The notes beneath the pieces are model-generated. The model was not told the origin of the DNA, did not search any database, and worked only from the letters and a program-made list of their open reading frames with translations. This document shows positions 1 to 64,000 of a DNA stretch of 64,000 nucleotides, in pieces. The DNA is from Candidatus Didemnitutus mandela (GTDB lineage: Bacteria > Verrucomicrobiota > Verrucomicrobiia > Opitutales > Opitutaceae): positions 44,265 through 108,264 of the forward strand of contig NJAL01000001.1 of assembly GCA_002591725.1 (NCBI GenBank). Direction: 5' to 3'. The position numbers were made by a program, and so were the translations under genes. Positions within the stretch are counted from its first letter, which is position 1; the number at the start of each line of letters is the position of its first letter.

Positions 1-3000
1 TGGCATGTTTTGGTAGCTCACTTGTTGGAACGAGCGGCGGCGAATCCCCCGAAATGGTGCGGCAGTGTTCCGGGAGCAGGTGAGTTCGATCCGTTGTTTT
101 TCGAGATATCTCCACGCGAAGCAGAGCTTATGGATCCACGCCAGCGGCTCTTGTTGCAAGAGGCTTGGAACGCGCTTGAAGATGCGGCGTTGGGCGAGGA
201 CCATATTGCGCGCCAGACCGTTGGCATGTTTGTGGGGGCCGAGGAGGGCGACTATCCGCAGCAGGTCAAGGAGCGCACACTTACATCGAACCACGATGGG
301 ATTCTGGCGGCGCGGCTCGCTTATTTTCTAAATTTGAAAGGGCCGGTAATGGCATTGAACACGGCGTGTTCGTCGTCGCTTGTGGCCGTGCATCAGGCGT
401 GTCAAAGCCTGCGATCTGGGGAGTGCGATATGGCGTTGGCTGCGGGAGTGAATCTACTGTTCTCGCCGGCGCCTTATATTGCAATGGCGGAGGCTGGTAT
501 GCTGTCGCCAGAGGGGGTCTGCCGGACGTTTGACCGGCGAGCCGACGGCCTTGTTCCCGGTGAGGCGGTCTGCGTGGTTGTTCTTAAACGCCTGACACAG
601 GCGATTACAGATGGTGACTTGATCCGTGCAATAATCCGGGGAAGCGGGATCAATTATGATGGCCGTACCAATGGCATCACCGCGCCGAATGGTGTGGCGC
701 AGGCAGATCTAATTCGGGATGTGCTGAAGCGTCATGCGATTACTGCCGATCGTGTGCAACACATCGTTACACACGGCACGGGCACACGTCTTGGCGATCC
801 GATCGAGATCGATGCTTTGAACACTGCATTTCGCGCTGCCAGTCTGCCGCCCGCTAGTTGTGCGCTTACCTCGACCAAGCCGAATTTCGGCCACACGTTT
901 GCCGCATCGGGCCTCGTGAGTTTTATCGCACTGGTGGAATCGCTGCACCATGGAGTTATCCCGGCGAGCTTGCATTGTACAGAGGAAAACGAATTTGTTG
1001 CGTGGGGTCAGGGACCGTTTTTCGTGAACAAAGCCGCCCGGCCGTGGCCGCGGCCGGGAGTCGGTGAGCGATTAGGGGCGGTGAGTGCGTTTGGCATGAG
1101 CGGCACAAATGCCCATGTCCTTGTTGAGGGATTTTCTGGAACATCTGAGGAACCTGATACCCAAAGAAGGCCTCGCTTATTTGTGCTCTCGGCAAAGACG
1201 GAACAGGCGCTTTGCGAACGTGCCCAAGCTTTGCGGAAGTGGCTCGAAAGTGACGCTTCTTCCAAGGTTTCCTTTGATCGCATCTGTTTTACATTGCTCG
1301 CGGGGCGGCATCATTTTCGTTATCGGCTGGCAATCGTTGCCCGTGATTCTGCCGAAGCGGCGCGGCTGCTGGCGGAAGCTTCATTTGCCGAGGAAGCGCG
1401 GGTGGCGCGCGGTTTGGTCTCCGATCAATTTACGCCCAACCCGGTGCGAGCAAGTGCTTTGACGGGGCTCGTCGTTCGCGCGGCGAACGGAGAAGGGTTG
1501 GACGAATTGGCGCAGATTTTTTGCGAAGGTTACACTTTCGATGCCGTGGCATTGTGGGGAGGCCGCGCGCTGGCTCGTGTTCCGCTTCCCACGTATCCAT
1601 TTTCGCGAAAAACATATTGGGCTCAACGGGTCGAGTACACTTCCAGTTGCCCTCCGAAGGTCCACCCACTTGTCCAGCGGCGGATCGCCGCCGATGGCGA
1701 AAGCGCACACTTCGAATCAGACTTCACCGGAAAGGAATTTTTCCTCGCCGACCATGTGGTGCACGGGCGCAAAACTCTACCGGGCGTGGCTTACTTGGAG
1801 ATGGTGCGTGCCGCGATGGTTGCTCGGGGAACGCTTTCCCCTTCGCAGCTGATTTTCCGGCAGGTTACCTGGTTGCGACCGCTTGAAGTTGACGATGCGG
1901 GGCGAACCGTGCGCATAACACTTACTCCCAATGGTGATGCGACTCGTTTTTCCGTAAGTTCTCGAGCCCAGGGTGTCGCAACCAAGCTTGTTCCCCACAG
2001 TGAAGGCTCAGTGGAGTTCGCAATCGGAAAGAAATCTGTTGAAGGACAAGTGTTTGCTGAGTTGCGCGAACGGATGCGCGGACTGTATTTCGATAGTTTT
2101 TCCTGTCGGGCTGCATTTACAAAAATGGGGCTCGACTATGGGCCTGCCTTTCAGTCGCTCACTTACGTCCGGCTTGGAAACGACGAACTACTTGCGCAAC
2201 TCGACTTGCCGGAAATTCGACGCGACACGCTTGGCAACTTCGAGCTGCATCCCGGATTGATGGACGGTGCGTTGCAGGCGGCTGTGGGTTTCCTCCTGCA
2301 AGCTGGAGCAGATTTGCTCACGAAAGTCTCTGCTCCGTTTGCTGTCGAGTCAGTGGTGATGTATCGAGGCTGTTCGGCGACAATGTGGGCGTGGCTGCGG
2401 AAAACGCCAGGATCCGGCACGGAGGCAGTTCGAAAGCTCGACGTTGATCTCTTCGACAGCGAAGGCAATCTTTGTGTGAGCTTGCGTCGTTTTTCGAGTC
2501 GCGTGCTTGAAAGTTCCACGGTGCAAGCGGCCTCGAGCTGCCAGCCCGAAACAAATCTCGATTACCTGCTTCCGTTTTGGGACTCACTGCTCGGTGTGAC
2601 CTCTGGACCGGCAATCCCTGGCGATGGTGACTGGGTGGAAATTGCCGGTGGAGATGTGATGCGATTCGAGGCGTTACGGAAGGTGTGGCCGCAAGCAAGG
2701 AGAATGGAAATTGACGCAGTCGATTCGGTGGAACGGCTGGCGGAAAGGCTCCGGGCCACTGGGCCGCTTGAACATCTCTGTTGGATCGCGCCTGCCGGCT
2801 CGTCGGTAGGTGGCGATTCCATGGTGGCTGCACAAAAGGGCGGGGTGCTCGCTTTCTTTCGATTGGTGAAGGCGCTTCTGGCGACTGGGGCTGAACGCCG
2901 GTCCATCACATTAACGATTCTACTTACAAATACGGTATCGGTCCACCCTGGTGATTCAAACGATCCGACTCATTCGGCTATCCACGGACTGATCGGTTCT

Positions 3001-6000
3001 CTGGCAAAGGAATACCCACAGTGGAAAATTCGTCTACTCGATCTTCCGGACGAATGTGTTTGGCCGGTGCGCGAGCTGGTTCGGTTGCCATTTGATGCGA
3101 CAGGCGATGCGCTGGCTTTCCGCCACGGCGAATGGTTCAAGCAATCGTTGTTGCCAGCGCGCTTCGGTGTTCTAGCGGAAGACGTTCCGTCGGTATTTCG
3201 TGAGAGGGGTGTTTATGTTTTGATCGGCGGAGCAGGCGGACTGGGTGGCGTGCTGACGCGATATCTGCTGGAGACATATCGGGCGCATGTTTATTGGGTT
3301 GGGCGCCGACCTGCTTCGGCTGAGATCGAAGAAAAAATTACCCATTTCTCAGGCTTTGGCCCCAGGCCGGTGTATCTGCAGGCCGATGCTGCCGATCATG
3401 CCTCGCTTGCGGCGGCGGTTGCAGCGATTCGCAAACGGCATGCGCATATACACGGCGTGGTACATTCAGCTTTAGTTTTGGCGGACAAGGGGCTGGCAAA
3501 TATGACCGAAGAGGCTTTTGCTGCTGCTCTCGCGGCCAAGGTCGATGTTAACGTGCTCCTGGCGAAGGTCTTTGCGAAGACAGGACTTGATTTTATTGTC
3601 AGTTTTTCGTCGATCACGGCTTTTCAGAAGGCGCCGGGCCAGAGCAACTATGCGGCTGGGTGCACCTTCAATGACGCATTTGCTGGCAGTTTGGCGCGCG
3701 CCGCGGGCTGTGTAGCTAAGGTGATTAACTGGTCTTATTGGGGCAGTGTGGGTGTGGTGAGCGATCGCGCCTATCGCGACCGCATGGAACGGGCGGGTAT
3801 CGGTTCGATCGAGCCGGCAGAAGGTATGCGCGCGTTGGAGACGCTCTTGCGCGCTCCAGTTCCACAGGCGGCTTTTCTAAAAACACTGGGAACGACGATG
3901 CGCGCCCAAACGGTTCAGGGACCGTCGATGGAAATTTATCCTTCTACGGCTCCGCAGTGTCTGGCAGATGCGGTGGCAAAAATTCCGCCGGCTTCGCAAC
4001 GGTCCGCAACTGTGGAGCTTCCTGAAATGTTGCGCGGAAGCCGGATGGATGCTCTGTTGTTGCAGCTGCTTCGCGGAACGCTTGCTGCACTAAATCTTTT
4101 CGATCGACCGGCTTCATCGCTTCCGAAACCTTACGACCGCTGGTTAGAGGAATCGTTGCGTTTGCTCGAAATCGCGAAGTTGAACGGGTCGGCCGTTGCG
4201 AGACCGGCTGACGCTGCTGTGGTTTGGGCGGAATGGGAACAGGAAAAAGCCGGCTGGTCGCTCGATGCGCATCACCGCGCGCTGATCGCGCTCGTAGAGA
4301 CGTGCGTCCGGGCGTTACCAGACATCCTTTCCGGCAGGATACCGGCCACAGATATCCTGTTTCCGGATTCTTCGATGGTACTTGTTGAGGAGGTGTATCG
4401 GGGCAACCGCGTGGCGGATCTTTTTAACGATCTGCTTGGCGATGCAATTCTCGCGTTTATCGAGGAACGGCTGATGCGCGACCCCGGAGCTCGACTTCGG
4501 ATTATAGAAGTGGGCGCGGGTACGGGTGGAACTTCGGCTGGACTGTTGGAACGCTTGCGGCCGTTCCGCGGCGCGATTGTGGAGTATTGCTATACCGACA
4601 TTTCGAAGGCATTTTTGCTGCATGCCCAGGAACAATATGTGCCGCAACATCCGTTCGTGACGCTCCGTCTTTTCGACGCTGAGAAGCCGACATCCACACA
4701 GCAAATCCCCACAGCTTGTTTCGATCTTGCTCTGGCGACTAACGTTTTACATGCGACGAAGAACATCCGACAGACACTGCGCAATGTGAAGGCGACCTTG
4801 CGACAGGGCGGCGGGCTTTTCTTGAACGAAATGCTGGTCAACCCGCTTTGCCTGCATCTTACATTCGGTTTGCTCGACGGCTGGTGGCGGTTTGAGGACG
4901 ATCCATTGCGACTGCCGGGAAGTCCGGGTATTGCTTCGGATACGTGGCGGCGCATCTTGGGCGAGGAGGGGTTTGCAGCGGTGGCGTTTCCCGCAGCGAC
5001 TGCACATCCGCTTGGTCAACAGATTATCGTGGCTGAAAGCGACGGCGTCGTTTGGCAGCAGCCTGCCATTGTATCTTCTGTGAACCTTACGGAAGCCGCA
5101 CCGGTTCCGGCGAAGCAGCCGGTCTCTGGTGTGATGGTACAAGAAGAGAACGTGCGGGCGATTGTGCGACGGTGTATTGCCGAGGCGTTGAAGATCGATC
5201 AGGCTGAAATCCGGGATGATCGTGCTTTTTCCGAGTACGGAGTCGATTCGATCATCGCCGTCCAATTGACAAACCGGCTAAATGCGCTTTGCGGCACCGC
5301 ACTACAGACGACAGTGCTCTTCGATTACACTACAATTGATCGGCTTACCAGACATCTAACGGAGACACATGGCGCTTTGTTTGCGGCGAAGTTGGGCGAC
5401 AGAAGCCCGGTTGCGTTGCACGAACCAGAGGAAGCCAACTCCCAACCGGTGACCGCCGCGTGCTCGGTTTCGACCCCGATTCTCCCGCCTGGCTTTTATC
5501 GCCGCGCATTGATCAGTGGGCCGGGCACCGTTTCCGACCTCAGTTTGGTTGATGAAAAATTACGCGCGCCGCGCGGATGCGAGGTGTTGGTGATGGCACG
5601 CGCCTTCTCCCTGAATTTCGCCGATCTGCTGTGTGTGAAGGGGCTTTATCCCAACATGCCGCCCTATCCATTTACGCCGGGCCTTGAACTGGCTGGTGTG
5701 GTCGAAGCTGTCGGTCCGGACGTCTCAACGGTGAAGGTGGGCGATGAGGTCGTGTGTCTTACGCCAGGTTGCCATAGGGAAATCCTGCTTTGTGAGGAAC
5801 GCGATATCTTGCCGAAGCCAGCAAAGCTTTCTTTCGAGGAAGCCTGTGCGTTGCCGGCTGTTGCGATCGCGATGATCGAGGCTTTCCGGAAGGCCGATTT
5901 GCAGCGCGGCGAAAGCATCGTCATCCAAACTGCCGCTGGTGGGACAGGGCTCATTGCCGTGCAACTGGCACAACACGCGGGCGCTGAGATAATTGCTACG

Positions 6001-6465
6001 GCTGGTTCTGCGGCGAAACTTGAGTACCTCCGAAAGTGGGGAGTATCGCACCTGATTAATTATTGCGAGCAGGACTTCGAACAGGAAGTTCGGAGGATTA
6101 CTGGCGGACGCGGAGTTGATGTGGTGATCAATACGTTGCCGGGCGACGCTCTGCAAAAGGGCCTGCGCTGCCTTGCGCCAGGTGGGCGCTATATCGAAAT
6201 TGCCATGACGGCGCTGAAATCCGCAAAAGCGGTGGACTTGTCCGTGCTGGCGGCCAATCAAACCTTTTATTCCCTCGATTTGGGTCGGTTGGGGATTGAA
6301 CAACCGAAGCGCCTGCAGGCGCTTCGGGCCGAAATGTTGTGCCTTTGCGGACAAGGTATCCTGCGCCCTACGATCAGCCAAGTTTTCCCATTTGCCGATT
6401 TGCACGAGGCTTATCGTGCGCTCGAAAACCGCGAAAACATTGGCAAGATCGTCGTCGTGGTTGCG
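1..6465 (+). other. PKS module KS1-DH-KR-cMT-ACP-ER
   Basis: KS1 has Cys123, His258 in a THGTGT motif and the K-N-GH motif, so it should elongate. DH has H-x3-G-x4-P (HVVHGRKTLP) and D-G-A-L-Q. KR has a GGAGGLG nucleotide-binding loop and the SFSS/Y pair. The methyltransferase has EVGAGTGGT and lies between KR and ACP, as C-methyltransferases do. The ACP attachment site is GVDSI. A medium-chain enoyl reductase follows the ACP, with AAGGTGLIAVQ as cofactor loop. Expected outcome: an alpha-methylated, fully reduced two-carbon unit. In a mandelalide-type product this would be C17/C18, with the C18 methyl and a reduced C19. Confidence 0.85.
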
Positions 6466-9400
6466 CCACGCCCACGCTCTTTTATGGAGCAGGCGTTCGC
6501 CAGTCCCGTCAGGAAACCCCAGTCATTGGTCGGAGCGGCGGAGGTCAACGACGGCACGTCGGACCAGATTGCGATCATCGGCATGAGCGGCCGTTTCGCC
6601 CACTCAGAGACGCTAGAGGATTTTTGGGCACATCTTGCTTGCGGAGACAACCTCGTGGGGAAAGCTACCCGTTGGGATCTTTCCCATTTGCCTTTTGGTT
6701 CGTGCGTTTACGGCAGCTTCATCGAGTCGATCAGCCGCTTTGATCCGCACTTCTTTTCGATTTCTGGCACCGAAGCGACCTACATGGATCCGCAACAGCG
6801 GTTGTTCCTGGAGGAATCCTGGAAGGCGCTTGAAGACGCTGGTTATGCTGGCGACGGTACATGTAGCAAACGCTGGGGTGTTTACGTTGGTTGCGACCGC
6901 GGCAACTACGCTGACTTGTTTACTGGTGTTCCCCCGCCCCAATCGTTTTGGGGTAACACTGGTGCGGTGATTCCGGCGCGTATAGCTTATTTTTTCAATC
7001 TGCAGGGCCCGGCGATTGCCGTCGACACCGCTTGTTCTAGTTCCCTCGTTGCGATCCATCTCGCCTGCCAGGGTTTGCGGGCAGGCGATGCGGATCTGGC
7101 GCTTGCTGGTGGCGTATTCCTCCAGGGGACGTCGACTTTCTACCTTGCGGCCAATAGCGCTGGCATGCTTTCGCCTACAGGGGCGTGTCATGCGTTTGAT
7201 GAACGGGCCGATGGTTTTGTCCCTGGCGAGGGTGTGGGTGCGATCGTGTTGAAACGCTTGCGAGACGCCGTGGCCGATGGTGACCAAATTTTTGGTGTGA
7301 TCCGCAGTAGTGGCGTCAATCAGGATGGCCAGACAAACGGCATCACTGCGCCTAGTGCGCAGTCCCAGGAACGCTTAGAGCGCCAGGTGTACGAACAAAG
7401 TCGAATCGATCCCGGAGAAATCGGTTTTGTGGAGGCGCATGGCACGGGCACGAAACTGGGAGATCCGATCGAGTTTACGGCGCTAACGAAAGCGTTTCGC
7501 CATTTCACTACGAAACGTAGTTTCTGTGCGCTCGGTTCGGTCAAAACTAACCTCGGTCACGCGGCTACTGCAGCGGGTGTTGCGGGTGTGTTGAAGGTTC
7601 TGCTCGCCTTGCGTCATCGGCAGATTCCTCCGTCGCTGCACTTCGATCAGGCAAACGCCGACATTGCGCTTGCCGACAGCCCGTTCTTCGTTAATACGAC
7701 GCTGCGTGAGTGGAAGGCGGAGGCCGGACGCCCCCGTCTTGCCGCGATCAGCTCTTTTGGCTTCAGTGGCACCAATGCGCATTTGGTGATCGCCGAGCCG
7801 CCCGTTGTTGCGCGGCGAAGCGAGCCGCGAGCGGTTCATCTAGTGGTACTTTCTGCGCAATCACCGGAACAGTTGCGGCGTCAGGTAGAGAATCTGCTTA
7901 GCCACCTACGTGCGCTTTCCGATCCCGATCTGGGAGCGATCGCGTTTACCTTGTTCGCCGGCCGCCGTCACCTTGGTTGGCGGCTTGCTGTAGTGGTGCA
8001 CGATACTTGCGAGCTTGCCCAGGCATTTGCGTGCTGGCTTGAAGCTGGTGCTAGCACCCGCGTGATAGCTTCACCACGCTCCGTGGCGGGTGTACGTGAG
8101 ACGACCTCACAGCGTGTTGCTGGGAATGCCCTTATCGAAACTTGTCGCGGCGGACTCAGATCGAAGGAGTTGATCGAGCGGCTGCTGGAGCTTGCTGGAA
8201 GGTTTGTTGCGGGCGAGCGCCTGGATTACGAACAGCTGTTTGCTCCGGGCACACCTCGTGTGTCGCTTCCGACGTATCCGTTTGCGCCCGAAACTTACTG
8301 GGTGGAAAAAACGGACTCGCACCTACTGCAGCGTAGAAGCACTGCGGTGGCGAAATTGCACCCACTGCTACACACTAACGTCTCCGACGTCCGTGGTGTG
8401 CGGTTTGAGTCGCGATTCGACGGGACAGAATTTTTTCTTTCAAACCACGTAATTCGCGGTCGGAAGGTACTCCCTGGCGTGGCCTCGCTAGAAATGGCGC
8501 ACGCTGCTGTCGTGCGTGCCTTGCCTTCGGCTGAGGCTGGCGCGCAATTGCGACTGGAGAATTGGGTGTGGTTGCAGCCGCTTATGGCCGGCGAACAGGG
8601 ATTGGTGGTGGAGGTCTTGGTGGCAAAAGATGCCGCTGGACACTGGGTGGTGGAAGTGGCCGAAACCGCGAAAGATGCCCGGATTTTGCACGCCCGGGGT
8701 AAGGTGACTTTCTTGGGAAATGCTGCGCCACCGCCCATCGATCTCGGCGCTCTTCAGGTGAGGTTGCGCGATGAGCTTTCCGTGCAGGAGTGCTACGAAC
8801 ACTTTCGTGCGATCGGCCAGGTCTATGGGGAAGCACACCGCTCGTTACGAAAAATCCAGCGGGGAACGGGCGAAGTGTTGGCTAAACTTGAATTGCCCAA
8901 ATCCCTCGTGGCGACGCGTGATGAATTTGACATGCACCCGAGCTTACTGGATGGCGCGCTGCAGGCGACGTGGGCCCTCGGCGGAATCACATCTGCAAGC
9001 CAGGTCTTTATGCCGTTTTCGATCGAGGCGGTGGAAGTCGTTTTTGGCGAAAGCCCGATCGAGTGGGCTTGGGTTCGAGAAGTTGAATCGATCCGAGGTG
9101 GGACGGTGCGTAAACTCGACATCAACCTATGCGACGGATCGGGTCGTGTAGGGGTGCGTTTGTGCGGCTTGGTTTCGCGCCCGCGCCCAGTGGCTGGGGA
9201 ATCGGAGTCGCAGAGGTTGGAAAAAACTGCGCCTGTGCGGATGATGACTTCGCTTTCAACTCACAATTACTGGTTAGACGAACACCGCGTTGATGGAGTA
9301 GCAACGTTGCCGGCGGTAGCTTATCTCGAAATGGCTCGAACGGCTGTCGTACGTGCTGGACAGACGGCTGGGGCAATCCGACAGGTGGTTTGGTCGGCTC

Positions 9401-12400
9401 CGTTGCAGGTGCCGGACCAGCCGGTGACTGCGATCATACTTTTTTCTGCTGCCGATCATACTGTACAGATCGAGACCGACTCGGCTTCGGGTAAGTGTCG
9501 GCACTTTCAAGCAACAATTTCTGTCGATCGCCCGGCCGATGTTGCGGCCATATCGATCGCGCCGATCCAGGCTTATTGCTCACAGGTGGTAACACGTGAG
9601 GAGGTCGTCCGGCGTTTTGCTACCCAGCACTTCAGCGGTGCTGGTAGAAAGTCACGTCTGCGCACGCTGACGGGATTTCAATATAGTTCGACTGAAGCGT
9701 TTGCGACTTTGGAGCAGGCGAGTGGACTCGATGGTGAATTTGATGTGGGCCTGCTCGACGGCGTTCTGACTGCGGTGCATTTGCATCATGCGCTTGCAGC
9801 TGCTGAGACGGCGACATTGGTACCGTTTGCGTTGAGCGAAATGATTATTTATGGTGCGTTGCCGGCGCAAGCGGTGGTGCACTTGCGACGAGTGGCAGGG
9901 GAGGTGCTTACCTACGAAATGGACGTTGCCGATGTGACAGGTCGGGTAGCGATTGCGTTTCGTGGCTATGTGATGCGGATATGGGCACCACCGCGGATAC
10001 AGGAGACGACATTGCTTTATGCAGTGCCACATTGGGAAACGATTGCAGCGCCAGTGCCCCCAGTGAGTACCGATGATGCTGTATTTGTTTTGCGGTCGGA
10101 AAATAAGTCGCTCGTTTCGTTGCTGCGGTTGTGCTGGCCGGGAGTTGACCTGGTGGAGTTGGATGAAACCCAGCCGACCGAATTGCTGTTGACTGTGTTC
10201 AAACGGGTGCAGGGCTGGTTGGAAAGCAAACCCACTCTTTTGAAACCGTGGTTGTTTCTTGTTGCCGAATCGGAAGGCCGAGAGATCGAAGCTGCGCTTT
10301 CCGGTCTCGTGCGCACCCTGCGCTTGGAGGAAGCGAAATTTTCCGGGAAGGTGGTGCGCTACTCCGGAATAATCACGCCGGATCAGCTAGCGGAGCGGCT
10401 GGCTGGCGAGATTGCAAGCGGCGATGGCTCTTTGGAGGTTCGACTCGAGCAGGATGCTCGTTGGGTGAAGCAGTGGCGCGAAACCGAGTTATCGGCCCCG
10501 ACCGTTGGGTCGATTGGGCTTCAAGCAGGAGAAGTCGTTTTGATTACCGGTGGGCTTGGCGGATTGGGCAGAATTTTTGCCCGGCATTTTGCAACGACCT
10601 ATGGTGCCCGGGTTGTGCTTTCCGGACGCACGTTGGCGGAAGTTCCGGCCGATCTACGTACTGTGGGAGAGATTTATTGTTTTCCCGGCGATATCTCTGA
10701 TTCCGGTGGTGCGGAATCTCTAGTCATGCGCATCGAGCGCGAAATCGGGCCGTTGCGCGCAGTAGTGCATGCTGCCGGCATTTTGCGCGATTCGTATGCC
10801 AGGCACAAAACAGAGGACGATTTCCGCACTGTGTTGCGGCCAAAAATCGCTGGTGTGCTTGCGCTGGAATGGGCGACGCGATCCTGCAATCTTCGTTTTT
10901 TCGTGCTTTGTTCTTCGCTAGCCGGAGCAATGGGCGGTCCGGGGCAGACAGACTATGCAGCGGCCAATGCATTTCTCGATGGTTTTGCTGCGGCGCGTGA
11001 GGTGCGGGTCCAGGCGGGGCTTGTACGTGGGGTTACACGATCGATCAATTGGGCACTGTGGCGGGAGGGCGGGATGAGGATGACGGAAGAGGCAGTGCGG
11101 ACGATGGAGCGAACCACTGGTGTGTCTGCTATGGCTACGGCAGTTGGCTTGCAGGCGTTCGAGGCGGTGTTGGCGGGCAGCGCTGCACAAGTGCTCGTGG
11201 CGACAGGAAACCTTACGCAAATGCGGGCGCGGCTACTCGGGGTTTCGGCTGCGATAGTGCAGCCTAAGCCAGAAGTGGTCCGGGGCGCCGGTGTGGAAAA
11301 TGTACAACGGGAACTTGCGCTCGCGATCTGCCAATTGCAAAAAGTTCCCGAAGAAAAAATTGACCCAACTGCGGAACTTTCTGTCTACGGTTTTGATTCG
11401 ATCAGCTTCACAAGCTTCGTGAATCAGTTGAATATCGCCTACGGAATTGAACTGATGCCGACCGTGTTTTTTGAACACTCGACGTTGGAATCTCTAGCAG
11501 TGCATCTAGCAGAACGGTATCCGGAAAAATTTGGAAAATTGCCGGCTGTGGCATCGAATGCGGAAGCTCAATACGAAATTCAGGAGCCGGTTCTTGCACG
11601 GAGTGAATTGACCAAGCAACAACTACGCGCAGAGGAATTGATGTTTACGAATTCTCCGGAACCTATCGCAATTGTTGGCATGAGTGGCTGCTTTCCGGGT
11701 TCCGTGGATTTACCGGATTTTTGGCGCCATCTGGAAGCGGGCGATGACCTCATCACAGAAGTGCCCGCGGACCGCTGGGATTGGCGGGAACGCTTTGGTG
11801 ACCCGCATGCTGGCGGAGGAAAGATGCGGGCGAAGTGGGGCGGCTTTGTCGATGGTATCGAGGATTTCGATCCAGGCTTTTTCGGGATCTCGCGACGCGA
11901 GGCCGAGGCCATGGACCCGCAGCAACGGCTGTTGATGGAATACACCTGGCTTGCAATTGAGGACGCGGGCTATGCGCCGGCCGAGCTGGCGGGAACCGAT
12001 ACCGCGCTATTCATTGGCACAGGTAGCAGTGGGCGGGCTTTCGAGCTGGGACGGAAGGAACTCGATGTTTACGGGCCGACCGGTCTTGTCCCTTCCGTGG
12101 GACCGAGTCGCGTCAGCTTTCTGTTGGATCTGCACGGACCGAGCGAACCGGTCGAAACGGCGTGTTCGTCATCCCTTGTGGCGATTCATCGGGCGGTGGC
12201 ATGTTTGCGCGCGGGTGAATGTACGCAGGCGATAGTAGGCGGCGTGAACACACTCCTTGTTCCGGAAATTCAGGCGAGTCTCGACAAGGCGGGTATGTTG
12301 TCGCCAGACGGGCGTTGTCGCACGTTTGCGAAAAATGCCAACGGGTACGTGCGCGGCGAAGGCGTTGGTATGCTTTTCCTAAAGAAACTTTCGGCCGCTG

Positions 12401-15400
12401 AAAGCAACGGTGATCATATCTACGGTTTGATTCGCGGTACGGCGGAAAACCACGGAGGACGCGCTACTTCGCTTACAGCTCCCAACCCGGTGGCGCAGTC
12501 GGCGCTGTTGAAAAAAGCTTACACTGCGGCCGGTGTTGATCCGCGAACAGTCACCTACATCGAGGCTCATGGAACTGGCACGGAGCTAGGCGATCCTATT
12601 GAGGTTGGCGGGCTCAAAACAGCCTTTCGTGAACTGGAGGAGAGCTTTGGCGACAGCGAAGGCGTTGCGTTGCCAAGGGAGGAGTTTTGCGGATTGGGTT
12701 CGGTGAAGACGAATATCGGGCATCTTGAACTCGCGGCGGGCGTTGCCGGAGTGATCAAAGTGTTGCTGCAAATGAAACACCGGCGGCTCGTTAAAAATCT
12801 TCACACCGGGGAAATGAACCCTTACCTCGAGATCGCGGGCAGTCCCTTCTACCTTATTCAAGAAAGCCGCGAGTGGGTGAGTCCACGCGATCGGACCGGT
12901 TGTGAATTGCCGCTCCGGGCTGGTGTAAGCTCATTTGGCTTCGGAGGCGTAAATGCCCACGTGATTCTTGAGAAGTACCAGCCGGAGCTTGCCGTGCAGC
13001 CGGCTCCTACCGGGCCTGTTGTTATTGTGCTTTCGGCGAAGAGCGAGGATCGCTTGCGGATAATGGCAGCAAACCTTGTGCAGTTTGTTACGGAAGCCGA
13101 GAAGCAGGGTAGCCAAGCATTGCTGGCCGATGTGGCTTACACCCTTCAAGTGGGGCGTGCGGTCTGGGAAGAACGGTTGGCGTTCGTCGCGACGTCGTTG
13201 GCCGACACCCGGGAAAAACTACAGGCTTTTCTCACAGGCTCCGGATTCGTGGGCGATCTGCAGCGGAGTAGTGTTCGCAAAAAACTCGATGATGGCCTTG
13301 CACTTTTTGCGGGTGACGAAGAGCTGCAGGAAGCGGTCGGAAAATGGATTGAACGAAAAAAATATCGCCGACTTGCCGAGGCGTGGGTCAAAGGCCTGCC
13401 GGTGACTTGGAAAAAATTATATATTGGTCAAAACCGCCGTCGCGTTAGCTTGCCCGGCTATCCATTTGCCCGTGAGTCGTTCAGCACACAGAAAGCCACG
13501 AACCCGAATACGGCTGGTGTACCGCGCTTTTTGAAAAAAATATGGGTGGATGCGCCGCGGGGACAATCGTTGCTACACGTGGGCAAGGTTGCTGTACTTG
13601 CTCGGGAAGCGAGCCTCGATTTGGCGCGCATCCTTGTGGCCGCCTTACCCGACGCGGAGATCGTCGACCCCAACACTCCGCTGGAGAGGGATTCCGCCGC
13701 ATGGACGGCATATACTGGATTGATTGACCTGCTTGGTTGCGATCCCGGAGCCGACGAATTGAATGGTTTGGTTTGGGTGCAGCGGATGATCGAATTAGGA
13801 TCTCGCGACGGCCTGCGGTTGCTTGGCGTTACTTGCGGTTTGGAATCTCACCAAAACATACCGAGCCGGTGGTCTGACGGCGGCGCGGGCCGCGCGGCGC
13901 TCTACCGACTGTTGTCCAGTGAATATACCTATGTCATGTCACGCCACATCGACGGAGATCCTGTGGGCAATAATGCGGAATTTGCGACACAGATCGTGGC
14001 GGAGTTTTTCGATAACGGTCCAGAGTTAGAGATATGCTATCGCCGCGCTAATCGTTTCCGAAGCTGTCTTACCGAAGTGGTGTTGCCAGCGGCGAAACAA
14101 TCGCCCTTCGTTTTCCCGGCCGGGAAAGCAATCTGGATATCTGGCGGTACACGTGGGCTTGGGGCACTGTGTGCGCGTCATGTGGTAGAAAAATATGGCG
14201 TCAGACGTCTGGTGTTGAGCGGTCGTGAAACGCTGCCTCCGCGCGAGCATTGGCCCGAGGTGGAAAAAACTGGCGGAGAGCTTGCGAAAAAAATCTCGGC
14301 CTTGCGCACACTCGAGGCGCTTGGTGCAGAAGTGAAGGTTGTGACGATGCCGTTGGGAGGTGTGGCGTCAGTACCAGAAGTGGTGGGGCAAGTCGCGGCG
14401 GAATTCGGACCGATCGGAGGCTTGTTTCATTGTGCAGGTGTTTTTGACCAGGAAAATCCAGCTTTCATTCGAAAAACAAACGCAGCGATGCGGCGAGTTT
14501 TGGAGCCGAAGCAGGCAGGCACGCGTCATCTGCTTGCGGCGCTGCATTCTAAATCGCTGGACGTATGCGTTTTGTTTTCTTCGGTTTCCTCTGCTGTGCC
14601 TGCCCTGGGAGCGGGGTGCGCTGATTATGCAATGGCGAATGCTTGCCTTGATGCGCTGGCCGAAGCGCAACCCGGCGGCACGCGAATTGTGAGCGTGCAA
14701 TGGCCGGCTTGGTCGGAAAGTGGGCAGGGTGGGCTACCGGGCGCAGCCTATCGTGAAGCCGGTTTTCTGAGTCTTTCGGATCATGCCGGGCTGGGACTCC
14801 TGGACCAGGTTCTATCGAGTCGACCCGGGCCGGTGGTGCTCGCTGCTCAAGTCAATGAGGCGAAGTGGAATCCCGGTCAGCTTTTTGATCGCAAGTCGCT
14901 TATCGCTGTGCCGAGGGCATCTGCTCGTAAGATAAGACCGGCCCCCTCGTCAATAAGGGATGTGAGTGGATCGATTGGACTTTGGCTGGCGGAGCTATTT
15001 GCGGCCGAGCTGCATACTACGTCGGCACAGCTCGATGAAAAAATACCGTTTGCGGATTATGGCGTCGATTCGATTATGTTGGCGCAGGTCGCACGGCGTA
15101 TTGGGAAAGCGGCGTTGAAACCGTTAGACCCGTCTTTGCTTTACGAGAATGACACGATTGCCGCGCTTGCTCGGGCGCTTGAGGTCGCGCAGGTGCTTGA
15201 TTTATCTAAGATAGGAATTGCAGAAAAAATTGCTCCAATCGATGCGGGATCATCTGTGATACCGGCGACATCCTGGCCGGCCAAACCGATGGAGTTTGCT
15301 GTGGTGGGCATGGCCTGTCGGTTCCCAGGATCTGAAAACCTCGATGCCTATTGGCGTTTGTTGGCGGAAGAGCGAAGCGCCATTGCTCCGGTTCCGGTGG

Positions 15401-16719
15401 GACGGCGCTCGGAAGGCTGTGAGGGATATGCAGCGTTGATTCCTCCGCTAACTGCGTTCGATTCCGGATACTTTCTGATTCCTCCTGAAGACGCACGGGC
15501 AATGGATCCGCAAGCGCTGCTCTTGTTGGAGGAAAGCCTGAATCTGCTAGCTCACGCTGGTTATACGTCGAAAGAGATGCGCGGCTCGGCGACGGGCGTT
15601 TATGTTGGCGGCCGGTCGTTGCACCAACCAGCAGCCGAGGATTTGCGGGGTACGCGCAATGCTATTCTTGCGACCGGACACAACTACCTCGCAGCAAATC
15701 TCTCGCAATTCTACGATCTGCGTGGACCGAGCATGGTAATCGACACGGCATGCTCTTCGGCTTTGGTCGGACTACATTTGGCCACACAGGCGCTGGCGGC
15801 TGGAGAAATTGGAGCGGCGATTGTGGGCGGCGTGAGCCTGCTAAACGGCGGACAAGGGCTGCAAATGTTCGAACAACGAAAACTGCTCAGTCGCTCTGCG
15901 GAATTTCATGTCTTCGACCGACGGGCATCGGGAATTGTTCTTGGCGAAGGTTGTGGTATGGTGCTGGTGAAGACCCTGGAGCAGGCCGAGCGCGATGGTG
16001 ATCGTATTTATACGGTGGTGAAGGGGATTGCAATCAACAACGACGGACGCACAGCAGGACCGGCCACACCGAATGTGAAGGCCCAGATGGGGGTTATGCA
16101 GACGGCTCTGACGCGAAGCGGGCTCGCTGCCGCGGCAATTAAATACGTCGAGGCTAACGGTTCGGGCTCGGAGGTGACCGATCTTTTGGAGTTGAAAGCG
16201 GTTCAATCTGTTTATCGCCCGGTCGGCGGTGCGCCTTGCGACCTCGGTTCGGCGAAACCGAACATCGGACACACGCTTTGCGCGGAAGGAATCGCCGGCT
16301 TTATTAAGCTTGCGCTGATGTTGAGCCGCGGAAGCATGGTTCCCTTTCTATCGGGACAGGAACCAATGACGCATTTCAACTTTGAGCGGTCGCCGTTTGT
16401 CTTTCGCCGTGAGACTACTGCATGGGTGGATAAGGAGCGGACCGCTGCACTGAATTGCTTTGCTGATGGGGGCACGAACGCCCACGTGATTATTGGTGCT
16501 GCGGCTGCGGGCCGGGAGGCCGGTCGTGCGTCGTTGCTCCCACCGGCGCTGCGTCGTACGCTGCTTCGGTCTCCCGAATTAATCGAGCCCGCGGTGTCGG
16601 CAATTTGCCCGGTAATTTTGTCGGGATCATCGGAACATGTTGCGGTGGAGCGAAAAGGTCATTACGTCGCGCGCGGTCCGTGCAGTCGTTGGAAACGTGA
16701 GCCGAGGAGAAACGCGTAA
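1..16719 (+). CDS. trans-AT polyketide synthase, 5'-partial (KS1 to KS4)
   Basis: The frame is open from base 1, so the gene begins upstream; 5572 codons are visible. Domain order by codon counted from base 1: KS (1-375), DH (553-840), KR (880-1290), C-methyltransferase (1380-1680), ACP (1713-1795), ER (1830-2155), KS (2188-2602), DH (2783-3060), DH-like/pyran-synthase-like (3080-3330), KR (3340-3720), ACP (3768-3842), KS (3887-4325), KR (4510-4930), ACP (4988-5065), KS (5097-5500). No AT domain occurs between any KS and the next processing domain, and each KS is followed by the conserved post-KS linker ending in a PTYPF- or PGYPF-type motif, which is the trans-AT architecture. The first KS lacks only roughly its first 45 residues: a Trp at codon 1 sits 16 residues before KWCG, the same spacing as in the related KS at 33 kb. 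The stop overlaps the next start (TAATG). Family assignment is very secure. Confidence 0.97.
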   Translation, partial: WHVLVAHLLERAAANPPKWCGSVPGAGEFDPLFFEISPREAELMDPRQRLLLQEAWNALEDAALGEDHIARQTVGMFVGAEEGDYPQQVKERTLTSNHDGILAARLAYFLNLKGPVMALNTACSSSLVAVHQACQSLRSGECDMALAAGVNLLFSPAPYIAMAEAGMLSPEGVCRTFDRRADGLVPGEAVCVVVLKRLTQAITDGDLIRAIIRGSGINYDGRTNGITAPNGVAQADLIRDVLKRHAITADRVQHIVTHGTGTRLGDPIEIDALNTAFRAASLPPASCALTSTKPNFGHTFAASGLVSFIALVESLHHGVIPASLHCTEENEFVAWGQGPFFVNKAARPWPRPGVGERLGAVSAFGMSGTNAHVLVEGFSGTSEEPDTQRRPRLFVLSAKTEQALCERAQALRKWLESDASSKVSFDRICFTLLAGRHHFRYRLAIVARDSAEAARLLAEASFAEEARVARGLVSDQFTPNPVRASALTGLVVRAANGEGLDELAQIFCEGYTFDAVALWGGRALARVPLPTYPFSRKTYWAQRVEYTSSCPPKVHPLVQRRIAADGESAHFESDFTGKEFFLADHVVHGRKTLPGVAYLEMVRAAMVARGTLSPSQLIFRQVTWLRPLEVDDAGRTVRITLTPNGDATRFSVSSRAQGVATKLVPHSEGSVEFAIGKKSVEGQVFAELRERMRGLYFDSFSCRAAFTKMGLDYGPAFQSLTYVRLGNDELLAQLDLPEIRRDTLGNFELHPGLMDGALQAAVGFLLQAGADLLTKVSAPFAVESVVMYRGCSATMWAWLRKTPGSGTEAVRKLDVDLFDSEGNLCVSLRRFSSRVLESSTVQAASSCQPETNLDYLLPFWDSLLGVTSGPAIPGDGDWVEIAGGDVMRFEALRKVWPQARRMEIDAVDSVERLAERLRATGPLEHLCWIAPAGSSVGGDSMVAAQKGGVLAFFRLVKALLATGAERRSITLTILLTNTVSVHPGDSNDPTHSAIHGLIGSLAKEYPQWKIRLLDLPDECVWPVRELVRLPFDATGDALAFRHGEWFKQSLLPARFGVLAEDVPSVFRERGVYVLIGGAGGLGGVLTRYLLETYRAHVYWVGRRPASAEIEEKITHFSGFGPRPVYLQADAADHASLAAAVAAIRKRHAHIHGVVHSALVLADKGLANMTEEAFAAALAAKVDVNVLLAKVFAKTGLDFIVSFSSITAFQKAPGQSNYAAGCTFNDAFAGSLARAAGCVAKVINWSYWGSVGVVSDRAYRDRMERAGIGSIEPAEGMRALETLLRAPVPQAAFLKTLGTTMRAQTVQGPSMEIYPSTAPQCLADAVAKIPPASQRSATVELPEMLRGSRMDALLLQLLRGTLAALNLFDRPASSLPKPYDRWLEESLRLLEIAKLNGSAVARPADAAVVWAEWEQEKAGWSLDAHHRALIALVETCVRALPDILSGRIPATDILFPDSSMVLVEEVYRGNRVADLFNDLLGDAILAFIEERLMRDPGARLRIIEVGAGTGGTSAGLLERLRPFRGAIVEYCYTDISKAFLLHAQEQYVPQHPFVTLRLFDAEKPTSTQQIPTACFDLALATNVLHATKNIRQTLRNVKATLRQGGGLFLNEMLVNPLCLHLTFGLLDGWWRFEDDPLRLPGSPGIASDTWRRILGEEGFAAVAFPAATAHPLGQQIIVAESDGVVWQQPAIVSSVNLTEAAPVPAKQPVSGVMVQEENVRAIVRRCIAEALKIDQAEIRDDRAFSEYGVDSIIAVQLTNRLNALCGTALQTTVLFDYTTIDRLTRHLTETHGALFAAKLGDRSPVALHEPEEANSQPVTAACSVSTPILPPGFYRRALISGPGTVSDLSLVDEKLRAPRGCEVLVMARAFSLNFADLLCVKGLYPNMPPYPFTPGLELAGVVEAVGPDVSTVKVGDEVVCLTPGCHREILLCEERDILPKPAKLSFEEACALPAVAIAMIEAFRKADLQRGESIVIQTAAGGTGLIAVQLAQHAGAEIIATAGSAAKLEYLRKWGVSHLINYCEQDFEQEVRRITGGRGVDVVINTLPGDALQKGLRCLAPGGRYIEIAMTALKSAKAVDLSVLAANQTFYSLDLGRLGIEQPKRLQALRAEMLCLCGQGILRPTISQVFPFADLHEAYRALENRENIGKIVVVVAPRPRSFMEQAFASPVRKPQSLVGAAEVNDGTSDQIAIIGMSGRFAHSETLEDFWAHLACGDNLVGKATRWDLSHLPFGSCVYGSFIESISRFDPHFFSISGTEATYMDPQQRLFLEESWKALEDAGYAGDGTCSKRWGVYVGCDRGNYADLFTGVPPPQSFWGNTGAVIPARIAYFFNLQGPAIAVDTACSSSLVAIHLACQGLRAGDADLALAGGVFLQGTSTFYLAANSAGMLSPTGACHAFDERADGFVPGEGVGAIVLKRLRDAVADGDQIFGVIRSSGVNQDGQTNGITAPSAQSQERLERQVYEQSRIDPGEIGFVEAHGTGTKLGDPIEFTALTKAFRHFTTKRSFCALGSVKTNLGHAATAAGVAGVLKVLLALRHRQIPPSLHFDQANADIALADSPFFVNTTLREWKAEAGRPRLAAISSFGFSGTNAHLVIAEPPVVARRSEPRAVHLVVLSAQSPEQLRRQVENLLSHLRALSDPDLGAIAFTLFAGRRHLGWRLAVVVHDTCELAQAFACWLEAGASTRVIASPRSVAGVRETTSQRVAGNALIETCRGGLRSKELIERLLELAGRFVAGERLDYEQLFAPGTPRVSLPTYPFAPETYWVEKTDSHLLQRRSTAVAKLHPLLHTNVSDVRGVRFESRFDGTEFFLSNHVIRGRKVLPGVASLEMAHAAVVRALPSAEAGAQLRLENWVWLQPLMAGEQGLVVEVLVAKDAAGHWVVEVAETAKDARILHARGKVTFLGNAAPPPIDLGALQVRLRDELSVQECYEHFRAIGQVYGEAHRSLRKIQRGTGEVLAKLELPKSLVATRDEFDMHPSLLDGALQATWALGGITSASQVFMPFSIEAVEVVFGESPIEWAWVREVESIRGGTVRKLDINLCDGSGRVGVRLCGLVSRPRPVAGESESQRLEKTAPVRMMTSLSTHNYWLDEHRVDGVATLPAVAYLEMARTAVVRAGQTAGAIRQVVWSAPLQVPDQPVTAIILFSAADHTVQIETDSASGKCRHFQATISVDRPADVAAISIAPIQAYCSQVVTREEVVRRFATQHFSGAGRKSRLRTLTGFQYSSTEAFATLEQASGLDGEFDVGLLDGVLTAVHLHHALAAAETATLVPFALSEMIIYGALPAQAVVHLRRVAGEVLTYEMDVADVTGRVAIAFRGYVMRIWAPPRIQETTLLYAVPHWETIAAPVPPVSTDDAVFVLRSENKSLVSLLRLCWPGVDLVELDETQPTELLLTVFKRVQGWLESKPTLLKPWLFLVAESEGREIEAALSGLVRTLRLEEAKFSGKVVRYSGIITPDQLAERLAGEIASGDGSLEVRLEQDARWVKQWRETELSAPTVGSIGLQAGEVVLITGGLGGLGRIFARHFATTYGARVVLSGRTLAEVPADLRTVGEIYCFPGDISDSGGAESLVMRIEREIGPLRAVVHAAGILRDSYARHKTEDDFRTVLRPKIAGVLALEWATRSCNLRFFVLCSSLAGAMGGPGQTDYAAANAFLDGFAAAREVRVQAGLVRGVTRSINWALWREGGMRMTEEAVRTMERTTGVSAMATAVGLQAFEAVLAGSAAQVLVATGNLTQMRARLLGVSAAIVQPKPEVVRGAGVENVQRELALAICQLQKVPEEKIDPTAELSVYGFDSISFTSFVNQLNIAYGIELMPTVFFEHSTLESLAVHLAERYPEKFGKLPAVASNAEAQYEIQEPVLARSELTKQQLRAEELMFTNSPEPIAIVGMSGCFPGSVDLPDFWRHLEAGDDLITEVPADRWDWRERFGDPHAGGGKMRAKWGGFVDGIEDFDPGFFGISRREAEAMDPQQRLLMEYTWLAIEDAGYAPAELAGTDTALFIGTGSSGRAFELGRKELDVYGPTGLVPSVGPSRVSFLLDLHGPSEPVETACSSSLVAIHRAVACLRAGECTQAIVGGVNTLLVPEIQASLDKAGMLSPDGRCRTFAKNANGYVRGEGVGMLFLKKLSAAESNGDHIYGLIRGTAENHGGRATSLTAPNPVAQSALLKKAYTAAGVDPRTVTYIEAHGTGTELGDPIEVGGLKTAFRELEESFGDSEGVALPREEFCGLGSVKTNIGHLELAAGVAGVIKVLLQMKHRRLVKNLHTGEMNPYLEIAGSPFYLIQESREWVSPRDRTGCELPLRAGVSSFGFGGVNAHVILEKYQPELAVQPAPTGPVVIVLSAKSEDRLRIMAANLVQFVTEAEKQGSQALLADVAYTLQVGRAVWEERLAFVATSLADTREKLQAFLTGSGFVGDLQRSSVRKKLDDGLALFAGDEELQEAVGKWIERKKYRRLAEAWVKGLPVTWKKLYIGQNRRRVSLPGYPFARESFSTQKATNPNTAGVPRFLKKIWVDAPRGQSLLHVGKVAVLAREASLDLARILVAALPDAEIVDPNTPLERDSAAWTAYTGLIDLLGCDPGADELNGLVWVQRMIELGSRDGLRLLGVTCGLESHQNIPSRWSDGGAGRAALYRLLSSEYTYVMSRHIDGDPVGNNAEFATQIVAEFFDNGPELEICYRRANRFRSCLTEVVLPAAKQSPFVFPAGKAIWISGGTRGLGALCARHVVEKYGVRRLVLSGRETLPPREHWPEVEKTGGELAKKISALRTLEALGAEVKVVTMPLGGVASVPEVVGQVAAEFGPIGGLFHCAGVFDQENPAFIRKTNAAMRRVLEPKQAGTRHLLAALHSKSLDVCVLFSSVSSAVPALGAGCADYAMANACLDALAEAQPGGTRIVSVQWPAWSESGQGGLPGAAYREAGFLSLSDHAGLGLLDQVLSSRPGPVVLAAQVNEAKWNPGQLFDRKSLIAVPRASARKIRPAPSSIRDVSGSIGLWLAELFAAELHTTSAQLDEKIPFADYGVDSIMLAQVARRIGKAALKPLDPSLLYENDTIAALARALEVAQVLDLSKIGIAEKIAPIDAGSSVIPATSWPAKPMEFAVVGMACRFPGSENLDAYWRLLAEERSAIAPVPVGRRSEGCEGYAALIPPLTAFDSGYFLIPPEDARAMDPQALLLLEESLNLLAHAGYTSKEMRGSATGVYVGGRSLHQPAAEDLRGTRNAILATGHNYLAANLSQFYDLRGPSMVIDTACSSALVGLHLATQALAAGEIGAAIVGGVSLLNGGQGLQMFEQRKLLSRSAEFHVFDRRASGIVLGEGCGMVLVKTLEQAERDGDRIYTVVKGIAINNDGRTAGPATPNVKAQMGVMQTALTRSGLAAAAIKYVEANGSGSEVTDLLELKAVQSVYRPVGGAPCDLGSAKPNIGHTLCAEGIAGFIKLALMLSRGSMVPFLSGQEPMTHFNFERSPFVFRRETTAWVDKERTAALNCFADGGTNAHVIIGAAAAGREAGRASLLPPALRRTLLRSPELIEPAVSAICPVILSGSSEHVAVERKGHYVARGPCSRWKREPRRNA
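6564..11525 (+). other. PKS module KS2-DH-(DH-like/PS)-KR-ACP
   Basis: KS2 has active-site Cys codon 2345 and EAHGTGT. The first DH (about 8350-9180) is canonical: HVIRGRKVLP and D-G-A-L-Q. A second DH-fold domain follows directly (about 9240-9990). It keeps H-x3-G-x4-P (HRVDGVATLP) but has D-G-V-L-T where Gln is usual. DH plus degenerate DH is the arrangement of pyran-synthase modules, where an oxa-Michael addition closes an oxygen heterocycle after dehydration. KR has LITGGLGGLG and keeps the B-type Asp (GILRD). The ACP site is GFDSI. Predicted role: dehydration then ring closure, which would be the tetrahydrofuran in mandelalide. The cyclase call is inference from architecture and the altered motif. 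Confidence 0.7.
11660..15190 (+). other. PKS module KS3-KR-ACP
   Basis: KS3 has Cys codon 4055, EAHGTGTELGDP and the TNIGH motif. No DH lies between KS and KR. The KR (catalytic half about 14110-14680) has ISGGTRGLG, LFSSVSS and a DYAMANA tyrosine. At the LDD position it reads VFDQ, so the second Asp diagnostic of B-type KRs is missing and an A-type (L-hydroxyl) product is likely. The ACP site is GVDSI. The hydroxyl is probably dehydrated by the DH of the following split module. An A-type alcohol would favour a Z alkene. Confidence 0.78.
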
Positions 16720-17860
16720 TGAACGATACCTTTATTTTACATGCAGACGATCTGATTCTCGCTGGTCATCAAGTGCGGGGGGCGCCTGTGTTGCCGGGCA
16801 TGGCATATATCGACATACTCTATCAGTTTTTTCGTGAGCATGGTTACGATTTCCATGATCTCGAGCTGCGCCAAGTATCGTTGCATCACCCTCTGACGCT
16901 ATCTACCTCTGGTGTGATGCGGGTCGAGATCGAGGCCACCGAACTTGGCCTGGGATCTTGGAGGGTAGTGGTGGCAGACAGTCAGAATCCCGAAGGCAAT
17001 GGAGCCGCACCACGGACCCGATTTCTTACGGCCGAAATGCACCGAATCGAACAGGAAGAATTCTCGGCAACGATCAATCCCCTTGAACCGGCCGGGCCAG
17101 GGGCTCGGGCTGTATCTTTGGAAGAAATATATGCTGGTTGTCGCAGTCGCGAGCTCGTGCACCGCGGCGTCATGAAAACTAAGGGTGCTGTGTATGCGCT
17201 TCCCTCGCTGCACGCAGTCAGCTGCCGCCTGCCGGAGGGAACTTTTGCGGACGCGGAGGACTTTCTATTTCACCCCGCGTTGCTCGATGGGAGCGGCCTG
17301 GCGGTGGCGGCGGCCTTTGCCGCAGAATTTCCGCAGGAACAGCGGTTATTTCTTCCGCTGGCGTTTGCCTCGTTTCGCTCTATGGCTTCTTGGTGTACGG
17401 CCGGCTTTGCACGTGTGGCACCCGGATCGCTGCGCCGAAAAAATGAGCTACTGATCGCCGATCTGGAATTTTTCAATGAAGACGGTTCGCAGTTTGCCGA
17501 GATGCGCGGCTTTACCCTTAAGTCGGTGCGCGGTCAGGAGCCATCAGTAACTGTCTACCAGACAAAACACACTCCGACTACGCACCATGAATCGGAATCG
17601 ACGGTCGCTCCGACAAGAGGGATGGTAGCGCGTACGCTGCTGCAGGAATTGGTGGCAGAACGCCTCCAACGTCGACCCGAGGAGATCCCCTGCGATAGCG
17701 GCTATTACGAGCTTGGGCTGGATTCTGCAATGCTGCTCGAGATCGTGGCTGCCTTGGATAGCAAGTTGTCGCTTGCATTGCCGCCGACATTGCTTTTCGA
17801 ATATTCTACGATCGATGCGCTGGCGGAATATCTTGCCACAGAATATGGCGGCGCTTTTGT
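15285..17860 (+). other. Split non-elongating module: KS0 | DH-ACP across two genes
   Basis: KS4 closes the first PKS, and the DH and ACP open the second. KS4 keeps Cys codon 5251 (DTACSSALV) and the later NIGH histidine, but EAHGTGT is replaced by EANGSGS, so the catalytic His is Asn at 16156-16158. Such KS0 domains pass the chain on without elongating. The N-terminal DH of the second protein has HQVRGAPVLP; its second motif is D-G-S-G-L rather than D-x3-Q. The ACP has LGLDSAML. Together with KS3-KR-ACP this forms a dehydrating bimodule, a known trans-AT arrangement: KR in one module, DH in the next. Confidence 0.8.
16704..16709 (+). promoter_or_regulatory. Ribosome binding site for the second PKS
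   Basis: GAGGAG lies 9 bases before the ATG at 16719. The ATG overlaps the TAA of the upstream PKS by one base (TAATG), so the two halves of the split module are probably translated in a coupled way. This also fixes the start of the giant second PKS. Confidence 0.75.
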
Positions 17861-20800
17861 GGAGGTGTCGGTTCCGTCGCCTGCGTCACCGACTTCGTCG
17901 GCCCCAGAAATATCGCCAGAAGCCGTCGCTTCCGCGCAGGCGGACGAACCAATTGCTATCATTGGGTTGGCAGGACGTTATCCGGAATCCGATGGTATCT
18001 CGGAATTTTGGGAAAACCTGAAAGCTGGGCGAGATTGTATTCGGGAAATTCCAGCTGATCGCTGGGATTGGCATCTGTTGGACGCGTTGCGGTCTCCGTC
18101 TGGAAAATCTATGTCGCGTTGGGGCGGCTTCGTGAAGGAAGCTGACTGCTTTGACCCGCGTTTTTTCCGGATTTCGCCGCGTGAGGCGGAAATTCTAGAT
18201 CCACAGGAGCGGCTGTTTTTGCAAACCTGCTGGGAAGCGATGGAGGATGCTGGTTACACTCCGGAAAATTTGGTGGAGCCGCGCGGTCTGCGACGCAAAC
18301 GCGACGTGGGTGTGTTCGTGGGTGTCATGCACAAGGACTACACGCTCGTCGGAGCAGAGGCGGTAGCCAGGGGCGTGACTTTCCCGCTTTCACTTAGTTA
18401 TGCGACAATCCCGAACCGCGTTTCGTATTTCTGCAATTTTCACGGGCCGTCGATGGCAGTGGATACGGTTTGTTCATCATCGCTGACGGCTGTGCACCTC
18501 GCGGTCGAGAGCTTGCGTCGTGGCGAGACTCGTGTCGCGCTGGCTGGCGGCGTAAATCTTTCGCTCCATCCGCATAAATACATGAGTTATGGCGTGGCCG
18601 ATATGCACGCAAGCGACGGACGCTGCCGGGCATTTGGCAAGGGAGGCGACGGTTACGTTTCGGGCGAAGGCGTTGGCGTGGTTCTGCTCAAACCGGTGAG
18701 CGCTGCGCAACGAGATGGCGACCATATTTATGCGGCGATCAAGGGCACTGCGATCAACCACGGGGGAAAAGTCAGCGGAATCACCGTGCCTAGCCCAGTG
18801 GGTCAATCAGATATGATTTTGGGTTGTTTGGAAAAAAACGGCGTACCAGCTCGCACTATCAGCTATGTAGAGGCGCATGGCACGGGAACTTCGCTGGGTG
18901 ACCCGATTGAGATTCAGGGGTTGGTGCGGGCGTTTGGGGCACAAACGCGCGATACGCAATTCTGTGCGTTGGGATCGGTGAAATCCAATATTGGTCACGC
19001 TGAGTCGGCGGCTGGTATCGCTGGGCTGACGAAAGTGGCACTGCAACTTGCACATCGTACGCTGGTGCCGTCGCTGCATGCGGATGAGGTTAATCCGCTG
19101 CTCAAGCTGGAAACCACTCCATTCCATGTGCAACGCGTGGCGGAAACATGGGCCGAACATGTCGCCGGACCGACGGTACTGCGGAGAGCCGCGCTAAGCT
19201 CCTTTGGTGCTTCGGGTTCGAACGCGCACATGATCTTCGAGGAATTCTGCGAACCTGATGAGGCGATTGAGCCTTTGACGCGTCCGGTGATCGTTCCGCT
19301 TTCAGCGAAAACAGAGGAACGCCTGCGGCTTGTGGCAGGAAATCTTGCACATTATCTGCAGGACTATCCGGAAACGCGTCTAGATCGGCTGGTGTTTACG
19401 TTGCAGGTTGGCCGGGTAGCGATGGAATCGCGCGTGGCAGTAGTTGCGAGAAACGAGACGGAACTAGTTGCGAAATTGGAGGGAATCTCAGTTGGGAAGA
19501 AACCGGAGAAGACATGGTTTTCTCCAACTGCGGGAAGCGCGTTGAAAGGCCTGAGTTCGCCATCGGATTCGCTGGTGAAATTGGTCGAGCGTGGGGCTTG
19601 GGGTGAGATCGCCAAAACCTGGGCGGGAGGCGCAGCCATCGATTGGTTTGTGCTCTATCCGACAACACATCCGCGCCGCCTCAGTTTGCCGACCTATCCG
19701 TTTTCTCGCGAACGTTATTGGGTTCCTGAACAGACGGGGCTCCCCTCATTGGGGGACACTGCAAATGGCCGGCGTGTGTTGCATCCGCTTGTGCAGGAAA
19801 ACTGCTCTAGTCTTGCGGGCATTCGGTTTGTTTCCATCTTCACAGGTAAGGAGGATTGCCTGGCCGATCATGTTATTCATGGCGAACGAGTACTGCCTGG
19901 GTCAGCTTATCTTGAGATGGCGAGGGAGGCGATCCGACTGGGTGCGGATGCGGAGCTGTCGGCCAGCGTGGAGCTGCTTGATGTGGTTTGGCTGCGGCCG
20001 TTTGTGGTCGGTACCGAGTCGCGCAAATTAGAAATTTACCTAGTGCCAGACGATGCCGGTTTGATGCGGTTTGATGTGGTTTCGATGGCTGGCGATCAAC
20101 GCCTAGTCCACTGTGAGGGAACGGGTAAAATTCTTACTGACGCGCAACGACCGCGCGTGCCCTTAGAAGAGGTGTTGAGGAAAACCGAAGGAAAAACCGT
20201 TTCGGCCGAAAGTTGTTACGATACCTTTGCCACACTCGGCATCGTCTACGGGACTACTCATCGCGGAATCGTGGAATTGCGTCTCGGCGCTGGCGAGACG
20301 TTGGCGAAACTGAACGTTGCAGCAACGATGCCAGCCGTGACCATGAGAGCGGCTCCGGGTTTGGTAGATTCGGCAATTCAGGCGGTGATAGGAGTCGGTG
20401 TTGGCCGTGAAACGGGTGCGCAGCTGGATAGTTCTGCAAAGCTAGCGGTACCTTTTTCCGTTGAATTGGTGCAGATCCTTTCTTCCTGTGCCAACGCACA
20501 ATGGGCATGGGCGTACGAGTCGGCGCCCGGAAAAATCAACATCGATATTTGCGAAGCCGATGGGACGACTTGTGTTCGCCTGCAGGGTTTCACCGTGCGA
20601 GTCCTTGAGAAAAACTCTACACCGGTGCGGACGACGAGCGTGTTACTCTGTCGGCCGGAGTGGCGGGAACGTGCCGTGCGTGTATCGGCTTCAGCGGTTG
20701 ATAATGTTTCGCGCACGATTATCTACTGCGGGGCGTTCGCCAAGCCTGTTGTTGCAGAAGCTGGAGTGGACTGGGTGGAAGTGGCGACGACAGACGTGGG

Positions 20801-23800
20801 AGCGTTGGAACGATTTTCCTCTTTGGCATGTCGTGTGATGGCGGTCGTTCGTGCGCGTTTGCTCAGCAAGCCAAGTCGTCCACAGTCGCTGCAGGTGGTT
20901 GTGCCAGCTACGGGACCGGGACGGGTTTGGCGGGGGATGAGCGGGTTGTTGCGTACGGCTCGTCAAGAAAATCCCAATTTGCGTACACAGTTAATCGAAG
21001 CAGAGACCGGTTTTTCCGGAACCACCCTCAAGGAGTTGTTGCGGAAAGAAGCCGAATCCGGTGAGGAGCAGGTGCGTTACGTGGGTGGCTTGCGTGAAGT
21101 GCGCGAATGGGTGGAAGTACTACCTGCGAGCAAAGTGACAGCCTTACCGTTCAAGGAAGGCGGTGTGTATTTGATTTCCGGCGGCGCCGGCGGTTTGGGA
21201 ATGATTTTCGCTTGCCATATCGCGGCGGAGATCGGACGCGGCGCCATTATTTTGCTTGGGCGCTCTCCGTTGTCGGTGGAAAAACACAGCGAACTCGCAG
21301 CGCTCGGTGCGACGGGTTGCCGGGTGGAATATCGTCAGGTGGATCTCTCGCGGGAGGACGAGGTGGTGGCTGCGACGGCTTCGATTGGTGAAATCTTCGG
21401 GCCCATCACCGGCGTGATTCATGGTGCTGGTGTGCTGCGGGACGAGTTTCTAATTCGTAAATCGGAGGAGGATTTTGCGGCGGTTCTAGCGCCAAAGGTA
21501 GCTGGAGCGATTCACCTCGATTTGGCGACGCGTGGCCAGGTGTTGGATTTTTTTGTTCTGTTCTCGTCGATGGCCGGGGCGTTGGGGAATCCAGGACAGG
21601 GCGACTATGCGGCTGCCAATGGGTTTCTGGATTCCTTTGCGGAGTGGCGGGCCGAACTGGTGCGCGTGGGGGAACGTTGCGGCCGGAGCCTTTCAATCAA
21701 CTGGCCGCTTTGGCGAGCGGGTGGAATGCGGCTTGGGGCCGAGGCGGAAAAACTGCTTGAGAAGCGCACTGGGCTTGTTGCGCTGGAGACAAGCGACGGC
21801 CTAGTGGCCTTTGCAGAAGCGCTTGCCGAAACGACATCGCAAGTGATGGTGCTGGCAGGGAATGAAGTGCGGTTGCGGCGCGTCCTGGCGACTGAGCTTG
21901 CACCGGAGGTTTCGCCTGCTGTCGAAACGGCCAGCCGTCCGGAATTGGTGGTTGCCGCCCTTGGTCATCTCAAAAAATTGCTGGCCGCGACCCTAAAGCT
22001 TTCTGTTGCAGAGCTACACGCGGACGAACCTCTGGAAGCGTATGGCGTTGATTCGATTCTAGTGATGCGAATGACAGGCGCGCTGGAGTTGGAATTTGGG
22101 CCGTTGTCGAAAACACTCTTCTTCGAACACCAAACATTGCGGGCGCTCGCCCATTATTTTGCGACGGCTCATACGGAAAAAATCATACGCCTTACTGGAG
22201 AGTCGATGCCGCCGAAACCGGCGGCGATTGTTGCTCCGGCTTCCGTGAAAACAGAGCGAATTGCGCCGGCGGCCGCTTCTGTTGGGCGGGTGATGGGTGG
22301 CTCGCTCGATGTTGCGATCATCGGTATGGCGGGGCGCTATCCCAAATCGCGTGACTTGGCTGCGTTTTGGAAAAACCTGCGGGAGGGAGTAGACTGCATT
22401 TCCGAGGTACCCGAATTGCGCTGGGATTGGCGCAAACACTATACTGGCGATCCCGATCGACCCGGAGACCATACGAGCAAGTGGGGTGGCTTTATCGATG
22501 ATGTGGATCGTTTCGATCCGATTTTCTTCGGCATTACGCCGCGCGAGGCACATTTTCTCGATCCGCAGGAGCGATTATTCTTGGAACACGTTTGGGCGGC
22601 GTTGGAAGACGCCGGCTATCGTCGGGAAGACTTCCAAGCGGTTGCGGTCGATTCGTTCCTGCCGGCGCAAGTGGGTGTTTACGCTGGCGTTATGTATGGC
22701 GAATATCAGCTGTTTGGTGTGGAAGCTAGCATGGCCGGACGGCCGATTGGTTTTTCAGGCAGCCTAGCCAGCATCGCGAACCGTGTTTCTTATCTACTAG
22801 ACTTGCACGGGCCGAGTCTAACTTTGGACACGATGTGCTCCAGCTCTCTAACGAGCGTGCACCTTGCTTGCCAGGACTTGCGAAATGGGCGGACCGACCT
22901 CGGAATCGCTGGCGGAGTCAATGTTACCATCCATACAAATAAATATCGGATGCTGAGCGCCGGTGGTTTTATTTCGGGGAGCGGACGCTGCGAAAGTTTT
23001 GGCGAGGGCGGAAGCGGCTATATTCCTGGCGAGGGCGTCGGGGTATTGATCCTGAAGCGGCTTGCGGATGCTGAACGCGATCGCGACCACATCTATGGTG
23101 TGATCAAGGGTAGTGCGCTCAATCACGGCGGCAAGACGAACGGCTACAGCGTGCCGAATCTTCGCGCACAGCAGGAAGTGGTGTTGCGGGCGTTGAGGGA
23201 GAGCGGCGTAGATGTGCATTCGATCAGCTACATCGAGGCGCATGGGACCGGAACAAAGCTCGGCGATCCGATTGAGGTTGCTGGCCTATCGCAGGCATTT
23301 GGCGCTGCAGGGCGGGCTGCATCGAACCGAAAGGGCGAGCCGTGTTGGATCGGTTCTGCGAAGTCGAACATCGGCCACGCTGAATCCGCGGCGGGCGTTG
23401 CTGGTATCACCAAAGTTCTTCTGCAGCTCCAGCACGGCGAGCTTGCTCCATCGCTGCATTCGGCGGTGCTTAATCCGCACATAGATTTTGCGAGCTCGCC
23501 TTTTGTTGTCAATCAAGAACTACGACCATGGAACCGGCCGCGGATCGATGGGCGGGAAGCGCCTCGACGGGCAGGAATTTCTTCTTTTGGTGCTGGCGGT
23601 TCAAATGCCCATCTCATTATCGAGGAATATATGACTCCATTGCTCGAAGAGCCGGTGGAAAACGAGGTATTAATCGTGTTATCCGCCCGCAACGAGGGGC
23701 GTCTACGCGTTGTCGCGGAAAACCTTCGGAAGCACGTTGTTGGGTTCGCGGCGGACGATCCCGCTGCGCGCCAGCGTTACCTCAACTGCATTGCCTTTAC

Positions 23801-26800
23801 ATTGCAGACTGGACGCGAGGCGATGGAAGAGCGGCTTGGCTTCGTGGCGAGCTCGCTCGATACGATATCGGAGAAGCTGCAGCGTTTCCTTGCGGAGCCG
23901 GCTTTGCCGGACGGGATACAACGTGGGCAGGTGAAGCGATTTAAGGAGAAAGTGCTGACTGACGACGAGGATCTACAGCTTACGATCGATGCTTGGGTGC
24001 GAAAACGAAAACTTGCGCCACTACTGGAACTCTGGCTGAAAGGGCTATCGCTCGATTGGCGGTGTTTGTATCGTGAACCGCATCCGATTCGCGTGAGTCT
24101 GCCAACTTATCCGTTCGATCGGCAGCGCTATTGGGCGACAGACGTGATCAATAGCGCTGCCATGCCGGCTCTGGCTACCCCCTGGCCGAAGCCAGAAGTT
24201 GCGGCCAAGATGGTTCCGTCGCGGGTGACGTTGGCTGCTGCTGGCGAGACACCAGCGATTGTTATGGCTCCCGAAAAACTTCGGGCGGTTGCTTTGCGGC
24301 CATTGCCGGACGAAGTCACGATGCCTCGGGCGGCAACCGCTGCGCGCAGAGCTACGGAACCACAAGTTTTCTCCATGCCTCTCACAAAATCGTCGAAAAC
24401 CGAGCCACTGTTCCATCCTGCCGCGAGCCGACCAGCTGCGACATTGGGGGCAATTCCCCGTGCGACGATCCAAGAGGAGTTGGCTGTAGGGCTGGCGGAA
24501 AATCTTTTTATCGACCGTGCGCAGATCGATGTCGAAAAACCATTCAATGAAATGGGGCTTGACTCAGTGATCGGTGTGGAATGGGTGCGCGCGATCAACC
24601 GTCGTTACAGTCTCAATATTACAGCGACGAAAGTCTACGATTATCCCAGCATCGTAGCGTTGGCGGGGTTTGTTGAAACGGAACTGGCCAAGCTAAACTC
24701 TGCGGCACCGGCTTCCGGTTCATCTGTGGCGTATGCACCGTCCCCCTCTGCCTCACCACGGGTTACGCGTATTGCGCCGCCGGAGCCTTTTTTGCCTACA
24801 ACCCCAGCCTTGCCGGTCATTCCAACTTTATTGCCATCTCCCGAACGAGGAGCGGACTCCGTGCCCGATGGCGACTATGGACTCAAGCTTTTCAGTGTCT
24901 CATCCGTGCGGGACGTAAGACTCGAGTCGTGGACGGTGGAAAAGCCGGCGGACGATGAATTAACGGTCCGTGTTCGTGCCTCTGCGATCAATTTTCCCGA
25001 CACCATGTGTGTGCGCGGGCTTTATCCGACGATGCCAGAGTATCCTTTCGTACCGGGCTTCGAGGTGGCTGGTGTGGTCGAGCGCGTCGGCGCGATGGTG
25101 ACCGGGTTTGCTGTGGGCGACGAAGTAGTGGCGTTGACCGGTGCGCGGATGGGCGGCCATGCCTCAACCGTTAATGTACCGAAAAAAAACCTCGTGCGCA
25201 AGCCCGCGAAGCTTTCGTTTGAGGAGGCTTGCAGTCTTCCGATTGTGTTCGGAACTGTGTTTTATGCCTTTGAGCTCGGTCGGCTGGCCGCTGGCGAACA
25301 TGTGCTCGTGCAAACGGCGACGGGGGGCTGCGGCTTGATGGCGCTGCAGCTTGCGGCTTTGAAGAGAGCAATTTGTTCTGGAACCTCGAGTCGCGAGGAA
25401 AAACTGGCAGTGCTGCGGCGGCTGGGCGTGCGGCACGCGTTGAACTACAAAACTACCGAATTCGATCGCGAGATAATGCACCTGACCCAGGGACGTGGCG
25501 TGGATATCGTCCTTAATATGCTGTCGGGTGATGGGATTCAGAAAGGCTTGAACTGTCTTGCCGCGTCGGGGCGTTATCTCGAAATCGCAGTGCACGGTCT
25601 GAAGACGAGCCCCAAACTCGATCTCTCGCGCCTTGTTCACAACCAGGCGATCTTCAGCATCGATTTGCGTCGGCTGGGATTCCAGAACGGTGGACTGGGC
25701 CGCCGCGAGATTTTCCAAGAGATGGTCGATTTGGTGGAATCGGATCTAATCGTGCCGATTGTGTCTCAGATTTATCCGGTATCGAGGATGGGTGAGGCGA
25801 TGGAGTTTGTTTCGAGGGGCGAGCATATTGGTAAGGTCGTCATCAGCCACACACAAACGAAAGTGGAAGACCGCACAGAGGCGTGTCTTGAGGCCCTTTT
25901 GGCGCAACAGGAACGGGCACGCTGCAGTTTGAAACGCTCTGCTTTCTTCCAGATCGAACCAGCGGTTCGTGCTCCGGTAGCCCCAACCCAGGAAGGGGTT
26001 GCAATTATCGGCATGAATGGGCGGTTCCCCCAAGCGGGGAATCCGGAAATTTTTTGGCAAAATATCCTTGCGGGCAAGAACAGCGTTACCGAAGTTCCGG
26101 AAACACGTTGGCCGAAGGCGGCTTATCTCGCCAACGGTGCAAAATCAGCGGGCAAGACCTCGTGCAAATGGATGGGCGTGCTCGAAGGTGTCGACGCTTT
26201 CGATCCGTTGTTTTTTAATATTTCTCCTGTCGACGCAATGTGGATGGATCCGCAACAGCGTCTCTTTTTGCAAAGTGCGTGGGCGTGCATTGAGGATTCG
26301 GGAATTGCTCCCGGAACTCTATCCGGCAGTCGCTGCGGGGTGTTTGTCGGCTGCGGTTCAGGTGATTACGGCCGGATGGCGAAGAACCAGACCCTGAGTG
26401 CGCAACGACTGCTCGGCAGCGCGGTGTCGATCCTGTCTTCCAGGATTTCTTATTTTCTAAATTTAAAGGGGCCGTGTTTTGCGGTGGACACGGCGTGCTC
26501 ATCCTCGCTCGTGGCAATCGCGGAAGCATGCGACAGCCTCTTGTTGCGCACGAGCGATCTCGCGTTGGCCGGAGGTGTTTGTGTGGCTTCCACGCCGGCA
26601 TTGCAGGTGATGATGGCGGAGGCGGGCATGCTTTCACCTGACGGCCGGTGCTTCGCCTTCGACGAACGTGCAAATGGTTTTGTTCCGGGCGAGGGCGTGG
26701 GTGTGTTGCTGCTTAAGCGCCTGAGCGATGCTGTTCGCGATGGCGATCCGATACACGGTGTGTTGCGCGGCTGGGGTGTTAATCAAGACGGCAAGACCAA

Positions 26801-29800
26801 TGGTATTACGGCGCCGAGCGCGGCGTCGCAGACGGCGTTGCAACGCGACGTATTTGCACGTTTCGATATCGATCCGGGCACGATTTCGCTGGTAGAGGCG
26901 CACGGCACGGGCACCCGGCTGGGTGATCCGATCGAGGTCGAAGGGCTCACCAATGCCTTCCGGAAACATACAACAAAAAGTGGTTTCTGCGCTCTTGGTT
27001 CAGTGAAGAGCAATATTGGTCACCTGATGACCGCCGCGGGTGTGGCCGGGGTGGTAAAAGTGCTGCTGGCGATGCGACATCGGATATTGCCGCCGACGCT
27101 TGGCTTTGAACGATTGAATTCCCATATCGCGATCGAGGGAGGACCGTTCTTCGTCAACACGAATGCGCGGCCGTGGGAGACCGCAGCTGCGGCGCGGCGT
27201 GCTACTGTGAGTTCCTTTGGCTTCAGTGGGACGAATGCTTTTGCGGTGATTGACGAACCTCCAGTGGTGCCAATGCGAGTCCATGCCGGATCGCTCGACC
27301 CGGTGCTGTTGGTACTTTCGGCGAAGACACCTGATTGCTTGAAGTTGGCGGCCGCCAACCTGCGTGCTTTCCTGGAGAAAAGTACTGAGGTTGACCTTAT
27401 TGACGTGGCCTATACCTTGCAGGTGGCGCGCGATGCGATGTCGGAGCGGGTCGCGTTTCTGGCGAGCTCCCGGACGGAAGCTGTAGAGATTCTTTCAGGA
27501 GTGGCGAACGACGAGCGGGTTTTGCCCGAAGTCCATCGTGCGCGGGCGAAAGAAACGACGGCGCTTGACCTGGCGATGCTCAAGCGTTGGATCAGCGAAG
27601 GTCGTGGCGACGATGTTCTGGAGGTGTGGGTCAAGGGAACTGTGATCGATTGGCAGGCCCTGGTCGATGAACCACGGCCGCGCCGTTTGCATCTGCCGAC
27701 TTATCCGTTTGCTTGCGACCATTACTGGATCGAGGAGTCTACGGCGTTGGCTCCGGTGGTGGAATCAACATCCGATGTGCCTAGCAGTGCGGAACTGGTT
27801 TTGGGCCAACCATTGTGGCGCGAACAGTCCCTGTCGGCTTCCGATAATCTGGAGCCGCTGGCTCAGCATGTGGTCGTGTTGGCCTCTGACTTCTCTGAGA
27901 CGCAGGCTATCCTTACAGAACGAGTTCCGACCGCCCGGATAGTGATTTTGTCTGGTAACGTGATGGCATTAGAAGAACGCGTTGAACTCTGGTCGGTGGA
28001 GTTGGGTAAAGTGGCCAAGGAGTTGTTTGCACCAGGTCCGGCTGGGCGCCGATTCTTGCAGGTTGTTATTCCGTATGGAGATACGGTAGCGGGCCCGGCG
28101 CTGTCGGGCTTACTTGCTACCATTGCCCACGAAAGCCCGACTTGCTGCGGCCAATTGATCGAATGTAGCTTGGAAGAAGTGCCCGATGCCGTGGCCGCGA
28201 ATGCTGTCAGATTTGAGGACGGTTGGGTGCGCTATCGCAGCGGCTGCCGCGAAGTGCGCGTTTGGGAAAAGATCGAATCGGGAAGTAGCGTGATACCGTG
28301 GCGTGAACGGGACGGCGTTTATCTCGTCACTGGCGGAACAGGTGGACTTGGCTTAATTTTCGCAGAGGCTATCGCGCGCGCGACACAGGGGGCGAGGATT
28401 GTTCTGGTGGGACGGAGACCGTGGTCACCGGAAAAACAGAGTCGAGTCGAACGGCTAACCGCGCTCGGCGCACTGGTTGAATATCGCCAGGTGGACGTGG
28501 CGCGGCGCGGCACGGTGACGGCGTTGGTACGCGAGATCGTTGGGAAGTATGGCGCGTTGCACGGCGTGTTGCACGCGGCAGGCACCACACGCGATAGTTT
28601 GCTTGTTCGAAAAAACGCTGGCGATTTTGCTGCGGTACTGCGACCGAAGGCGTCTGCTGCTGTTTTCCTCGACGAGGCAACCCGGGATCTGTTGCTCGAT
28701 TGTTTTCTCTTATTTTCGTCGGTTGCCGGGGTATTTGGCCATATAGGCCAGGCGGACTATGCGATAGCGAATGCGTTCCTCGATTCGTTTGCGGCGGAGC
28801 GCAATCGCGCGGTTGTCGCTGGGCAGCGGCACGGACGGACGCTGGCGATCAACTGGCCGCTTTGGCGTGACGGAGGAATGCGCGCGGATGAAACTACATT
28901 GCGGACCTTGTACGCGAAGGGAGCTTCGCCACTCCCGACCTGGGCGGGCCTGAAGGCGCTGGCCATTGCTTGGGCTGCGAAAGCCGATCAAGTGGTCGTA
29001 GGATTTGGAGACGTCAGCCGGATGTCAGCGATGTGGATGCAGCACGCCTTGGTGTTGTCGCCAGTACAAGTACAACTGACGGCCGGAAGACACTTGAAAG
29101 GACGGGCGGTGGAGGCACTACAAAAACTCTTCGCCGAGTTGACTGGACTTCGGGCCGGGGCAATTGATCCGCAGGAGGCCTTGGAAAAATACGGCATCGA
29201 TTCGGTACTGATTACCCGGCTGAACCAGCGGCTTGCTGACACATTTGGGGAACTCCCGCCGACGCTTTTTTTCGAATGCCACACCCTTGAGGCGGTGGCG
29301 GAGCGATTTATAACGGCCCATGCGGAGGCTTGTGCACGCTGGCTCGGCGTAAGCGACTCCGTGGCGGTTCCCGTGCCGAAGCCGTCGTCGCCCGGTCCGC
29401 AGGAATCGACGCCGGTTGTGCTACCAGGTAGTCGCGAGCCGATTGCGATCATCGGTTGGAGCGGGCGTTACGCGCAGGCTGGCTCGCCTGATGAACTCTG
29501 GGGCCTATTGAAAGAAGGCCGTGATGGTGTGACCGAAATTCCGGACGAGCGCTGGTCGATGGAAGGATTCTTTGAAGCGGACCCCGAACGTGCTGTGAGC
29601 GAAGGCAAGAGTTACAGCAAGTGGGGCAGTTTTGTGGATAATTTTTCCGCCTTCGATCCATTGTTTTTCTCCATCTCTCCGAACGAGGCGATGAGCATGG
29701 ATCCGCAGGAACGACTTTTCCTGCAAAGTGTATGGGCATTGTTGGAGAACGCTGGCTACACGCGTCAGCGCCTAGCTATCCGCCACAACCAACGCGTGGG

Positions 29801-32800
29801 CGTTTTCGTTGGCGTTACCAAGACGGGTTACGCGCTGTATGGGCCGGAATTGTGGAAGCGTGGCGAAAAGATTTTCCCACACACCTCATTTAGCTCGGTG
29901 GCAAATCGAGTGTCTTATTTTCTGGACCTGAAGGGGCCGTGTCTTCCGATCGATACAATGTGCTCCTCGTCTCTGACGGCTATTCATGAGGCTTGCGAGC
30001 ACTTATGGCGTAACGAATGCGAGTTAGCGATTGCAGGTGGTGTAAACCTTTACCTGCATCCGTCGAACTACATCGGTCTTTGCGCAGCACGCATGCTTTC
30101 CACGGACGGGAAATGCCGCAGCTTCGGAGAAAACGGTACGGGCTTTGTGCCCGGCGAAGGTGTGGGCGCGGTGCTTTTGAAACCGCTTTCGCTGGCGTTA
30201 CGCGACCGCGATCGGATTCACGCGGTGGTGCGTGGCACTAGTGTAAATCACGGTGGGAAGACCAACGGTTACTCGGTGCCGAATCCGCTGGCCCAAGAGG
30301 AACTGATTTACGAGGCGCTGACCAAAGCCGGCGTAAACGCGCGTGATGTCTCCTACATCGAGGCACATGGCACGGGCACTATCTTGGGCGATCCAATCGA
30401 GGTGGCAGGACTGAGCCGAGCATTCCAGCGCGAAACGTGCGATACTGGTTTTTGCTCCCTTGGCTCCGTGAAATCGAATCTTGGTCACCTCGAAGCTGCA
30501 GCTGGCATCGCTGGATTGACAAAGATTTTGTTGCAAATGAAGCACCACATCATCGCGCCGAGCCTGCATTCGATGGTGGCAAATCCGGTCATCCCCTTCT
30601 CAAAAACACCCTTTGTGCTCGCGCGGAAACTCGCGACATGGGATGCACCGCGTCGGATCTCGGGTATTTCTTCTTTTGGTGCTGGCGGTTCGAATGCACA
30701 CGTCATTATTGAAGAATATGTATCGTCGCAGGTCGGCGAAGTGACCGCCAGCGATGGGGAAGCCGGCCCGGTTGCTCTCGTATTTTCGGCGAAAACAGAT
30801 GATCGCTTAAAGGCATCTGCACGACAATTTTTACAGTTTCTGGTCCGGGCCCGTGAAACGGGTGAAAGTCTCCGGCTGCAAGACGTAGCTTATACCCTGC
30901 AAGTGGGACGTGAGGCTATGGACGAGCGACTTGCGCTGGTCGTGCGATCGCTCGGCGAGGCGGAAGCAGGTTTGAAACGTTACCTCATGGGTGGACCGGT
31001 TACGGACGATTTGATTTTGGGACGAGTAGAGCGCGAGGACCCAACGCTTGCGATTCTTTCGCGTGACGAGGTAATGCGCGTGGCTGTCGCCAATTGGATT
31101 GGCCGCAGCCGACTCGACGATTTCTTGAGACTCTGGGTGCGCGGGCTGGCGATCGATTGGGAGACACTGTACCGAGAAAATACGCCGCGCCGCATTGAAT
31201 TGCCGACTTACCCATTTGCTGCGGAACGCTACTGGTTGCCGCGTTCCGTAACGCATGGCGCTGAAGTTGAAAGGAGCACACACCAAAGCGCTGATTCGCT
31301 GCAAGCGATGTGCTTCGAGGAAAAGTGGACGCCGGAGCCCTTGGCAATCGGCGCGCCACAACGGCTGGAATCAATTCTGTGTTTTGCCTCAAGTGGGAAC
31401 ATGCAACGAGCGCTAGAGCAGGCGATGCGTGCGATCGACGGAGCCATGCAGCTGGTTTTTGTGGTGGCTGGCGAAGGCTTTGCTAGACGGCCGGACGGCT
31501 CTTACGAAATCAACCCACGTGATCCCGCCGGCTACACCGCTCTCGTGCAGGCGTTGAGTGAAAGCGACACCCAGATTGATGGTTTGCTGCACGGCTGGGT
31601 GTTGGAACAGCCGTCGCTGGTGCGCGAGTTGGCGTTGCCAGCGTTGCTATTGGGACGCTTAGGGAAACTTCGGCGCAGGCTGAAACGGGTGTTTTTCGCT
31701 GTACCGCTATCGACGGGGCTTGATACCTGCTATGCAGAGGCATGGGTGGGTCTTGCTCGCTCGCTTAAGCCGATCTGGCCGGATGCAGCTGTTACGGTCG
31801 CGCTGTTATCTGGCTCCGCCAGCGGCGCGGCGACATCGCTAGCCGAAGAATTTTTCTTTTCCACGAAGCGGAGCGTTCTCTATCTTGATAAGGAACGACA
31901 GGTTTGCTGTGTACAGATGCTGACGCCTGTCGCGCAGCCGGCGGCGTTGCGCCAAGGCGGCACGTATTTGATCACCGGTGGAGCGGGTGGATTGGGATCA
32001 CTTTTGGCTCGCCACCTAGCGACCCGTTACTCGGCAAAAATTGTGCTTACCGGGCGTGCGCCGTTAGAACAAAAACAAGAAGCGTTGCTTGAGGAGCTAA
32101 AACGAAAGAGCGGTGAAGCACTCTATTTCTCTGCCGACGTTTGCGACCCTCAGGCGATGGCATCGGTCGTGACAGCCACGCGAGAGTGTATAGGGCCGAT
32201 TCATGGTGCGATCCACGCTGCTGGTGTGCAGCCGCGGGGCAATCTCTTTGAAAATGGCGTGTGTACTTTCGAAACTGTAATCGCTCCGAAGTGCGAGGGC
32301 ATTCAGGTTCTCGACGAAGTCTTGCGCGACGAGCCACTCGATTTCATGGTTGGCTTTTCATCGGTTGCGGCGGTGCTGGGTGATTTTGGCTCGTGCGACT
32401 ATGCGATGGGTAATCGTTTTCTTGCTCACTATGCAACACACCGTGAGTGGCTTGTGGCGCAAGGATTGCGTCGCGGTCGTTTCGTGGCGTTCCAGTGGCC
32501 GTTGTGGCGCGATGGAGGCATGTCGGCGGGTGACGCGGAGCAGGAAAAACTTTATCTGCAGACAAGCGGGTTGGGATATCTCGAAACCGAGGCCGGGCTG
32601 GCTTTGTTCGAACAGTGGCTTGGACAAGATGCAGTGCGACCGCTGGTGCTTGTGGGTGAACCTTCTCGGGTGAAGGCCCTTTTCCCTGCTGACTTACGAC
32701 CGATGCGAGTGGCTTCTGCCAACCATCGCGATCTAGCCGGTAAGAATGCCGGGCTGACGCTCGAGCAACGCATGGCTGCTGATCTTCGCCGGATGGTTGA

Positions 32801-35800
32801 AGATATTTTGGGCGTGACACCGGAGAAACTGAACAGTGGGACAAACCTAGTCGACTTCGGCTTCGACTCGGTGACGCTTGCGCGCTTTGCGGAGAAACTC
32901 TCTAGCGAATTTCATTTGGATATTACACCGTCGGTTTTCTTCGGCCACTCGACGCTGGATCGGCTGGTGCGACATCTTGCGACGGAACATCGCGAGGCGT
33001 TTGAAATCCACTATAGTGATAGTGGTCAGTCTGCCGAAACACCTCTTCGTGTTTCGGAGATGAAGTTGGATGCGGCTGCTCCCATTCAGGTAGCGAGCCT
33101 TGGAATTGTTCCCGAACCGGCTTTGGAGCCAGTTGCGATTGTGGGTATGAGTGGTCGTTTTCCTCAGGCGCGGTCGGTGCGCGAGCTGTGGGGAATTCTT
33201 CGTGATGGCCGTGACGCGGTTGGGGAAATTCCAGGCGATCGTTTCGACTGGAGGGAATTTTTTGGCGATCCGCAACAAGACTCCGGCAAGACGAATTGCA
33301 AATGGTGCGGCAGTGTTCCGGGCGCGGGCGAATTCGATCCATTGTTCTTCGAGCTTTCTCCGCGCGAGGCGGAAGCAATGGACCCACGGCAGCGTTTGTT
33401 GCTGCAGGAGGCGTGGCGGGCACTTGAGGATGCGGCTTATGGGCCGGATCGGATTGCACGGGAGAAGATCGGAATGTTCGTTGGCGTGGAGGAAGGCGAT
33501 TATTCGCTCCGCGGCGGCGACGGTGGTGTTACGGCCAACCACAACGGCATTTTGGCGGCGCGACTTTCCTATTTTCTCGATCTGAAAGGCCCGAATCTTG
33601 CGATTAACACGGCATGTTCCTCGTCGCTTGTGGCGGTGCACCAAGCCTGCCTAAGTCTATGGCATGGCGAGTGCGATGCGGCGCTGGCGGCTGGTGTGCA
33701 CTTCTTACTCTCGCCCTATCCGCTGTTGGGCATGAGCCATGCGGGGATGCTGTCGAAGGATGGAAAATGTTTTGCGTTCGACCAGCGTGCCAACGGCTTG
33801 GTGCCTGGCGAGGCCGTAGCGGTTGTGATGTTGAAACCATTGTCGCGTGCGCGTGCTGATGGCGATGCGATCTATGCGGTCATTCGCGGCAGTGGAGTGA
33901 ATTACGATGGACGAACCAACGGCATCACTGCTCCTAACGCCGTGGCACAAACAGAGCTGATCCGCAACACCTACTGTCGGTTCCATATTGACCCGGCGCG
34001 GATCGGTCACGTGATTACGCACGGAACCGGCACGCATTTGGGCGATCCTGTGGAAGTAGAGGGATTGCGCGGAGCCTTCAAAGAAGTAACGGCCCCAGCG
34101 CCATTTTGCGCGCTTACGTCGACCAAGGCAAATTTGGGACACACCTTTGCAGCATCCGGTTTGGTCAGTCTGATTGGCTTGGTCGAGTCGTTGCGTCATG
34201 GCGAAATCCCGCCGAGCCTGCATTGCACTGCGGAAAACCAGAACCTGCGACTTACACAGAGCCCCTTTTACGTAAACAAGGTTCGGCGTTCTTGGCCGCG
34301 CCCTGCGGCTGGTGCGGAGCGGTTGGGAGCTGTAAGTTCGTTTGGCATGAGTGGCACCAATGTTCACGTGATTGTGGAAAACTTCTCTAGTCGCCCTGCA
34401 CCCTTTTCTTCGGCGCGTCCGGCGGAACTGTTGGTGCTTTCGGCGAAGACAGCGGAAGCGTTGAATCACCGCGTGACGGATTTGCTGGCCGAATGGCGTG
34501 ATGCTTCACCGTCAGAGTTTCCGCTTGCCGCGGTGAGCCAAACGTTGTTGGCCGGCCGACATCATTTCACGCATCGCTGCGCTTGGGTGGCGGCGGACTT
34601 TGCGGAGGCGTGTTCTGCGCTGAAAGCTTGGGAACGTGGCCAGATATGGCCGGGGATGACTTGCGGTATGGTGCCGGTCGATTTTACACAACAAGGGTCG
34701 GAAATCGGGCGGTTGCGCGACCTTGCTGCAGCGGGTGGCAGGGAAGCGTTGGCGGAGTTGGGAAGATCTTATTGTGCCGGCTACGAAGTAGCCTTCCCGG
34801 AATTATTGACCCCGGCTTGGCCGCGCCTCCATTTGCCTGGCTACCCCTTCTCGCGTGACGTTTACTGGCTGCCGTTCAAACCGCTACCGTTGTTTGGCAC
34901 AGCGGCTTCGTCGGCGCCAAAAAAGCTTCATCCTTTGTTACACGAACAAGTAAATGCAGAGAAAGGTGGGCTCTTTCGTTCAGTTTTTACAGGCCGAGAA
35001 TTTTTCCTTGCAGATCACATGATCCGAGGCGTCAAGGTACTTCCGGGAGTCGCCTACCTCGAAATGGCGCGTGCGGCCGGGGCACAGATGGTGCGCAACA
35101 AAGTGATTGGTCTTAAACAAGTGGTATGGTCGGCACCAATCCAAGTTTTTTCCGATCCCGAGGTGGTGACCCTTGAGCTTGCGCTGGCCGGCGATGATTT
35201 GTGCTATCAGGTAACGACAAACGCGGGTGCCAGACAACATTCCCAAGGGATAATCGTCACGGGAGATTTGCTGATGCCAACCGAGCTGCTACGTGTGGCG
35301 GTTGCGGAAGTGCGTGCGCGCTGTCCGATGCGACGAGAAGCGGAGACATTTGCGCTGCTGTTTTCCGAGGCTGGCTTTAGTTCTTCGGGTGGCGGCGGAA
35401 GCTTTGCTGCGATGCAACGTTTTCAGTTTAGCGAGCGCGAGGGGCTTGCTGAGTGGCAACTGCCTGCTGGGGTGCGCGCCGACAGGGCTGGCTATCAACT
35501 ACACCCAAGCGTCATGGATGTAGCCTTTGAGGCGGTCGCGCTTTGGGAAACGTTACGCAGCGGCCGGCCTTTTGTTGGGCTTCCGTTTTCCTTGGAGGAA
35601 CTGAAAGTTTTTGGAGCGACACCCGAGCGTGGCTTTGTATATGTGCGACAGGGGTCGGGTGGCCCAGTACAGACCTCCGTGCGCCGCTATGAGATGGACC
35701 TAACTGACGAAGTCGGAAATATGGTCGTGGCCTTTCGAGGCTATTCGACCAAGGCTACTCATATAGAAACGGAGCCTGGGGAATTGGTTTTGGGGCGGCC

Positions 35801-38800
35801 TACTTGGTTTGATCAACCGCTTGCCGTGGGAGCGGCGCTTGGGGCTTCGCCGACCGATCTGGCGTTCATTTTGGCCGAAGGAGCTGTTGCTTGGCTTGAG
35901 AGCTTACGCGAAACCTGGCCGCTAGCGACATTCGAAACTCTCTCGACTCCCGATCCGAAGAATCCCGCATCGACAATCGAGAAAAATTTCCTACGGAGCT
36001 TCCGTTTCGTACAGCGCCTTGTGCGCGAGTCATCGACACCTCGGCTGATTTTAGCGCTTTTGCCGGAAACTTCGAACGATTTTGGACACGGGGGAATTAG
36101 TGGGCTGTTGCGGACGGCTCAACTTGAAGGCCGTATACGGAGCAAGGTTCTCTGGCTGGCAGATACCAATAGGTCGGCGGAAACCCTTGTGGAACTGGTT
36201 CGCCGCGAAATTGCCGAAAACGAAACCAGTGGAGTTTTTCGTTACGACAAGAACGGGCGTCGACAGATGTGGGGGCTCTCGGAGGAAAAGCAAGGTGGCA
36301 TGGTTGCAACCCCGGCTGGATTGCGGTCTGGAGCGGTGGTGCTGATCACCGGCGGACTGGGCGGGCTCGGGCGTATTTTTGCGCGGCATCTTGCGAGCTG
36401 GCCGGACGTGCGCTTGATTCTCGCGGGACGAAAGACGCCCGAGACATCGGGCGAAGAGGTGTTGCAACAATTACGGCAGTCAGGTGCTTTTGCGGAATAT
36501 CGCTCTTGTGATCTCAGTGTGCCTGAGCAAGCGAAAGCGCTGGTTTCGGCGATTCGAACGGAACATGGACGGCTTACCGGTGTGATTCATGCGGCTGGCG
36601 TTTTGTGTGATGGCTACTTGGTTGACAAGACAGAGGCGGATGTCTTGCCAGTATGGAGGTCGAAGGTGACGTCCTTGCTCAATGTACTTGCGGCAACTGG
36701 AGATGAATTGGAGCTAGTGACGTTGTTTTCATCCCTTGCGGCGATGGGCAATCCTGGCCAAGCCGACTACGCCGGAGCGAATTCGTTTCTCGATGCCTTC
36801 GCTGCGGCTGGCTGGGGGAAAGCGCGTGTGCTCTCGTTGAACTGGCCGTTTTGGCTCGAGGGTGGAATGCAGGTGGATGCAGCGACGCAGGAATTGGTTG
36901 CGCGGCGAACGGGGTTGCAGCCGCTGCCGACGAAAGTGGGGTTGCGTGCGTTTGACGATACACTGGCGGGTGATGCCCGACAGGTGGTGGTTGCCTACGG
37001 CGATGGAGCCCAATTGCGCGTGGGCTTTTTTTCTCCTTCGCGCCGCGAAGCGGTGGCAACAAAGAAGACAGCGGCAATGGAGCCAGGAATCGTGCAGCGG
37101 GTGCTGAAAACATTGATCGCTTGTTGTTCCGAAATGCAAAAAATCCCTGCGGACAAAATTGCGGAAAATGTGCCGCTATCGAAATACGGCTTTGATTCGA
37201 TTCAGTTTACCACGCTTGCGAATCGACTGAATCGCGATCACGGGCTCGAGTTGATGCCGACCGTTTTCTTCGATCATGGCGATCTGCGCTCTCTGGCTCA
37301 ATATTTGGCGGAAAACTATCCGCAGGCATTTGCATCGCAAACCGTCGAAGTTAAAAACGTAACTGCGCCTGTCGCCGTCGAACATTTGCCCGTTATTGAG
37401 CGGCCGCTTTCTGTTGCGTTGCCGTCGACTGGCTCAACGTTGTTGGAGCCGATTGCAGTCATCGGCATGAGTGGGCGCTTCCCTGGTTCGCCAACCTTGG
37501 AGGATTTTTGGCGTAATCTTTCGGCGAATGCTGATCTTATAACGGAAATTCCGGCCGAGCGCTGGGATTGGCGCGCCCACTACGGCGATCCAAAGGCCGA
37601 TCGAAGCAAGACACGTGTGAAATGGGGCGGCTTCATTGCGGATGCTGACAAGTTCGATCCATTGTTCTTCGGTATCTCGCCTCGCGAGGCGGAGATGATG
37701 GATCCGCAGCTACGACTTTTCCTCGAGGCCTCGTGGCATGCGATTGAGGATGCCGGTTATGCTCCTGGATCGCTGGCGGGAAGTCGCACAGGTGTGTTCG
37801 TCGGTGTGTCGACGACGGATTATAAAGATTTGTGGAAAAAGGCGGGTGCGGAGGGCGGTGAAATGATGTTTCATTTTGCGCTGCCAAACCGGGTGTCGTA
37901 TCTGCTCGATCTGCGTGGTCCGAGCGAGCCGGTAGATACTGCATGTTCTAGCTCACTTGTCGCGCTTCACCGAGCAGTTGAAAATATCCGCCATGGCGGC
38001 TGCGATTTGGCGCTTGTTGGTGGGGTAAATTTTTTAGCGAGCCCGCAGTTGTTGATCGCTGGCGGGCAAGCGGGAATGTTAAGCGAGCAGGGGCGCTGCC
38101 GCACCTTTGACGTCTCGGCAGATGGTTATGTACGTGGTGAGGGCGTGGGTGTTCTTCTGCTTAAGCCGCTTTCCCGGGCGCAAGCTGAAGGCGATGCCAT
38201 CTACGGGGTGATTTGCGGCGCTGCGGTGAATCACGGTGGCCGTGCAACCTCACCTACGGCTCCCAATCCCGTTGCGCAACAGGCCTTGCTGGTTGCAGCC
38301 TACGAAGCCGCCCGCATCGATCCGCGTACCGTAGGTTATATCGAGGCGCACGGCACCGGAACGGCGTTAGGCGATCCGATTGAGATTAACGGCTTGAAAG
38401 GTGCTTTTGCGGAATTGCAACAGCGTCAGGGGTGTGCGGCACTTACGGAAAGGCCGTGCTGTTGCGTTGGTTCGGTAAAGACCAATATCGGTCATCTCGA
38501 AGCAGCAGCTGGAATTTCTGGGGTAATCAAAGTTCTGCTGATGATGCAACACAGGAAAATTCCCGGAAATCCGCATCTCAAGCGGCAGAATCCGTATATC
38601 CAACTAGAAGGCAGTTCGTTCGAACTTGTGCGCGAGACACAGGTGTGGAAAGCGCAATGCAATGCCGAAAGACGGGAGTTTCCGCGACGCGCCGGAGTAA
38701 GCAGCTTTGGTGTGGGCGGATCGAACGCGCATATTATCCTTGAAGAGTTCCCGTGTGCACCTACTGCAACTGCGACGGATCATTCCTCTGTGCCGGTTCC

Positions 38801-41800
38801 AATCGTTCTTTCGGCGAAAACGCCGAAAGCTTTGCGCGTCATGGCAGAACGGCTGGCTGCTTATCTCGGAGGGTTTGCTCCTGAGGCGCGGTCTCCGGTG
38901 CTGCTGGCGCGCTTGGCTTTTACTCTACAGGTTGGCCGCGACGCGATGGAAGAGAGGCTCGGCTTTGTGGCGGAATCCCTGTCTGGGGTGCAAGAGAAGT
39001 TGAAGGCTGTTGGGACTGGGCGCGAAAGCGAGGCGGGAATTTTTCGCGGACATGTGGGGCGTGAGAGCGCGGCGGCGCGCTTGTTGGCAGACGATGAGGA
39101 TGCACACGGAATTGTCGAAAAATGGATACGACAGAGGAAGCTTACCAAACTGCTCGAAGCTTGGGTTGTGGGTTTAGCGATCGATTGGCGGCACCTACAC
39201 GAAGGCGAGCGACGGGTGGATTGGCAGCGCGTGCATTTGCCCGGCTACCCATTTGCGCGGGAACGCTATTGGATTCCTGAAGCCCAGGTCCCAGCGCATG
39301 CTATTAAACCGTTCCATCCGTTGCTTCATCTGGCCGATCCGGACGGCCAAGGAAGACAGTTTACGACACATTTGACAGGGGAAGAGTCATGTCTTGTTGA
39401 CCACCAGATCCAAGGGCGGAAAATTTTACCTGGCGTTGCCTATCTGGAAATGGCCCGCGCTGCGCTTGCGTTGCAAACTGAAAAAGGGAAATTCTCGCCG
39501 ATGTGCCTACAAAATGTGGTGTGGGCAAAGCCGTTGGTGGTTGGAGGTCCTGGGGAGAATGTTCAGGTGCGGCTTAGTGCTGCCACGGGCGGAGTCGTTA
39601 CGTTCGAGATCGGTGATAGTGCGGGAGTATGCAGCCAGGGGGCAGCTCGACTAGAGGCGATTTCCTCTTTTGCTGCCATTGACGTTGGCGAAGTTGAGCG
39701 ACGGTGTGATCGTTTAAAAATCGAGACGGAAGACTTCTACGCGGCGTTTAAAAAAATGGGTTTTGTCTACGGTCCGAGTCATCGTGGAGTCCGGGGAATT
39801 TTTGTCGGCCGTGGTGAAGTGCTGGCCGAGTTAGCGTTGTCGGAATCCTTCGCACCCGAAATGTCGCAGTTTGGGTTGTATCCCGGCTTATTGGACTCTG
39901 TGTTTCAATCGGCGGCTGCGTTGGCGTTGGCTTCCGAACAAGAAACAGAAATTGGTGACTTATCGGGGCAGTTGCAGCCGAACCTGCCGTTCGCGTTGGA
40001 TGAGATTAATATTTTCTCGTTTTGCTCGTTGCGAATGTGGGCATGGAGCCGATTTGCGGCAGGGGGCACGGTGGAATCTGTTGTGCGTAAGGTTGACATC
40101 GATTTGGTCGATTTTGAAGGGCGGGTGTGCGTTCGAATAAAGGGTGTTTCCTCCCGTCCGTTGGCGGTGCATCCGGAGCGGATGGAACCGACCTTGCTTG
40201 TGCCTGGTTGGCAGCCGGAGAAGCCCGGGGTGATAGTAGGGGCGCAAAAGGTTTCCCGGCGGGTCGTTTTGGCTTGTGGCATCCGTGCCGCGGTAGTGGC
40301 CGAAGCAACCCAAGCAGATCCTGCGACGGAGTTTTTCGCCATTAATTCGGAAAAGCCGACGGCTGCACAACGTTTTGCTGATGTTGCCCTCGCAGTGTTT
40401 GTATGGATCAAGCGGTTGATCAAGTCGAACCCGTGTGATCTGGTGCTGATTCAATGTGTGGTTCCGGTGACTGCTGGCGGAGATTTTTATTCCGGGCTTC
40501 GCGGACTGCTCAAAACAACGGCGATCGAAAGTTCGGTGCTGGCCACCCAGTTAATAGAAGACGACGATCTTTTTACGGGGGCCGGCCTTGCTGCTTTGGC
40601 ACAGCGGGCGGCTGATTTTACTGCGTCTTATGTGCGTCGGTCGAAAAATATTTTCGAAATAGCGACGTGGGCGGCTTTGCCTGCAAAGGCCGAAGGAGCC
40701 CTGGTTTGGAAAGCTTTAGGTGGTGTCTATCTGATCATAGGTGGAACTGGAGGATTGGGCGTAATGTTGGCCGAGCATCTGGCAGCAAAGACCGACGAGG
40801 TTACGCTCGTGCTGGCCAGTCGTTCACCTTTGCTGGTTGGGCGCGAAAAACGATTAAAGAAAATTCAGCGCCGAGGTGTGCATGTTGTCCAGCGGAGGAT
40901 AGATGTGACTGATTCGTTGGCTGTGGAAGAACTGGTGCGCGGTGTGGTGCGAGAGTTCGGTGGCTTGCATGGCGTGTTCCACGCAGCAGGTTTTGTACAG
41001 GATCATTTTATTCTGAACAAGACGCCGGAAGAGTTTGCTGCAGTGCTTGCTCCGAAGGTTGTCGGTGTGTGGAATCTCGATATGGCGACCCAAGGGGTTC
41101 CGCTGGACTTCTTTGTCTTGTATTCTTCCGTGGCGGGCGAAACCGGCGGAGTGGGGCAGGGCGACTACGCCACGGCTAATGCGTTTCTGAATGAATTTGC
41201 GAGCTGGCGGGCGGCAGCCGTACGCTCTGGACAGCGTTGTGGAATGACGCAAGCCATCGCCTGGCCATTTTTTAAAAATGGCGGGATGAGTATTCCATCT
41301 ACCACAACCGAAACAACGGTCCGGAATGGTGTTTTGGCTCTGGAGGATGAGCCGGGTTTGCGGGCTCTAGAACAAAGCCTGGCTTCGGGCCGGTCGCAGG
41401 TTATGGTGGCGATGGGTGATTGGGAGCGGCTGTTGGCGCAGAACCAATATATGTCGGTACCAGCGATTCCGGCTGCGACCACCGCGAGTGCAGGCGGGTC
41501 TGAACTCTCGGCGAAAGTGCTTGACCAGCTTCTTGGGCTGTTGGCCCAGGCGTTGAAACTGCCTGTGGGGAGGATCCATCCGGAAGAGTCGCTGGGAAGA
41601 TATGGCGTTGACTCTGTTATGGTGTTGCAGCTTACCAGCGAATTGGAGAAGGATTTTGGTTCGCTGCCGAAAACGTTATTTTTTGAGTATCCCACACCGC
41701 TGGCGTTGGCAGACTATTTGGCAAAAAGATATCCGACAGTGGTGGCACGTTGGACAAGGGGAGGGACGAGCTCACCTACATCGAGGGTAACTACGCCGGC

Positions 41801-44800
41801 CACCGTGGCTTGTGCGGAGCTGGTGCCCCCAGCGCTGCTGCAGAAACCGAATGAACTGGGGGAAAAGCCTGCGACTGGTGAGATCGCTATTGTTGCCCTT
41901 GCTGGCCGTTATCCGCAGGCTAGGACCCTTGAGCAATTTTGGAAAAACCTGAAAGCGGGTCGCGACTGTATTACCGAAGTGCCGTCGGAGCGCTGGAACC
42001 ATGCGATGTTTTTTGATCCCGACAAGACGAGCTTGGGCAAGAGCTACGGAAAATGGGGAGGGTTCATCGATGGTATTGAGGAGTTTGATCCGCTTTTTTT
42101 TGGTATTTCCCCGCGCGAGGCGGAGTTGATTGATCCTCAGGAGCGGATCTTCCTTGAGACGGTGTGGGAGCTGTTAGAGCGCGGCGGTTATACCCGGGAA
42201 CTTGTACAGGCTCGGACACAGGGGCTGGTGGGCGTTTATGTCGGGGCGATGTATCATCATTATCCGCTTGTCGACACCTCAGCGCTCAATCGTGCGGTGG
42301 CGTCCCTTTCGACCTTTGCGTCAATCGCGAATCGGGTTTCCTATTTTTTCGATTTTCGCGGGCCGAGCTTGGCGCTGGATGCGATGTGTTCCTCATCGCT
42401 GGTGGCGATTGAGCTCGCTTGTGATAGCCTGCGCAACGGCCAGTGTCGGATGGCTGTCGCAGGTGGCGTAAATCTATCGCTGCATCCAGATAAGTTTGTC
42501 GGTCTGAGTGCCGGTCAGGTGATCGGAAGCCATGCGGGCAGCACGAGTTTTGCTGCGGGCGACGGATATCTGCCGGCGGAGGGCGTGGGGGCGGTGTTGC
42601 TGAAGCCGCTGGCTGCAGCGGAACACGACGGGGATCCAGTCCTCGCGGTCATCAAATCCGTTGTCACCAACCATACGGGGCGTGGTACCGGATTTCGCGT
42701 GCCGAGCCCGGTGGCACAGGCGCAATTGATTGAGGAAAACTTTCGACAAGCCAGCATCGACCCCCGAACCGTCAGTTATCTAGAGTCGGCAGCGAATGGA
42801 TCGCTGCTCGGCGATGCCATCGAGTTTACGGCGCTAAACCGGGCGTTCCGGAAGTTCACCAACGACGAGGCATTCTGCGCGATCGGCTCTGTGAAATCCA
42901 ATATTGGTCACGGCGAGGCGGTATCGGGAATGTCGCAGCTGGCCAAGGTGGTCTTGCAGCTGCAGCATAGGCAGCTTGTGCCTTCGATCAAGGCGCAGAC
43001 GTTGAATCCCAATCTCGATTTTGTAGGGACACCTTTCCGGTTGCAGCGTGAGCTTTCCGTGTGGTCACAACAGGAGCGTGTTGTGGCCGGCCGCCGGCAG
43101 CTGTTGCCGCGCCGCGCGGCCATCAGCTCGTTTGGCGCAGGCGGATCGAATGCGCATCTTATTATTGAGGAATACTCGCGACCCGAATCAACGGTCGAAA
43201 AACCAGAACCGCGATCAAAAGTATTTCCCTTTTCAGCGCGGACATCGGAGCGGCTGCATGTGGTTGTCCAGAACCTATTGTTCTGGCTCGATGATAACCC
43301 AGATGCCTCGCTGGGCGATCTGGCGTATACCTTGCAGGTGGGCCGTGAGGCGCAGCCGGTCCGGTGGGCGACTGTTGCTTGCGATCGCTCTGAGTTGCTG
43401 CGGGCCTTGCATCGCTTCCTTGCAGAGCCGATGTCGGGACCGGTAGGATCTGAGGTGGAGCCGGTGACAGTTGACGTTGAACGCTTGGTTGCTGAGGATA
43501 ATTTGGCAGGGATTGCGTCGGCATGGGCGTGCGGTACAACCGTGTCTTGGGCAAGCCAAAAGAATTCTCGCGGATACCGCGTCCTTCCTCTGCCGACCTA
43601 TGCGTTCGAGCGCCAACGTTATTGGATGGCAAGAAAGCCATCGGAAAACTCTGTTCCTGGTGACTCGTTGGCGCTCCTTTCTCATAAGAGTAGCGATGCA
43701 CCGGTTGCCGTGCAACTCCCGGCGTTTATTGCCGATCTTCTTGGTATGGAACTGGCGGCGCTGCGGCACGATCTCCCGCTTAGCGACTATGGAATGGATT
43801 CAATCGCGTGGAGCCGGCTGCTGCAGTGGCTGCAATCCCGTTTCGGTGGGGCGCTCGATTTGGCACGGCTGCGGCAATGCCGGACAATACAGGACCTTTT
43901 GACGGTTGTTCCCAGTCAGGCCCGGGCTTTGTTCGGAATGCACGCTGATTATGAATTCCCGGAGCTCATGAAATTAAACGCGGTGACGCAGGGCCGGCCG
44001 GTTTTTTGGATCCATGGTGGCGTGGGTGGTGTGCGACCTTACGAAGGAGTCGCGCAGCGGTGTACGCGCCCATTTTATGGCATCCAACCCCGGGGATGGC
44101 AAACGGAGTGTGAACCGTTGCGTGGCATTCCCGCAATGGCGGCCTATTACACACACATCGTCATGATCCGTCACCCCGACGGGCCGATCGACCTCGGGGG
44201 GTACTCGCTGGGCGGCATGCTGGCTTTTGAGGTTACGCGGCAGCTACAGAAGCTGGGACGGAGTGTGAGCAGCTTGATGATGATCGACACACTTGATTCG
44301 ACGGGATTGGCGACGCTGCGTTCGACGCCGGGAGGCGAATTGTTGCAGGCGGCGAACACAGTGCTTCTTTTGCTTGGAGTGGGCTCAGCGTTGCACGGGG
44401 GATCGTTTATTCACCGTGACGAAGTGGACTTCCAGCTCGGTCCCAAAGCGCTCGCGAGCCAGTTATTTTCGCTAACTTTGCAGCGCGGTGTGACTCTATC
44501 CGAGGCGCGCTGGAAGACGTTGCTCGATCGCTTCTCTGTTTTGCAGCGTGCCAGCGAAGCGGAGAGACACTCCTTGCAAGCGTTACCAAATCCAGATGTT
44601 CCTTGCTACTACGTTCGCAATATGAACGGTTTGTTTTTCGGGCTCTTCGAGCCTTACTTCATGGAAAAGGCAACGGAGAGTGCCGAACCGGCCAACTACT
44701 GGCAGGAGTGGTCGCGGTTATTACCGCACTTCCATATCGTCGACGTGCCTGCCGGCTGCCACATGACGTTGTTTGAGGATGCCGAGAGCCGGAAAACGAT

Positions 44801-44912
44801 CGAAGAGCTGGCAGTGCACCTCTATTCGGAATCCGGGATTTCCGAGGCATGCCTACTGGAGTTTCAGAAACGGCCAGACCGTACCCTGACGACGGAGAAA
44901 ATTTTGGAATGA
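16719..44912 (+). CDS. giant trans-AT polyketide synthase with thioesterase (9397 aa)
   Basis: This 28.2-kb uninterrupted frame encodes the rest of the assembly line, about 1 MDa. Domain order by residue: DH (1-275), ACP (300-380), KS5 (408-842), DH (1020-1300), KR (to 1650), ACP (1740-1820), KS6 (1862-2305), ACP (2575-2660), ER (2715-3048), KS7 (3093-3515), KR (to 4035), ACP (4128-4210), KS8 (4240-4668), KR (to 5248), ACP (5348-5430), KS9 (5470-5888), DH/PS-like (6065-6350), KR (to 6700), ACP (6790-6872), KS10 (6912-7345), DH (7533-7815), KR (to 8170), ACP (8262-8345), KS11 (8386-8820), ACP (8995-9065), thioesterase (9078-9380). There is no AT domain. The KS active-site cysteines are residues 585, 2040, 3260, 4415, 5633, 7076 and 8557. 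The stop overlaps the next start (ATGA). An intact frame of this size beside broken genes implies strong selection on the product. Confidence 0.98.
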   Translation: MNDTFILHADDLILAGHQVRGAPVLPGMAYIDILYQFFREHGYDFHDLELRQVSLHHPLTLSTSGVMRVEIEATELGLGSWRVVVADSQNPEGNGAAPRTRFLTAEMHRIEQEEFSATINPLEPAGPGARAVSLEEIYAGCRSRELVHRGVMKTKGAVYALPSLHAVSCRLPEGTFADAEDFLFHPALLDGSGLAVAAAFAAEFPQEQRLFLPLAFASFRSMASWCTAGFARVAPGSLRRKNELLIADLEFFNEDGSQFAEMRGFTLKSVRGQEPSVTVYQTKHTPTTHHESESTVAPTRGMVARTLLQELVAERLQRRPEEIPCDSGYYELGLDSAMLLEIVAALDSKLSLALPPTLLFEYSTIDALAEYLATEYGGAFVEVSVPSPASPTSSAPEISPEAVASAQADEPIAIIGLAGRYPESDGISEFWENLKAGRDCIREIPADRWDWHLLDALRSPSGKSMSRWGGFVKEADCFDPRFFRISPREAEILDPQERLFLQTCWEAMEDAGYTPENLVEPRGLRRKRDVGVFVGVMHKDYTLVGAEAVARGVTFPLSLSYATIPNRVSYFCNFHGPSMAVDTVCSSSLTAVHLAVESLRRGETRVALAGGVNLSLHPHKYMSYGVADMHASDGRCRAFGKGGDGYVSGEGVGVVLLKPVSAAQRDGDHIYAAIKGTAINHGGKVSGITVPSPVGQSDMILGCLEKNGVPARTISYVEAHGTGTSLGDPIEIQGLVRAFGAQTRDTQFCALGSVKSNIGHAESAAGIAGLTKVALQLAHRTLVPSLHADEVNPLLKLETTPFHVQRVAETWAEHVAGPTVLRRAALSSFGASGSNAHMIFEEFCEPDEAIEPLTRPVIVPLSAKTEERLRLVAGNLAHYLQDYPETRLDRLVFTLQVGRVAMESRVAVVARNETELVAKLEGISVGKKPEKTWFSPTAGSALKGLSSPSDSLVKLVERGAWGEIAKTWAGGAAIDWFVLYPTTHPRRLSLPTYPFSRERYWVPEQTGLPSLGDTANGRRVLHPLVQENCSSLAGIRFVSIFTGKEDCLADHVIHGERVLPGSAYLEMAREAIRLGADAELSASVELLDVVWLRPFVVGTESRKLEIYLVPDDAGLMRFDVVSMAGDQRLVHCEGTGKILTDAQRPRVPLEEVLRKTEGKTVSAESCYDTFATLGIVYGTTHRGIVELRLGAGETLAKLNVAATMPAVTMRAAPGLVDSAIQAVIGVGVGRETGAQLDSSAKLAVPFSVELVQILSSCANAQWAWAYESAPGKINIDICEADGTTCVRLQGFTVRVLEKNSTPVRTTSVLLCRPEWRERAVRVSASAVDNVSRTIIYCGAFAKPVVAEAGVDWVEVATTDVGALERFSSLACRVMAVVRARLLSKPSRPQSLQVVVPATGPGRVWRGMSGLLRTARQENPNLRTQLIEAETGFSGTTLKELLRKEAESGEEQVRYVGGLREVREWVEVLPASKVTALPFKEGGVYLISGGAGGLGMIFACHIAAEIGRGAIILLGRSPLSVEKHSELAALGATGCRVEYRQVDLSREDEVVAATASIGEIFGPITGVIHGAGVLRDEFLIRKSEEDFAAVLAPKVAGAIHLDLATRGQVLDFFVLFSSMAGALGNPGQGDYAAANGFLDSFAEWRAELVRVGERCGRSLSINWPLWRAGGMRLGAEAEKLLEKRTGLVALETSDGLVAFAEALAETTSQVMVLAGNEVRLRRVLATELAPEVSPAVETASRPELVVAALGHLKKLLAATLKLSVAELHADEPLEAYGVDSILVMRMTGALELEFGPLSKTLFFEHQTLRALAHYFATAHTEKIIRLTGESMPPKPAAIVAPASVKTERIAPAAASVGRVMGGSLDVAIIGMAGRYPKSRDLAAFWKNLREGVDCISEVPELRWDWRKHYTGDPDRPGDHTSKWGGFIDDVDRFDPIFFGITPREAHFLDPQERLFLEHVWAALEDAGYRREDFQAVAVDSFLPAQVGVYAGVMYGEYQLFGVEASMAGRPIGFSGSLASIANRVSYLLDLHGPSLTLDTMCSSSLTSVHLACQDLRNGRTDLGIAGGVNVTIHTNKYRMLSAGGFISGSGRCESFGEGGSGYIPGEGVGVLILKRLADAERDRDHIYGVIKGSALNHGGKTNGYSVPNLRAQQEVVLRALRESGVDVHSISYIEAHGTGTKLGDPIEVAGLSQAFGAAGRAASNRKGEPCWIGSAKSNIGHAESAAGVAGITKVLLQLQHGELAPSLHSAVLNPHIDFASSPFVVNQELRPWNRPRIDGREAPRRAGISSFGAGGSNAHLIIEEYMTPLLEEPVENEVLIVLSARNEGRLRVVAENLRKHVVGFAADDPAARQRYLNCIAFTLQTGREAMEERLGFVASSLDTISEKLQRFLAEPALPDGIQRGQVKRFKEKVLTDDEDLQLTIDAWVRKRKLAPLLELWLKGLSLDWRCLYREPHPIRVSLPTYPFDRQRYWATDVINSAAMPALATPWPKPEVAAKMVPSRVTLAAAGETPAIVMAPEKLRAVALRPLPDEVTMPRAATAARRATEPQVFSMPLTKSSKTEPLFHPAASRPAATLGAIPRATIQEELAVGLAENLFIDRAQIDVEKPFNEMGLDSVIGVEWVRAINRRYSLNITATKVYDYPSIVALAGFVETELAKLNSAAPASGSSVAYAPSPSASPRVTRIAPPEPFLPTTPALPVIPTLLPSPERGADSVPDGDYGLKLFSVSSVRDVRLESWTVEKPADDELTVRVRASAINFPDTMCVRGLYPTMPEYPFVPGFEVAGVVERVGAMVTGFAVGDEVVALTGARMGGHASTVNVPKKNLVRKPAKLSFEEACSLPIVFGTVFYAFELGRLAAGEHVLVQTATGGCGLMALQLAALKRAICSGTSSREEKLAVLRRLGVRHALNYKTTEFDREIMHLTQGRGVDIVLNMLSGDGIQKGLNCLAASGRYLEIAVHGLKTSPKLDLSRLVHNQAIFSIDLRRLGFQNGGLGRREIFQEMVDLVESDLIVPIVSQIYPVSRMGEAMEFVSRGEHIGKVVISHTQTKVEDRTEACLEALLAQQERARCSLKRSAFFQIEPAVRAPVAPTQEGVAIIGMNGRFPQAGNPEIFWQNILAGKNSVTEVPETRWPKAAYLANGAKSAGKTSCKWMGVLEGVDAFDPLFFNISPVDAMWMDPQQRLFLQSAWACIEDSGIAPGTLSGSRCGVFVGCGSGDYGRMAKNQTLSAQRLLGSAVSILSSRISYFLNLKGPCFAVDTACSSSLVAIAEACDSLLLRTSDLALAGGVCVASTPALQVMMAEAGMLSPDGRCFAFDERANGFVPGEGVGVLLLKRLSDAVRDGDPIHGVLRGWGVNQDGKTNGITAPSAASQTALQRDVFARFDIDPGTISLVEAHGTGTRLGDPIEVEGLTNAFRKHTTKSGFCALGSVKSNIGHLMTAAGVAGVVKVLLAMRHRILPPTLGFERLNSHIAIEGGPFFVNTNARPWETAAAARRATVSSFGFSGTNAFAVIDEPPVVPMRVHAGSLDPVLLVLSAKTPDCLKLAAANLRAFLEKSTEVDLIDVAYTLQVARDAMSERVAFLASSRTEAVEILSGVANDERVLPEVHRARAKETTALDLAMLKRWISEGRGDDVLEVWVKGTVIDWQALVDEPRPRRLHLPTYPFACDHYWIEESTALAPVVESTSDVPSSAELVLGQPLWREQSLSASDNLEPLAQHVVVLASDFSETQAILTERVPTARIVILSGNVMALEERVELWSVELGKVAKELFAPGPAGRRFLQVVIPYGDTVAGPALSGLLATIAHESPTCCGQLIECSLEEVPDAVAANAVRFEDGWVRYRSGCREVRVWEKIESGSSVIPWRERDGVYLVTGGTGGLGLIFAEAIARATQGARIVLVGRRPWSPEKQSRVERLTALGALVEYRQVDVARRGTVTALVREIVGKYGALHGVLHAAGTTRDSLLVRKNAGDFAAVLRPKASAAVFLDEATRDLLLDCFLLFSSVAGVFGHIGQADYAIANAFLDSFAAERNRAVVAGQRHGRTLAINWPLWRDGGMRADETTLRTLYAKGASPLPTWAGLKALAIAWAAKADQVVVGFGDVSRMSAMWMQHALVLSPVQVQLTAGRHLKGRAVEALQKLFAELTGLRAGAIDPQEALEKYGIDSVLITRLNQRLADTFGELPPTLFFECHTLEAVAERFITAHAEACARWLGVSDSVAVPVPKPSSPGPQESTPVVLPGSREPIAIIGWSGRYAQAGSPDELWGLLKEGRDGVTEIPDERWSMEGFFEADPERAVSEGKSYSKWGSFVDNFSAFDPLFFSISPNEAMSMDPQERLFLQSVWALLENAGYTRQRLAIRHNQRVGVFVGVTKTGYALYGPELWKRGEKIFPHTSFSSVANRVSYFLDLKGPCLPIDTMCSSSLTAIHEACEHLWRNECELAIAGGVNLYLHPSNYIGLCAARMLSTDGKCRSFGENGTGFVPGEGVGAVLLKPLSLALRDRDRIHAVVRGTSVNHGGKTNGYSVPNPLAQEELIYEALTKAGVNARDVSYIEAHGTGTILGDPIEVAGLSRAFQRETCDTGFCSLGSVKSNLGHLEAAAGIAGLTKILLQMKHHIIAPSLHSMVANPVIPFSKTPFVLARKLATWDAPRRISGISSFGAGGSNAHVIIEEYVSSQVGEVTASDGEAGPVALVFSAKTDDRLKASARQFLQFLVRARETGESLRLQDVAYTLQVGREAMDERLALVVRSLGEAEAGLKRYLMGGPVTDDLILGRVEREDPTLAILSRDEVMRVAVANWIGRSRLDDFLRLWVRGLAIDWETLYRENTPRRIELPTYPFAAERYWLPRSVTHGAEVERSTHQSADSLQAMCFEEKWTPEPLAIGAPQRLESILCFASSGNMQRALEQAMRAIDGAMQLVFVVAGEGFARRPDGSYEINPRDPAGYTALVQALSESDTQIDGLLHGWVLEQPSLVRELALPALLLGRLGKLRRRLKRVFFAVPLSTGLDTCYAEAWVGLARSLKPIWPDAAVTVALLSGSASGAATSLAEEFFFSTKRSVLYLDKERQVCCVQMLTPVAQPAALRQGGTYLITGGAGGLGSLLARHLATRYSAKIVLTGRAPLEQKQEALLEELKRKSGEALYFSADVCDPQAMASVVTATRECIGPIHGAIHAAGVQPRGNLFENGVCTFETVIAPKCEGIQVLDEVLRDEPLDFMVGFSSVAAVLGDFGSCDYAMGNRFLAHYATHREWLVAQGLRRGRFVAFQWPLWRDGGMSAGDAEQEKLYLQTSGLGYLETEAGLALFEQWLGQDAVRPLVLVGEPSRVKALFPADLRPMRVASANHRDLAGKNAGLTLEQRMAADLRRMVEDILGVTPEKLNSGTNLVDFGFDSVTLARFAEKLSSEFHLDITPSVFFGHSTLDRLVRHLATEHREAFEIHYSDSGQSAETPLRVSEMKLDAAAPIQVASLGIVPEPALEPVAIVGMSGRFPQARSVRELWGILRDGRDAVGEIPGDRFDWREFFGDPQQDSGKTNCKWCGSVPGAGEFDPLFFELSPREAEAMDPRQRLLLQEAWRALEDAAYGPDRIAREKIGMFVGVEEGDYSLRGGDGGVTANHNGILAARLSYFLDLKGPNLAINTACSSSLVAVHQACLSLWHGECDAALAAGVHFLLSPYPLLGMSHAGMLSKDGKCFAFDQRANGLVPGEAVAVVMLKPLSRARADGDAIYAVIRGSGVNYDGRTNGITAPNAVAQTELIRNTYCRFHIDPARIGHVITHGTGTHLGDPVEVEGLRGAFKEVTAPAPFCALTSTKANLGHTFAASGLVSLIGLVESLRHGEIPPSLHCTAENQNLRLTQSPFYVNKVRRSWPRPAAGAERLGAVSSFGMSGTNVHVIVENFSSRPAPFSSARPAELLVLSAKTAEALNHRVTDLLAEWRDASPSEFPLAAVSQTLLAGRHHFTHRCAWVAADFAEACSALKAWERGQIWPGMTCGMVPVDFTQQGSEIGRLRDLAAAGGREALAELGRSYCAGYEVAFPELLTPAWPRLHLPGYPFSRDVYWLPFKPLPLFGTAASSAPKKLHPLLHEQVNAEKGGLFRSVFTGREFFLADHMIRGVKVLPGVAYLEMARAAGAQMVRNKVIGLKQVVWSAPIQVFSDPEVVTLELALAGDDLCYQVTTNAGARQHSQGIIVTGDLLMPTELLRVAVAEVRARCPMRREAETFALLFSEAGFSSSGGGGSFAAMQRFQFSEREGLAEWQLPAGVRADRAGYQLHPSVMDVAFEAVALWETLRSGRPFVGLPFSLEELKVFGATPERGFVYVRQGSGGPVQTSVRRYEMDLTDEVGNMVVAFRGYSTKATHIETEPGELVLGRPTWFDQPLAVGAALGASPTDLAFILAEGAVAWLESLRETWPLATFETLSTPDPKNPASTIEKNFLRSFRFVQRLVRESSTPRLILALLPETSNDFGHGGISGLLRTAQLEGRIRSKVLWLADTNRSAETLVELVRREIAENETSGVFRYDKNGRRQMWGLSEEKQGGMVATPAGLRSGAVVLITGGLGGLGRIFARHLASWPDVRLILAGRKTPETSGEEVLQQLRQSGAFAEYRSCDLSVPEQAKALVSAIRTEHGRLTGVIHAAGVLCDGYLVDKTEADVLPVWRSKVTSLLNVLAATGDELELVTLFSSLAAMGNPGQADYAGANSFLDAFAAAGWGKARVLSLNWPFWLEGGMQVDAATQELVARRTGLQPLPTKVGLRAFDDTLAGDARQVVVAYGDGAQLRVGFFSPSRREAVATKKTAAMEPGIVQRVLKTLIACCSEMQKIPADKIAENVPLSKYGFDSIQFTTLANRLNRDHGLELMPTVFFDHGDLRSLAQYLAENYPQAFASQTVEVKNVTAPVAVEHLPVIERPLSVALPSTGSTLLEPIAVIGMSGRFPGSPTLEDFWRNLSANADLITEIPAERWDWRAHYGDPKADRSKTRVKWGGFIADADKFDPLFFGISPREAEMMDPQLRLFLEASWHAIEDAGYAPGSLAGSRTGVFVGVSTTDYKDLWKKAGAEGGEMMFHFALPNRVSYLLDLRGPSEPVDTACSSSLVALHRAVENIRHGGCDLALVGGVNFLASPQLLIAGGQAGMLSEQGRCRTFDVSADGYVRGEGVGVLLLKPLSRAQAEGDAIYGVICGAAVNHGGRATSPTAPNPVAQQALLVAAYEAARIDPRTVGYIEAHGTGTALGDPIEINGLKGAFAELQQRQGCAALTERPCCCVGSVKTNIGHLEAAAGISGVIKVLLMMQHRKIPGNPHLKRQNPYIQLEGSSFELVRETQVWKAQCNAERREFPRRAGVSSFGVGGSNAHIILEEFPCAPTATATDHSSVPVPIVLSAKTPKALRVMAERLAAYLGGFAPEARSPVLLARLAFTLQVGRDAMEERLGFVAESLSGVQEKLKAVGTGRESEAGIFRGHVGRESAAARLLADDEDAHGIVEKWIRQRKLTKLLEAWVVGLAIDWRHLHEGERRVDWQRVHLPGYPFARERYWIPEAQVPAHAIKPFHPLLHLADPDGQGRQFTTHLTGEESCLVDHQIQGRKILPGVAYLEMARAALALQTEKGKFSPMCLQNVVWAKPLVVGGPGENVQVRLSAATGGVVTFEIGDSAGVCSQGAARLEAISSFAAIDVGEVERRCDRLKIETEDFYAAFKKMGFVYGPSHRGVRGIFVGRGEVLAELALSESFAPEMSQFGLYPGLLDSVFQSAAALALASEQETEIGDLSGQLQPNLPFALDEINIFSFCSLRMWAWSRFAAGGTVESVVRKVDIDLVDFEGRVCVRIKGVSSRPLAVHPERMEPTLLVPGWQPEKPGVIVGAQKVSRRVVLACGIRAAVVAEATQADPATEFFAINSEKPTAAQRFADVALAVFVWIKRLIKSNPCDLVLIQCVVPVTAGGDFYSGLRGLLKTTAIESSVLATQLIEDDDLFTGAGLAALAQRAADFTASYVRRSKNIFEIATWAALPAKAEGALVWKALGGVYLIIGGTGGLGVMLAEHLAAKTDEVTLVLASRSPLLVGREKRLKKIQRRGVHVVQRRIDVTDSLAVEELVRGVVREFGGLHGVFHAAGFVQDHFILNKTPEEFAAVLAPKVVGVWNLDMATQGVPLDFFVLYSSVAGETGGVGQGDYATANAFLNEFASWRAAAVRSGQRCGMTQAIAWPFFKNGGMSIPSTTTETTVRNGVLALEDEPGLRALEQSLASGRSQVMVAMGDWERLLAQNQYMSVPAIPAATTASAGGSELSAKVLDQLLGLLAQALKLPVGRIHPEESLGRYGVDSVMVLQLTSELEKDFGSLPKTLFFEYPTPLALADYLAKRYPTVVARWTRGGTSSPTSRVTTPATVACAELVPPALLQKPNELGEKPATGEIAIVALAGRYPQARTLEQFWKNLKAGRDCITEVPSERWNHAMFFDPDKTSLGKSYGKWGGFIDGIEEFDPLFFGISPREAELIDPQERIFLETVWELLERGGYTRELVQARTQGLVGVYVGAMYHHYPLVDTSALNRAVASLSTFASIANRVSYFFDFRGPSLALDAMCSSSLVAIELACDSLRNGQCRMAVAGGVNLSLHPDKFVGLSAGQVIGSHAGSTSFAAGDGYLPAEGVGAVLLKPLAAAEHDGDPVLAVIKSVVTNHTGRGTGFRVPSPVAQAQLIEENFRQASIDPRTVSYLESAANGSLLGDAIEFTALNRAFRKFTNDEAFCAIGSVKSNIGHGEAVSGMSQLAKVVLQLQHRQLVPSIKAQTLNPNLDFVGTPFRLQRELSVWSQQERVVAGRRQLLPRRAAISSFGAGGSNAHLIIEEYSRPESTVEKPEPRSKVFPFSARTSERLHVVVQNLLFWLDDNPDASLGDLAYTLQVGREAQPVRWATVACDRSELLRALHRFLAEPMSGPVGSEVEPVTVDVERLVAEDNLAGIASAWACGTTVSWASQKNSRGYRVLPLPTYAFERQRYWMARKPSENSVPGDSLALLSHKSSDAPVAVQLPAFIADLLGMELAALRHDLPLSDYGMDSIAWSRLLQWLQSRFGGALDLARLRQCRTIQDLLTVVPSQARALFGMHADYEFPELMKLNAVTQGRPVFWIHGGVGGVRPYEGVAQRCTRPFYGIQPRGWQTECEPLRGIPAMAAYYTHIVMIRHPDGPIDLGGYSLGGMLAFEVTRQLQKLGRSVSSLMMIDTLDSTGLATLRSTPGGELLQAANTVLLLLGVGSALHGGSFIHRDEVDFQLGPKALASQLFSLTLQRGVTLSEARWKTLLDRFSVLQRASEAERHSLQALPNPDVPCYYVRNMNGLFFGLFEPYFMEKATESAEPANYWQEWSRLLPHFHIVDVPAGCHMTLFEDAESRKTIEELAVHLYSESGISEACLLEFQKRPDRTLTTEKILE
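17940..22175 (+). other. PKS module KS5-DH-KR-ACP
   Basis: KS5 has DTVCSSSLT (Cys585) and EAHGTGT. DH has HVIHGERVLP and D-S-A-I-Q. KR has ISGGAGGLG with LFSSMAG and GDYAAAN; it keeps the B-type Asp (GVLRD). ACP site is GVDSI. Expected outcome is an E alpha,beta-double bond, which with the preceding bimodule gives a conjugated diene. Confidence 0.85.
22305..25860 (+). other. PKS beta-branching module KS6-ACP-ER
   Basis: KS6 has DTMCSSSLT (Cys2040) and EAHGTGT. There is no KR or DH. After a Pro/Ala-rich linker comes an ACP whose attachment Ser2616 is followed six residues later by Trp2622 (DSVIGVEW). That Trp is the known flag of ACPs modified by HMG-synthase cassettes. A medium-chain ER follows (about 24860-25860; ATGGCGLMALQ cofactor loop). 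Expected outcome: the beta-ketone receives a methyl branch from the cassette at 48.9-53.3 kb, and the resulting alkene is reduced by the in-cis ER. This would be the C11 methyl of mandelalide. Confidence 0.85.
25990..29345 (+). other. PKS module KS7-KR-ACP
   Basis: KS7 has Cys3260 and EAHGTGTRLGDP. Its last conserved motif reads GTNAFAV, with Phe where most KSs have His; this His is not one of the catalytic ones. KR has VTGGTGGLG, LFSSVAG and ADYAIAN, and keeps the B-type Asp (GTTRD). ACP site is GIDSV. No DH, so a beta-hydroxyl is expected; in the model its oxygen (C9) later closes the six-membered ring. Confidence 0.82.
29435..33010 (+). other. PKS module KS8-KR-ACP
   Basis: KS8 has DTMCSSSLT (Cys4415) and EAHGTGT. 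KR has ITGGAGGLG and a CDYAMGN tyrosine motif. At the LDD site it reads GVQPRG, so the B-type second Asp is absent and an A-type product is likely. ACP site is GFDSV. No DH, so a free beta-hydroxyl is expected; in the model this is C7, the glycosylation site. Confidence 0.8.
33125..37335 (+). other. PKS module KS9-(DH/PS-like)-KR-ACP
   Basis: KS9 (Cys5633, THGTGTHLGDP) closely resembles KS1 at the window start. The DH-fold domain (34918-35760) has HMIRGVKVLP, but its second motif is D-V-A-F-E instead of D-x3-Q. Its C-terminal half resembles the second DH-like domain of module KS2 (shared QVVWSAPxQV and AFRGY motifs) rather than the canonical DHs. KR keeps the B-type Asp (GVLCD). ACP site is GFDSI, followed by an ELMPTVFF stretch shared with the ACP of module KS2. 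Prediction: dehydration plus oxa-Michael closure of a six-membered ring (C5-C9). Confidence 0.7.
37450..41755 (+). other. PKS module KS10-DH-KR-ACP
   Basis: KS10 has Cys7076 and EAHGTGTALGDP. DH has HQIQGRKILP and D-S-V-F-Q. KR has IIGGTGGLG, LYSSVAG and GDYATAN, with B-type Asp (GFVQD). ACP site is GVDSV. This is the last elongating module, so it should leave an alpha,beta-unsaturated ester in the product. Confidence 0.85.
41875..44909 (+). other. PKS release module KS0-ACP-thioesterase
   Basis: KS11 keeps DAMCSSSLV (Cys8557) but the His motif reads ESAANGS, with Ala8691 where the catalytic His belongs, so it should not elongate. The ACP has GMDSIAW. The C-terminal alpha/beta-hydrolase thioesterase (about 43950-44850) has an HGGVGG oxyanion region, nucleophile Ser9163 in GYSLGG, a following MIDTLD segment and a late GCHMTLF histidine. 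It should release the chain as a macrolactone. KS0-ACP-TE endings are known in trans-AT PKSs. Confidence 0.85.
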
Positions 44913-45913
44913 TCGGCGCTAGCGAGACCACGGGGCGCCGGCCTGTGGTGTTGATGTTTTCCGGCCAAGGTTCGCAATACTATCAAATGGGTCGCGGTCT
45001 GTGGGAAAGCCACGGGGTATTTCGACACTGGATGCAGCGGGCCGATGCGCGGGTGCGACAACGAGGCGGCCCATCCTTGGTGGAGGAAATTTATTCAGCT
45101 ACAAAAGCGAAGGGCGATGTTTTTGACCGGATTACGATCACGCATCCCGCAATCTTTTCAGTTGAGTATGCGCTGTATCAGACTGTGGCGCACGCGGGTC
45201 TCGTGGTGGATGTTGTGCTGGGCTCAAGCTTGGGCGAGATTTCTGCGGCGGCGGTTACTGGCGTCTTTGGTTTCGAAGCGGCGCTTGATTTGATCTGCGA
45301 TCAGGCGGCGATGCTCGAGGAGCGGTGCCCGAATTCTGGAAGCATGATTGCGATCCTAGGCCCGGTAACGTTTTTTGAAACGGATCCCGTGCTGTGTGGA
45401 GCCACGACTCTTGCGGGAATAAATTTTGCAAACCATTTTCTAGTGTCGGTCGTTACGGAACAAATTGGGTTTATTGAACGACACTTGCGGGAGAGAGGAG
45501 TCACTTTTCAGCGGCTTCCATTGACACACGGATTTCATAGCGCGGCAATCGAGCCGATCGCGGAGCCGTATGGACGGTTGCTAAACCGGCAGAGTTATAA
45601 AGTACCCAACCGTCCGCTCGTGCTATGTTCGAGTGGCAAAAAGGAGCAGATCGTCAACGCGGAGATGCTTTGGACGACGGCGCGCGGCCCCATTCGATTT
45701 CACGAAACGATCCAGCGATTGGAGGGACAAGGCCCTTGGTTTTATGTCGATGCTGGGCCCTCTGGAACGCTGGCAACGTTGGCACAATACAATTTATCGC
45801 CTGGTGCGGCGTCACGGACTGCTCCGTTGCTAAATCCGTATGGGCGTGATGTAGAAAACCTCGAAAAGGTCTTGAAGAAGACACGCGAATCCCTGGTAGA
45901 AGAGCGGCGGTGA
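44909..45913 (+). CDS. discrete AT-like protein, probable acyl hydrolase
   Basis: This 334-residue acyltransferase-fold protein has FSGQGSQ near the N-terminus and LTHGFHS with His210. The nucleophile motif is GSSLGE (Ser107), so the His of the usual GHSLGE is Ser. In trans-AT clusters with two free ATs, one divergent member usually clears stalled acyl chains from ACPs (PedC-like acyl hydrolase) while the other loads malonate; this copy is the better hydrolase candidate. The ATG overlaps the PKS stop (ATGA), which I prefer over an in-frame start 60 bases upstream inside the thioesterase. Its own stop overlaps the PPTase start. The fold is secure, the hydrolase role is inference. Confidence 0.85.
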   Translation: MIGASETTGRRPVVLMFSGQGSQYYQMGRGLWESHGVFRHWMQRADARVRQRGGPSLVEEIYSATKAKGDVFDRITITHPAIFSVEYALYQTVAHAGLVVDVVLGSSLGEISAAAVTGVFGFEAALDLICDQAAMLEERCPNSGSMIAILGPVTFFETDPVLCGATTLAGINFANHFLVSVVTEQIGFIERHLRERGVTFQRLPLTHGFHSAAIEPIAEPYGRLLNRQSYKVPNRPLVLCSSGKKEQIVNAEMLWTTARGPIRFHETIQRLEGQGPWFYVDAGPSGTLATLAQYNLSPGAASRTAPLLNPYGRDVENLEKVLKKTRESLVEERR

Positions 45914-46638
45914 GCGAGACGCCACCTGGAGTGAAGACGTGGGAACTACGGCTCGGCCGTGAAACGGCGAGTTTCACCGCGGCGCTCAGCTTGGTCGTGG
46001 GTTCGCTCGATGAATTGATGCCCTGGCGGGAACGCTATCTGGCTGCTGAGGAAAATCGACGTTGGGAAACGTTATTGGCTGAACGCCGGCGATTCAGTTT
46101 GCTGGCCGGCCGCATTACTGCAAAGTTAGCGTTGGCACGGCTCCGGCCGAATTTGGTTCCAGCGCAGGTTGAGATTGGCGAAGGTGTTTTTGGGCAGCCG
46201 GTGGTGGCGAAAGTGGCTGGCTTGCACGTTACCATTTCACACGCGGATGGTATTGGGGGGGCGATTGCATGTCCGGCGGAGCATCCGATTGGGCTCGATT
46301 TAGAGACGGTGCGCCCCGAGCTCGACCGGGCGATTACGACGGGGCTTACTCCGGCGGAGCACAAGCTACATCGCTCGCTGCCTTTGACGGCTTCTGTTGG
46401 TTATGCAGCTCTGTGGACGATTAAGGAGAGCCTTGCGAAAATTCTGATGTGTGGGTTGACGACGCCTCTGCAGGTGCTGGAGGTTGCAACAATTGACCTG
46501 AGTCACCTCGTGCTGGTGTCGACATTTTCCAATTTTGCTCAATACAAGGCACTCACCCTCAGGCGAGGGAGGTTCGTCCTGTCGATCGCGTTGCCCAAGC
46601 GCACGGAGGTCGATCTGGATTTTCTCCGGTCAAATTGA
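45910..46638 (+). CDS. Sfp-type 4'-phosphopantetheinyl transferase
   Basis: This 242-residue protein moves phosphopantetheine from CoA to the serine of carrier proteins, converting the pathway ACPs to holo form. It shows the two Sfp signatures: GLDLETV (Asp130, Glu132; magnesium and CoA binding) and WTIKES (Trp169, Lys172, Glu173). The start is GTG at 45910, overlapping the preceding stop (GTGA), so it is coupled to the AT-like gene and the PKS. Its end overlaps the convergent glycosyltransferase by 9 bases. A dedicated PPTase inside the cluster makes the pathway self-contained. Confidence 0.93.
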   Translation: MSETPPGVKTWELRLGRETASFTAALSLVVGSLDELMPWRERYLAAEENRRWETLLAERRRFSLLAGRITAKLALARLRPNLVPAQVEIGEGVFGQPVVAKVAGLHVTISHADGIGGAIACPAEHPIGLDLETVRPELDRAITTGLTPAEHKLHRSLPLTASVGYAALWTIKESLAKILMCGLTTPLQVLEVATIDLSHLVLVSTFSNFAQYKALTLRRGRFVLSIALPKRTEVDLDFLRSN

Positions 46639-47964
46639 CAATCCTGGTGCGGTTTTGCGATAAACGGTTGGGCTTTGTTCTGGAGCGCGAAAAATGGGTC
46701 GACGGGTTTTGGCGAGTTGTAGAATGAGGTCCGCGCCGCTGCGGGCGGTGTCGCAGCGAGAAAAATCTTCTGCGAGCTGTTGTGCAGCGTGGGCAAAATC
46801 GGGCGTGGTGAGAAGGTGATCAATATTGGTTCGGAGTGTTTTGGCGGAGACCTTGAAGGGATCGAGTCGGATGGCGGCTCCCGCTTCGATAAGGCGCTGG
46901 GCGGTCTCGAAGTGGTCCCACGCTTGCGGCAGGACGAGCAGCGGCACGCTGAGGGCGAGCGCGTCGTTTACGGTGTTGAACCCGCCGTGGCAGACGATAG
47001 CGGCTGAGCGCGAAAGCAGTTCGATCTGTGGAAGCCAGTTGGCGATGGTGACGTTTGGCGGAAGTTCACCGAAGGAGTCGGTACGAAAAAGATCGCCAAC
47101 TGTCATCGCAACCCGCCAAGGAGCGCCGCGCGCGGCCTCGATCATCTGATAGAAGACCTTCCGCTTTCCTTGAAGCGTGCCCATCGTAAAATAAATAAGT
47201 GGGCTTTCGTTCGTCGAAAACTGCGGAAGTTGGACTTCAGTGGTGGCGCTTTTTCGGTTGAGTGTGGGACCGATGTAGTGGACTTGCGGGCGAAGGTCAG
47301 ATCGAAAAAATTCGAACCGTTCGGTCGTATAGGAAAGATAAAGATATGGCGAAGCGTGGTCCGAGATTATGTTGCCCATCGGAGGCAGATCGAAAGCACG
47401 GCGGACGCGATTGACGTAGCGAGTGTTCAGACCCCAGTAGGCTAGGGAAAGTTTCCAAAGTGCCCCGTAGATGAAACCGAGTTTTTTTCGATTGGAGGGC
47501 AGACCAAAAGAATAGGGTGGAAGATCGGTACTGGCAAGCGGCGACGGAACCGGACAACTAGAAGCGTAGGGCAAACTGCAGAGTTCGGCAGAAAGGCTGC
47601 CGGGTAGGAACAGAATGTCGAAGACCGCGACATCAGGTTTCCACACGTCGATAACTTGCAGACAGGATCGTGCTGCCTCTTCCAGCCCATAGACAAAAAG
47701 GAAAAACGAGGCTTTTATTTTCCGCTCTTTGATGATCGTGCGGTAAATGTGGCCTTTGATAGCTTTTTGTTCGATCAGATCGACTGCATAGCCGCCCCAC
47801 GTAAAGGTGTTGTGCAAAGCCAGGTTATTGCGTGCGAGCATGTTGCGCACGCGCGGGTGGCTGATGAAAAGGACTTCGTGCCCATCAGCCTGCAGCTGGC
47901 ACGCTAGTGGCAACATAGGTGAGAGGTGGCCGACCAGCGGGGAACTGCCGAAGAGGATTTTCAC
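46630..47964 (-). CDS. macrolide-type glycosyltransferase (GT1 family)
   Basis: This 444-residue GT-B glycosyltransferase resembles UDP/TDP-sugar:macrolide transferases. The N-terminus reads KILFGSSPLVGHLSPMLPLA, the GT1 acceptor-domain start with its GH motif. The nucleotide-sugar motif CHGGFNTVNDAL lies near residue 325, followed by PLLVLPQAWDHF. I place the start at GTG 47964, which gives the expected N-terminus and lies 7 bases after the methyltransferase stop; a longer in-frame reading would overlap that gene by 200 bases. It probably attaches a deoxysugar to the polyketide, in a mandelalide-like product at C7. No sugar-nucleotide genes are in the window, so the donor must be made elsewhere. 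Confidence 0.9.
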   Translation of the reverse strand: MKILFGSSPLVGHLSPMLPLACQLQADGHEVLFISHPRVRNMLARNNLALHNTFTWGGYAVDLIEQKAIKGHIYRTIIKERKIKASFFLFVYGLEEAARSCLQVIDVWKPDVAVFDILFLPGSLSAELCSLPYASSCPVPSPLASTDLPPYSFGLPSNRKKLGFIYGALWKLSLAYWGLNTRYVNRVRRAFDLPPMGNIISDHASPYLYLSYTTERFEFFRSDLRPQVHYIGPTLNRKSATTEVQLPQFSTNESPLIYFTMGTLQGKRKVFYQMIEAARGAPWRVAMTVGDLFRTDSFGELPPNVTIANWLPQIELLSRSAAIVCHGGFNTVNDALALSVPLLVLPQAWDHFETAQRLIEAGAAIRLDPFKVSAKTLRTNIDHLLTTPDFAHAAQQLAEDFSRCDTARSGADLILQLAKTRRPIFRAPEQSPTVYRKTAPGLSI

Positions 47965-47971
47965 GATGAGG

Positions 47972-48919
47972 TCACGCCGTCTTTTCCAGGTAAAAAGCTG
48001 CCTGGTCTCCGCGTCCGAGGCGATTGAGTTTTTTGGCCTTTTTGGCGTAAGCGTGTAGGGTTTTAAGTGGGAAGTGTTTGAAAAACGTACGCGAGCCGCG
48101 TACCTGCTGAAGCGGGGTGTCGGTGCGGTAAAGCTCGCTGCTCCAAAATTGAAACGAGTTGGAATCGTAGACAATCTCCCGGATGGTAAAACCTGCGGTA
48201 GCCGCGAGCCGTCGAATACTTTCGGGTGTGTGCAGGAAAAAATGTCGCGGTGCGTCTAGTTGTCCCCAATCGACTCCGTAATCCTGCCAGGCTTGGGACG
48301 AAACAAGCGGAATGCGGATCAGACAGGTGCCGCTAGGTGTGAGCCGGGCATAAATATCGTGCAAAGTCTTGAGCGGAGCGGCGAGATGCTCGAAGACGTG
48401 GTGGAGCATAATGAGGTCCCATTTTCCGGCGAGATCGCATAGCTCGGCCTTGTGAATTTTTAGTCCACCTGGGTAACTAAGATCGTCGGCGTTGAACGGA
48501 TCGGCTCCCTCCAAATGGGTGAAGCCGAGGCGTTGCAAACTTTTTAAAAGGGCGCCGCGGCCGCATCCGAGATCGAGGATGCGCGTTTCGGGCGCAAGTT
48601 GTATTTGGCTCAAGCTGCTGAGGGCAGGGTTAGCTAGGATACTGTTGATCCAGCGGTCCAGCCAGCCACGTCCGGTGAATGCGTAGCGGTCGCGCCGGCG
48701 GAGAAGAAAGTGGACTACTGCCGGGAAGGTGTCTTCGTCCTGCTGCGCGTAGTATTCCGGCGGATAATGGCGCGCCATGTCGTCGGGAAAGTCGGCGATT
48801 TGAAGGCAGCCGCATTTCTGGCACTCCAGATAGAGGAAGGATTCACGGGTACCGAACATCATTTCCCGAGCTTGGTGGCGCCGCAGCTCTTTATTGTTGC
48901 CACAGATTCTACAGTTCAC
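47972..48919 (-). CDS. SAM-dependent methyltransferase with N-terminal zinc-binding cysteines
   Basis: This 315-residue class I methyltransferase carries motif I ILDLGCGRGALL at residues 114-125 and a LIMLHHVFEHL segment typical of the Methyltransf_23 group. Cys3/Cys6 and Cys33/Cys36 form a likely structural zinc site, common in this subfamily. It starts an operon with the glycosyltransferase (7-base gap), so it most likely O-methylates the sugar or the glycosylated macrolide; mandelalide A carries a 2-O-methyl deoxysugar. Methylation at another position cannot be excluded. Confidence 0.85.
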   Translation of the reverse strand: MNCRICGNNKELRRHQAREMMFGTRESFLYLECQKCGCLQIADFPDDMARHYPPEYYAQQDEDTFPAVVHFLLRRRDRYAFTGRGWLDRWINSILANPALSSLSQIQLAPETRILDLGCGRGALLKSLQRLGFTHLEGADPFNADDLSYPGGLKIHKAELCDLAGKWDLIMLHHVFEHLAAPLKTLHDIYARLTPSGTCLIRIPLVSSQAWQDYGVDWGQLDAPRHFFLHTPESIRRLAATAGFTIREIVYDSNSFQFWSSELYRTDTPLQQVRGSRTFFKHFPLKTLHAYAKKAKKLNRLGRGDQAAFYLEKTA

Positions 48920-48956
48920 GTCAAATGTTCAATCGAAGCCAGAGGTTATTTGCGTC
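48920..48956. promoter_or_regulatory. Short divergent intergenic region between tailoring and beta-branch operons
   Basis: Only 37 bases separate the divergent starts of the methyltransferase (minus) and the ACP (plus). AGAGG at 48941-48945, 11 bases before the ACP ATG, can serve as its ribosome binding site. The region is too short for two full promoters, so each promoter must overlap the opposing gene. I see no convincing -35/-10 pair. Confidence 0.4.
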
Positions 48957-49232
48957 ATGAATAAAGACGAGATATTTCAAATTATAAAAGCTCAGCTGCT
49001 TGCTATTTTGCCCGATTGTGATCCGCAACAGGTGGTTCCTGCTGCGAATATGCGGGAATTGGGCGCTAATTCCGTAGACCGCGCTGATGTTGTAATCCAG
49101 TCGCTCGAAGCGCTGCGCCTGAAGATTCCTCTTCATGAGACTGCCGGTTTAAAGAATTTGCAGGAACTCGTGGATTTGCTGCACGCGCGGCTGGTGGCCC
49201 GCGGGGCGCTGAGCGGGAACCTACGGCCATGA
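48957..49232 (+). CDS. free-standing acyl carrier protein of the beta-branch cassette
   Basis: This 91-residue ACP has its attachment serine in GANSVDRADVV, the sequence style of donor ACPs in HMG-synthase cassettes, which carry malonate that becomes acetyl-ACP. The ATG at 48957 gives a normal ACP N-terminus and has an AGAGG site upstream; an in-frame start 63 bases earlier would lie inside the divergent methyltransferase. Its stop overlaps the next start (ATGA). First gene of a six-gene operon. Confidence 0.92.
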   Translation: MNKDEIFQIIKAQLLAILPDCDPQQVVPAANMRELGANSVDRADVVIQSLEALRLKIPLHETAGLKNLQELVDLLHARLVARGALSGNLRP

Positions 49233-50470
49233 CGCACGAAGTCGTCGTCACGGGAATGGGAGTTGCGGCAGAGATTGGTGAGGGTTTGTCGGCTTTCGAG
49301 GCTGCCTTGCGGAGCGGAAAGAGTGGATTTTCGGCGGGCGATGGAATGGGAGCACCGGTCGTTTCCCGGCTGGCGATGGTCGATTTCGATGAGCGCTTGT
49401 TCCGGCTGACGCTGCCCGATGGATTGGTGCTGCGGGCAAAACGGGTCGCGCGACGATCTCCGCGGGTGTTGCAGATTGCACTCGTGATGGCTTTGGAAGC
49501 TTGGCAACATGCCGGATTGGTCGGGGCGAGCATGCCGCCAGAGAAAATCGATCTATTGGTTGCCGGTCACAATTTTGGGCAGGGGTTGCAGATACGCGTG
49601 GCCGAAAAATATGGGGTTAATCCCGAGTACGTGCTGGCGCGACACGCTTTGCAATTCATGGACACGGATTATCTCGGTGTGATTAGCGAGGTACTCGAGC
49701 TGCGTGGCGAGGGGTGTACGATTGGTGGCGCATCGGCGAGCGGGAACGTTGCGCTGCTGCAGGCGTGGCGCCAGATCGGGTCGGGCTTTAGTTCGCTAGC
49801 TTTGGTGGTTGGCCCGCCGGCGGAGCTTTCTGCGCTGGAAGTACACGCGTTCCGGAATCTCGGGGCGATGGGCGGGAGTCGCTTTGCGGCTACCCCGGAC
49901 CAGGCGTGCCGGCCTTTCGATATCGATCGTGAAGGATTCATTCTTGGCGAGGGTAGCGCGTGCCTTGTCCTCGAATCTGCGGAGAGTGCGCGACGGCGCG
50001 GCGCCAAGGTCTTCGGCCGTGTTGCGGGCGGCGCCCTTTGCCTTGATGGAAATCGGCTTGCCGATCCCTCGGTAGCCGGGGAAACTCGTACGATGCGGCA
50101 AGCCCTACAAACGGCTCACATGGCGCCTGAGGCGGTTGATTATGTGAACGCACATGCGACGAGTTCCTTGCTCGGCGACGAGGTTGAGGCGAAGGCGCTG
50201 TGGGAGGTTTTTGCGGATGCGATGCCCTGGATCAACGCGACAAAAGGGCTGACTGGTCACTGTCTTTTCAGTGCTTCGCTGGTTGAGGCAGTGGCGGTTC
50301 TGCTGCAGTTACGGGGTGGCTTTTTGCACCCCAATCGCAACCTTGCCCGTCCGTTGGACGAACGTTTACGGTTTGTGGGAGCCACAGCGTGTGAAACTGG
50401 CTGCGAGATCGCACTTAGTAACGCGTTTGGCTTTGGCGGAATCAACACGTCAATTATCTTTCAACGCTGA
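49229..50470 (+). CDS. KS-like malonyl-ACP decarboxylase (Cys-to-Ser)
   Basis: This 413-residue ketosynthase homologue has GGASASG where elongating KSs have TACSSS; Ser169 replaces the active-site Cys. The His regions are kept in modified form (HATSS and LTGH). Cassette KSs of this type decarboxylate malonyl-ACP to acetyl-ACP for the HMG-synthase step and cannot condense. Position after the donor ACP and before the HMG synthase is the standard order. The ATG overlaps the ACP stop. Confidence 0.93.
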   Translation: MTHEVVVTGMGVAAEIGEGLSAFEAALRSGKSGFSAGDGMGAPVVSRLAMVDFDERLFRLTLPDGLVLRAKRVARRSPRVLQIALVMALEAWQHAGLVGASMPPEKIDLLVAGHNFGQGLQIRVAEKYGVNPEYVLARHALQFMDTDYLGVISEVLELRGEGCTIGGASASGNVALLQAWRQIGSGFSSLALVVGPPAELSALEVHAFRNLGAMGGSRFAATPDQACRPFDIDREGFILGEGSACLVLESAESARRRGAKVFGRVAGGALCLDGNRLADPSVAGETRTMRQALQTAHMAPEAVDYVNAHATSSLLGDEVEAKALWEVFADAMPWINATKGLTGHCLFSASLVEAVAVLLQLRGGFLHPNRNLARPLDERLRFVGATACETGCEIALSNAFGFGGINTSIIFQR

Positions 50471-50480
50471 GACGACGCAT

Positions 50481-50487
50481 GAGGAGG
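50481..50487 (+). promoter_or_regulatory. Ribosome binding site of the HMG synthase
   Basis: GAGGAGG lies 8 bases before the ATG at 50496. It supports that start over in-frame alternatives further upstream inside the KS-like gene, and it is the strongest Shine-Dalgarno in the cassette. Confidence 0.8.
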
Positions 50488-50495
50488 AAAGAAAA

Positions 50496-51755
50496 ATGAT
50501 TACGGTAGGAATCGAAGCGATGCACGCCTATTGCGGCGCAGCTTATGTCGACGTGATGAAGCTTGCGGTCCATCGCGGGCTCGATCGCTCGCGCCTCGAG
50601 AATCTTCTCATGAAGGAAAAGGCGATCGCGATGCCATATGAGGATCCGATCAGCTTTGGCGTTAACGCGGCTAAACCGATCATCGATGCCCTGAGCGACA
50701 ACGAAAAATCACGAATCGAGCTGGTGATCTCCTGCACGGAATCGTCCTTCGATTTTGGTAAGTCGATGAGCACTTATTTTCATTATCATTTGGGGCTGAA
50801 TCGGAATTGCCGGCTCTTCGAGTTAAAGAATGCATGCTATTCTGGTGCGGCTGGCTTGCAGATGGCGATGTCGTTTGTGCTCTCACAAGCGTCGCCGGGA
50901 GCGAAGGCTCTCGTGATCGCGGCCGATATCTCGCGTTTTTACGCCACGGAGGGCGGACGGGGGTTGACGGAGGACTGGTCGTTTGCCGAGCCGACTGGCG
51001 GGGCCGGGGCGGTTGCGATGCTGGTGAGCGAGGTGCCATTTGTTTTCCAAGCTGATGTGGGTGCGAACGGCTATTACGGTTTCGAAGTCATGGATACCTG
51101 CCGACCTGTTCCGGATAGCGAGTCTGGCGATTCCGATCTTTCGCTGTTGTCGTATCTCGACTGCTGTGAGAATGCTTATCGCGAGTATGAGAAGCGGGTC
51201 ACAGGTGTTGACTACCGAACGGCGTTTGGCTACCTTGCCTTTCACACCCCATTTGGTGGCATGATCAAGGGGGCGCATCGGAACATGATGAGGAAAATGG
51301 CGAAAGCCGATCCAGCCAAGATTGAGGAAGATTTCGAACGACGCGTGATGCCAGGTCTCGGTTATTGCCGGCGGGTGGGCAACGTCATGGGAGCAACAAC
51401 GGCGCTTTCGCTTTTGAGCACGATCGAGCATGGGAACTTCGCTACGCCGCAACGGCTCGGCATTTTTTCCTATGGGTCGGGTTGCTGTTCGGAATTTTTC
51501 AGCGGAGTTGTAACAAGTGGAGGGCAGGGCGCGGTGCGACGGAAAAGCCTGGCGACGCAGTTGGATCAGCGCGTCGAGTTACCGATGGGGGACTACGATA
51601 ATCTGCTGCGCGGGATCGGTGCGGTACGTTTTGGCACTCGCAATTTTGAATGCGATCCGGCGATTTTGCCCCAGGTTCGGACGTCCTGCTCCGGGCGGGG
51701 CCGGTTGCTGTTGAAAGCGATCAAGGAGTTTCACCGCGAATACGAGTGGGTGTGA
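50496..51755 (+). CDS. HMG-CoA-synthase-like beta-branching enzyme
   Basis: This 419-residue protein condenses acetyl from the donor ACP onto the beta-ketone of the ACP-bound polyketide. It shows the nucleophile Cys114 in NACYSGAAGLQ and the later FHTPFGGMIKGAHR histidine region of the family. The start MITVGIEAMH is the typical HMGS N-terminus and is backed by a strong ribosome binding site. The only ACP in the two PKSs with the beta-branch Trp is at 24.5 kb, so that is its likely substrate. The end overlaps the first hydratase. Confidence 0.95.
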   Translation: MITVGIEAMHAYCGAAYVDVMKLAVHRGLDRSRLENLLMKEKAIAMPYEDPISFGVNAAKPIIDALSDNEKSRIELVISCTESSFDFGKSMSTYFHYHLGLNRNCRLFELKNACYSGAAGLQMAMSFVLSQASPGAKALVIAADISRFYATEGGRGLTEDWSFAEPTGGAGAVAMLVSEVPFVFQADVGANGYYGFEVMDTCRPVPDSESGDSDLSLLSYLDCCENAYREYEKRVTGVDYRTAFGYLAFHTPFGGMIKGAHRNMMRKMAKADPAKIEEDFERRVMPGLGYCRRVGNVMGATTALSLLSTIEHGNFATPQRLGIFSYGSGCCSEFFSGVVTSGGQGAVRRKSLATQLDQRVELPMGDYDNLLRGIGAVRFGTRNFECDPAILPQVRTSCSGRGRLLLKAIKEFHREYEWV

Positions 51756-52525
51756 TAGACACAATCTACCAAACGATCCAGGTGCGCCTCACGGGCCCGG
51801 TTTTTACGCTCCGGTTTGCCCGCCCGGAAGCGGGCAATACAATCAACGCCCGCCTGATCGAGGAATGTCACCAGGCGCTCTCTTCGATCGATGAAACTGT
51901 GCAGGTCGTCGTGGTCGAAGGATCGCCGACGGTGTTTTGTCTGGGCGCGGACTTTAAGGAAGTAAGCGTGGGCGTTCCGGGAGCATCGGCGCCGGGTGCG
52001 GTAGCGGAACCGATGTATGAATTATGGTCCCGCTTGGCGAACGGACCGTGGATTACGGTCGCCCATGTGCGCGGCAAGGCAAACGCGGGTGGCGTCGGTT
52101 TTGTGGCGGCGTGCGACATCGTGATTGCGGATCGGACGGCCGACTTTAGTCTTTCGGAAATGCTGTTCGGTTTGTTTCCTGCCTGCGTGCTGCCATTTCT
52201 CATCCGGCGCATTGGACGACAGCGCGCCCATTATCTCACTCTATCCACGCAGCCGTTGAACGCCGAGCAGGCGCTGGCGTGGGGGTTAGTAGACGTTTGT
52301 GACACCGACAGCGATGTGTTGCTGCGGCGCCAGCTGGGGCGGCTGCGCTGTATCTCGCGGCTGGCGGTGCAACGTTACCGGCAGTATATGGAGACGTTTG
52401 ACGATCAGGTTATTCGGGCGAAACGCGCGGCGCTTGCAGCCAATCGCGCCATTTTTACAGATAAGGAAAATTTGGAGAAAATCGCCCGTTACGTGAATAC
52501 CGGTAAGTTTCCCTGGGAGCCATGA
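51752..52525 (+). CDS. enoyl-CoA hydratase homologue ECH1 (dehydratase)
   Basis: This crotonase-fold protein of about 257 residues is the first of two in tandem. It has FCLGADF, the ECH1-type oxyanion region, and a GKANAGGVGFVAA segment that forms the second half of the oxyanion hole. ECH1 enzymes dehydrate HMG-ACP to a glutaconyl intermediate. I use the GTG at 51752, overlapping the HMGS stop; a GTG six bases earlier is equally possible. It overlaps ECH2 by ATGA. Confidence 0.9.
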   Translation: MIDTIYQTIQVRLTGPVFTLRFARPEAGNTINARLIEECHQALSSIDETVQVVVVEGSPTVFCLGADFKEVSVGVPGASAPGAVAEPMYELWSRLANGPWITVAHVRGKANAGGVGFVAACDIVIADRTADFSLSEMLFGLFPACVLPFLIRRIGRQRAHYLTLSTQPLNAEQALAWGLVDVCDTDSDVLLRRQLGRLRCISRLAVQRYRQYMETFDDQVIRAKRAALAANRAIFTDKENLEKIARYVNTGKFPWEP

Positions 52526-53280
52526 GCATTTCTGGTGAAAGTTTGGTCGATCTAACGGAGGTTGAGCCGGGCATTGTGCAGGTCTCAATGTGCGATCGCG
52601 AGCGTCGGAATACTTTTTCTCCGGGGTTGATGGAGGGGTTGGTTCGTTCGTTTGAAGCGGTGGCCGAACGTGCCGAGGCGAAGGTTGTGATCCTTACTGG
52701 CTATGATAATTATTTTTGTTCAGGCGGTACGCAGGAGGGGTTGCTTGCGCTCCACGAGGGGAAGGCGAAATTTACCGATGTTAATCTTTACGGGTTAGCG
52801 CTGGATTGTCGCGTGCCGGTGATCGCAGCGATGCAGGGTCATGGCATTGGTGGCGGATTTGTGATGGGGCTTTACGCGGATATTGTTCTGCTGAGCCGCG
52901 AAAACATTTATACGACAAATTTCATGAACTACGGTTTTACGCCGGGCATGGGGGCGACGTTTATTGTCCCGCAAAAGCTGGGGCTAGCTTTGGCGACGGA
53001 GATGCTTTTTACCGCGCGCAACTATCGCGGGGAAGAGTTAAAACAGCGTGGCGTGCCTTTCCTGGTGCTGCCGCGGGCGGAGGTGTTGTCGAAGGCGCTG
53101 GCTTTCGCCCGGCAGCTTGCGGAGAAGCCGTTGGGGGCGTTGCTCGAATTGAAAGGCCAGCTTGCGGCGCCATTGCGCGAGCGGCTTCCGGAGTGTATCG
53201 CCCAGGAGGTTGCGATGCATGAACGGACCTTTCACGATGCCGAGGTAAGAGCGCGAATCGAAGCGCGCTTCGGGAAATAA
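52522..53280 (+). CDS. enoyl-CoA hydratase homologue ECH2 (decarboxylase)
   Basis: This second crotonase-fold protein, 252 residues, has FCSGGTQEG and GHGIGGGFVMG, the two oxyanion segments of ECH2 decarboxylases. ECH2 decarboxylates the glutaconyl chain to leave a beta-methyl alkene. Gene order after ECH1 supports the role; the regiochemistry of the alkene cannot be read from sequence. It is 3 bases upstream of the enoyl reductase. Confidence 0.9.
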   Translation: MSISGESLVDLTEVEPGIVQVSMCDRERRNTFSPGLMEGLVRSFEAVAERAEAKVVILTGYDNYFCSGGTQEGLLALHEGKAKFTDVNLYGLALDCRVPVIAAMQGHGIGGGFVMGLYADIVLLSRENIYTTNFMNYGFTPGMGATFIVPQKLGLALATEMLFTARNYRGEELKQRGVPFLVLPRAEVLSKALAFARQLAEKPLGALLELKGQLAAPLRERLPECIAQEVAMHERTFHDAEVRARIEARFGK

Positions 53281-53283
53281 ACC

Positions 53284-54672
53284 ATGCTTGGCAAACCTCC
53301 GGCTTATTTTACGTCCGAGTTATTAGGCAGCGTTGATTTCAAGGCTGATTATGGGTTGCGCTATGCTTATTTGGCGGGAGCAATGTATCGCGGGATTGCG
53401 TCGACCGATCTTGTTGTGCGTCTGGGTCAGGTTGGAATGATGGGTTTTTTTGGTGCTGGCGGATGTTCTTTGGGCGAGGTCGAATTGGCAATTCGCGATG
53501 TGCAGGCGCGATTGAGTCGAGGCGAGGCTTATGGATTTAATCTTATTGCCAATTACCGGAGTCCAGAGAAGGAGATGGAGGTGGTGGTGCTGTATTTGCG
53601 TTTGGGCGTGAAGCGTATTGAGGCGTCGGCTTTCATGCAAGTTACTCCCGCCTTGGTGTGGTTTCGTGTCTCGGGTTTGCGGCGCGCACCGGAAGGTGGT
53701 GTAACTTGCGACCATCAGGTGGTGGCGAAGCTTTCGCGACCGGAGGTGGCGGAAGCTTTTATGAAGCCGGCGCCTGATACAATGGTTACGGATTTGCAGC
53801 GGGCCGGCCGGATCACGGCAGAGCAGGCGCAACTTGCAGCGATGGTTCCGATGAGCCATGACATTTGCGTGGAGGCTGATTCAGGCGGACACACGGATCG
53901 CGGCAACTCGACCGTGTTGTTTCCGGGAATTCAGAGCCTGCGGGCGCGGTTGCAGCTGCGATTGCGTGACCCAAAACGAATACGTGTGGGGCTTGCGGGG
54001 GGAATTGGAACGCCGGCTGCGGCTGCGGCTGCGTTTGTGATGGGTGCGGATTTTATCCTGACGGGATCGATCAACCAGTGTACGGTGGAAGCGGGGATGA
54101 GCGAGGCAGTAAAGGACTTACTCCAGGAAATCAACGTGCAGGACACGGCCTATGCGCCGGCGGGGGATATGTTTGAAACAGGCGCAAAGGTGCAGGTGCT
54201 GCGGCGCGGAGTGTTGTTCCCTGCGCGGGCAAACAAGCTATTCTCACTTTATCAGCAGTATAATGGCCTGGACGCGATTCCGGAGGCGATGCGCCGGCAG
54301 ATCGAGGAAAAGTATTTTGGCTGTTTCTTTTCCGAAGTCTGGCAGGAGATCAAAGTGTATTTGCAGAGCCGTGGTCTAGCGGAGGAAATCGATAAATCCG
54401 AGCGTAGCGAAAAGCACCGGATGGCTCAGGTCTTTCGCTGGTATTTCCGGCGTTCATTTCGGCTGGCGAAGGAAGGCGATCCGAAGAACCAAGTCGATTT
54501 TCAGGTGCATACGGGGCCGGCGCTTGGGGCGTTCAACCAGTGGGTTGCCGGTTCGGTGCTCGCTTCCTGGCGACAACGGCATGTAGACCAGATTGCGATC
54601 CGTTTGCTCGAAGAGACGGCGGTGCTATTTAACCGCCATTATACGCTGGTGAAGGGCGTTGGCGGTTTGTAG
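53284..54672 (+). CDS. PfaD-type trans-acting enoyl reductase
   Basis: This 462-residue FMN-dependent reductase is of the nitronate-monooxygenase/PfaD family that serves as free ER in trans-AT systems. The TIM-barrel motifs seen are MGFFGAGG near the N-terminus, VEADSGGHTDRG, and GLAGGIGTP followed by GADFILTGSINQ (FMN phosphate binding). It ends the cassette operon. Two modules already have in-cis ERs (5.5 and 24.9 kb), so this enzyme either acts on a module upstream of the window or backs up a cis ER. The 3' end overlaps the convergent patatin-like gene by 34 bases. Confidence 0.92.
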   Translation: MLGKPPAYFTSELLGSVDFKADYGLRYAYLAGAMYRGIASTDLVVRLGQVGMMGFFGAGGCSLGEVELAIRDVQARLSRGEAYGFNLIANYRSPEKEMEVVVLYLRLGVKRIEASAFMQVTPALVWFRVSGLRRAPEGGVTCDHQVVAKLSRPEVAEAFMKPAPDTMVTDLQRAGRITAEQAQLAAMVPMSHDICVEADSGGHTDRGNSTVLFPGIQSLRARLQLRLRDPKRIRVGLAGGIGTPAAAAAAFVMGADFILTGSINQCTVEAGMSEAVKDLLQEINVQDTAYAPAGDMFETGAKVQVLRRGVLFPARANKLFSLYQQYNGLDAIPEAMRRQIEEKYFGCFFSEVWQEIKVYLQSRGLAEEIDKSERSEKHRMAQVFRWYFRRSFRLAKEGDPKNQVDFQVHTGPALGAFNQWVAGSVLASWRQRHVDQIAIRLLEETAVLFNRHYTLVKGVGGL

Positions 54673-55685
54673 GCGGAAAGATAGTTGGCTGCGGCCTGAT
54701 AGCCGGCTTGGAAAAGTTTTTGGTAGCTCGCATCGCTTGGCTTGATACTGAAGTCGGTCTGCTGGACGCCGCAGTCACTTATCATGATTGTCCGCTTGCG
54801 GGTAGCGTCTGTTGATTGCACGGAGGAGTCGATTCCGAGCATCATCGCGGTAATAAGATTGGCGATGTAGGAGCGTCGGTTTGTGACGGGTTTGGCCCTC
54901 GCTGTGTCGACGGTGGTGTAATGGTAATGGTAAAAGCCCAGTGTTTCCCAGTTAATGCTGTGGTCGAAATACGGGTTTCCGGGGGCATATTTGTCGTGAT
55001 CGAATATCTCGAGTGGGTAGTTTTTTGTAAGGCCGCCGTCGCAGTAATAATCGCCTTGTCCGAGCTGTTTGCCGTCGAAGCGCATCGCTTCGGAAAAAAA
55101 CGGAATGGCCGTCGACATGCGGACGGCGTCGGCGAGTGCAACATCTGGTGTGGTGTCCGCTGAGAATATTTCGGTCGAGTGGCGGGTTATATTCGTGACG
55201 ACCACATGGATGTCGTGAAATCCGCAGTTGCGAAATTCGCGGAACGTGATCCGCGGATTACCGGTATGGGTGCCGATTACGTTTTGTATCCACTGGTAAA
55301 AGTAGCTGTTGGCGTAGAACCCGAGTCGGTCGCGGAAGCGTCGCAAGCATTGCATGCGGGCTCGGGTTTTTTCGAAGAGGATCCTTTTTTTGGGTTGGGG
55401 AATCTGGTCGTAGGTCTGGCGGATTTTGGAGAAGTCCAAATCATCCACGATGCTCCGGATTTGTTTGGCGGAAAGTTTGAGGCTGACGAGGCCGGACATT
55501 ACGGCGCCGGCCGAGGCTCCGGCTGTGCGTTGGATCTGACTGAGCAATCCCGCTTCCTCCAAAGCAAACACGGCTCCGGAGTAGAGTACGATCAGGACTC
55601 CACCGCCTTTAAACACGAGGTTCTTTTGTATAAATTTCGGGTTCACCAATTTTACTATGGGGCGTAATTTTGCGGCCCGATTCAT
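54639..55685 (-). CDS. patatin-like serine hydrolase
   Basis: This 348-residue protein has the patatin-like phospholipase signatures: FKGGGV (residues 25-30, oxyanion loop), nucleophile Ser58 in GASAG, and Asp216 in DGG for the catalytic dyad. No signal peptide is visible. It is convergent with the PfaD gene, overlapping its end by 34 bases, and divergent from the trans-AT gene. Patatin-like enzymes hydrolyse acyl esters, mostly lipids. A role in self-protection, acyl removal or precursor supply is possible but unsupported; it may be an ordinary lipase beside the cluster. Confidence 0.85.
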   Translation of the reverse strand: MNRAAKLRPIVKLVNPKFIQKNLVFKGGGVLIVLYSGAVFALEEAGLLSQIQRTAGASAGAVMSGLVSLKLSAKQIRSIVDDLDFSKIRQTYDQIPQPKKRILFEKTRARMQCLRRFRDRLGFYANSYFYQWIQNVIGTHTGNPRITFREFRNCGFHDIHVVVTNITRHSTEIFSADTTPDVALADAVRMSTAIPFFSEAMRFDGKQLGQGDYYCDGGLTKNYPLEIFDHDKYAPGNPYFDHSINWETLGFYHYHYTTVDTARAKPVTNRRSYIANLITAMMLGIDSSVQSTDATRKRTIMISDCGVQQTDFSIKPSDASYQKLFQAGYQAAANYLSAYKPPTPFTSV

Positions 55686-55817
55686 TTGCGCCGCCCCAGA
55701 AGCCTAGGGCGGTTGTTTCTTGGGAGGCAATCCTAGAAGGAATTTTTGCTAGTACGGCAGCTTCGGGCTTGCTAGCGATTGGATGGAGGGTTTGTTTTGG
55801 TAGTGTAATAGAGTACG
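55686..55817. promoter_or_regulatory. Divergent intergenic region, patatin-like gene and trans-AT
   Basis: These 132 bases separate two divergent starts and should hold promoters for both. Two short arms GCTAG and CTAGC form a loose inverted repeat near its middle. I see no confident -35/-10 pair and no clear Shine-Dalgarno before the AT start. Confidence 0.35.
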
Positions 55818-56978
55818 ATGAATCGCCTGACGGTTTCGGTTGTTGGGCAAAAATCCATCGATTTTCGCACGATGCAAAAGCTAGATAATCGGCTAATTCA
55901 GTCTCAGGTTGAACGCTGGAACGAACAATGGCCGGTTTCTACTCCGGTGAGGGTGAAGGGCCGGCCGGAGACCAAAGTCACGCGTACGCAAGCGATGATA
56001 TTGTTCGAACAGAGAGCTATCATCTATCTGGAGGGGCATTGCGGTTATTTCGATCTTGATGAGGTGACGCCGGCGGCGATGGCGAGCGAGGCTCCTTTTG
56101 TTGCGGTTAGACCAGCTGAGCCGCTAGAGGCCAACGCGTGTTGGATGTTTCCGGGACAGGGTTCGCAAAAGACGGGGATGGGAGGGCCATTGTTCGAAGT
56201 TTTCCCCGAACTTGTCCGTCGCGCGGAGGCAATTCTCGGTTACGATCTGAAGGAGCTTTGTTTGAATGCAGGGGACCCGCGCTTGGACCAGACGCAATTT
56301 ACCCAGCCGGCGCTTTACGTAGTCAACGCGCTTACCTTTCTTAGCGAAAAGAAAAACGGAGCGGTGACGCCCGGTTTTTTTGCTGGTCACAGTTTGGGAG
56401 AATACAGTGCTTTGTTTGCCGCTGGCGTGTTTGATTTCGAGACAGGGCTGCGCTTGGTCCAACGGCGAGGCGCTTTGATGGCAGAAGTGACGGGGGGCGG
56501 AATGGCTGCGATCGTTGGCTTGTCGTCGACACAGGTAAAACAGGTGTTGCGCGAACGCGGCCTGCAAAGCCTCGATCTGGCCAACCTCAATTCGCCGACC
56601 CAGATTGTCGTTTCGGGGCCAGCTGCCGATATCGAGCGCGCGCAGCCGATCTTTGAGGAAGCGGGCGCGCGGTTGGTGGTCCATTTGAAGGTGAGTGGCG
56701 CTTTTCATTCACGCTATATGAGGCCGGCTAGGGATACGTTTTTTACGTTTCTCGATTCCTTTACCTTCCAGGCGCCGCGGGTGCCTGTGATCTCAAATGT
56801 CGAGGCATGTCCTTATCCCCCATTTCGTTTAAAAGATATTCTTACTGAACAACTTACATCTCCTGTACGCTGGACCGAATCGGTGCAATACTTGCTTGAG
56901 CATGGCGTAAAAAATTTCACTGAACATGGTCCCGGGAACGTGCTGATGGGGCTTGTGCGCAAGATTCAAACCTCGTAG
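55818..56978 (+). CDS. trans-acting malonyl-CoA:ACP acyltransferase
   Basis: This 386-residue free AT has MFPGQGSQKTGMG, nucleophile Ser192 in GHSLGEYSAL and GAFHS with His297, all canonical for malonyl-specific trans-ATs. It should load malonate on every AT-less module. The AT fold begins near residue 105, so about 100 N-terminal residues are extra. A start at residue 19 (MQKLD, 55872) would shorten but not remove this. The extension has no motif I recognise. The gene stands alone, divergent from the patatin-like gene, and is the last intact pathway gene on this side. Confidence 0.94.
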   Translation: MNRLTVSVVGQKSIDFRTMQKLDNRLIQSQVERWNEQWPVSTPVRVKGRPETKVTRTQAMILFEQRAIIYLEGHCGYFDLDEVTPAAMASEAPFVAVRPAEPLEANACWMFPGQGSQKTGMGGPLFEVFPELVRRAEAILGYDLKELCLNAGDPRLDQTQFTQPALYVVNALTFLSEKKNGAVTPGFFAGHSLGEYSALFAAGVFDFETGLRLVQRRGALMAEVTGGGMAAIVGLSSTQVKQVLRERGLQSLDLANLNSPTQIVVSGPAADIERAQPIFEEAGARLVVHLKVSGAFHSRYMRPARDTFFTFLDSFTFQAPRVPVISNVEACPYPPFRLKDILTEQLTSPVRWTESVQYLLEHGVKNFTEHGPGNVLMGLVRKIQTS

Positions 56979-57401
56979 TTTTTAGGCCAGTCTTGGGTTT
57001 TGCGATATTATCTTTTGCCGACATATTCGCCGGTGCAGCTCCGTTGCCTAATCGTCGAATTTAGGAAATGACACGGACCAGGTTTTGGTGGTGATGAATA
57101 TTGGGAAAGCGAAGCGGAAGCGTATCAAAACGGAAAAGGCTGCTTGATGGAGGAAATTTTTGTTGCGGTGGAAGTTTTAAGAGTGACCAACAGGTGCGAT
57201 GTATTTCCACTAATTTTTCGGTAAAAGCGCTCGAATGTGATCGGTTTGATTGGATAATTGTTGTCCGCTGGAGCTCTCGTAGTTTCTTGCTGAAGCTGCA
57301 GCCTAGGGATACTAGAGTCCAAAGCTACCAAAGAGTCGAGTCGACAGAAACAACCAAAAACGCAGTTTGCGGCGGCCGTGTTGGATGGCCCGTGTTTGGC
57401 T

Positions 57402-57644
57402 ATGGGCCGAAGTAAAGGTCAAAAAAATTATAATAAGCGCCGTTGTCTGCACAAGGTCAGGCTTGGGGTGGCTAAGGCTTTCGATCGCTATGCTGACACT
57501 CTGGCCCAAGGAGCCAAACGTACAAGGAGCTTTCCGAAAAGTTGGCGAGCAAGAAAAAGGGTGGGAGCTGTGAAGGATTACGGTAAGAATTTCTATATAA
57601 AGTTTTGGAGGGAAGTGCTGGCGCAAAGGCGCCGAAAGGCCTGA
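57402..57644 (+). CDS. possible small basic protein, 80 aa
   Basis: A short frame starting MGRSKGQKNYNKRR is very rich in Lys and Arg throughout. Its middle part (AKAFDRYADTLAQGAK) reads more like real protein than the surrounding frames. I recognise no family. No convincing ribosome binding site precedes it. It could be a small nucleic-acid-binding protein, a remnant of one, or chance. Confidence 0.2.
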   Translation: MGRSKGQKNYNKRRCLHKVRLGVAKAFDRYADTLAQGAKRTRSFPKSWRARKRVGAVKDYGKNFYIKFWREVLAQRRRKA

Positions 57645-57749
57645 TTAAAGCCATATCGGTTCTAGTTTTGCTGAAGAGGCGTAGTTGGCACAAACTTGAA
57701 AAATATCTCTACGGCATGGCCCGTTTGGTTGGCTTCTAATCGAAGCGTG

Positions 57750-57783
57750 CCTTCCCCCTTAGGGCGTTCGGGTAGGTTTTTTT
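57750..57783 (+). terminator. Terminator-like hairpin with T-run
   Basis: CCTTCCC (57750-57756) pairs with GGGTAGG (57770-57776) with one T-T mismatch and is followed by seven T (57777-57783). It could terminate transcription arriving from the trans-AT side or from the small basic frame. Confidence 0.35.
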
Positions 57784-58131
57784 GTAAAGTTAAGGTTAAG
57801 GTTGGCGGTTAGCTGTGGGGTCACGCAGGGCCTGGTTTGGAACCTTTGGGGGTGTGATGAGGAGGTGGTGGTGGGAGATGCGTGGCGTGAAAGTCGGGCA
57901 GGCTGGAAAATACATGTTGTCCGTCCTTCAAAGTCTGGTCGGCCTTTGCTCGATGCCGAAAGGCCTTTTGTTTGTGTAACCCAGCTTGCCTCCATATTCT
58001 GTCCTTGTTTGGAAAATCACGAGGGCGAAAACGGAAGCGTGCCTGCGAGATAGAGCAAGCGGTGTTGCGATTTCCCGAGGCTCAGGAGTGATAAGTCAGG
58101 TTACGAGCAACGTAGTCCAAATCGGGGTTAC

Positions 58132-58171
58132 CCAACTCAACTTCAGTTGGAGCTGCATAAAGGGATGCAGC
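58132..58171 (+). repeat. Two adjacent perfect hairpins
   Basis: CCAACT (58132-58137) pairs with AGTTGG (58145-58150) around a 7-base loop. One base later GCTGCAT (58152-58158) pairs perfectly with ATGCAGC (58165-58171) around a 6-base loop, then GGTTTT. Two perfect stems of 6 and 7 bp separated by one base stand out in a region without genes; they may be a terminator pair or part of a structured RNA. Confidence 0.4.
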
Positions 58172-59756
58172 GGTTTTGCCATGGGATTGGCCATTAATCG
58201 ATGCGCATCGAGATATACAAAAATAACACTGCTACGATTGTTGCGAACCAAGAGAGAAACAACAATCATCGGCTGGGTTGCTAAGTTTCGGTGAAGTCAA
58301 AAGCGTTGGCGATTATGGACTGGGCAAGTAGTGCAATGGGGGCACAAACAGGAACATGTAGCGCAGAAGGACCTATACGCACTGTTGCACAAAAAAGGTT
58401 CTACTAGGAGCGATTGCCTTCCGTTGCTTTCTGGTGCTTTTTTTCGGTATCGATTTATGCGCCGAGGGTGAAGCGGAACCGGCTGAGGGAGGTTGTGACG
58501 AGTGCTTATCTTTCCTAAAAACAAACCTCCGTATCTTTCATATCTAAATGTCAAAAAAATCAGTTACAAAGCGAAGAAACTTAGGCTGTACGAACAAGTC
58601 GAGCGCAGTTTACGAGAATACGAGAAACGATGGTATCGGGGGAAAAGCTGCAAATAAACGTGCTTGAAGTTGGCGTCAACAAACAGATCGGCGGTGGCAA
58701 GAGGCGGTTTTCGCCCCAAAGAAGAAGTAGATGGCGCAGGTTTACCTGCTTTTTCGCGGCGATTTCGCCGACACCCGGATCGCCCTTTGGAAAATAGTCG
58801 ACAATCTGTTTTGCGTAGCGTCTTCCTGCCTGCTTTGTACGAAGGGTAGCGGTCGGCTCCTCGTATGGGTTTACCCTTGAGTAGCTTGGAAAGGAGAACC
58901 GATTGATATGCAGCGACCGAGGGGGGGCGTTGGAAAACGGCGCAGGTGGGAAGCCTCTCCGGTCTATTTATTGCCAGGCTTAGCACCGATCCGAGCACGA
59001 CTAATTGACAACAAATCGTGGTCGGCATTCCTGCCTACTGTACGATGTAGGTCCAGACGTACGAGCACAATTCCGAAAGTCAATATGAGCGTGGCTCGTG
59101 CTGGCACTTGCGATGCGAAAAATTGTTCGAGTTGCAGGTAAACTCCAAGCAGTTTATCAAGTCACAGCTGAAATTTATCGACTATTTTCTTTCGGACTAC
59201 TGATTCGATTCCCATTGGATATTTTCCCCAAAAGGCTGCCTGTCGGCGGGTTTTAAGGTTTAAGCTACTTGTTTACTTGTGGGCCTGCCGGTGAGATGCT
59301 ATTGTAAAGACCATATATACGGTATAGAGTTCTATATTCGGAGTCAATTTTATCCATTCCGGGAAGATTTTTCGCAATTGGACTCCCAAGGGGTTCATAG
59401 GGAGCTCTTACTTGGTGGTGGTGCAGATGTGGCAGTCGGGCGAGGTTGATGCAGCTTATACGGCCTTTGTGCGGCGAAAAGGTGTATGGTGGCGCCGCTC
59501 AGCGCGAGCGCGGCCGCTTTAGCGTTCCAAAATTTTGGTCGATTACTGAGGAGGCGCTGGAAATAAGTTTTTGGTGGAGAGACCGCGGTTGCCGATCTGT
59601 GCTCTTGCACTAAGAGCGTGTAAAGTCTCGTTGTCTACGTTGGCGTTTTGGACGGAGATGCCGAAGATGACGATTTTTTACGAATCTAGCTCTAGCGGCT
59701 CTCCCAGTGGCGGTGGTTGCGGCCAAAGCCGCTGGGTTCAGGGTACTTCCGGATAT

Positions 59757-59984
59757 TTATTTCCGGAATATTTTCGGTTGTTGTGTTGGGCGGCCAGGCG
59801 GCGTGTTCGGTAGCATAGGCTTATAAAAATTGGGAAAAACCCAGAGGTCACCTGCCGTGCGACTGATAAACGCTGTGGGTTGGCTCCGGGAAAGAAGTTG
59901 AAGTTCTAGCGTGGCGAGCAGGCCGATGACGAGCACGACTATTATGGTCTTGCCCAACGGTAAAACCGGAGCCGCTTCGTGCAT
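59757..59984 (-). CDS. possible remnant of a small membrane-anchored protein
   Basis: A 75-residue frame has one strongly hydrophobic segment near the N-terminus (TIIVVLVIGLLATLELQLL) after MHEAAPVLPLGK, like a signal anchor. The rest is Pro-rich with no motif I know. It diverges from argG. It may be a remnant or a chance hydrophobic frame. Confidence 0.15.
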   Translation of the reverse strand: MHEAAPVLPLGKTIIVVLVIGLLATLELQLLSRSQPTAFISRTAGDLWVFPNFYKPMLPNTPPGRPTQQPKIFRK

Positions 59985-60058
59985 TTCCTTGGGGCGGTTG
60001 CATGAGCTCTATTCCTGGTCGCAGCGATTTCGATACGATAAGTGTTAGCGTGTTTAAT

Positions 60059-60090
60059 TCTGCGTAAATTACTATTACTCTGCGTAAATT
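60059..60090 (+). promoter_or_regulatory. 12-base direct repeat upstream of argG
   Basis: TCTGCGTAAATT occurs exactly at 60059-60070 and 60079-60090, so the copies are spaced 20 bases start to start, about two helical turns. They end 53 bases before the argG ATG. This is the geometry of an operator for a dimeric regulator binding one DNA face. It does not match the ARG-box consensus as I know it. Confidence 0.4.
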
Positions 60091-60143
60091 GCCATTTTCC
60101 CTTTGCGCTTTGGGGCCGCTAAGGTAAAATGTAGCTTTCCCCA

Positions 60144-61371
60144 ATGAAGACTGTCCTTGCTTACTCTGGAGGCCTCGATACCTCCGTCATCGTTAAGTGG
60201 CTACGCGAAACCTATGACGCCGAGGTCGTGACTTTCACCGCTGACATCGGCCAGGGGGAGGAGCTCAAAGGCCTGCGCCAGAAGGCGAAAAATACTGGAG
60301 CGTCGAAACATTACCATACTCGATCTTGTGGAGGAATTTGCGAGCGATTTCATCTACCCGATGATCCGTGCGAATGCGGTTTACGAAAACCAATACTATC
60401 TTGGCACTTCGATTGCGCGCCCGCTTATCGCGAAAGCCCAGGTTGAAATTGCGAAAAAGGAAAAGGCCGACACGGTGGCTCACGGGGCAACGGGGAAGGG
60501 CAATGACCAGTGCCGCTTCGAGCTCTCTTATATGGCGCTCGATCCCAAGCTTGCCATCATTGCTCCGTGGAAGTTGGAAAAATTCCGCGAGCTCTTCCCG
60601 GGTCGCGCTGAGATGATCGCCTACTGCCAAGAGCACAAAATTCCGGTCGAAGCCTCGCTCAAGAAGCCTTATTCGATGGATCGCAACCTCCTGCACATTT
60701 CCTACGAGGCGGGCATCCTCGAGGATCCGTGGTTCGACCCGACGACCAAAGAAAACAAGGGCATGTTCAAGCTTTCCGTTTCTCCGGAGGACGCTCCAAA
60801 CAAGGCGGAGCATGTCGAACTGGATTTCGAGAAAGGTAACTGTGTCGCCGTTAACAGAAAGAAAATGAGCCCGGCTGGTGTGCTCAAGACGCTGAACAAG
60901 CTCGGTGGTAGACATGGCATCGGCCGCGTCGATCTTGTGGAAAACCGTTTCGTTGGCATGAAGTCTCGGGGTGTGTACGAAACTCCGGGCGGCACGATTC
61001 TGATGTGCGGTCATCGCCAGGTTGAATCGTTGGTGATGGATCGCGAGGTTATGCACCTCCGTGATTCGCTAATCCCGAAGTATGCCGAGTTAGTCTATTA
61101 CGGGCTTTGGTTTGCTCCAGAGCGCGAGGCATTGCAGGCGCTTGTGGACGAGTCGCAGAAGCATATTAGCGGCACCGTCCGGTTGAAACTTTATAAGGGC
61201 AATATCATCACTTGTGGCCGCAAGTCGAAGTATTCGCTTTACGACATGAATATTGCATCGATGGAAGGTGTGAGGAGCTGGTATAATCAGACCGATGCAA
61301 CTGGCTTCATTCGGCTAAATGGCTTGCGTTTGCGTGCGCGCCACTTCGCGCAAGGCGGTCCGAAGATTTGA
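60144..61371 (+). pseudogene. argG: argininosuccinate synthase with one frameshift
   Basis: The two halves together give a full-length argininosuccinate synthase (citrulline + aspartate to argininosuccinate, ATP-dependent; arginine synthesis). The N-terminus [14 protein letters not shown] has the ATP-pyrophosphatase P-loop. Frame is lost after GASK at about 60306-60310: removing one base there restores the expected ILDLVEEF and the rest reads cleanly to 61371, including GATGKGNDQ and SMDRNLLH. Everything else, including length (about 408 codons), is normal, so the lesion is recent or a sequencing/assembly error. It is unrelated to the polyketide pathway. If real, arginine synthesis is lost here or supplied by another copy or the host. 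Confidence 0.9.
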
Positions 61372-61460
61372 TTGTGCTTTTTGAGCAGCGCAGCTTGAAT
61401 TGTGTAGCGCCTATTTCTCTTTTTAAGTTATTGTTCAGAATATATATGGAAATTGTCTGC

Positions 61461-61494
61461 CAAAGCCACTTCGGCGGCTTTGTAGTTGTTTTTT
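61461..61494 (+). terminator. Rho-independent terminator downstream of argG
   Basis: CAAAGCC (61461-61467) pairs with GGCTTTG (61476-61482) around an 8-base loop, followed by a T-rich tract ending in six T at 61489-61494. It lies about 90 bases after the argG stop, in a 261-base gap that otherwise shows nothing. Confidence 0.65.
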
Positions 61495-61632
61495 AAGGAT
61501 CTGTCGGCGGCAGTTTTTCCGATTTCGCATTTTCTGTCTATTGGGGAGCATTTGTGAAAATTGCCATTTCCCCTCGGGGGAACCTTGGAAGGTTGAACGT
61601 GTTTTTCACGCGTTTACTTTAATCCTTAATTG

Positions 61633-62416
61633 ATGAGAAACATCAAAATTATGGTGGCGGATGGCGAGCTGCTCGCCAGAAGGGAAATTGAGGCTTGCCT
61701 GCGAGACGACGGGGATATTCCCATTGCGGCCCGATGTGCTGGCGGTAGCGAAGCGCTGCAGGCGCTACGTTTTTGGCGTCCGGATTTTATCTTTCTTGAT
61801 GTGTTGATACTCGGTCTCGATGGTTTTGAGCTTATGGCTCATTTGTCCGATTTGTCCGGTGGGGGGCTATCGTCTGGAGGTTATTATAGTTTCGGCTGAC
61901 GAAAAGTATGCTCTGAGGGCATTTGAGGTGAACGCCACCGATTATCTGCGAAAACCTTTTGCACAGGCGCGGTTTCTGGGAGGTGTTGCACAAAGGCCAA
62001 ATTTACGATTCGGGCCACACACAGCGTGCGGACAAATCTAGCCGAGCGCGTGGGGCGGCATTTTGGCCGCTTTGTACAAATTGCGGGGTGGCGAGGGGCT
62101 GCGGGGGGAGACTTAGGTGCAGAGGCTGGCGGCCGTTTCGGAATCGCCGCTGGTGGATAAAACCACTGCAAAAAGTCGGCTTCTTTTTCGCACTGACGGA
62201 GGAATCCATCTTCTCCGTATCGATGAAATCCGCTGGATCGAATCGGAAGGCGATTATGTCAAGACCTACGCTGACTTAAAAAGTCGGTTGGTGCGGATGT
62301 TGTTGACCAAAATCTTGCAGAGGCTCGATACGGCTGACTTCCTGCGCATTCACCGATCAGCCGTCGTAAATTTGCTCTACTCGCGAAAGGCAAGTCCGGC
62401 ACCCTATGGTGAATAA
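61633..62416 (+). pseudogene. LytTR-family response regulator, multiply frameshifted
   Basis: The receiver domain begins intact (MRNIKIMVADGE, then FIFLDVLILGLDGFEL with the phospho-acceptor Asp). Reading frame breaks near a run of six G at 61861-61866; the next part (VIIVSADEKYALRAFEVNATDYLRKPF, with the receiver Lys) continues in another frame. At least one more break lies between about 61990 and 62150, after which the LytTR DNA-binding domain (LLFRTDGGIHLLRIDEIRWI to FLRIHRSAVVNL) resumes from about 62170. The end is also degraded after that motif. It would have been a LytR/AlgR-type transcription regulator; no sensor kinase is adjacent. Confidence 0.88.
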
Positions 62417-62745
62417 GTTGTTGTTTTATAGAAGCTTAATTGGTGCGAAGAAGCTTCGTTTTAGCCGGGCTTACGTCCAGGACCTGAAAAAGCACCTTTA
62501 AAGATAAAACGGGTGATAGTTTTTGCACGCAGTGGGGCGAATGTCGCTAACGCTAACGTTTGTCGCTGTGCTTAATCGTTTTTTAATCATTTTTATGCTT
62601 TTCATATGATTTTGATGTACGTATTACTCGAAATGATTGAGCGGACATTGTAATAGTATTTGTGATGCTATTATCTTATCCTGAGCTTAGATGCACTTTC
62701 TCTTTGTGCGTCCTTGCGTCTCTTCCTTAAAACTAGCAAACACGC
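62417..62745. other. Intergenic region before the TonB receptor
   Basis: These 329 AT-rich bases hold one hairpin near the start (listed separately) and no gene. A promoter for the receptor is expected here. A weak candidate is TTGTAA with TATTAT 15 bases later, around 62647-62673, which is too poor to call. Confidence 0.4.
62431..62462 (+). terminator. Terminator-like hairpin after the LytTR pseudogene
   Basis: GAAGCTT (62431-62437) pairs with AAGCTTC (62451-62457) around a 13-base loop, followed by GTTTT. It sits just after the last stop of the regulator remnant. Confidence 0.4.
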
Positions 62746-64000
62746 ATGAACATACATACTACAGCCTTATGGAGGAAGCTTGCCTTCTCTTTGCTCCCCA
62801 TTGCTGCTTCGCAACTTGCGCTCGCCAAGACGGCCATAGAAAGCACAGCGACGGACACGGCGACGGCGATAGCGACAAAAAACGTTTTCCCCTACGAAGA
62901 AACGCTTAAGAAAGATAGGTTTAGCATTCAAGACTCTTACCTATTCTCATCGACTAGCTCAACCATACCTCCTTTTATCTCCATCGATTCCAAAAGGATT
63001 AATCATAATGGTAGTAACAGGGATGTGCTGGAAGTCCTCCAGAAGTCATTCCCTCAATTTAGCGGAAATGCTAACATTAGCGGCGTTTTCGCCAATGGCG
63101 GTTCGCAGTTAGCGCTGCGGAATAGGAAAACGCTGGTGCTGCTCAACGGCCATCGCATGGCTTACTCGCCGGTTAGCTTTTGCGCGGCCAGAGATCATGT
63201 AAAGAAACTTGACTTCTGTAACCTTCTCATAGGCGAGCAATCTGTCGATATCAAAATGCTCCCGATGGCGGCCATCGATCACATCGAAGTGCTTCCTGAA
63301 GGTGCTTCGGCTATCTATGGCTCCGATGCGGTTGCTGGTGTCGTAAACGTGGTCCTCAAAAATAATTACCAAGGTTTTGAAGTAGGCAGTCGCTGTGGCT
63401 TTCCCGCGAATGGCAAAAAATGCCAAGAGTATATGGGTTACATTGTGGGCGGCATCAGGAATAAAAATCTCAACTTAACGCTGAGTGCACAATTTCTGCA
63501 CACCAACCCGATTTTATCAAATTTCTCCTTTGCCAAAGTCGATCCGCCTGTAACAAATCCTGTTGAAAAAGATAAAAAGGGCAACCTCATTAAACTCCCC
63601 CCAGGATTCCTCTGTCGGAAAGATATAGAAAAAGAAAGGAATGCCGCTATATCTAGCAATTCGCAGAGCTTGGCTTTCAATATTGAAAGCCCTATAACTC
63701 CGAAAATTACCGTATTTAGCGACTTATTTTATTTTAACGAAAATTCTCTGTCGGACTTAACCACCCCCAAAAAGGATACTAAAAAAGCTAAAGCTACCCC
63801 CCAAAGGCTTAATTACACCAATGGGGATATGTACAACAGCCAGTCCAATGGCTTCGTTTCCGGTCCGGGTCCGGATATGAATAAAAAAACCCAGGATGAC
63901 ATGAGCGCTCGCTTTGTTTTAGGTTTTAAAAGCGCGATAGGCAATAAGTGGACTTTGGAAGGAAATACAAACTGCAGTTGGGTTCAGAAGGATTTTAAGT
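62746..64000 (+). CDS. TonB-dependent outer-membrane receptor, 3'-partial
   Basis: The frame is open from ATG 62746 to the window end (418 codons). Residues 1-27 look like a signal peptide: positive WRK, a hydrophobic stretch and an ALA cleavage site. The plug domain follows: RNRKTLVLLNGHRM near residue 123, then IDHIEVLPEGASAIYGSDAV and GVVNVVLK (177-205), the classic plug end. Beta-barrel sequence follows. Such receptors import siderophores, cobalamin or glycans using TonB energy. An in-frame stop lies just upstream (62734-62736), so this is the first usable ATG; no Shine-Dalgarno is clear. The DNA is visibly more AT-rich and Lys/Asn-rich than the PKS. It is intact as far as seen, unlike its two left neighbours. 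Confidence 0.9.
   Translation, partial: MNIHTTALWRKLAFSLLPIAASQLALAKTAIESTATDTATAIATKNVFPYEETLKKDRFSIQDSYLFSSTSSTIPPFISIDSKRINHNGSNRDVLEVLQKSFPQFSGNANISGVFANGGSQLALRNRKTLVLLNGHRMAYSPVSFCAARDHVKKLDFCNLLIGEQSVDIKMLPMAAIDHIEVLPEGASAIYGSDAVAGVVNVVLKNNYQGFEVGSRCGFPANGKKCQEYMGYIVGGIRNKNLNLTLSAQFLHTNPILSNFSFAKVDPPVTNPVEKDKKGNLIKLPPGFLCRKDIEKERNAAISSNSQSLAFNIESPITPKITVFSDLFYFNENSLSDLTTPKKDTKKAKATPQRLNYTNGDMYNSQSNGFVSGPGPDMNKKTQDDMSARFVLGFKSAIGNKWTLEGNTNCSWVQKDFK

Follow-up and report, generated by a model that had tools for sequence, protein, structure and literature searches.

The DNA analyzed here, a stretch of 64,000 bp (the window), almost certainly covers the final nine elongating modules of the mnd trans-AT polyketide synthase (PKS), together with its thioesterase and most of its accessory genes; the predicted products are the mandelalides, which are macrolides. 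The contig on which it lies is in all likelihood the one published as carrying mnd in the sea-squirt symbiont 'Candidatus Didemnitutus mandela'. The mandelalide-type reading proposed in a preliminary description of the sequence thus holds. The source genome consists of 10 contigs with a total of 2,171,216 bp; the window corresponds to bases 44265-108264 of the 108,264-bp contig C1, which bears the mnd genes, and a second contig has 319,645 bp. These figures agree with those in the text of PMC5698493, in which the genome is given as 2.17 Mbp in 10 contigs with an N50 of 319.6 kbp and mnd on a 108-kbp contig. The completeness estimate obtained for the genome was 74.51%, and the value in Lopera et al. 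2017 is 94.2% (PMC5698493). The same paper reports a seven-fold coverage of mnd in the reads, taken as several chromosomal copies.

The features described in the text of PMC5698493 were compared with the cluster. Shared features are three PKS genes, 14 elongating modules and a thioesterase ending the last PKS protein; a ketoreductase (KR) in module 5 with His in place of Tyr (a KSH triad), a beta-branching acyl carrier protein (ACP) in module 10 and pyran synthase (PS)-like domains; and a monooxygenase domain in MndA, an HMGS cassette, a glycosyltransferase, a methyltransferase, an acyltransferase and a phosphopantetheinyl transferase. The PS-like domains are in modules 7 and 13 here and not in 7 and 12, but the text places them in modules 7 and 12 in one sentence and in 13 in another, and no feature separating the two clusters was found among those compared. 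Because the assembly figures and the rare residue of the module 5 KR match the 2017 description, we count the find as already known: the cluster itself is not new and was published as mnd (PMC5698493).

The domain order, the catalytic residues, the HMGS cassette, the glycosyltransferase, the methyltransferase and the genes upstream on the contig were read directly from the sequence. Contig C1 encodes 17 ketosynthases (KSs), three of which lack the first catalytic His (Gln in KS6, Asn in KS10 and Ala in KS17) and are non-elongating, and therefore there are 14 elongating modules. MndA and the start of MndC lie upstream of the window at C1:20918-44264, where the preliminary description had expected the PKS for the carbons from C20 outward. 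As a correction to that description, the window opens inside KS7 of MndC and not at a gene start; the KS numbers of the description have to be raised by six to give those of the whole contig. In MndA, a flavin monooxygenase domain follows KS3 and precedes the aberrant KS4, which has an unusual insertion and 15 nearest references of mixed class; the KS following this domain is described as an amino-acid-accepting type in PMC5698493.

The 3′ part of MndC occupies positions 1-16719 of the window on the + strand (a 5572-aa open frame at C1:44265-60983, with the frame start at C1:41844), followed on the same strand by MndD (16719-44912; 9397 aa). The chemistry of each module, as well as the ring closures by two PS-like domains and the thioesterase, is predicted from the domains. 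Module 6 (1-6456) contains KS7, cut by the window start, followed by a dehydratase (DH), KR, C-methyltransferase, ACP and enoyl reductase (ER), and would install the C18 methyl and the saturated C19; of the 15 nearest references of the following KS8, 12 are of the methyltransferase type. Module 7 (6562-11505) consists of KS8, DH, a PS-like second DH (about 9262-9978), KR and ACP, and would form the C17 ether of the tetrahydrofuran (THF). Module 8 (11659-15180) consists of KS9, a KR without the B-type Asp (A-type) and ACP; it is followed by the non-elongating KS10 at the end of MndC (15298-16497) and by a split DH and ACP at the MndD start (16743-17834) that would complete the module 8 bimodule, which would yield the Z C14=C15 olefin. 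The split DH retains the HxxxGxxxLP motif, but GxxYG is absent and the second motif is without its Gln/His; with this incomplete motif evidence, it is best called a putative dehydratase.

In MndD, module 9 (17946-22157; KS11, DH, B-type KR and ACP) would yield the E C12=C13 olefin, and module 10 (22308-25844; KS12, an ACP with the Trp beta-branching marker, GLDSVIGVEWVR, and ER) would install the C11 methyl. KS13, which would accept the product of module 10, had 9 ACP-ER and 4 ECH-type sequences among its 15 nearest references. Module 11 (25992-29306; KS13, KR and ACP) would yield the C9 hydroxyl, and module 12 (29436-32978; KS14, KR and ACP) the sugar-bearing C7 hydroxyl; the KSs that follow these two modules had KR-type nearest references in 15/15 (KS14) and 11/15 (KS15) cases. 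Module 13 (33126-37307; KS15, a PS-like domain at 34929-35762, KR and ACP) would form the C5 ether of the tetrahydropyran, module 14 (37446-41720; KS16, DH, B-type KR and ACP) would yield the E C2=C3 olefin, and the line ends with the non-elongating KS17, an ACP and a thioesterase with a GYSLG motif (41880-44909). The olefins at C2 and C12 of the mandelalides have E geometry, which the KR types fit, as they do the Z geometry at C14. The Z-14 olefin of mandelalide is described in PMC4626695.

On the basis of open frames, domain profiles and motifs, the domains named in the preliminary description were present in the order given, and its assignments of the C2 alkene, the C7 and C9 hydroxyls, the C11 beta-methyl, the C12-C13 alkene, and the C18 methyl with a reduced C19 stand as predictions. 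Its module list stands as well, apart from the omission of the terminal KS17, and its C14-C15 alkene has the proposed parts in place but with incomplete DH motifs. The C5 closure is located in the module proposed, with a correction: the DH-like domain of module 13 lacks the GxxYG motif and contains DxxxE, and so is PS-like, which means that the C5 olefin would have to come from the DH of module 14, the route also given in PMC5698493.

The KS phylogeny was evaluated using the 15 nearest references of each KS. The class of the KS's own upstream module was the majority in 11 of the 14 testable KSs on the contig and in 8 of the 11 KSs in the window, the misses being KS7 (6/15 in the expected class), KS9 and KS16 (7/15 by nominal label); in PMC5698493, the KS substrate predictions are described as almost fully congruent with the biosynthetic scheme. 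The miss of KS16, which follows the module 13 PS, is offset by its fit in the tree, in which 5 of 6 labelled references in its clade follow a DH-DH(PS) module (support 0.995). KS9, the predicted acceptor of the chain with the THF, had no ring-type (PS-type) sequence among its 15 neighbors, and 25 of the 31 members of its tree clade are of the olefin type. Similarly, the six references nearest to the PS-like domain of module 7 are all single DHs. The KS9 neighbors and the relatives of this domain count against the C17 ring-closure reading, for which the module itself (KS8-DH-PS-KR-ACP) was found as proposed.

Downstream of MndD, the window contains an acyltransferase-like protein that is MndE by gene order (44849-45913, + strand; PF00698) and the phosphopantetheinyl transferase MndF (45910-46638, +; PF01648). 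The glycosyltransferase and methyltransferase pair of the preliminary description was found as the macrolide-type MndG (46630-48174, -; PF06722; 156.7 bits to TIGR01426, below the cut-off of 260) and MndH (47972-48919, -; PF13489), the frames of which overlap. The HMGS cassette comprises, with names by order, a free-standing KS (MndI; 49229-50470, +; PF00109/PF02801), an HMG-CoA-synthase-like enzyme (MndJ; 50271-51755, +; PF01154/PF08540) and two enoyl-CoA hydratases (MndK; 51650-52525, +; PF00378, NF005498; and MndL; 52522-53280, +; PF00378, NF005496). These are followed by the trans-acting PfaD-type enoyl reductase MndM (53284-54672, +; TIGR02814, 640.1 bits, cut-off 449.25), a patatin-like phospholipase that is MndN by order (54639-55685, -; PF01734) and the trans-acting malonyl acyltransferase MndO (55818-56978, +; TIGR00128, 348.8 bits, cut-off 260.9). 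A search of the contig with a home-made ACP profile (frames of 30-2999 aa) found no free-standing donor ACP (best E 3.6), a kinase (MndQ) was not apparent in those flank proteins that were inspected, and no genes were identified for MndP and MndQ of PMC5698493. A KS plus ACP at C6:10776-12281, a conceivable second mnd locus, was set aside because its neighbors are FAD-type oxidoreductase-like frames.

Alternatively, the window could stem from a sister cluster of a close relative that makes a related but different macrolide, and mandelalide A does structurally resemble madeirolide A from a sponge (PMC4626695). We rate such a distinct, for example madeirolide-like, cluster as highly improbable because the assembly numbers match, and the KSH residue of the module 5 KR also agrees with the published assembly. 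Furthermore, residues 1-5000 of MndD had no close PKS relative: among the best 120 of 490 scored proteins, the top scorer matched 47% of the piece at 47% identity, and identity did not exceed 56%. In a collection of genome contigs, from which the source's own records may be left out, the MndE query found no relative and the HMGS query found 33 loci with identities of 76% or less, and all matches in a plasmid collection were below 60% identity. One genome (G121) has an HMGS cassette 72% like that of mnd, and no PKS was detected by profile within the 160 kb examined at that cassette; many matches were present elsewhere in that genome. Returning to mnd, the source of the C20 oxygen also allows two readings. 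MndB (C1:40681-41922) is a MupA-family luciferase-like monooxygenase (TIGR04020, 405.8 bits, cut-off 244.45) encoded at the MndA/MndC junction, and MndC starts with the non-elongating KS6 (a KS0) and an ACP. Judged by gene position and profile, this looks like a mupirocin-type alpha-hydroxylation bimodule: as in MmpD/MupA/MmpA (described in PMC10952193), the upstream protein ends in KR-ACP, the monooxygenase acts in trans and the next protein opens with KS0-ACP, but the product and host differ and the module 5 KR has His for Tyr. With the chain on the last MndA ACP and the ketone at C21 not yet reduced, MndB would hydroxylate C20, the alpha carbon; reduction of C21 by the unusual KR would come next, KS6-ACP would carry the chain onward, and the C20 oxygen would close the THF at C17. 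A chain-shortening role, with the C20 oxygen coming from elsewhere, is stated for CalD and MndB in PMC8739492, citing Lopera 2017; we consider it unlikely, as the Baeyer-Villiger candidate in the text of PMC5698493 is the monooxygenase domain inside MndA, located after KS3 and two modules ahead of the place of MndB, and the junction site matches the mupirocin layout. The palmerolide system of 'Ca. Synoicihabitans palmerolidicus', as described in PMC8739492, similarly comes from a bacterial ascidian symbiont with a trans-AT PKS in several copies, a luciferase-like monooxygenase and an HMGS cassette, but is a PKS-NRPS hybrid with another product.

The third question concerns MndR, a MenB homologue on another contig that was proposed to form the butyrolactone of mandelalides B-K (PMC5698493). 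A single crotonase was found outside the mnd contig (C7:223765-224520; PF00378), which we infer to be MndR. It passed two of three MenB equivalog models, with 469 (cut-off 380) and 417.9 (342.7), and fell below the third, NF006186 (336.8, cut-off 378). The genome also has menD (442.4 bits, cut-off 244.2) and menA (196.4, cut-off 102.15). A menF-like frame, read by eye, adjoins menD. The ends of contigs C5 (menD) and C7 (menB) showed no overlap that would join the genes in one men operon. Because the MenB cut-offs were passed and menD, menA and the menF-like frame are kept, the crotonase appears to be a canonical MenB with a housekeeping job and possibly a second role. The presence of a canonical MenB with menA and menD weakens the published butyrolactone role, and an MndR dedicated to that step, as in the model of PMC5698493 and with the missed NF006186 cut-off in its favor, is in our view improbable. 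If MndR is an ordinary MenB, the butyrolactone would be formed by another enzyme or by a moonlighting MenB.

The mandelalide sugar may be supplied from a three-gene locus on another contig that encodes RmlA (448.9 bits, cut-off 360.65), RmlB (483.2 bits, cut-off 365.1) and a putative 3,5-epimerase/4-reductase (C4:47697-48569), with no RmlC found in an assembly that may be incomplete. The best PDB match of the third protein was 4qqr (131.6 bits; best RmlD 49.4), which we take to be a plant nucleotide-rhamnose 3,5-epimerase/4-reductase; in contrast to that enzyme, the protein here is bacterial and is encoded beside rmlA and rmlB. Homologues are present in 30 of the 57 genomes of relatives, its own included (E 1.6e-55 or better). 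The locus would supply activated L-rhamnose for mandelalide by a dTDP-L-rhamnose pathway in which a plant-type epimerase-reductase would replace RmlC, and it may be an ancestral envelope operon, retained by the shrinking symbiont while LPS genes decayed.

Taken together, the module-by-module reading of raw sequence arrived at the correct natural product. We infer three additions to the published model, the MndB bimodule, the rhamnose locus and MenB, and we give even chances to the joint reading in which the bimodule supplies the C20 oxygen, the envelope rhamnose operon supplies the sugar and MndR is an ordinary MenB, closing three gaps in that model. The residual questions are small and testable: the C20 oxygenase, the origin of the rhamnose donor, and whether MenB is housekeeping-only or the butyrolactone enzyme. 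A housekeeping-only MenB would reopen the ring closure of mandelalides B-K.

The window covers bases 44265-108264 of contig C1 (108,264 bp), which belongs to a 10-contig genome of 2,171,216 bp; another of its contigs (C5) measures 319,645 bp. The assembly Ver_v2 of 'Candidatus Didemnitutus mandela' was described as 2.17 Mbp in 10 contigs with an N50 of 319.6 kbp, and the mSystems paper of 2017 on the tunicate that contains mandelalides placed its mnd pathway on a contig of 108 kbp (PMC5698493). We strongly infer that C1 is the contig of the published pathway; the completeness estimates differ, 74.51% here versus 94.2% in PMC5698493. The preliminary description, which had read a mandelalide-type product out of the assembly line, was right, and the cluster is already known, having been published as mnd (PMC5698493); our additions to the published model are modest and inferential.

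Three PKS frames, delimited stop to stop, encode MndA (C1:20918-40777), MndC (C1:41844-60983) and MndD (C1:60965-89176). Of 21 KSs found genome-wide with Pfam PF00109, 17 are in these frames, 1 is free-standing on C1 and 3 are elsewhere. Alignment of the 17, numbered along the whole contig, showed that the first catalytic His is replaced in KS6 (Gln), KS10 (Asn) and KS17 (Ala), which leaves 14 elongating modules, the number given for the published pathway (PMC5698493). The module 5 KR has a His in place of the catalytic Tyr, a substitution that PMC5698493 describes as rare; the module 10 ACP bears a Trp (GLDSVIGVEWVR), and an FMO-type domain follows KS3. A separate small operon at C6:7778-12281 contains a free-standing KS (412 aa), an ACP (84 aa) and, by eye, two FAD-type oxidoreductase-like frames.

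In the numbering used here, KS n of the preliminary description becomes KS n+6. Module 6 consists of KS7 with DH, KR, MT, ACP and ER, and module 7 of KS8 with a DH, a second, pyran synthase (PS)-like domain and a KR. Module 8 has KS9 and only a KR; its split DH lies at the beginning of MndD, after the non-elongating KS10(KS0). Then follow module 9 (DH-KR), module 10 (ACP-ER), modules 11 and 12 (KR only), module 13 (PS-like domain and KR) and module 14 (DH-KR), and the chain ends with KS17(KS0)-ACP-TE. The module 5 DH lacks the HxxxGxxxxP motif and so would be inactive, and the split DH of MndD keeps HxxxGxxxLP and lacks GxxYG. GxxYG is also missing from the PS-like domains of module 7 and module 13, the latter reading HPSVMDVAFE. 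Among the reference DHs, GxxYG was found in 220 of 302 single DHs, in 2/7 first domains of DH-DH pairs and in 0/7 second domains; second domains of pairs made up two of the six nearest references of the module 13 domain and none of the six for module 7. Section 8 of PMC5698493 gives the PS modules as 7 and 12 in one sentence and as 13 in another, and the sequence supports modules 7 and 13.

Mandelalide has E-2 and E-12 olefins and, in the carbon numbering followed here, a THF ring that spans C17-C20. In KRs, the presence of the Asp marker denotes the B type, leading to an E olefin after dehydration, and its absence the A type, leading to Z. The marker is absent from the module 8 KR and present in the KRs of modules 9 and 14, so that on the usual reading of this rule module 8 would give a Z olefin and modules 9 and 14 E olefins. 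A Z-14 olefin is present in mandelalide A (PMC4626695).

The specificity of the KSs was evaluated against 567 KSs from 120 trans-AT PKS proteins (the best 120 of 490 scored), each labelled by its preceding module; KS1, KS4 and KS6 were left out because their class was not testable. For 11 of the 14 testable mnd KSs, more than half of the 15 nearest references belonged to the class of the KS's own upstream module. The labels are biased toward mnd and miss unusual domains because the profiles were derived from the mnd domains themselves, and the comparison is distinct from a transATor prediction. The own-class neighbors numbered 13 for KS2, 15 for KS3, 14 for KS5, 12 for KS8, 8 for KS10, 15 for KS11, 14 for KS12, 9 for KS13, 15 for KS14, 11 for KS15 and 14 for KS17. 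KS7 missed a majority (6/15 own class, 8/15 KR-type), KS9 had 0/15 own-class neighbors and 15/15 of the olefin type, and KS16 had 7/15 by nominal label (the PS-like domain counted as a DH) plus 5 of the DH-DH type. In a FastTree tree, KS16 grouped with six labelled references (support 0.995), five of them preceded by DH-DH modules, consistent with closure of the THP by module 13; the KS9 clade (25/31 olefin type) does not support THF closure at that step. Among the 11 KSs of the window, to which the preliminary description applies, the expected class was in the majority for 8; KS16 fitted by its tree position, and KS7 and KS9 did not fit.

The accessory genes in the window (AT-like, PPTase, GT, MT, KS, HMGS, two ECH, PfaD-type ER, patatin and AT) correspond to 11 of the 15 accessory proteins of PMC5698493, if the letters there follow gene order. 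Of the other four, MndB is encoded upstream of the window and MndR on a different contig, and no gene was assigned to MndP or MndQ. The GT and MT frames (minus strand, window 46630-48919) overlap by 203 bases, and the GT gene probably begins further into its frame than the listed TTG. No free-standing donor ACP was found on the whole of C1, although a cassette of the HMGS type would require one. Of 288 genomes sampled from the phylum, 2 have a match to the cassette HMGS at E 1e-60 or better, and one of these is its own. For MndD residues 1-5000, the top-scoring listed relative showed 47% identity across 47% of the segment, and identity was at most 56% among the best 120 listed. In another member of the Verrucomicrobiota (3.1 Mb), a contig (G121:C1) matches mnd module 13 at 77 places, one of them within a 24,434-aa open frame; equal-score pairs among these matches suggest duplicated PKS regions, and the HMGS of this genome is 72% identical to that of mnd. 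Few long frames are present on the right flank of the cluster (window 57000-64000). This flank holds an argininosuccinate synthase gene divided between two frames (60328-61371 by Pfam, 60144-60446 by eye), pieces that by eye resemble LytTR regulators (61630-62416) and a TonB-plug protein truncated where the contig stops (62746-63999). The left flank (C1:1-20900) likewise has few long frames over 20 kb, none exceeding 329 aa (stop to stop), which is consistent with genome erosion.

Mandelalide A is glycosylated at its C7 oxygen with a 2-O-methyl rhamnose (PMC4626695, PMC6930577); the word 'rhamnose' is absent from the 2017 main text (PMC5698493). RmlA and RmlB, both above their cut-offs, are adjacent at C4:45720-48569 with a third sugar protein, and no RmlC was found in the genome by TIGR01221. 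The third protein is under the RmlD cut-off (70.8 of 224.05), and its best PDB match is the 3,5-epimerase/4-reductase 4qqr (131.6 bits versus 49.4 for the best RmlD). Its gene looks ancestral because it was matched in 34 of 57 genomes, counting its own; 30 of these matches reach E 1.6e-55 or better and 4 are weak. Many LPS genes of the symbiont are described as decayed (PMC5698493).

MndR, a MenB homologue proposed in 2017 to form the butyrolactone of mandelalides B-K, was put on a different contig from mnd (PMC5698493). PF00378 matched at four places in the genome, the single one off C1 being C7:223765-224520, the protein of which passes two of three listed MenB equivalog models (469 over 380 and 417.9 over 342.7) and is below the cut-off of the other, NF006186 (336.8 of 378). 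The genome also has menD and menA, with a menF-like frame, seen by eye, beside menD. A housekeeping role would be the simplest reading of this C7 homologue, which may also have a second one.

Module 5 would contribute C19-C20, making C20 an alpha carbon, and judging by the known structure of mandelalide the oxygen at C20 would not be provided by the PKS domains themselves. MndB, located between MndA and MndC upstream of the window, is a luciferase-like monooxygenase of the MupA family (TIGR04020, 405.8 bits; cut-off 244.45), and MndC opens with KS6(KS0)-ACP. In the mupirocin pathway, MupA was found to act on the ACP that ends the preceding protein and to require a beta carbon that is still a ketone, and the layout of that alpha-hydroxylation bimodule matches the end of MndA, MndB and KS6(KS0)-ACP (PMC10952193). 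A different role, as a chain-shortening enzyme, has been ascribed to MndB in PMC8739492; the words 'MndB' and 'luciferase' are absent from the 2017 main text, figures and supplements aside (PMC5698493). By analogy with mupirocin, we propose instead that MndB and KS6(KS0)-ACP may work as an alpha-hydroxylation bimodule, in which MndB would act on the last ACP of MndA at the beta-ketone stage to supply the C20 oxygen.
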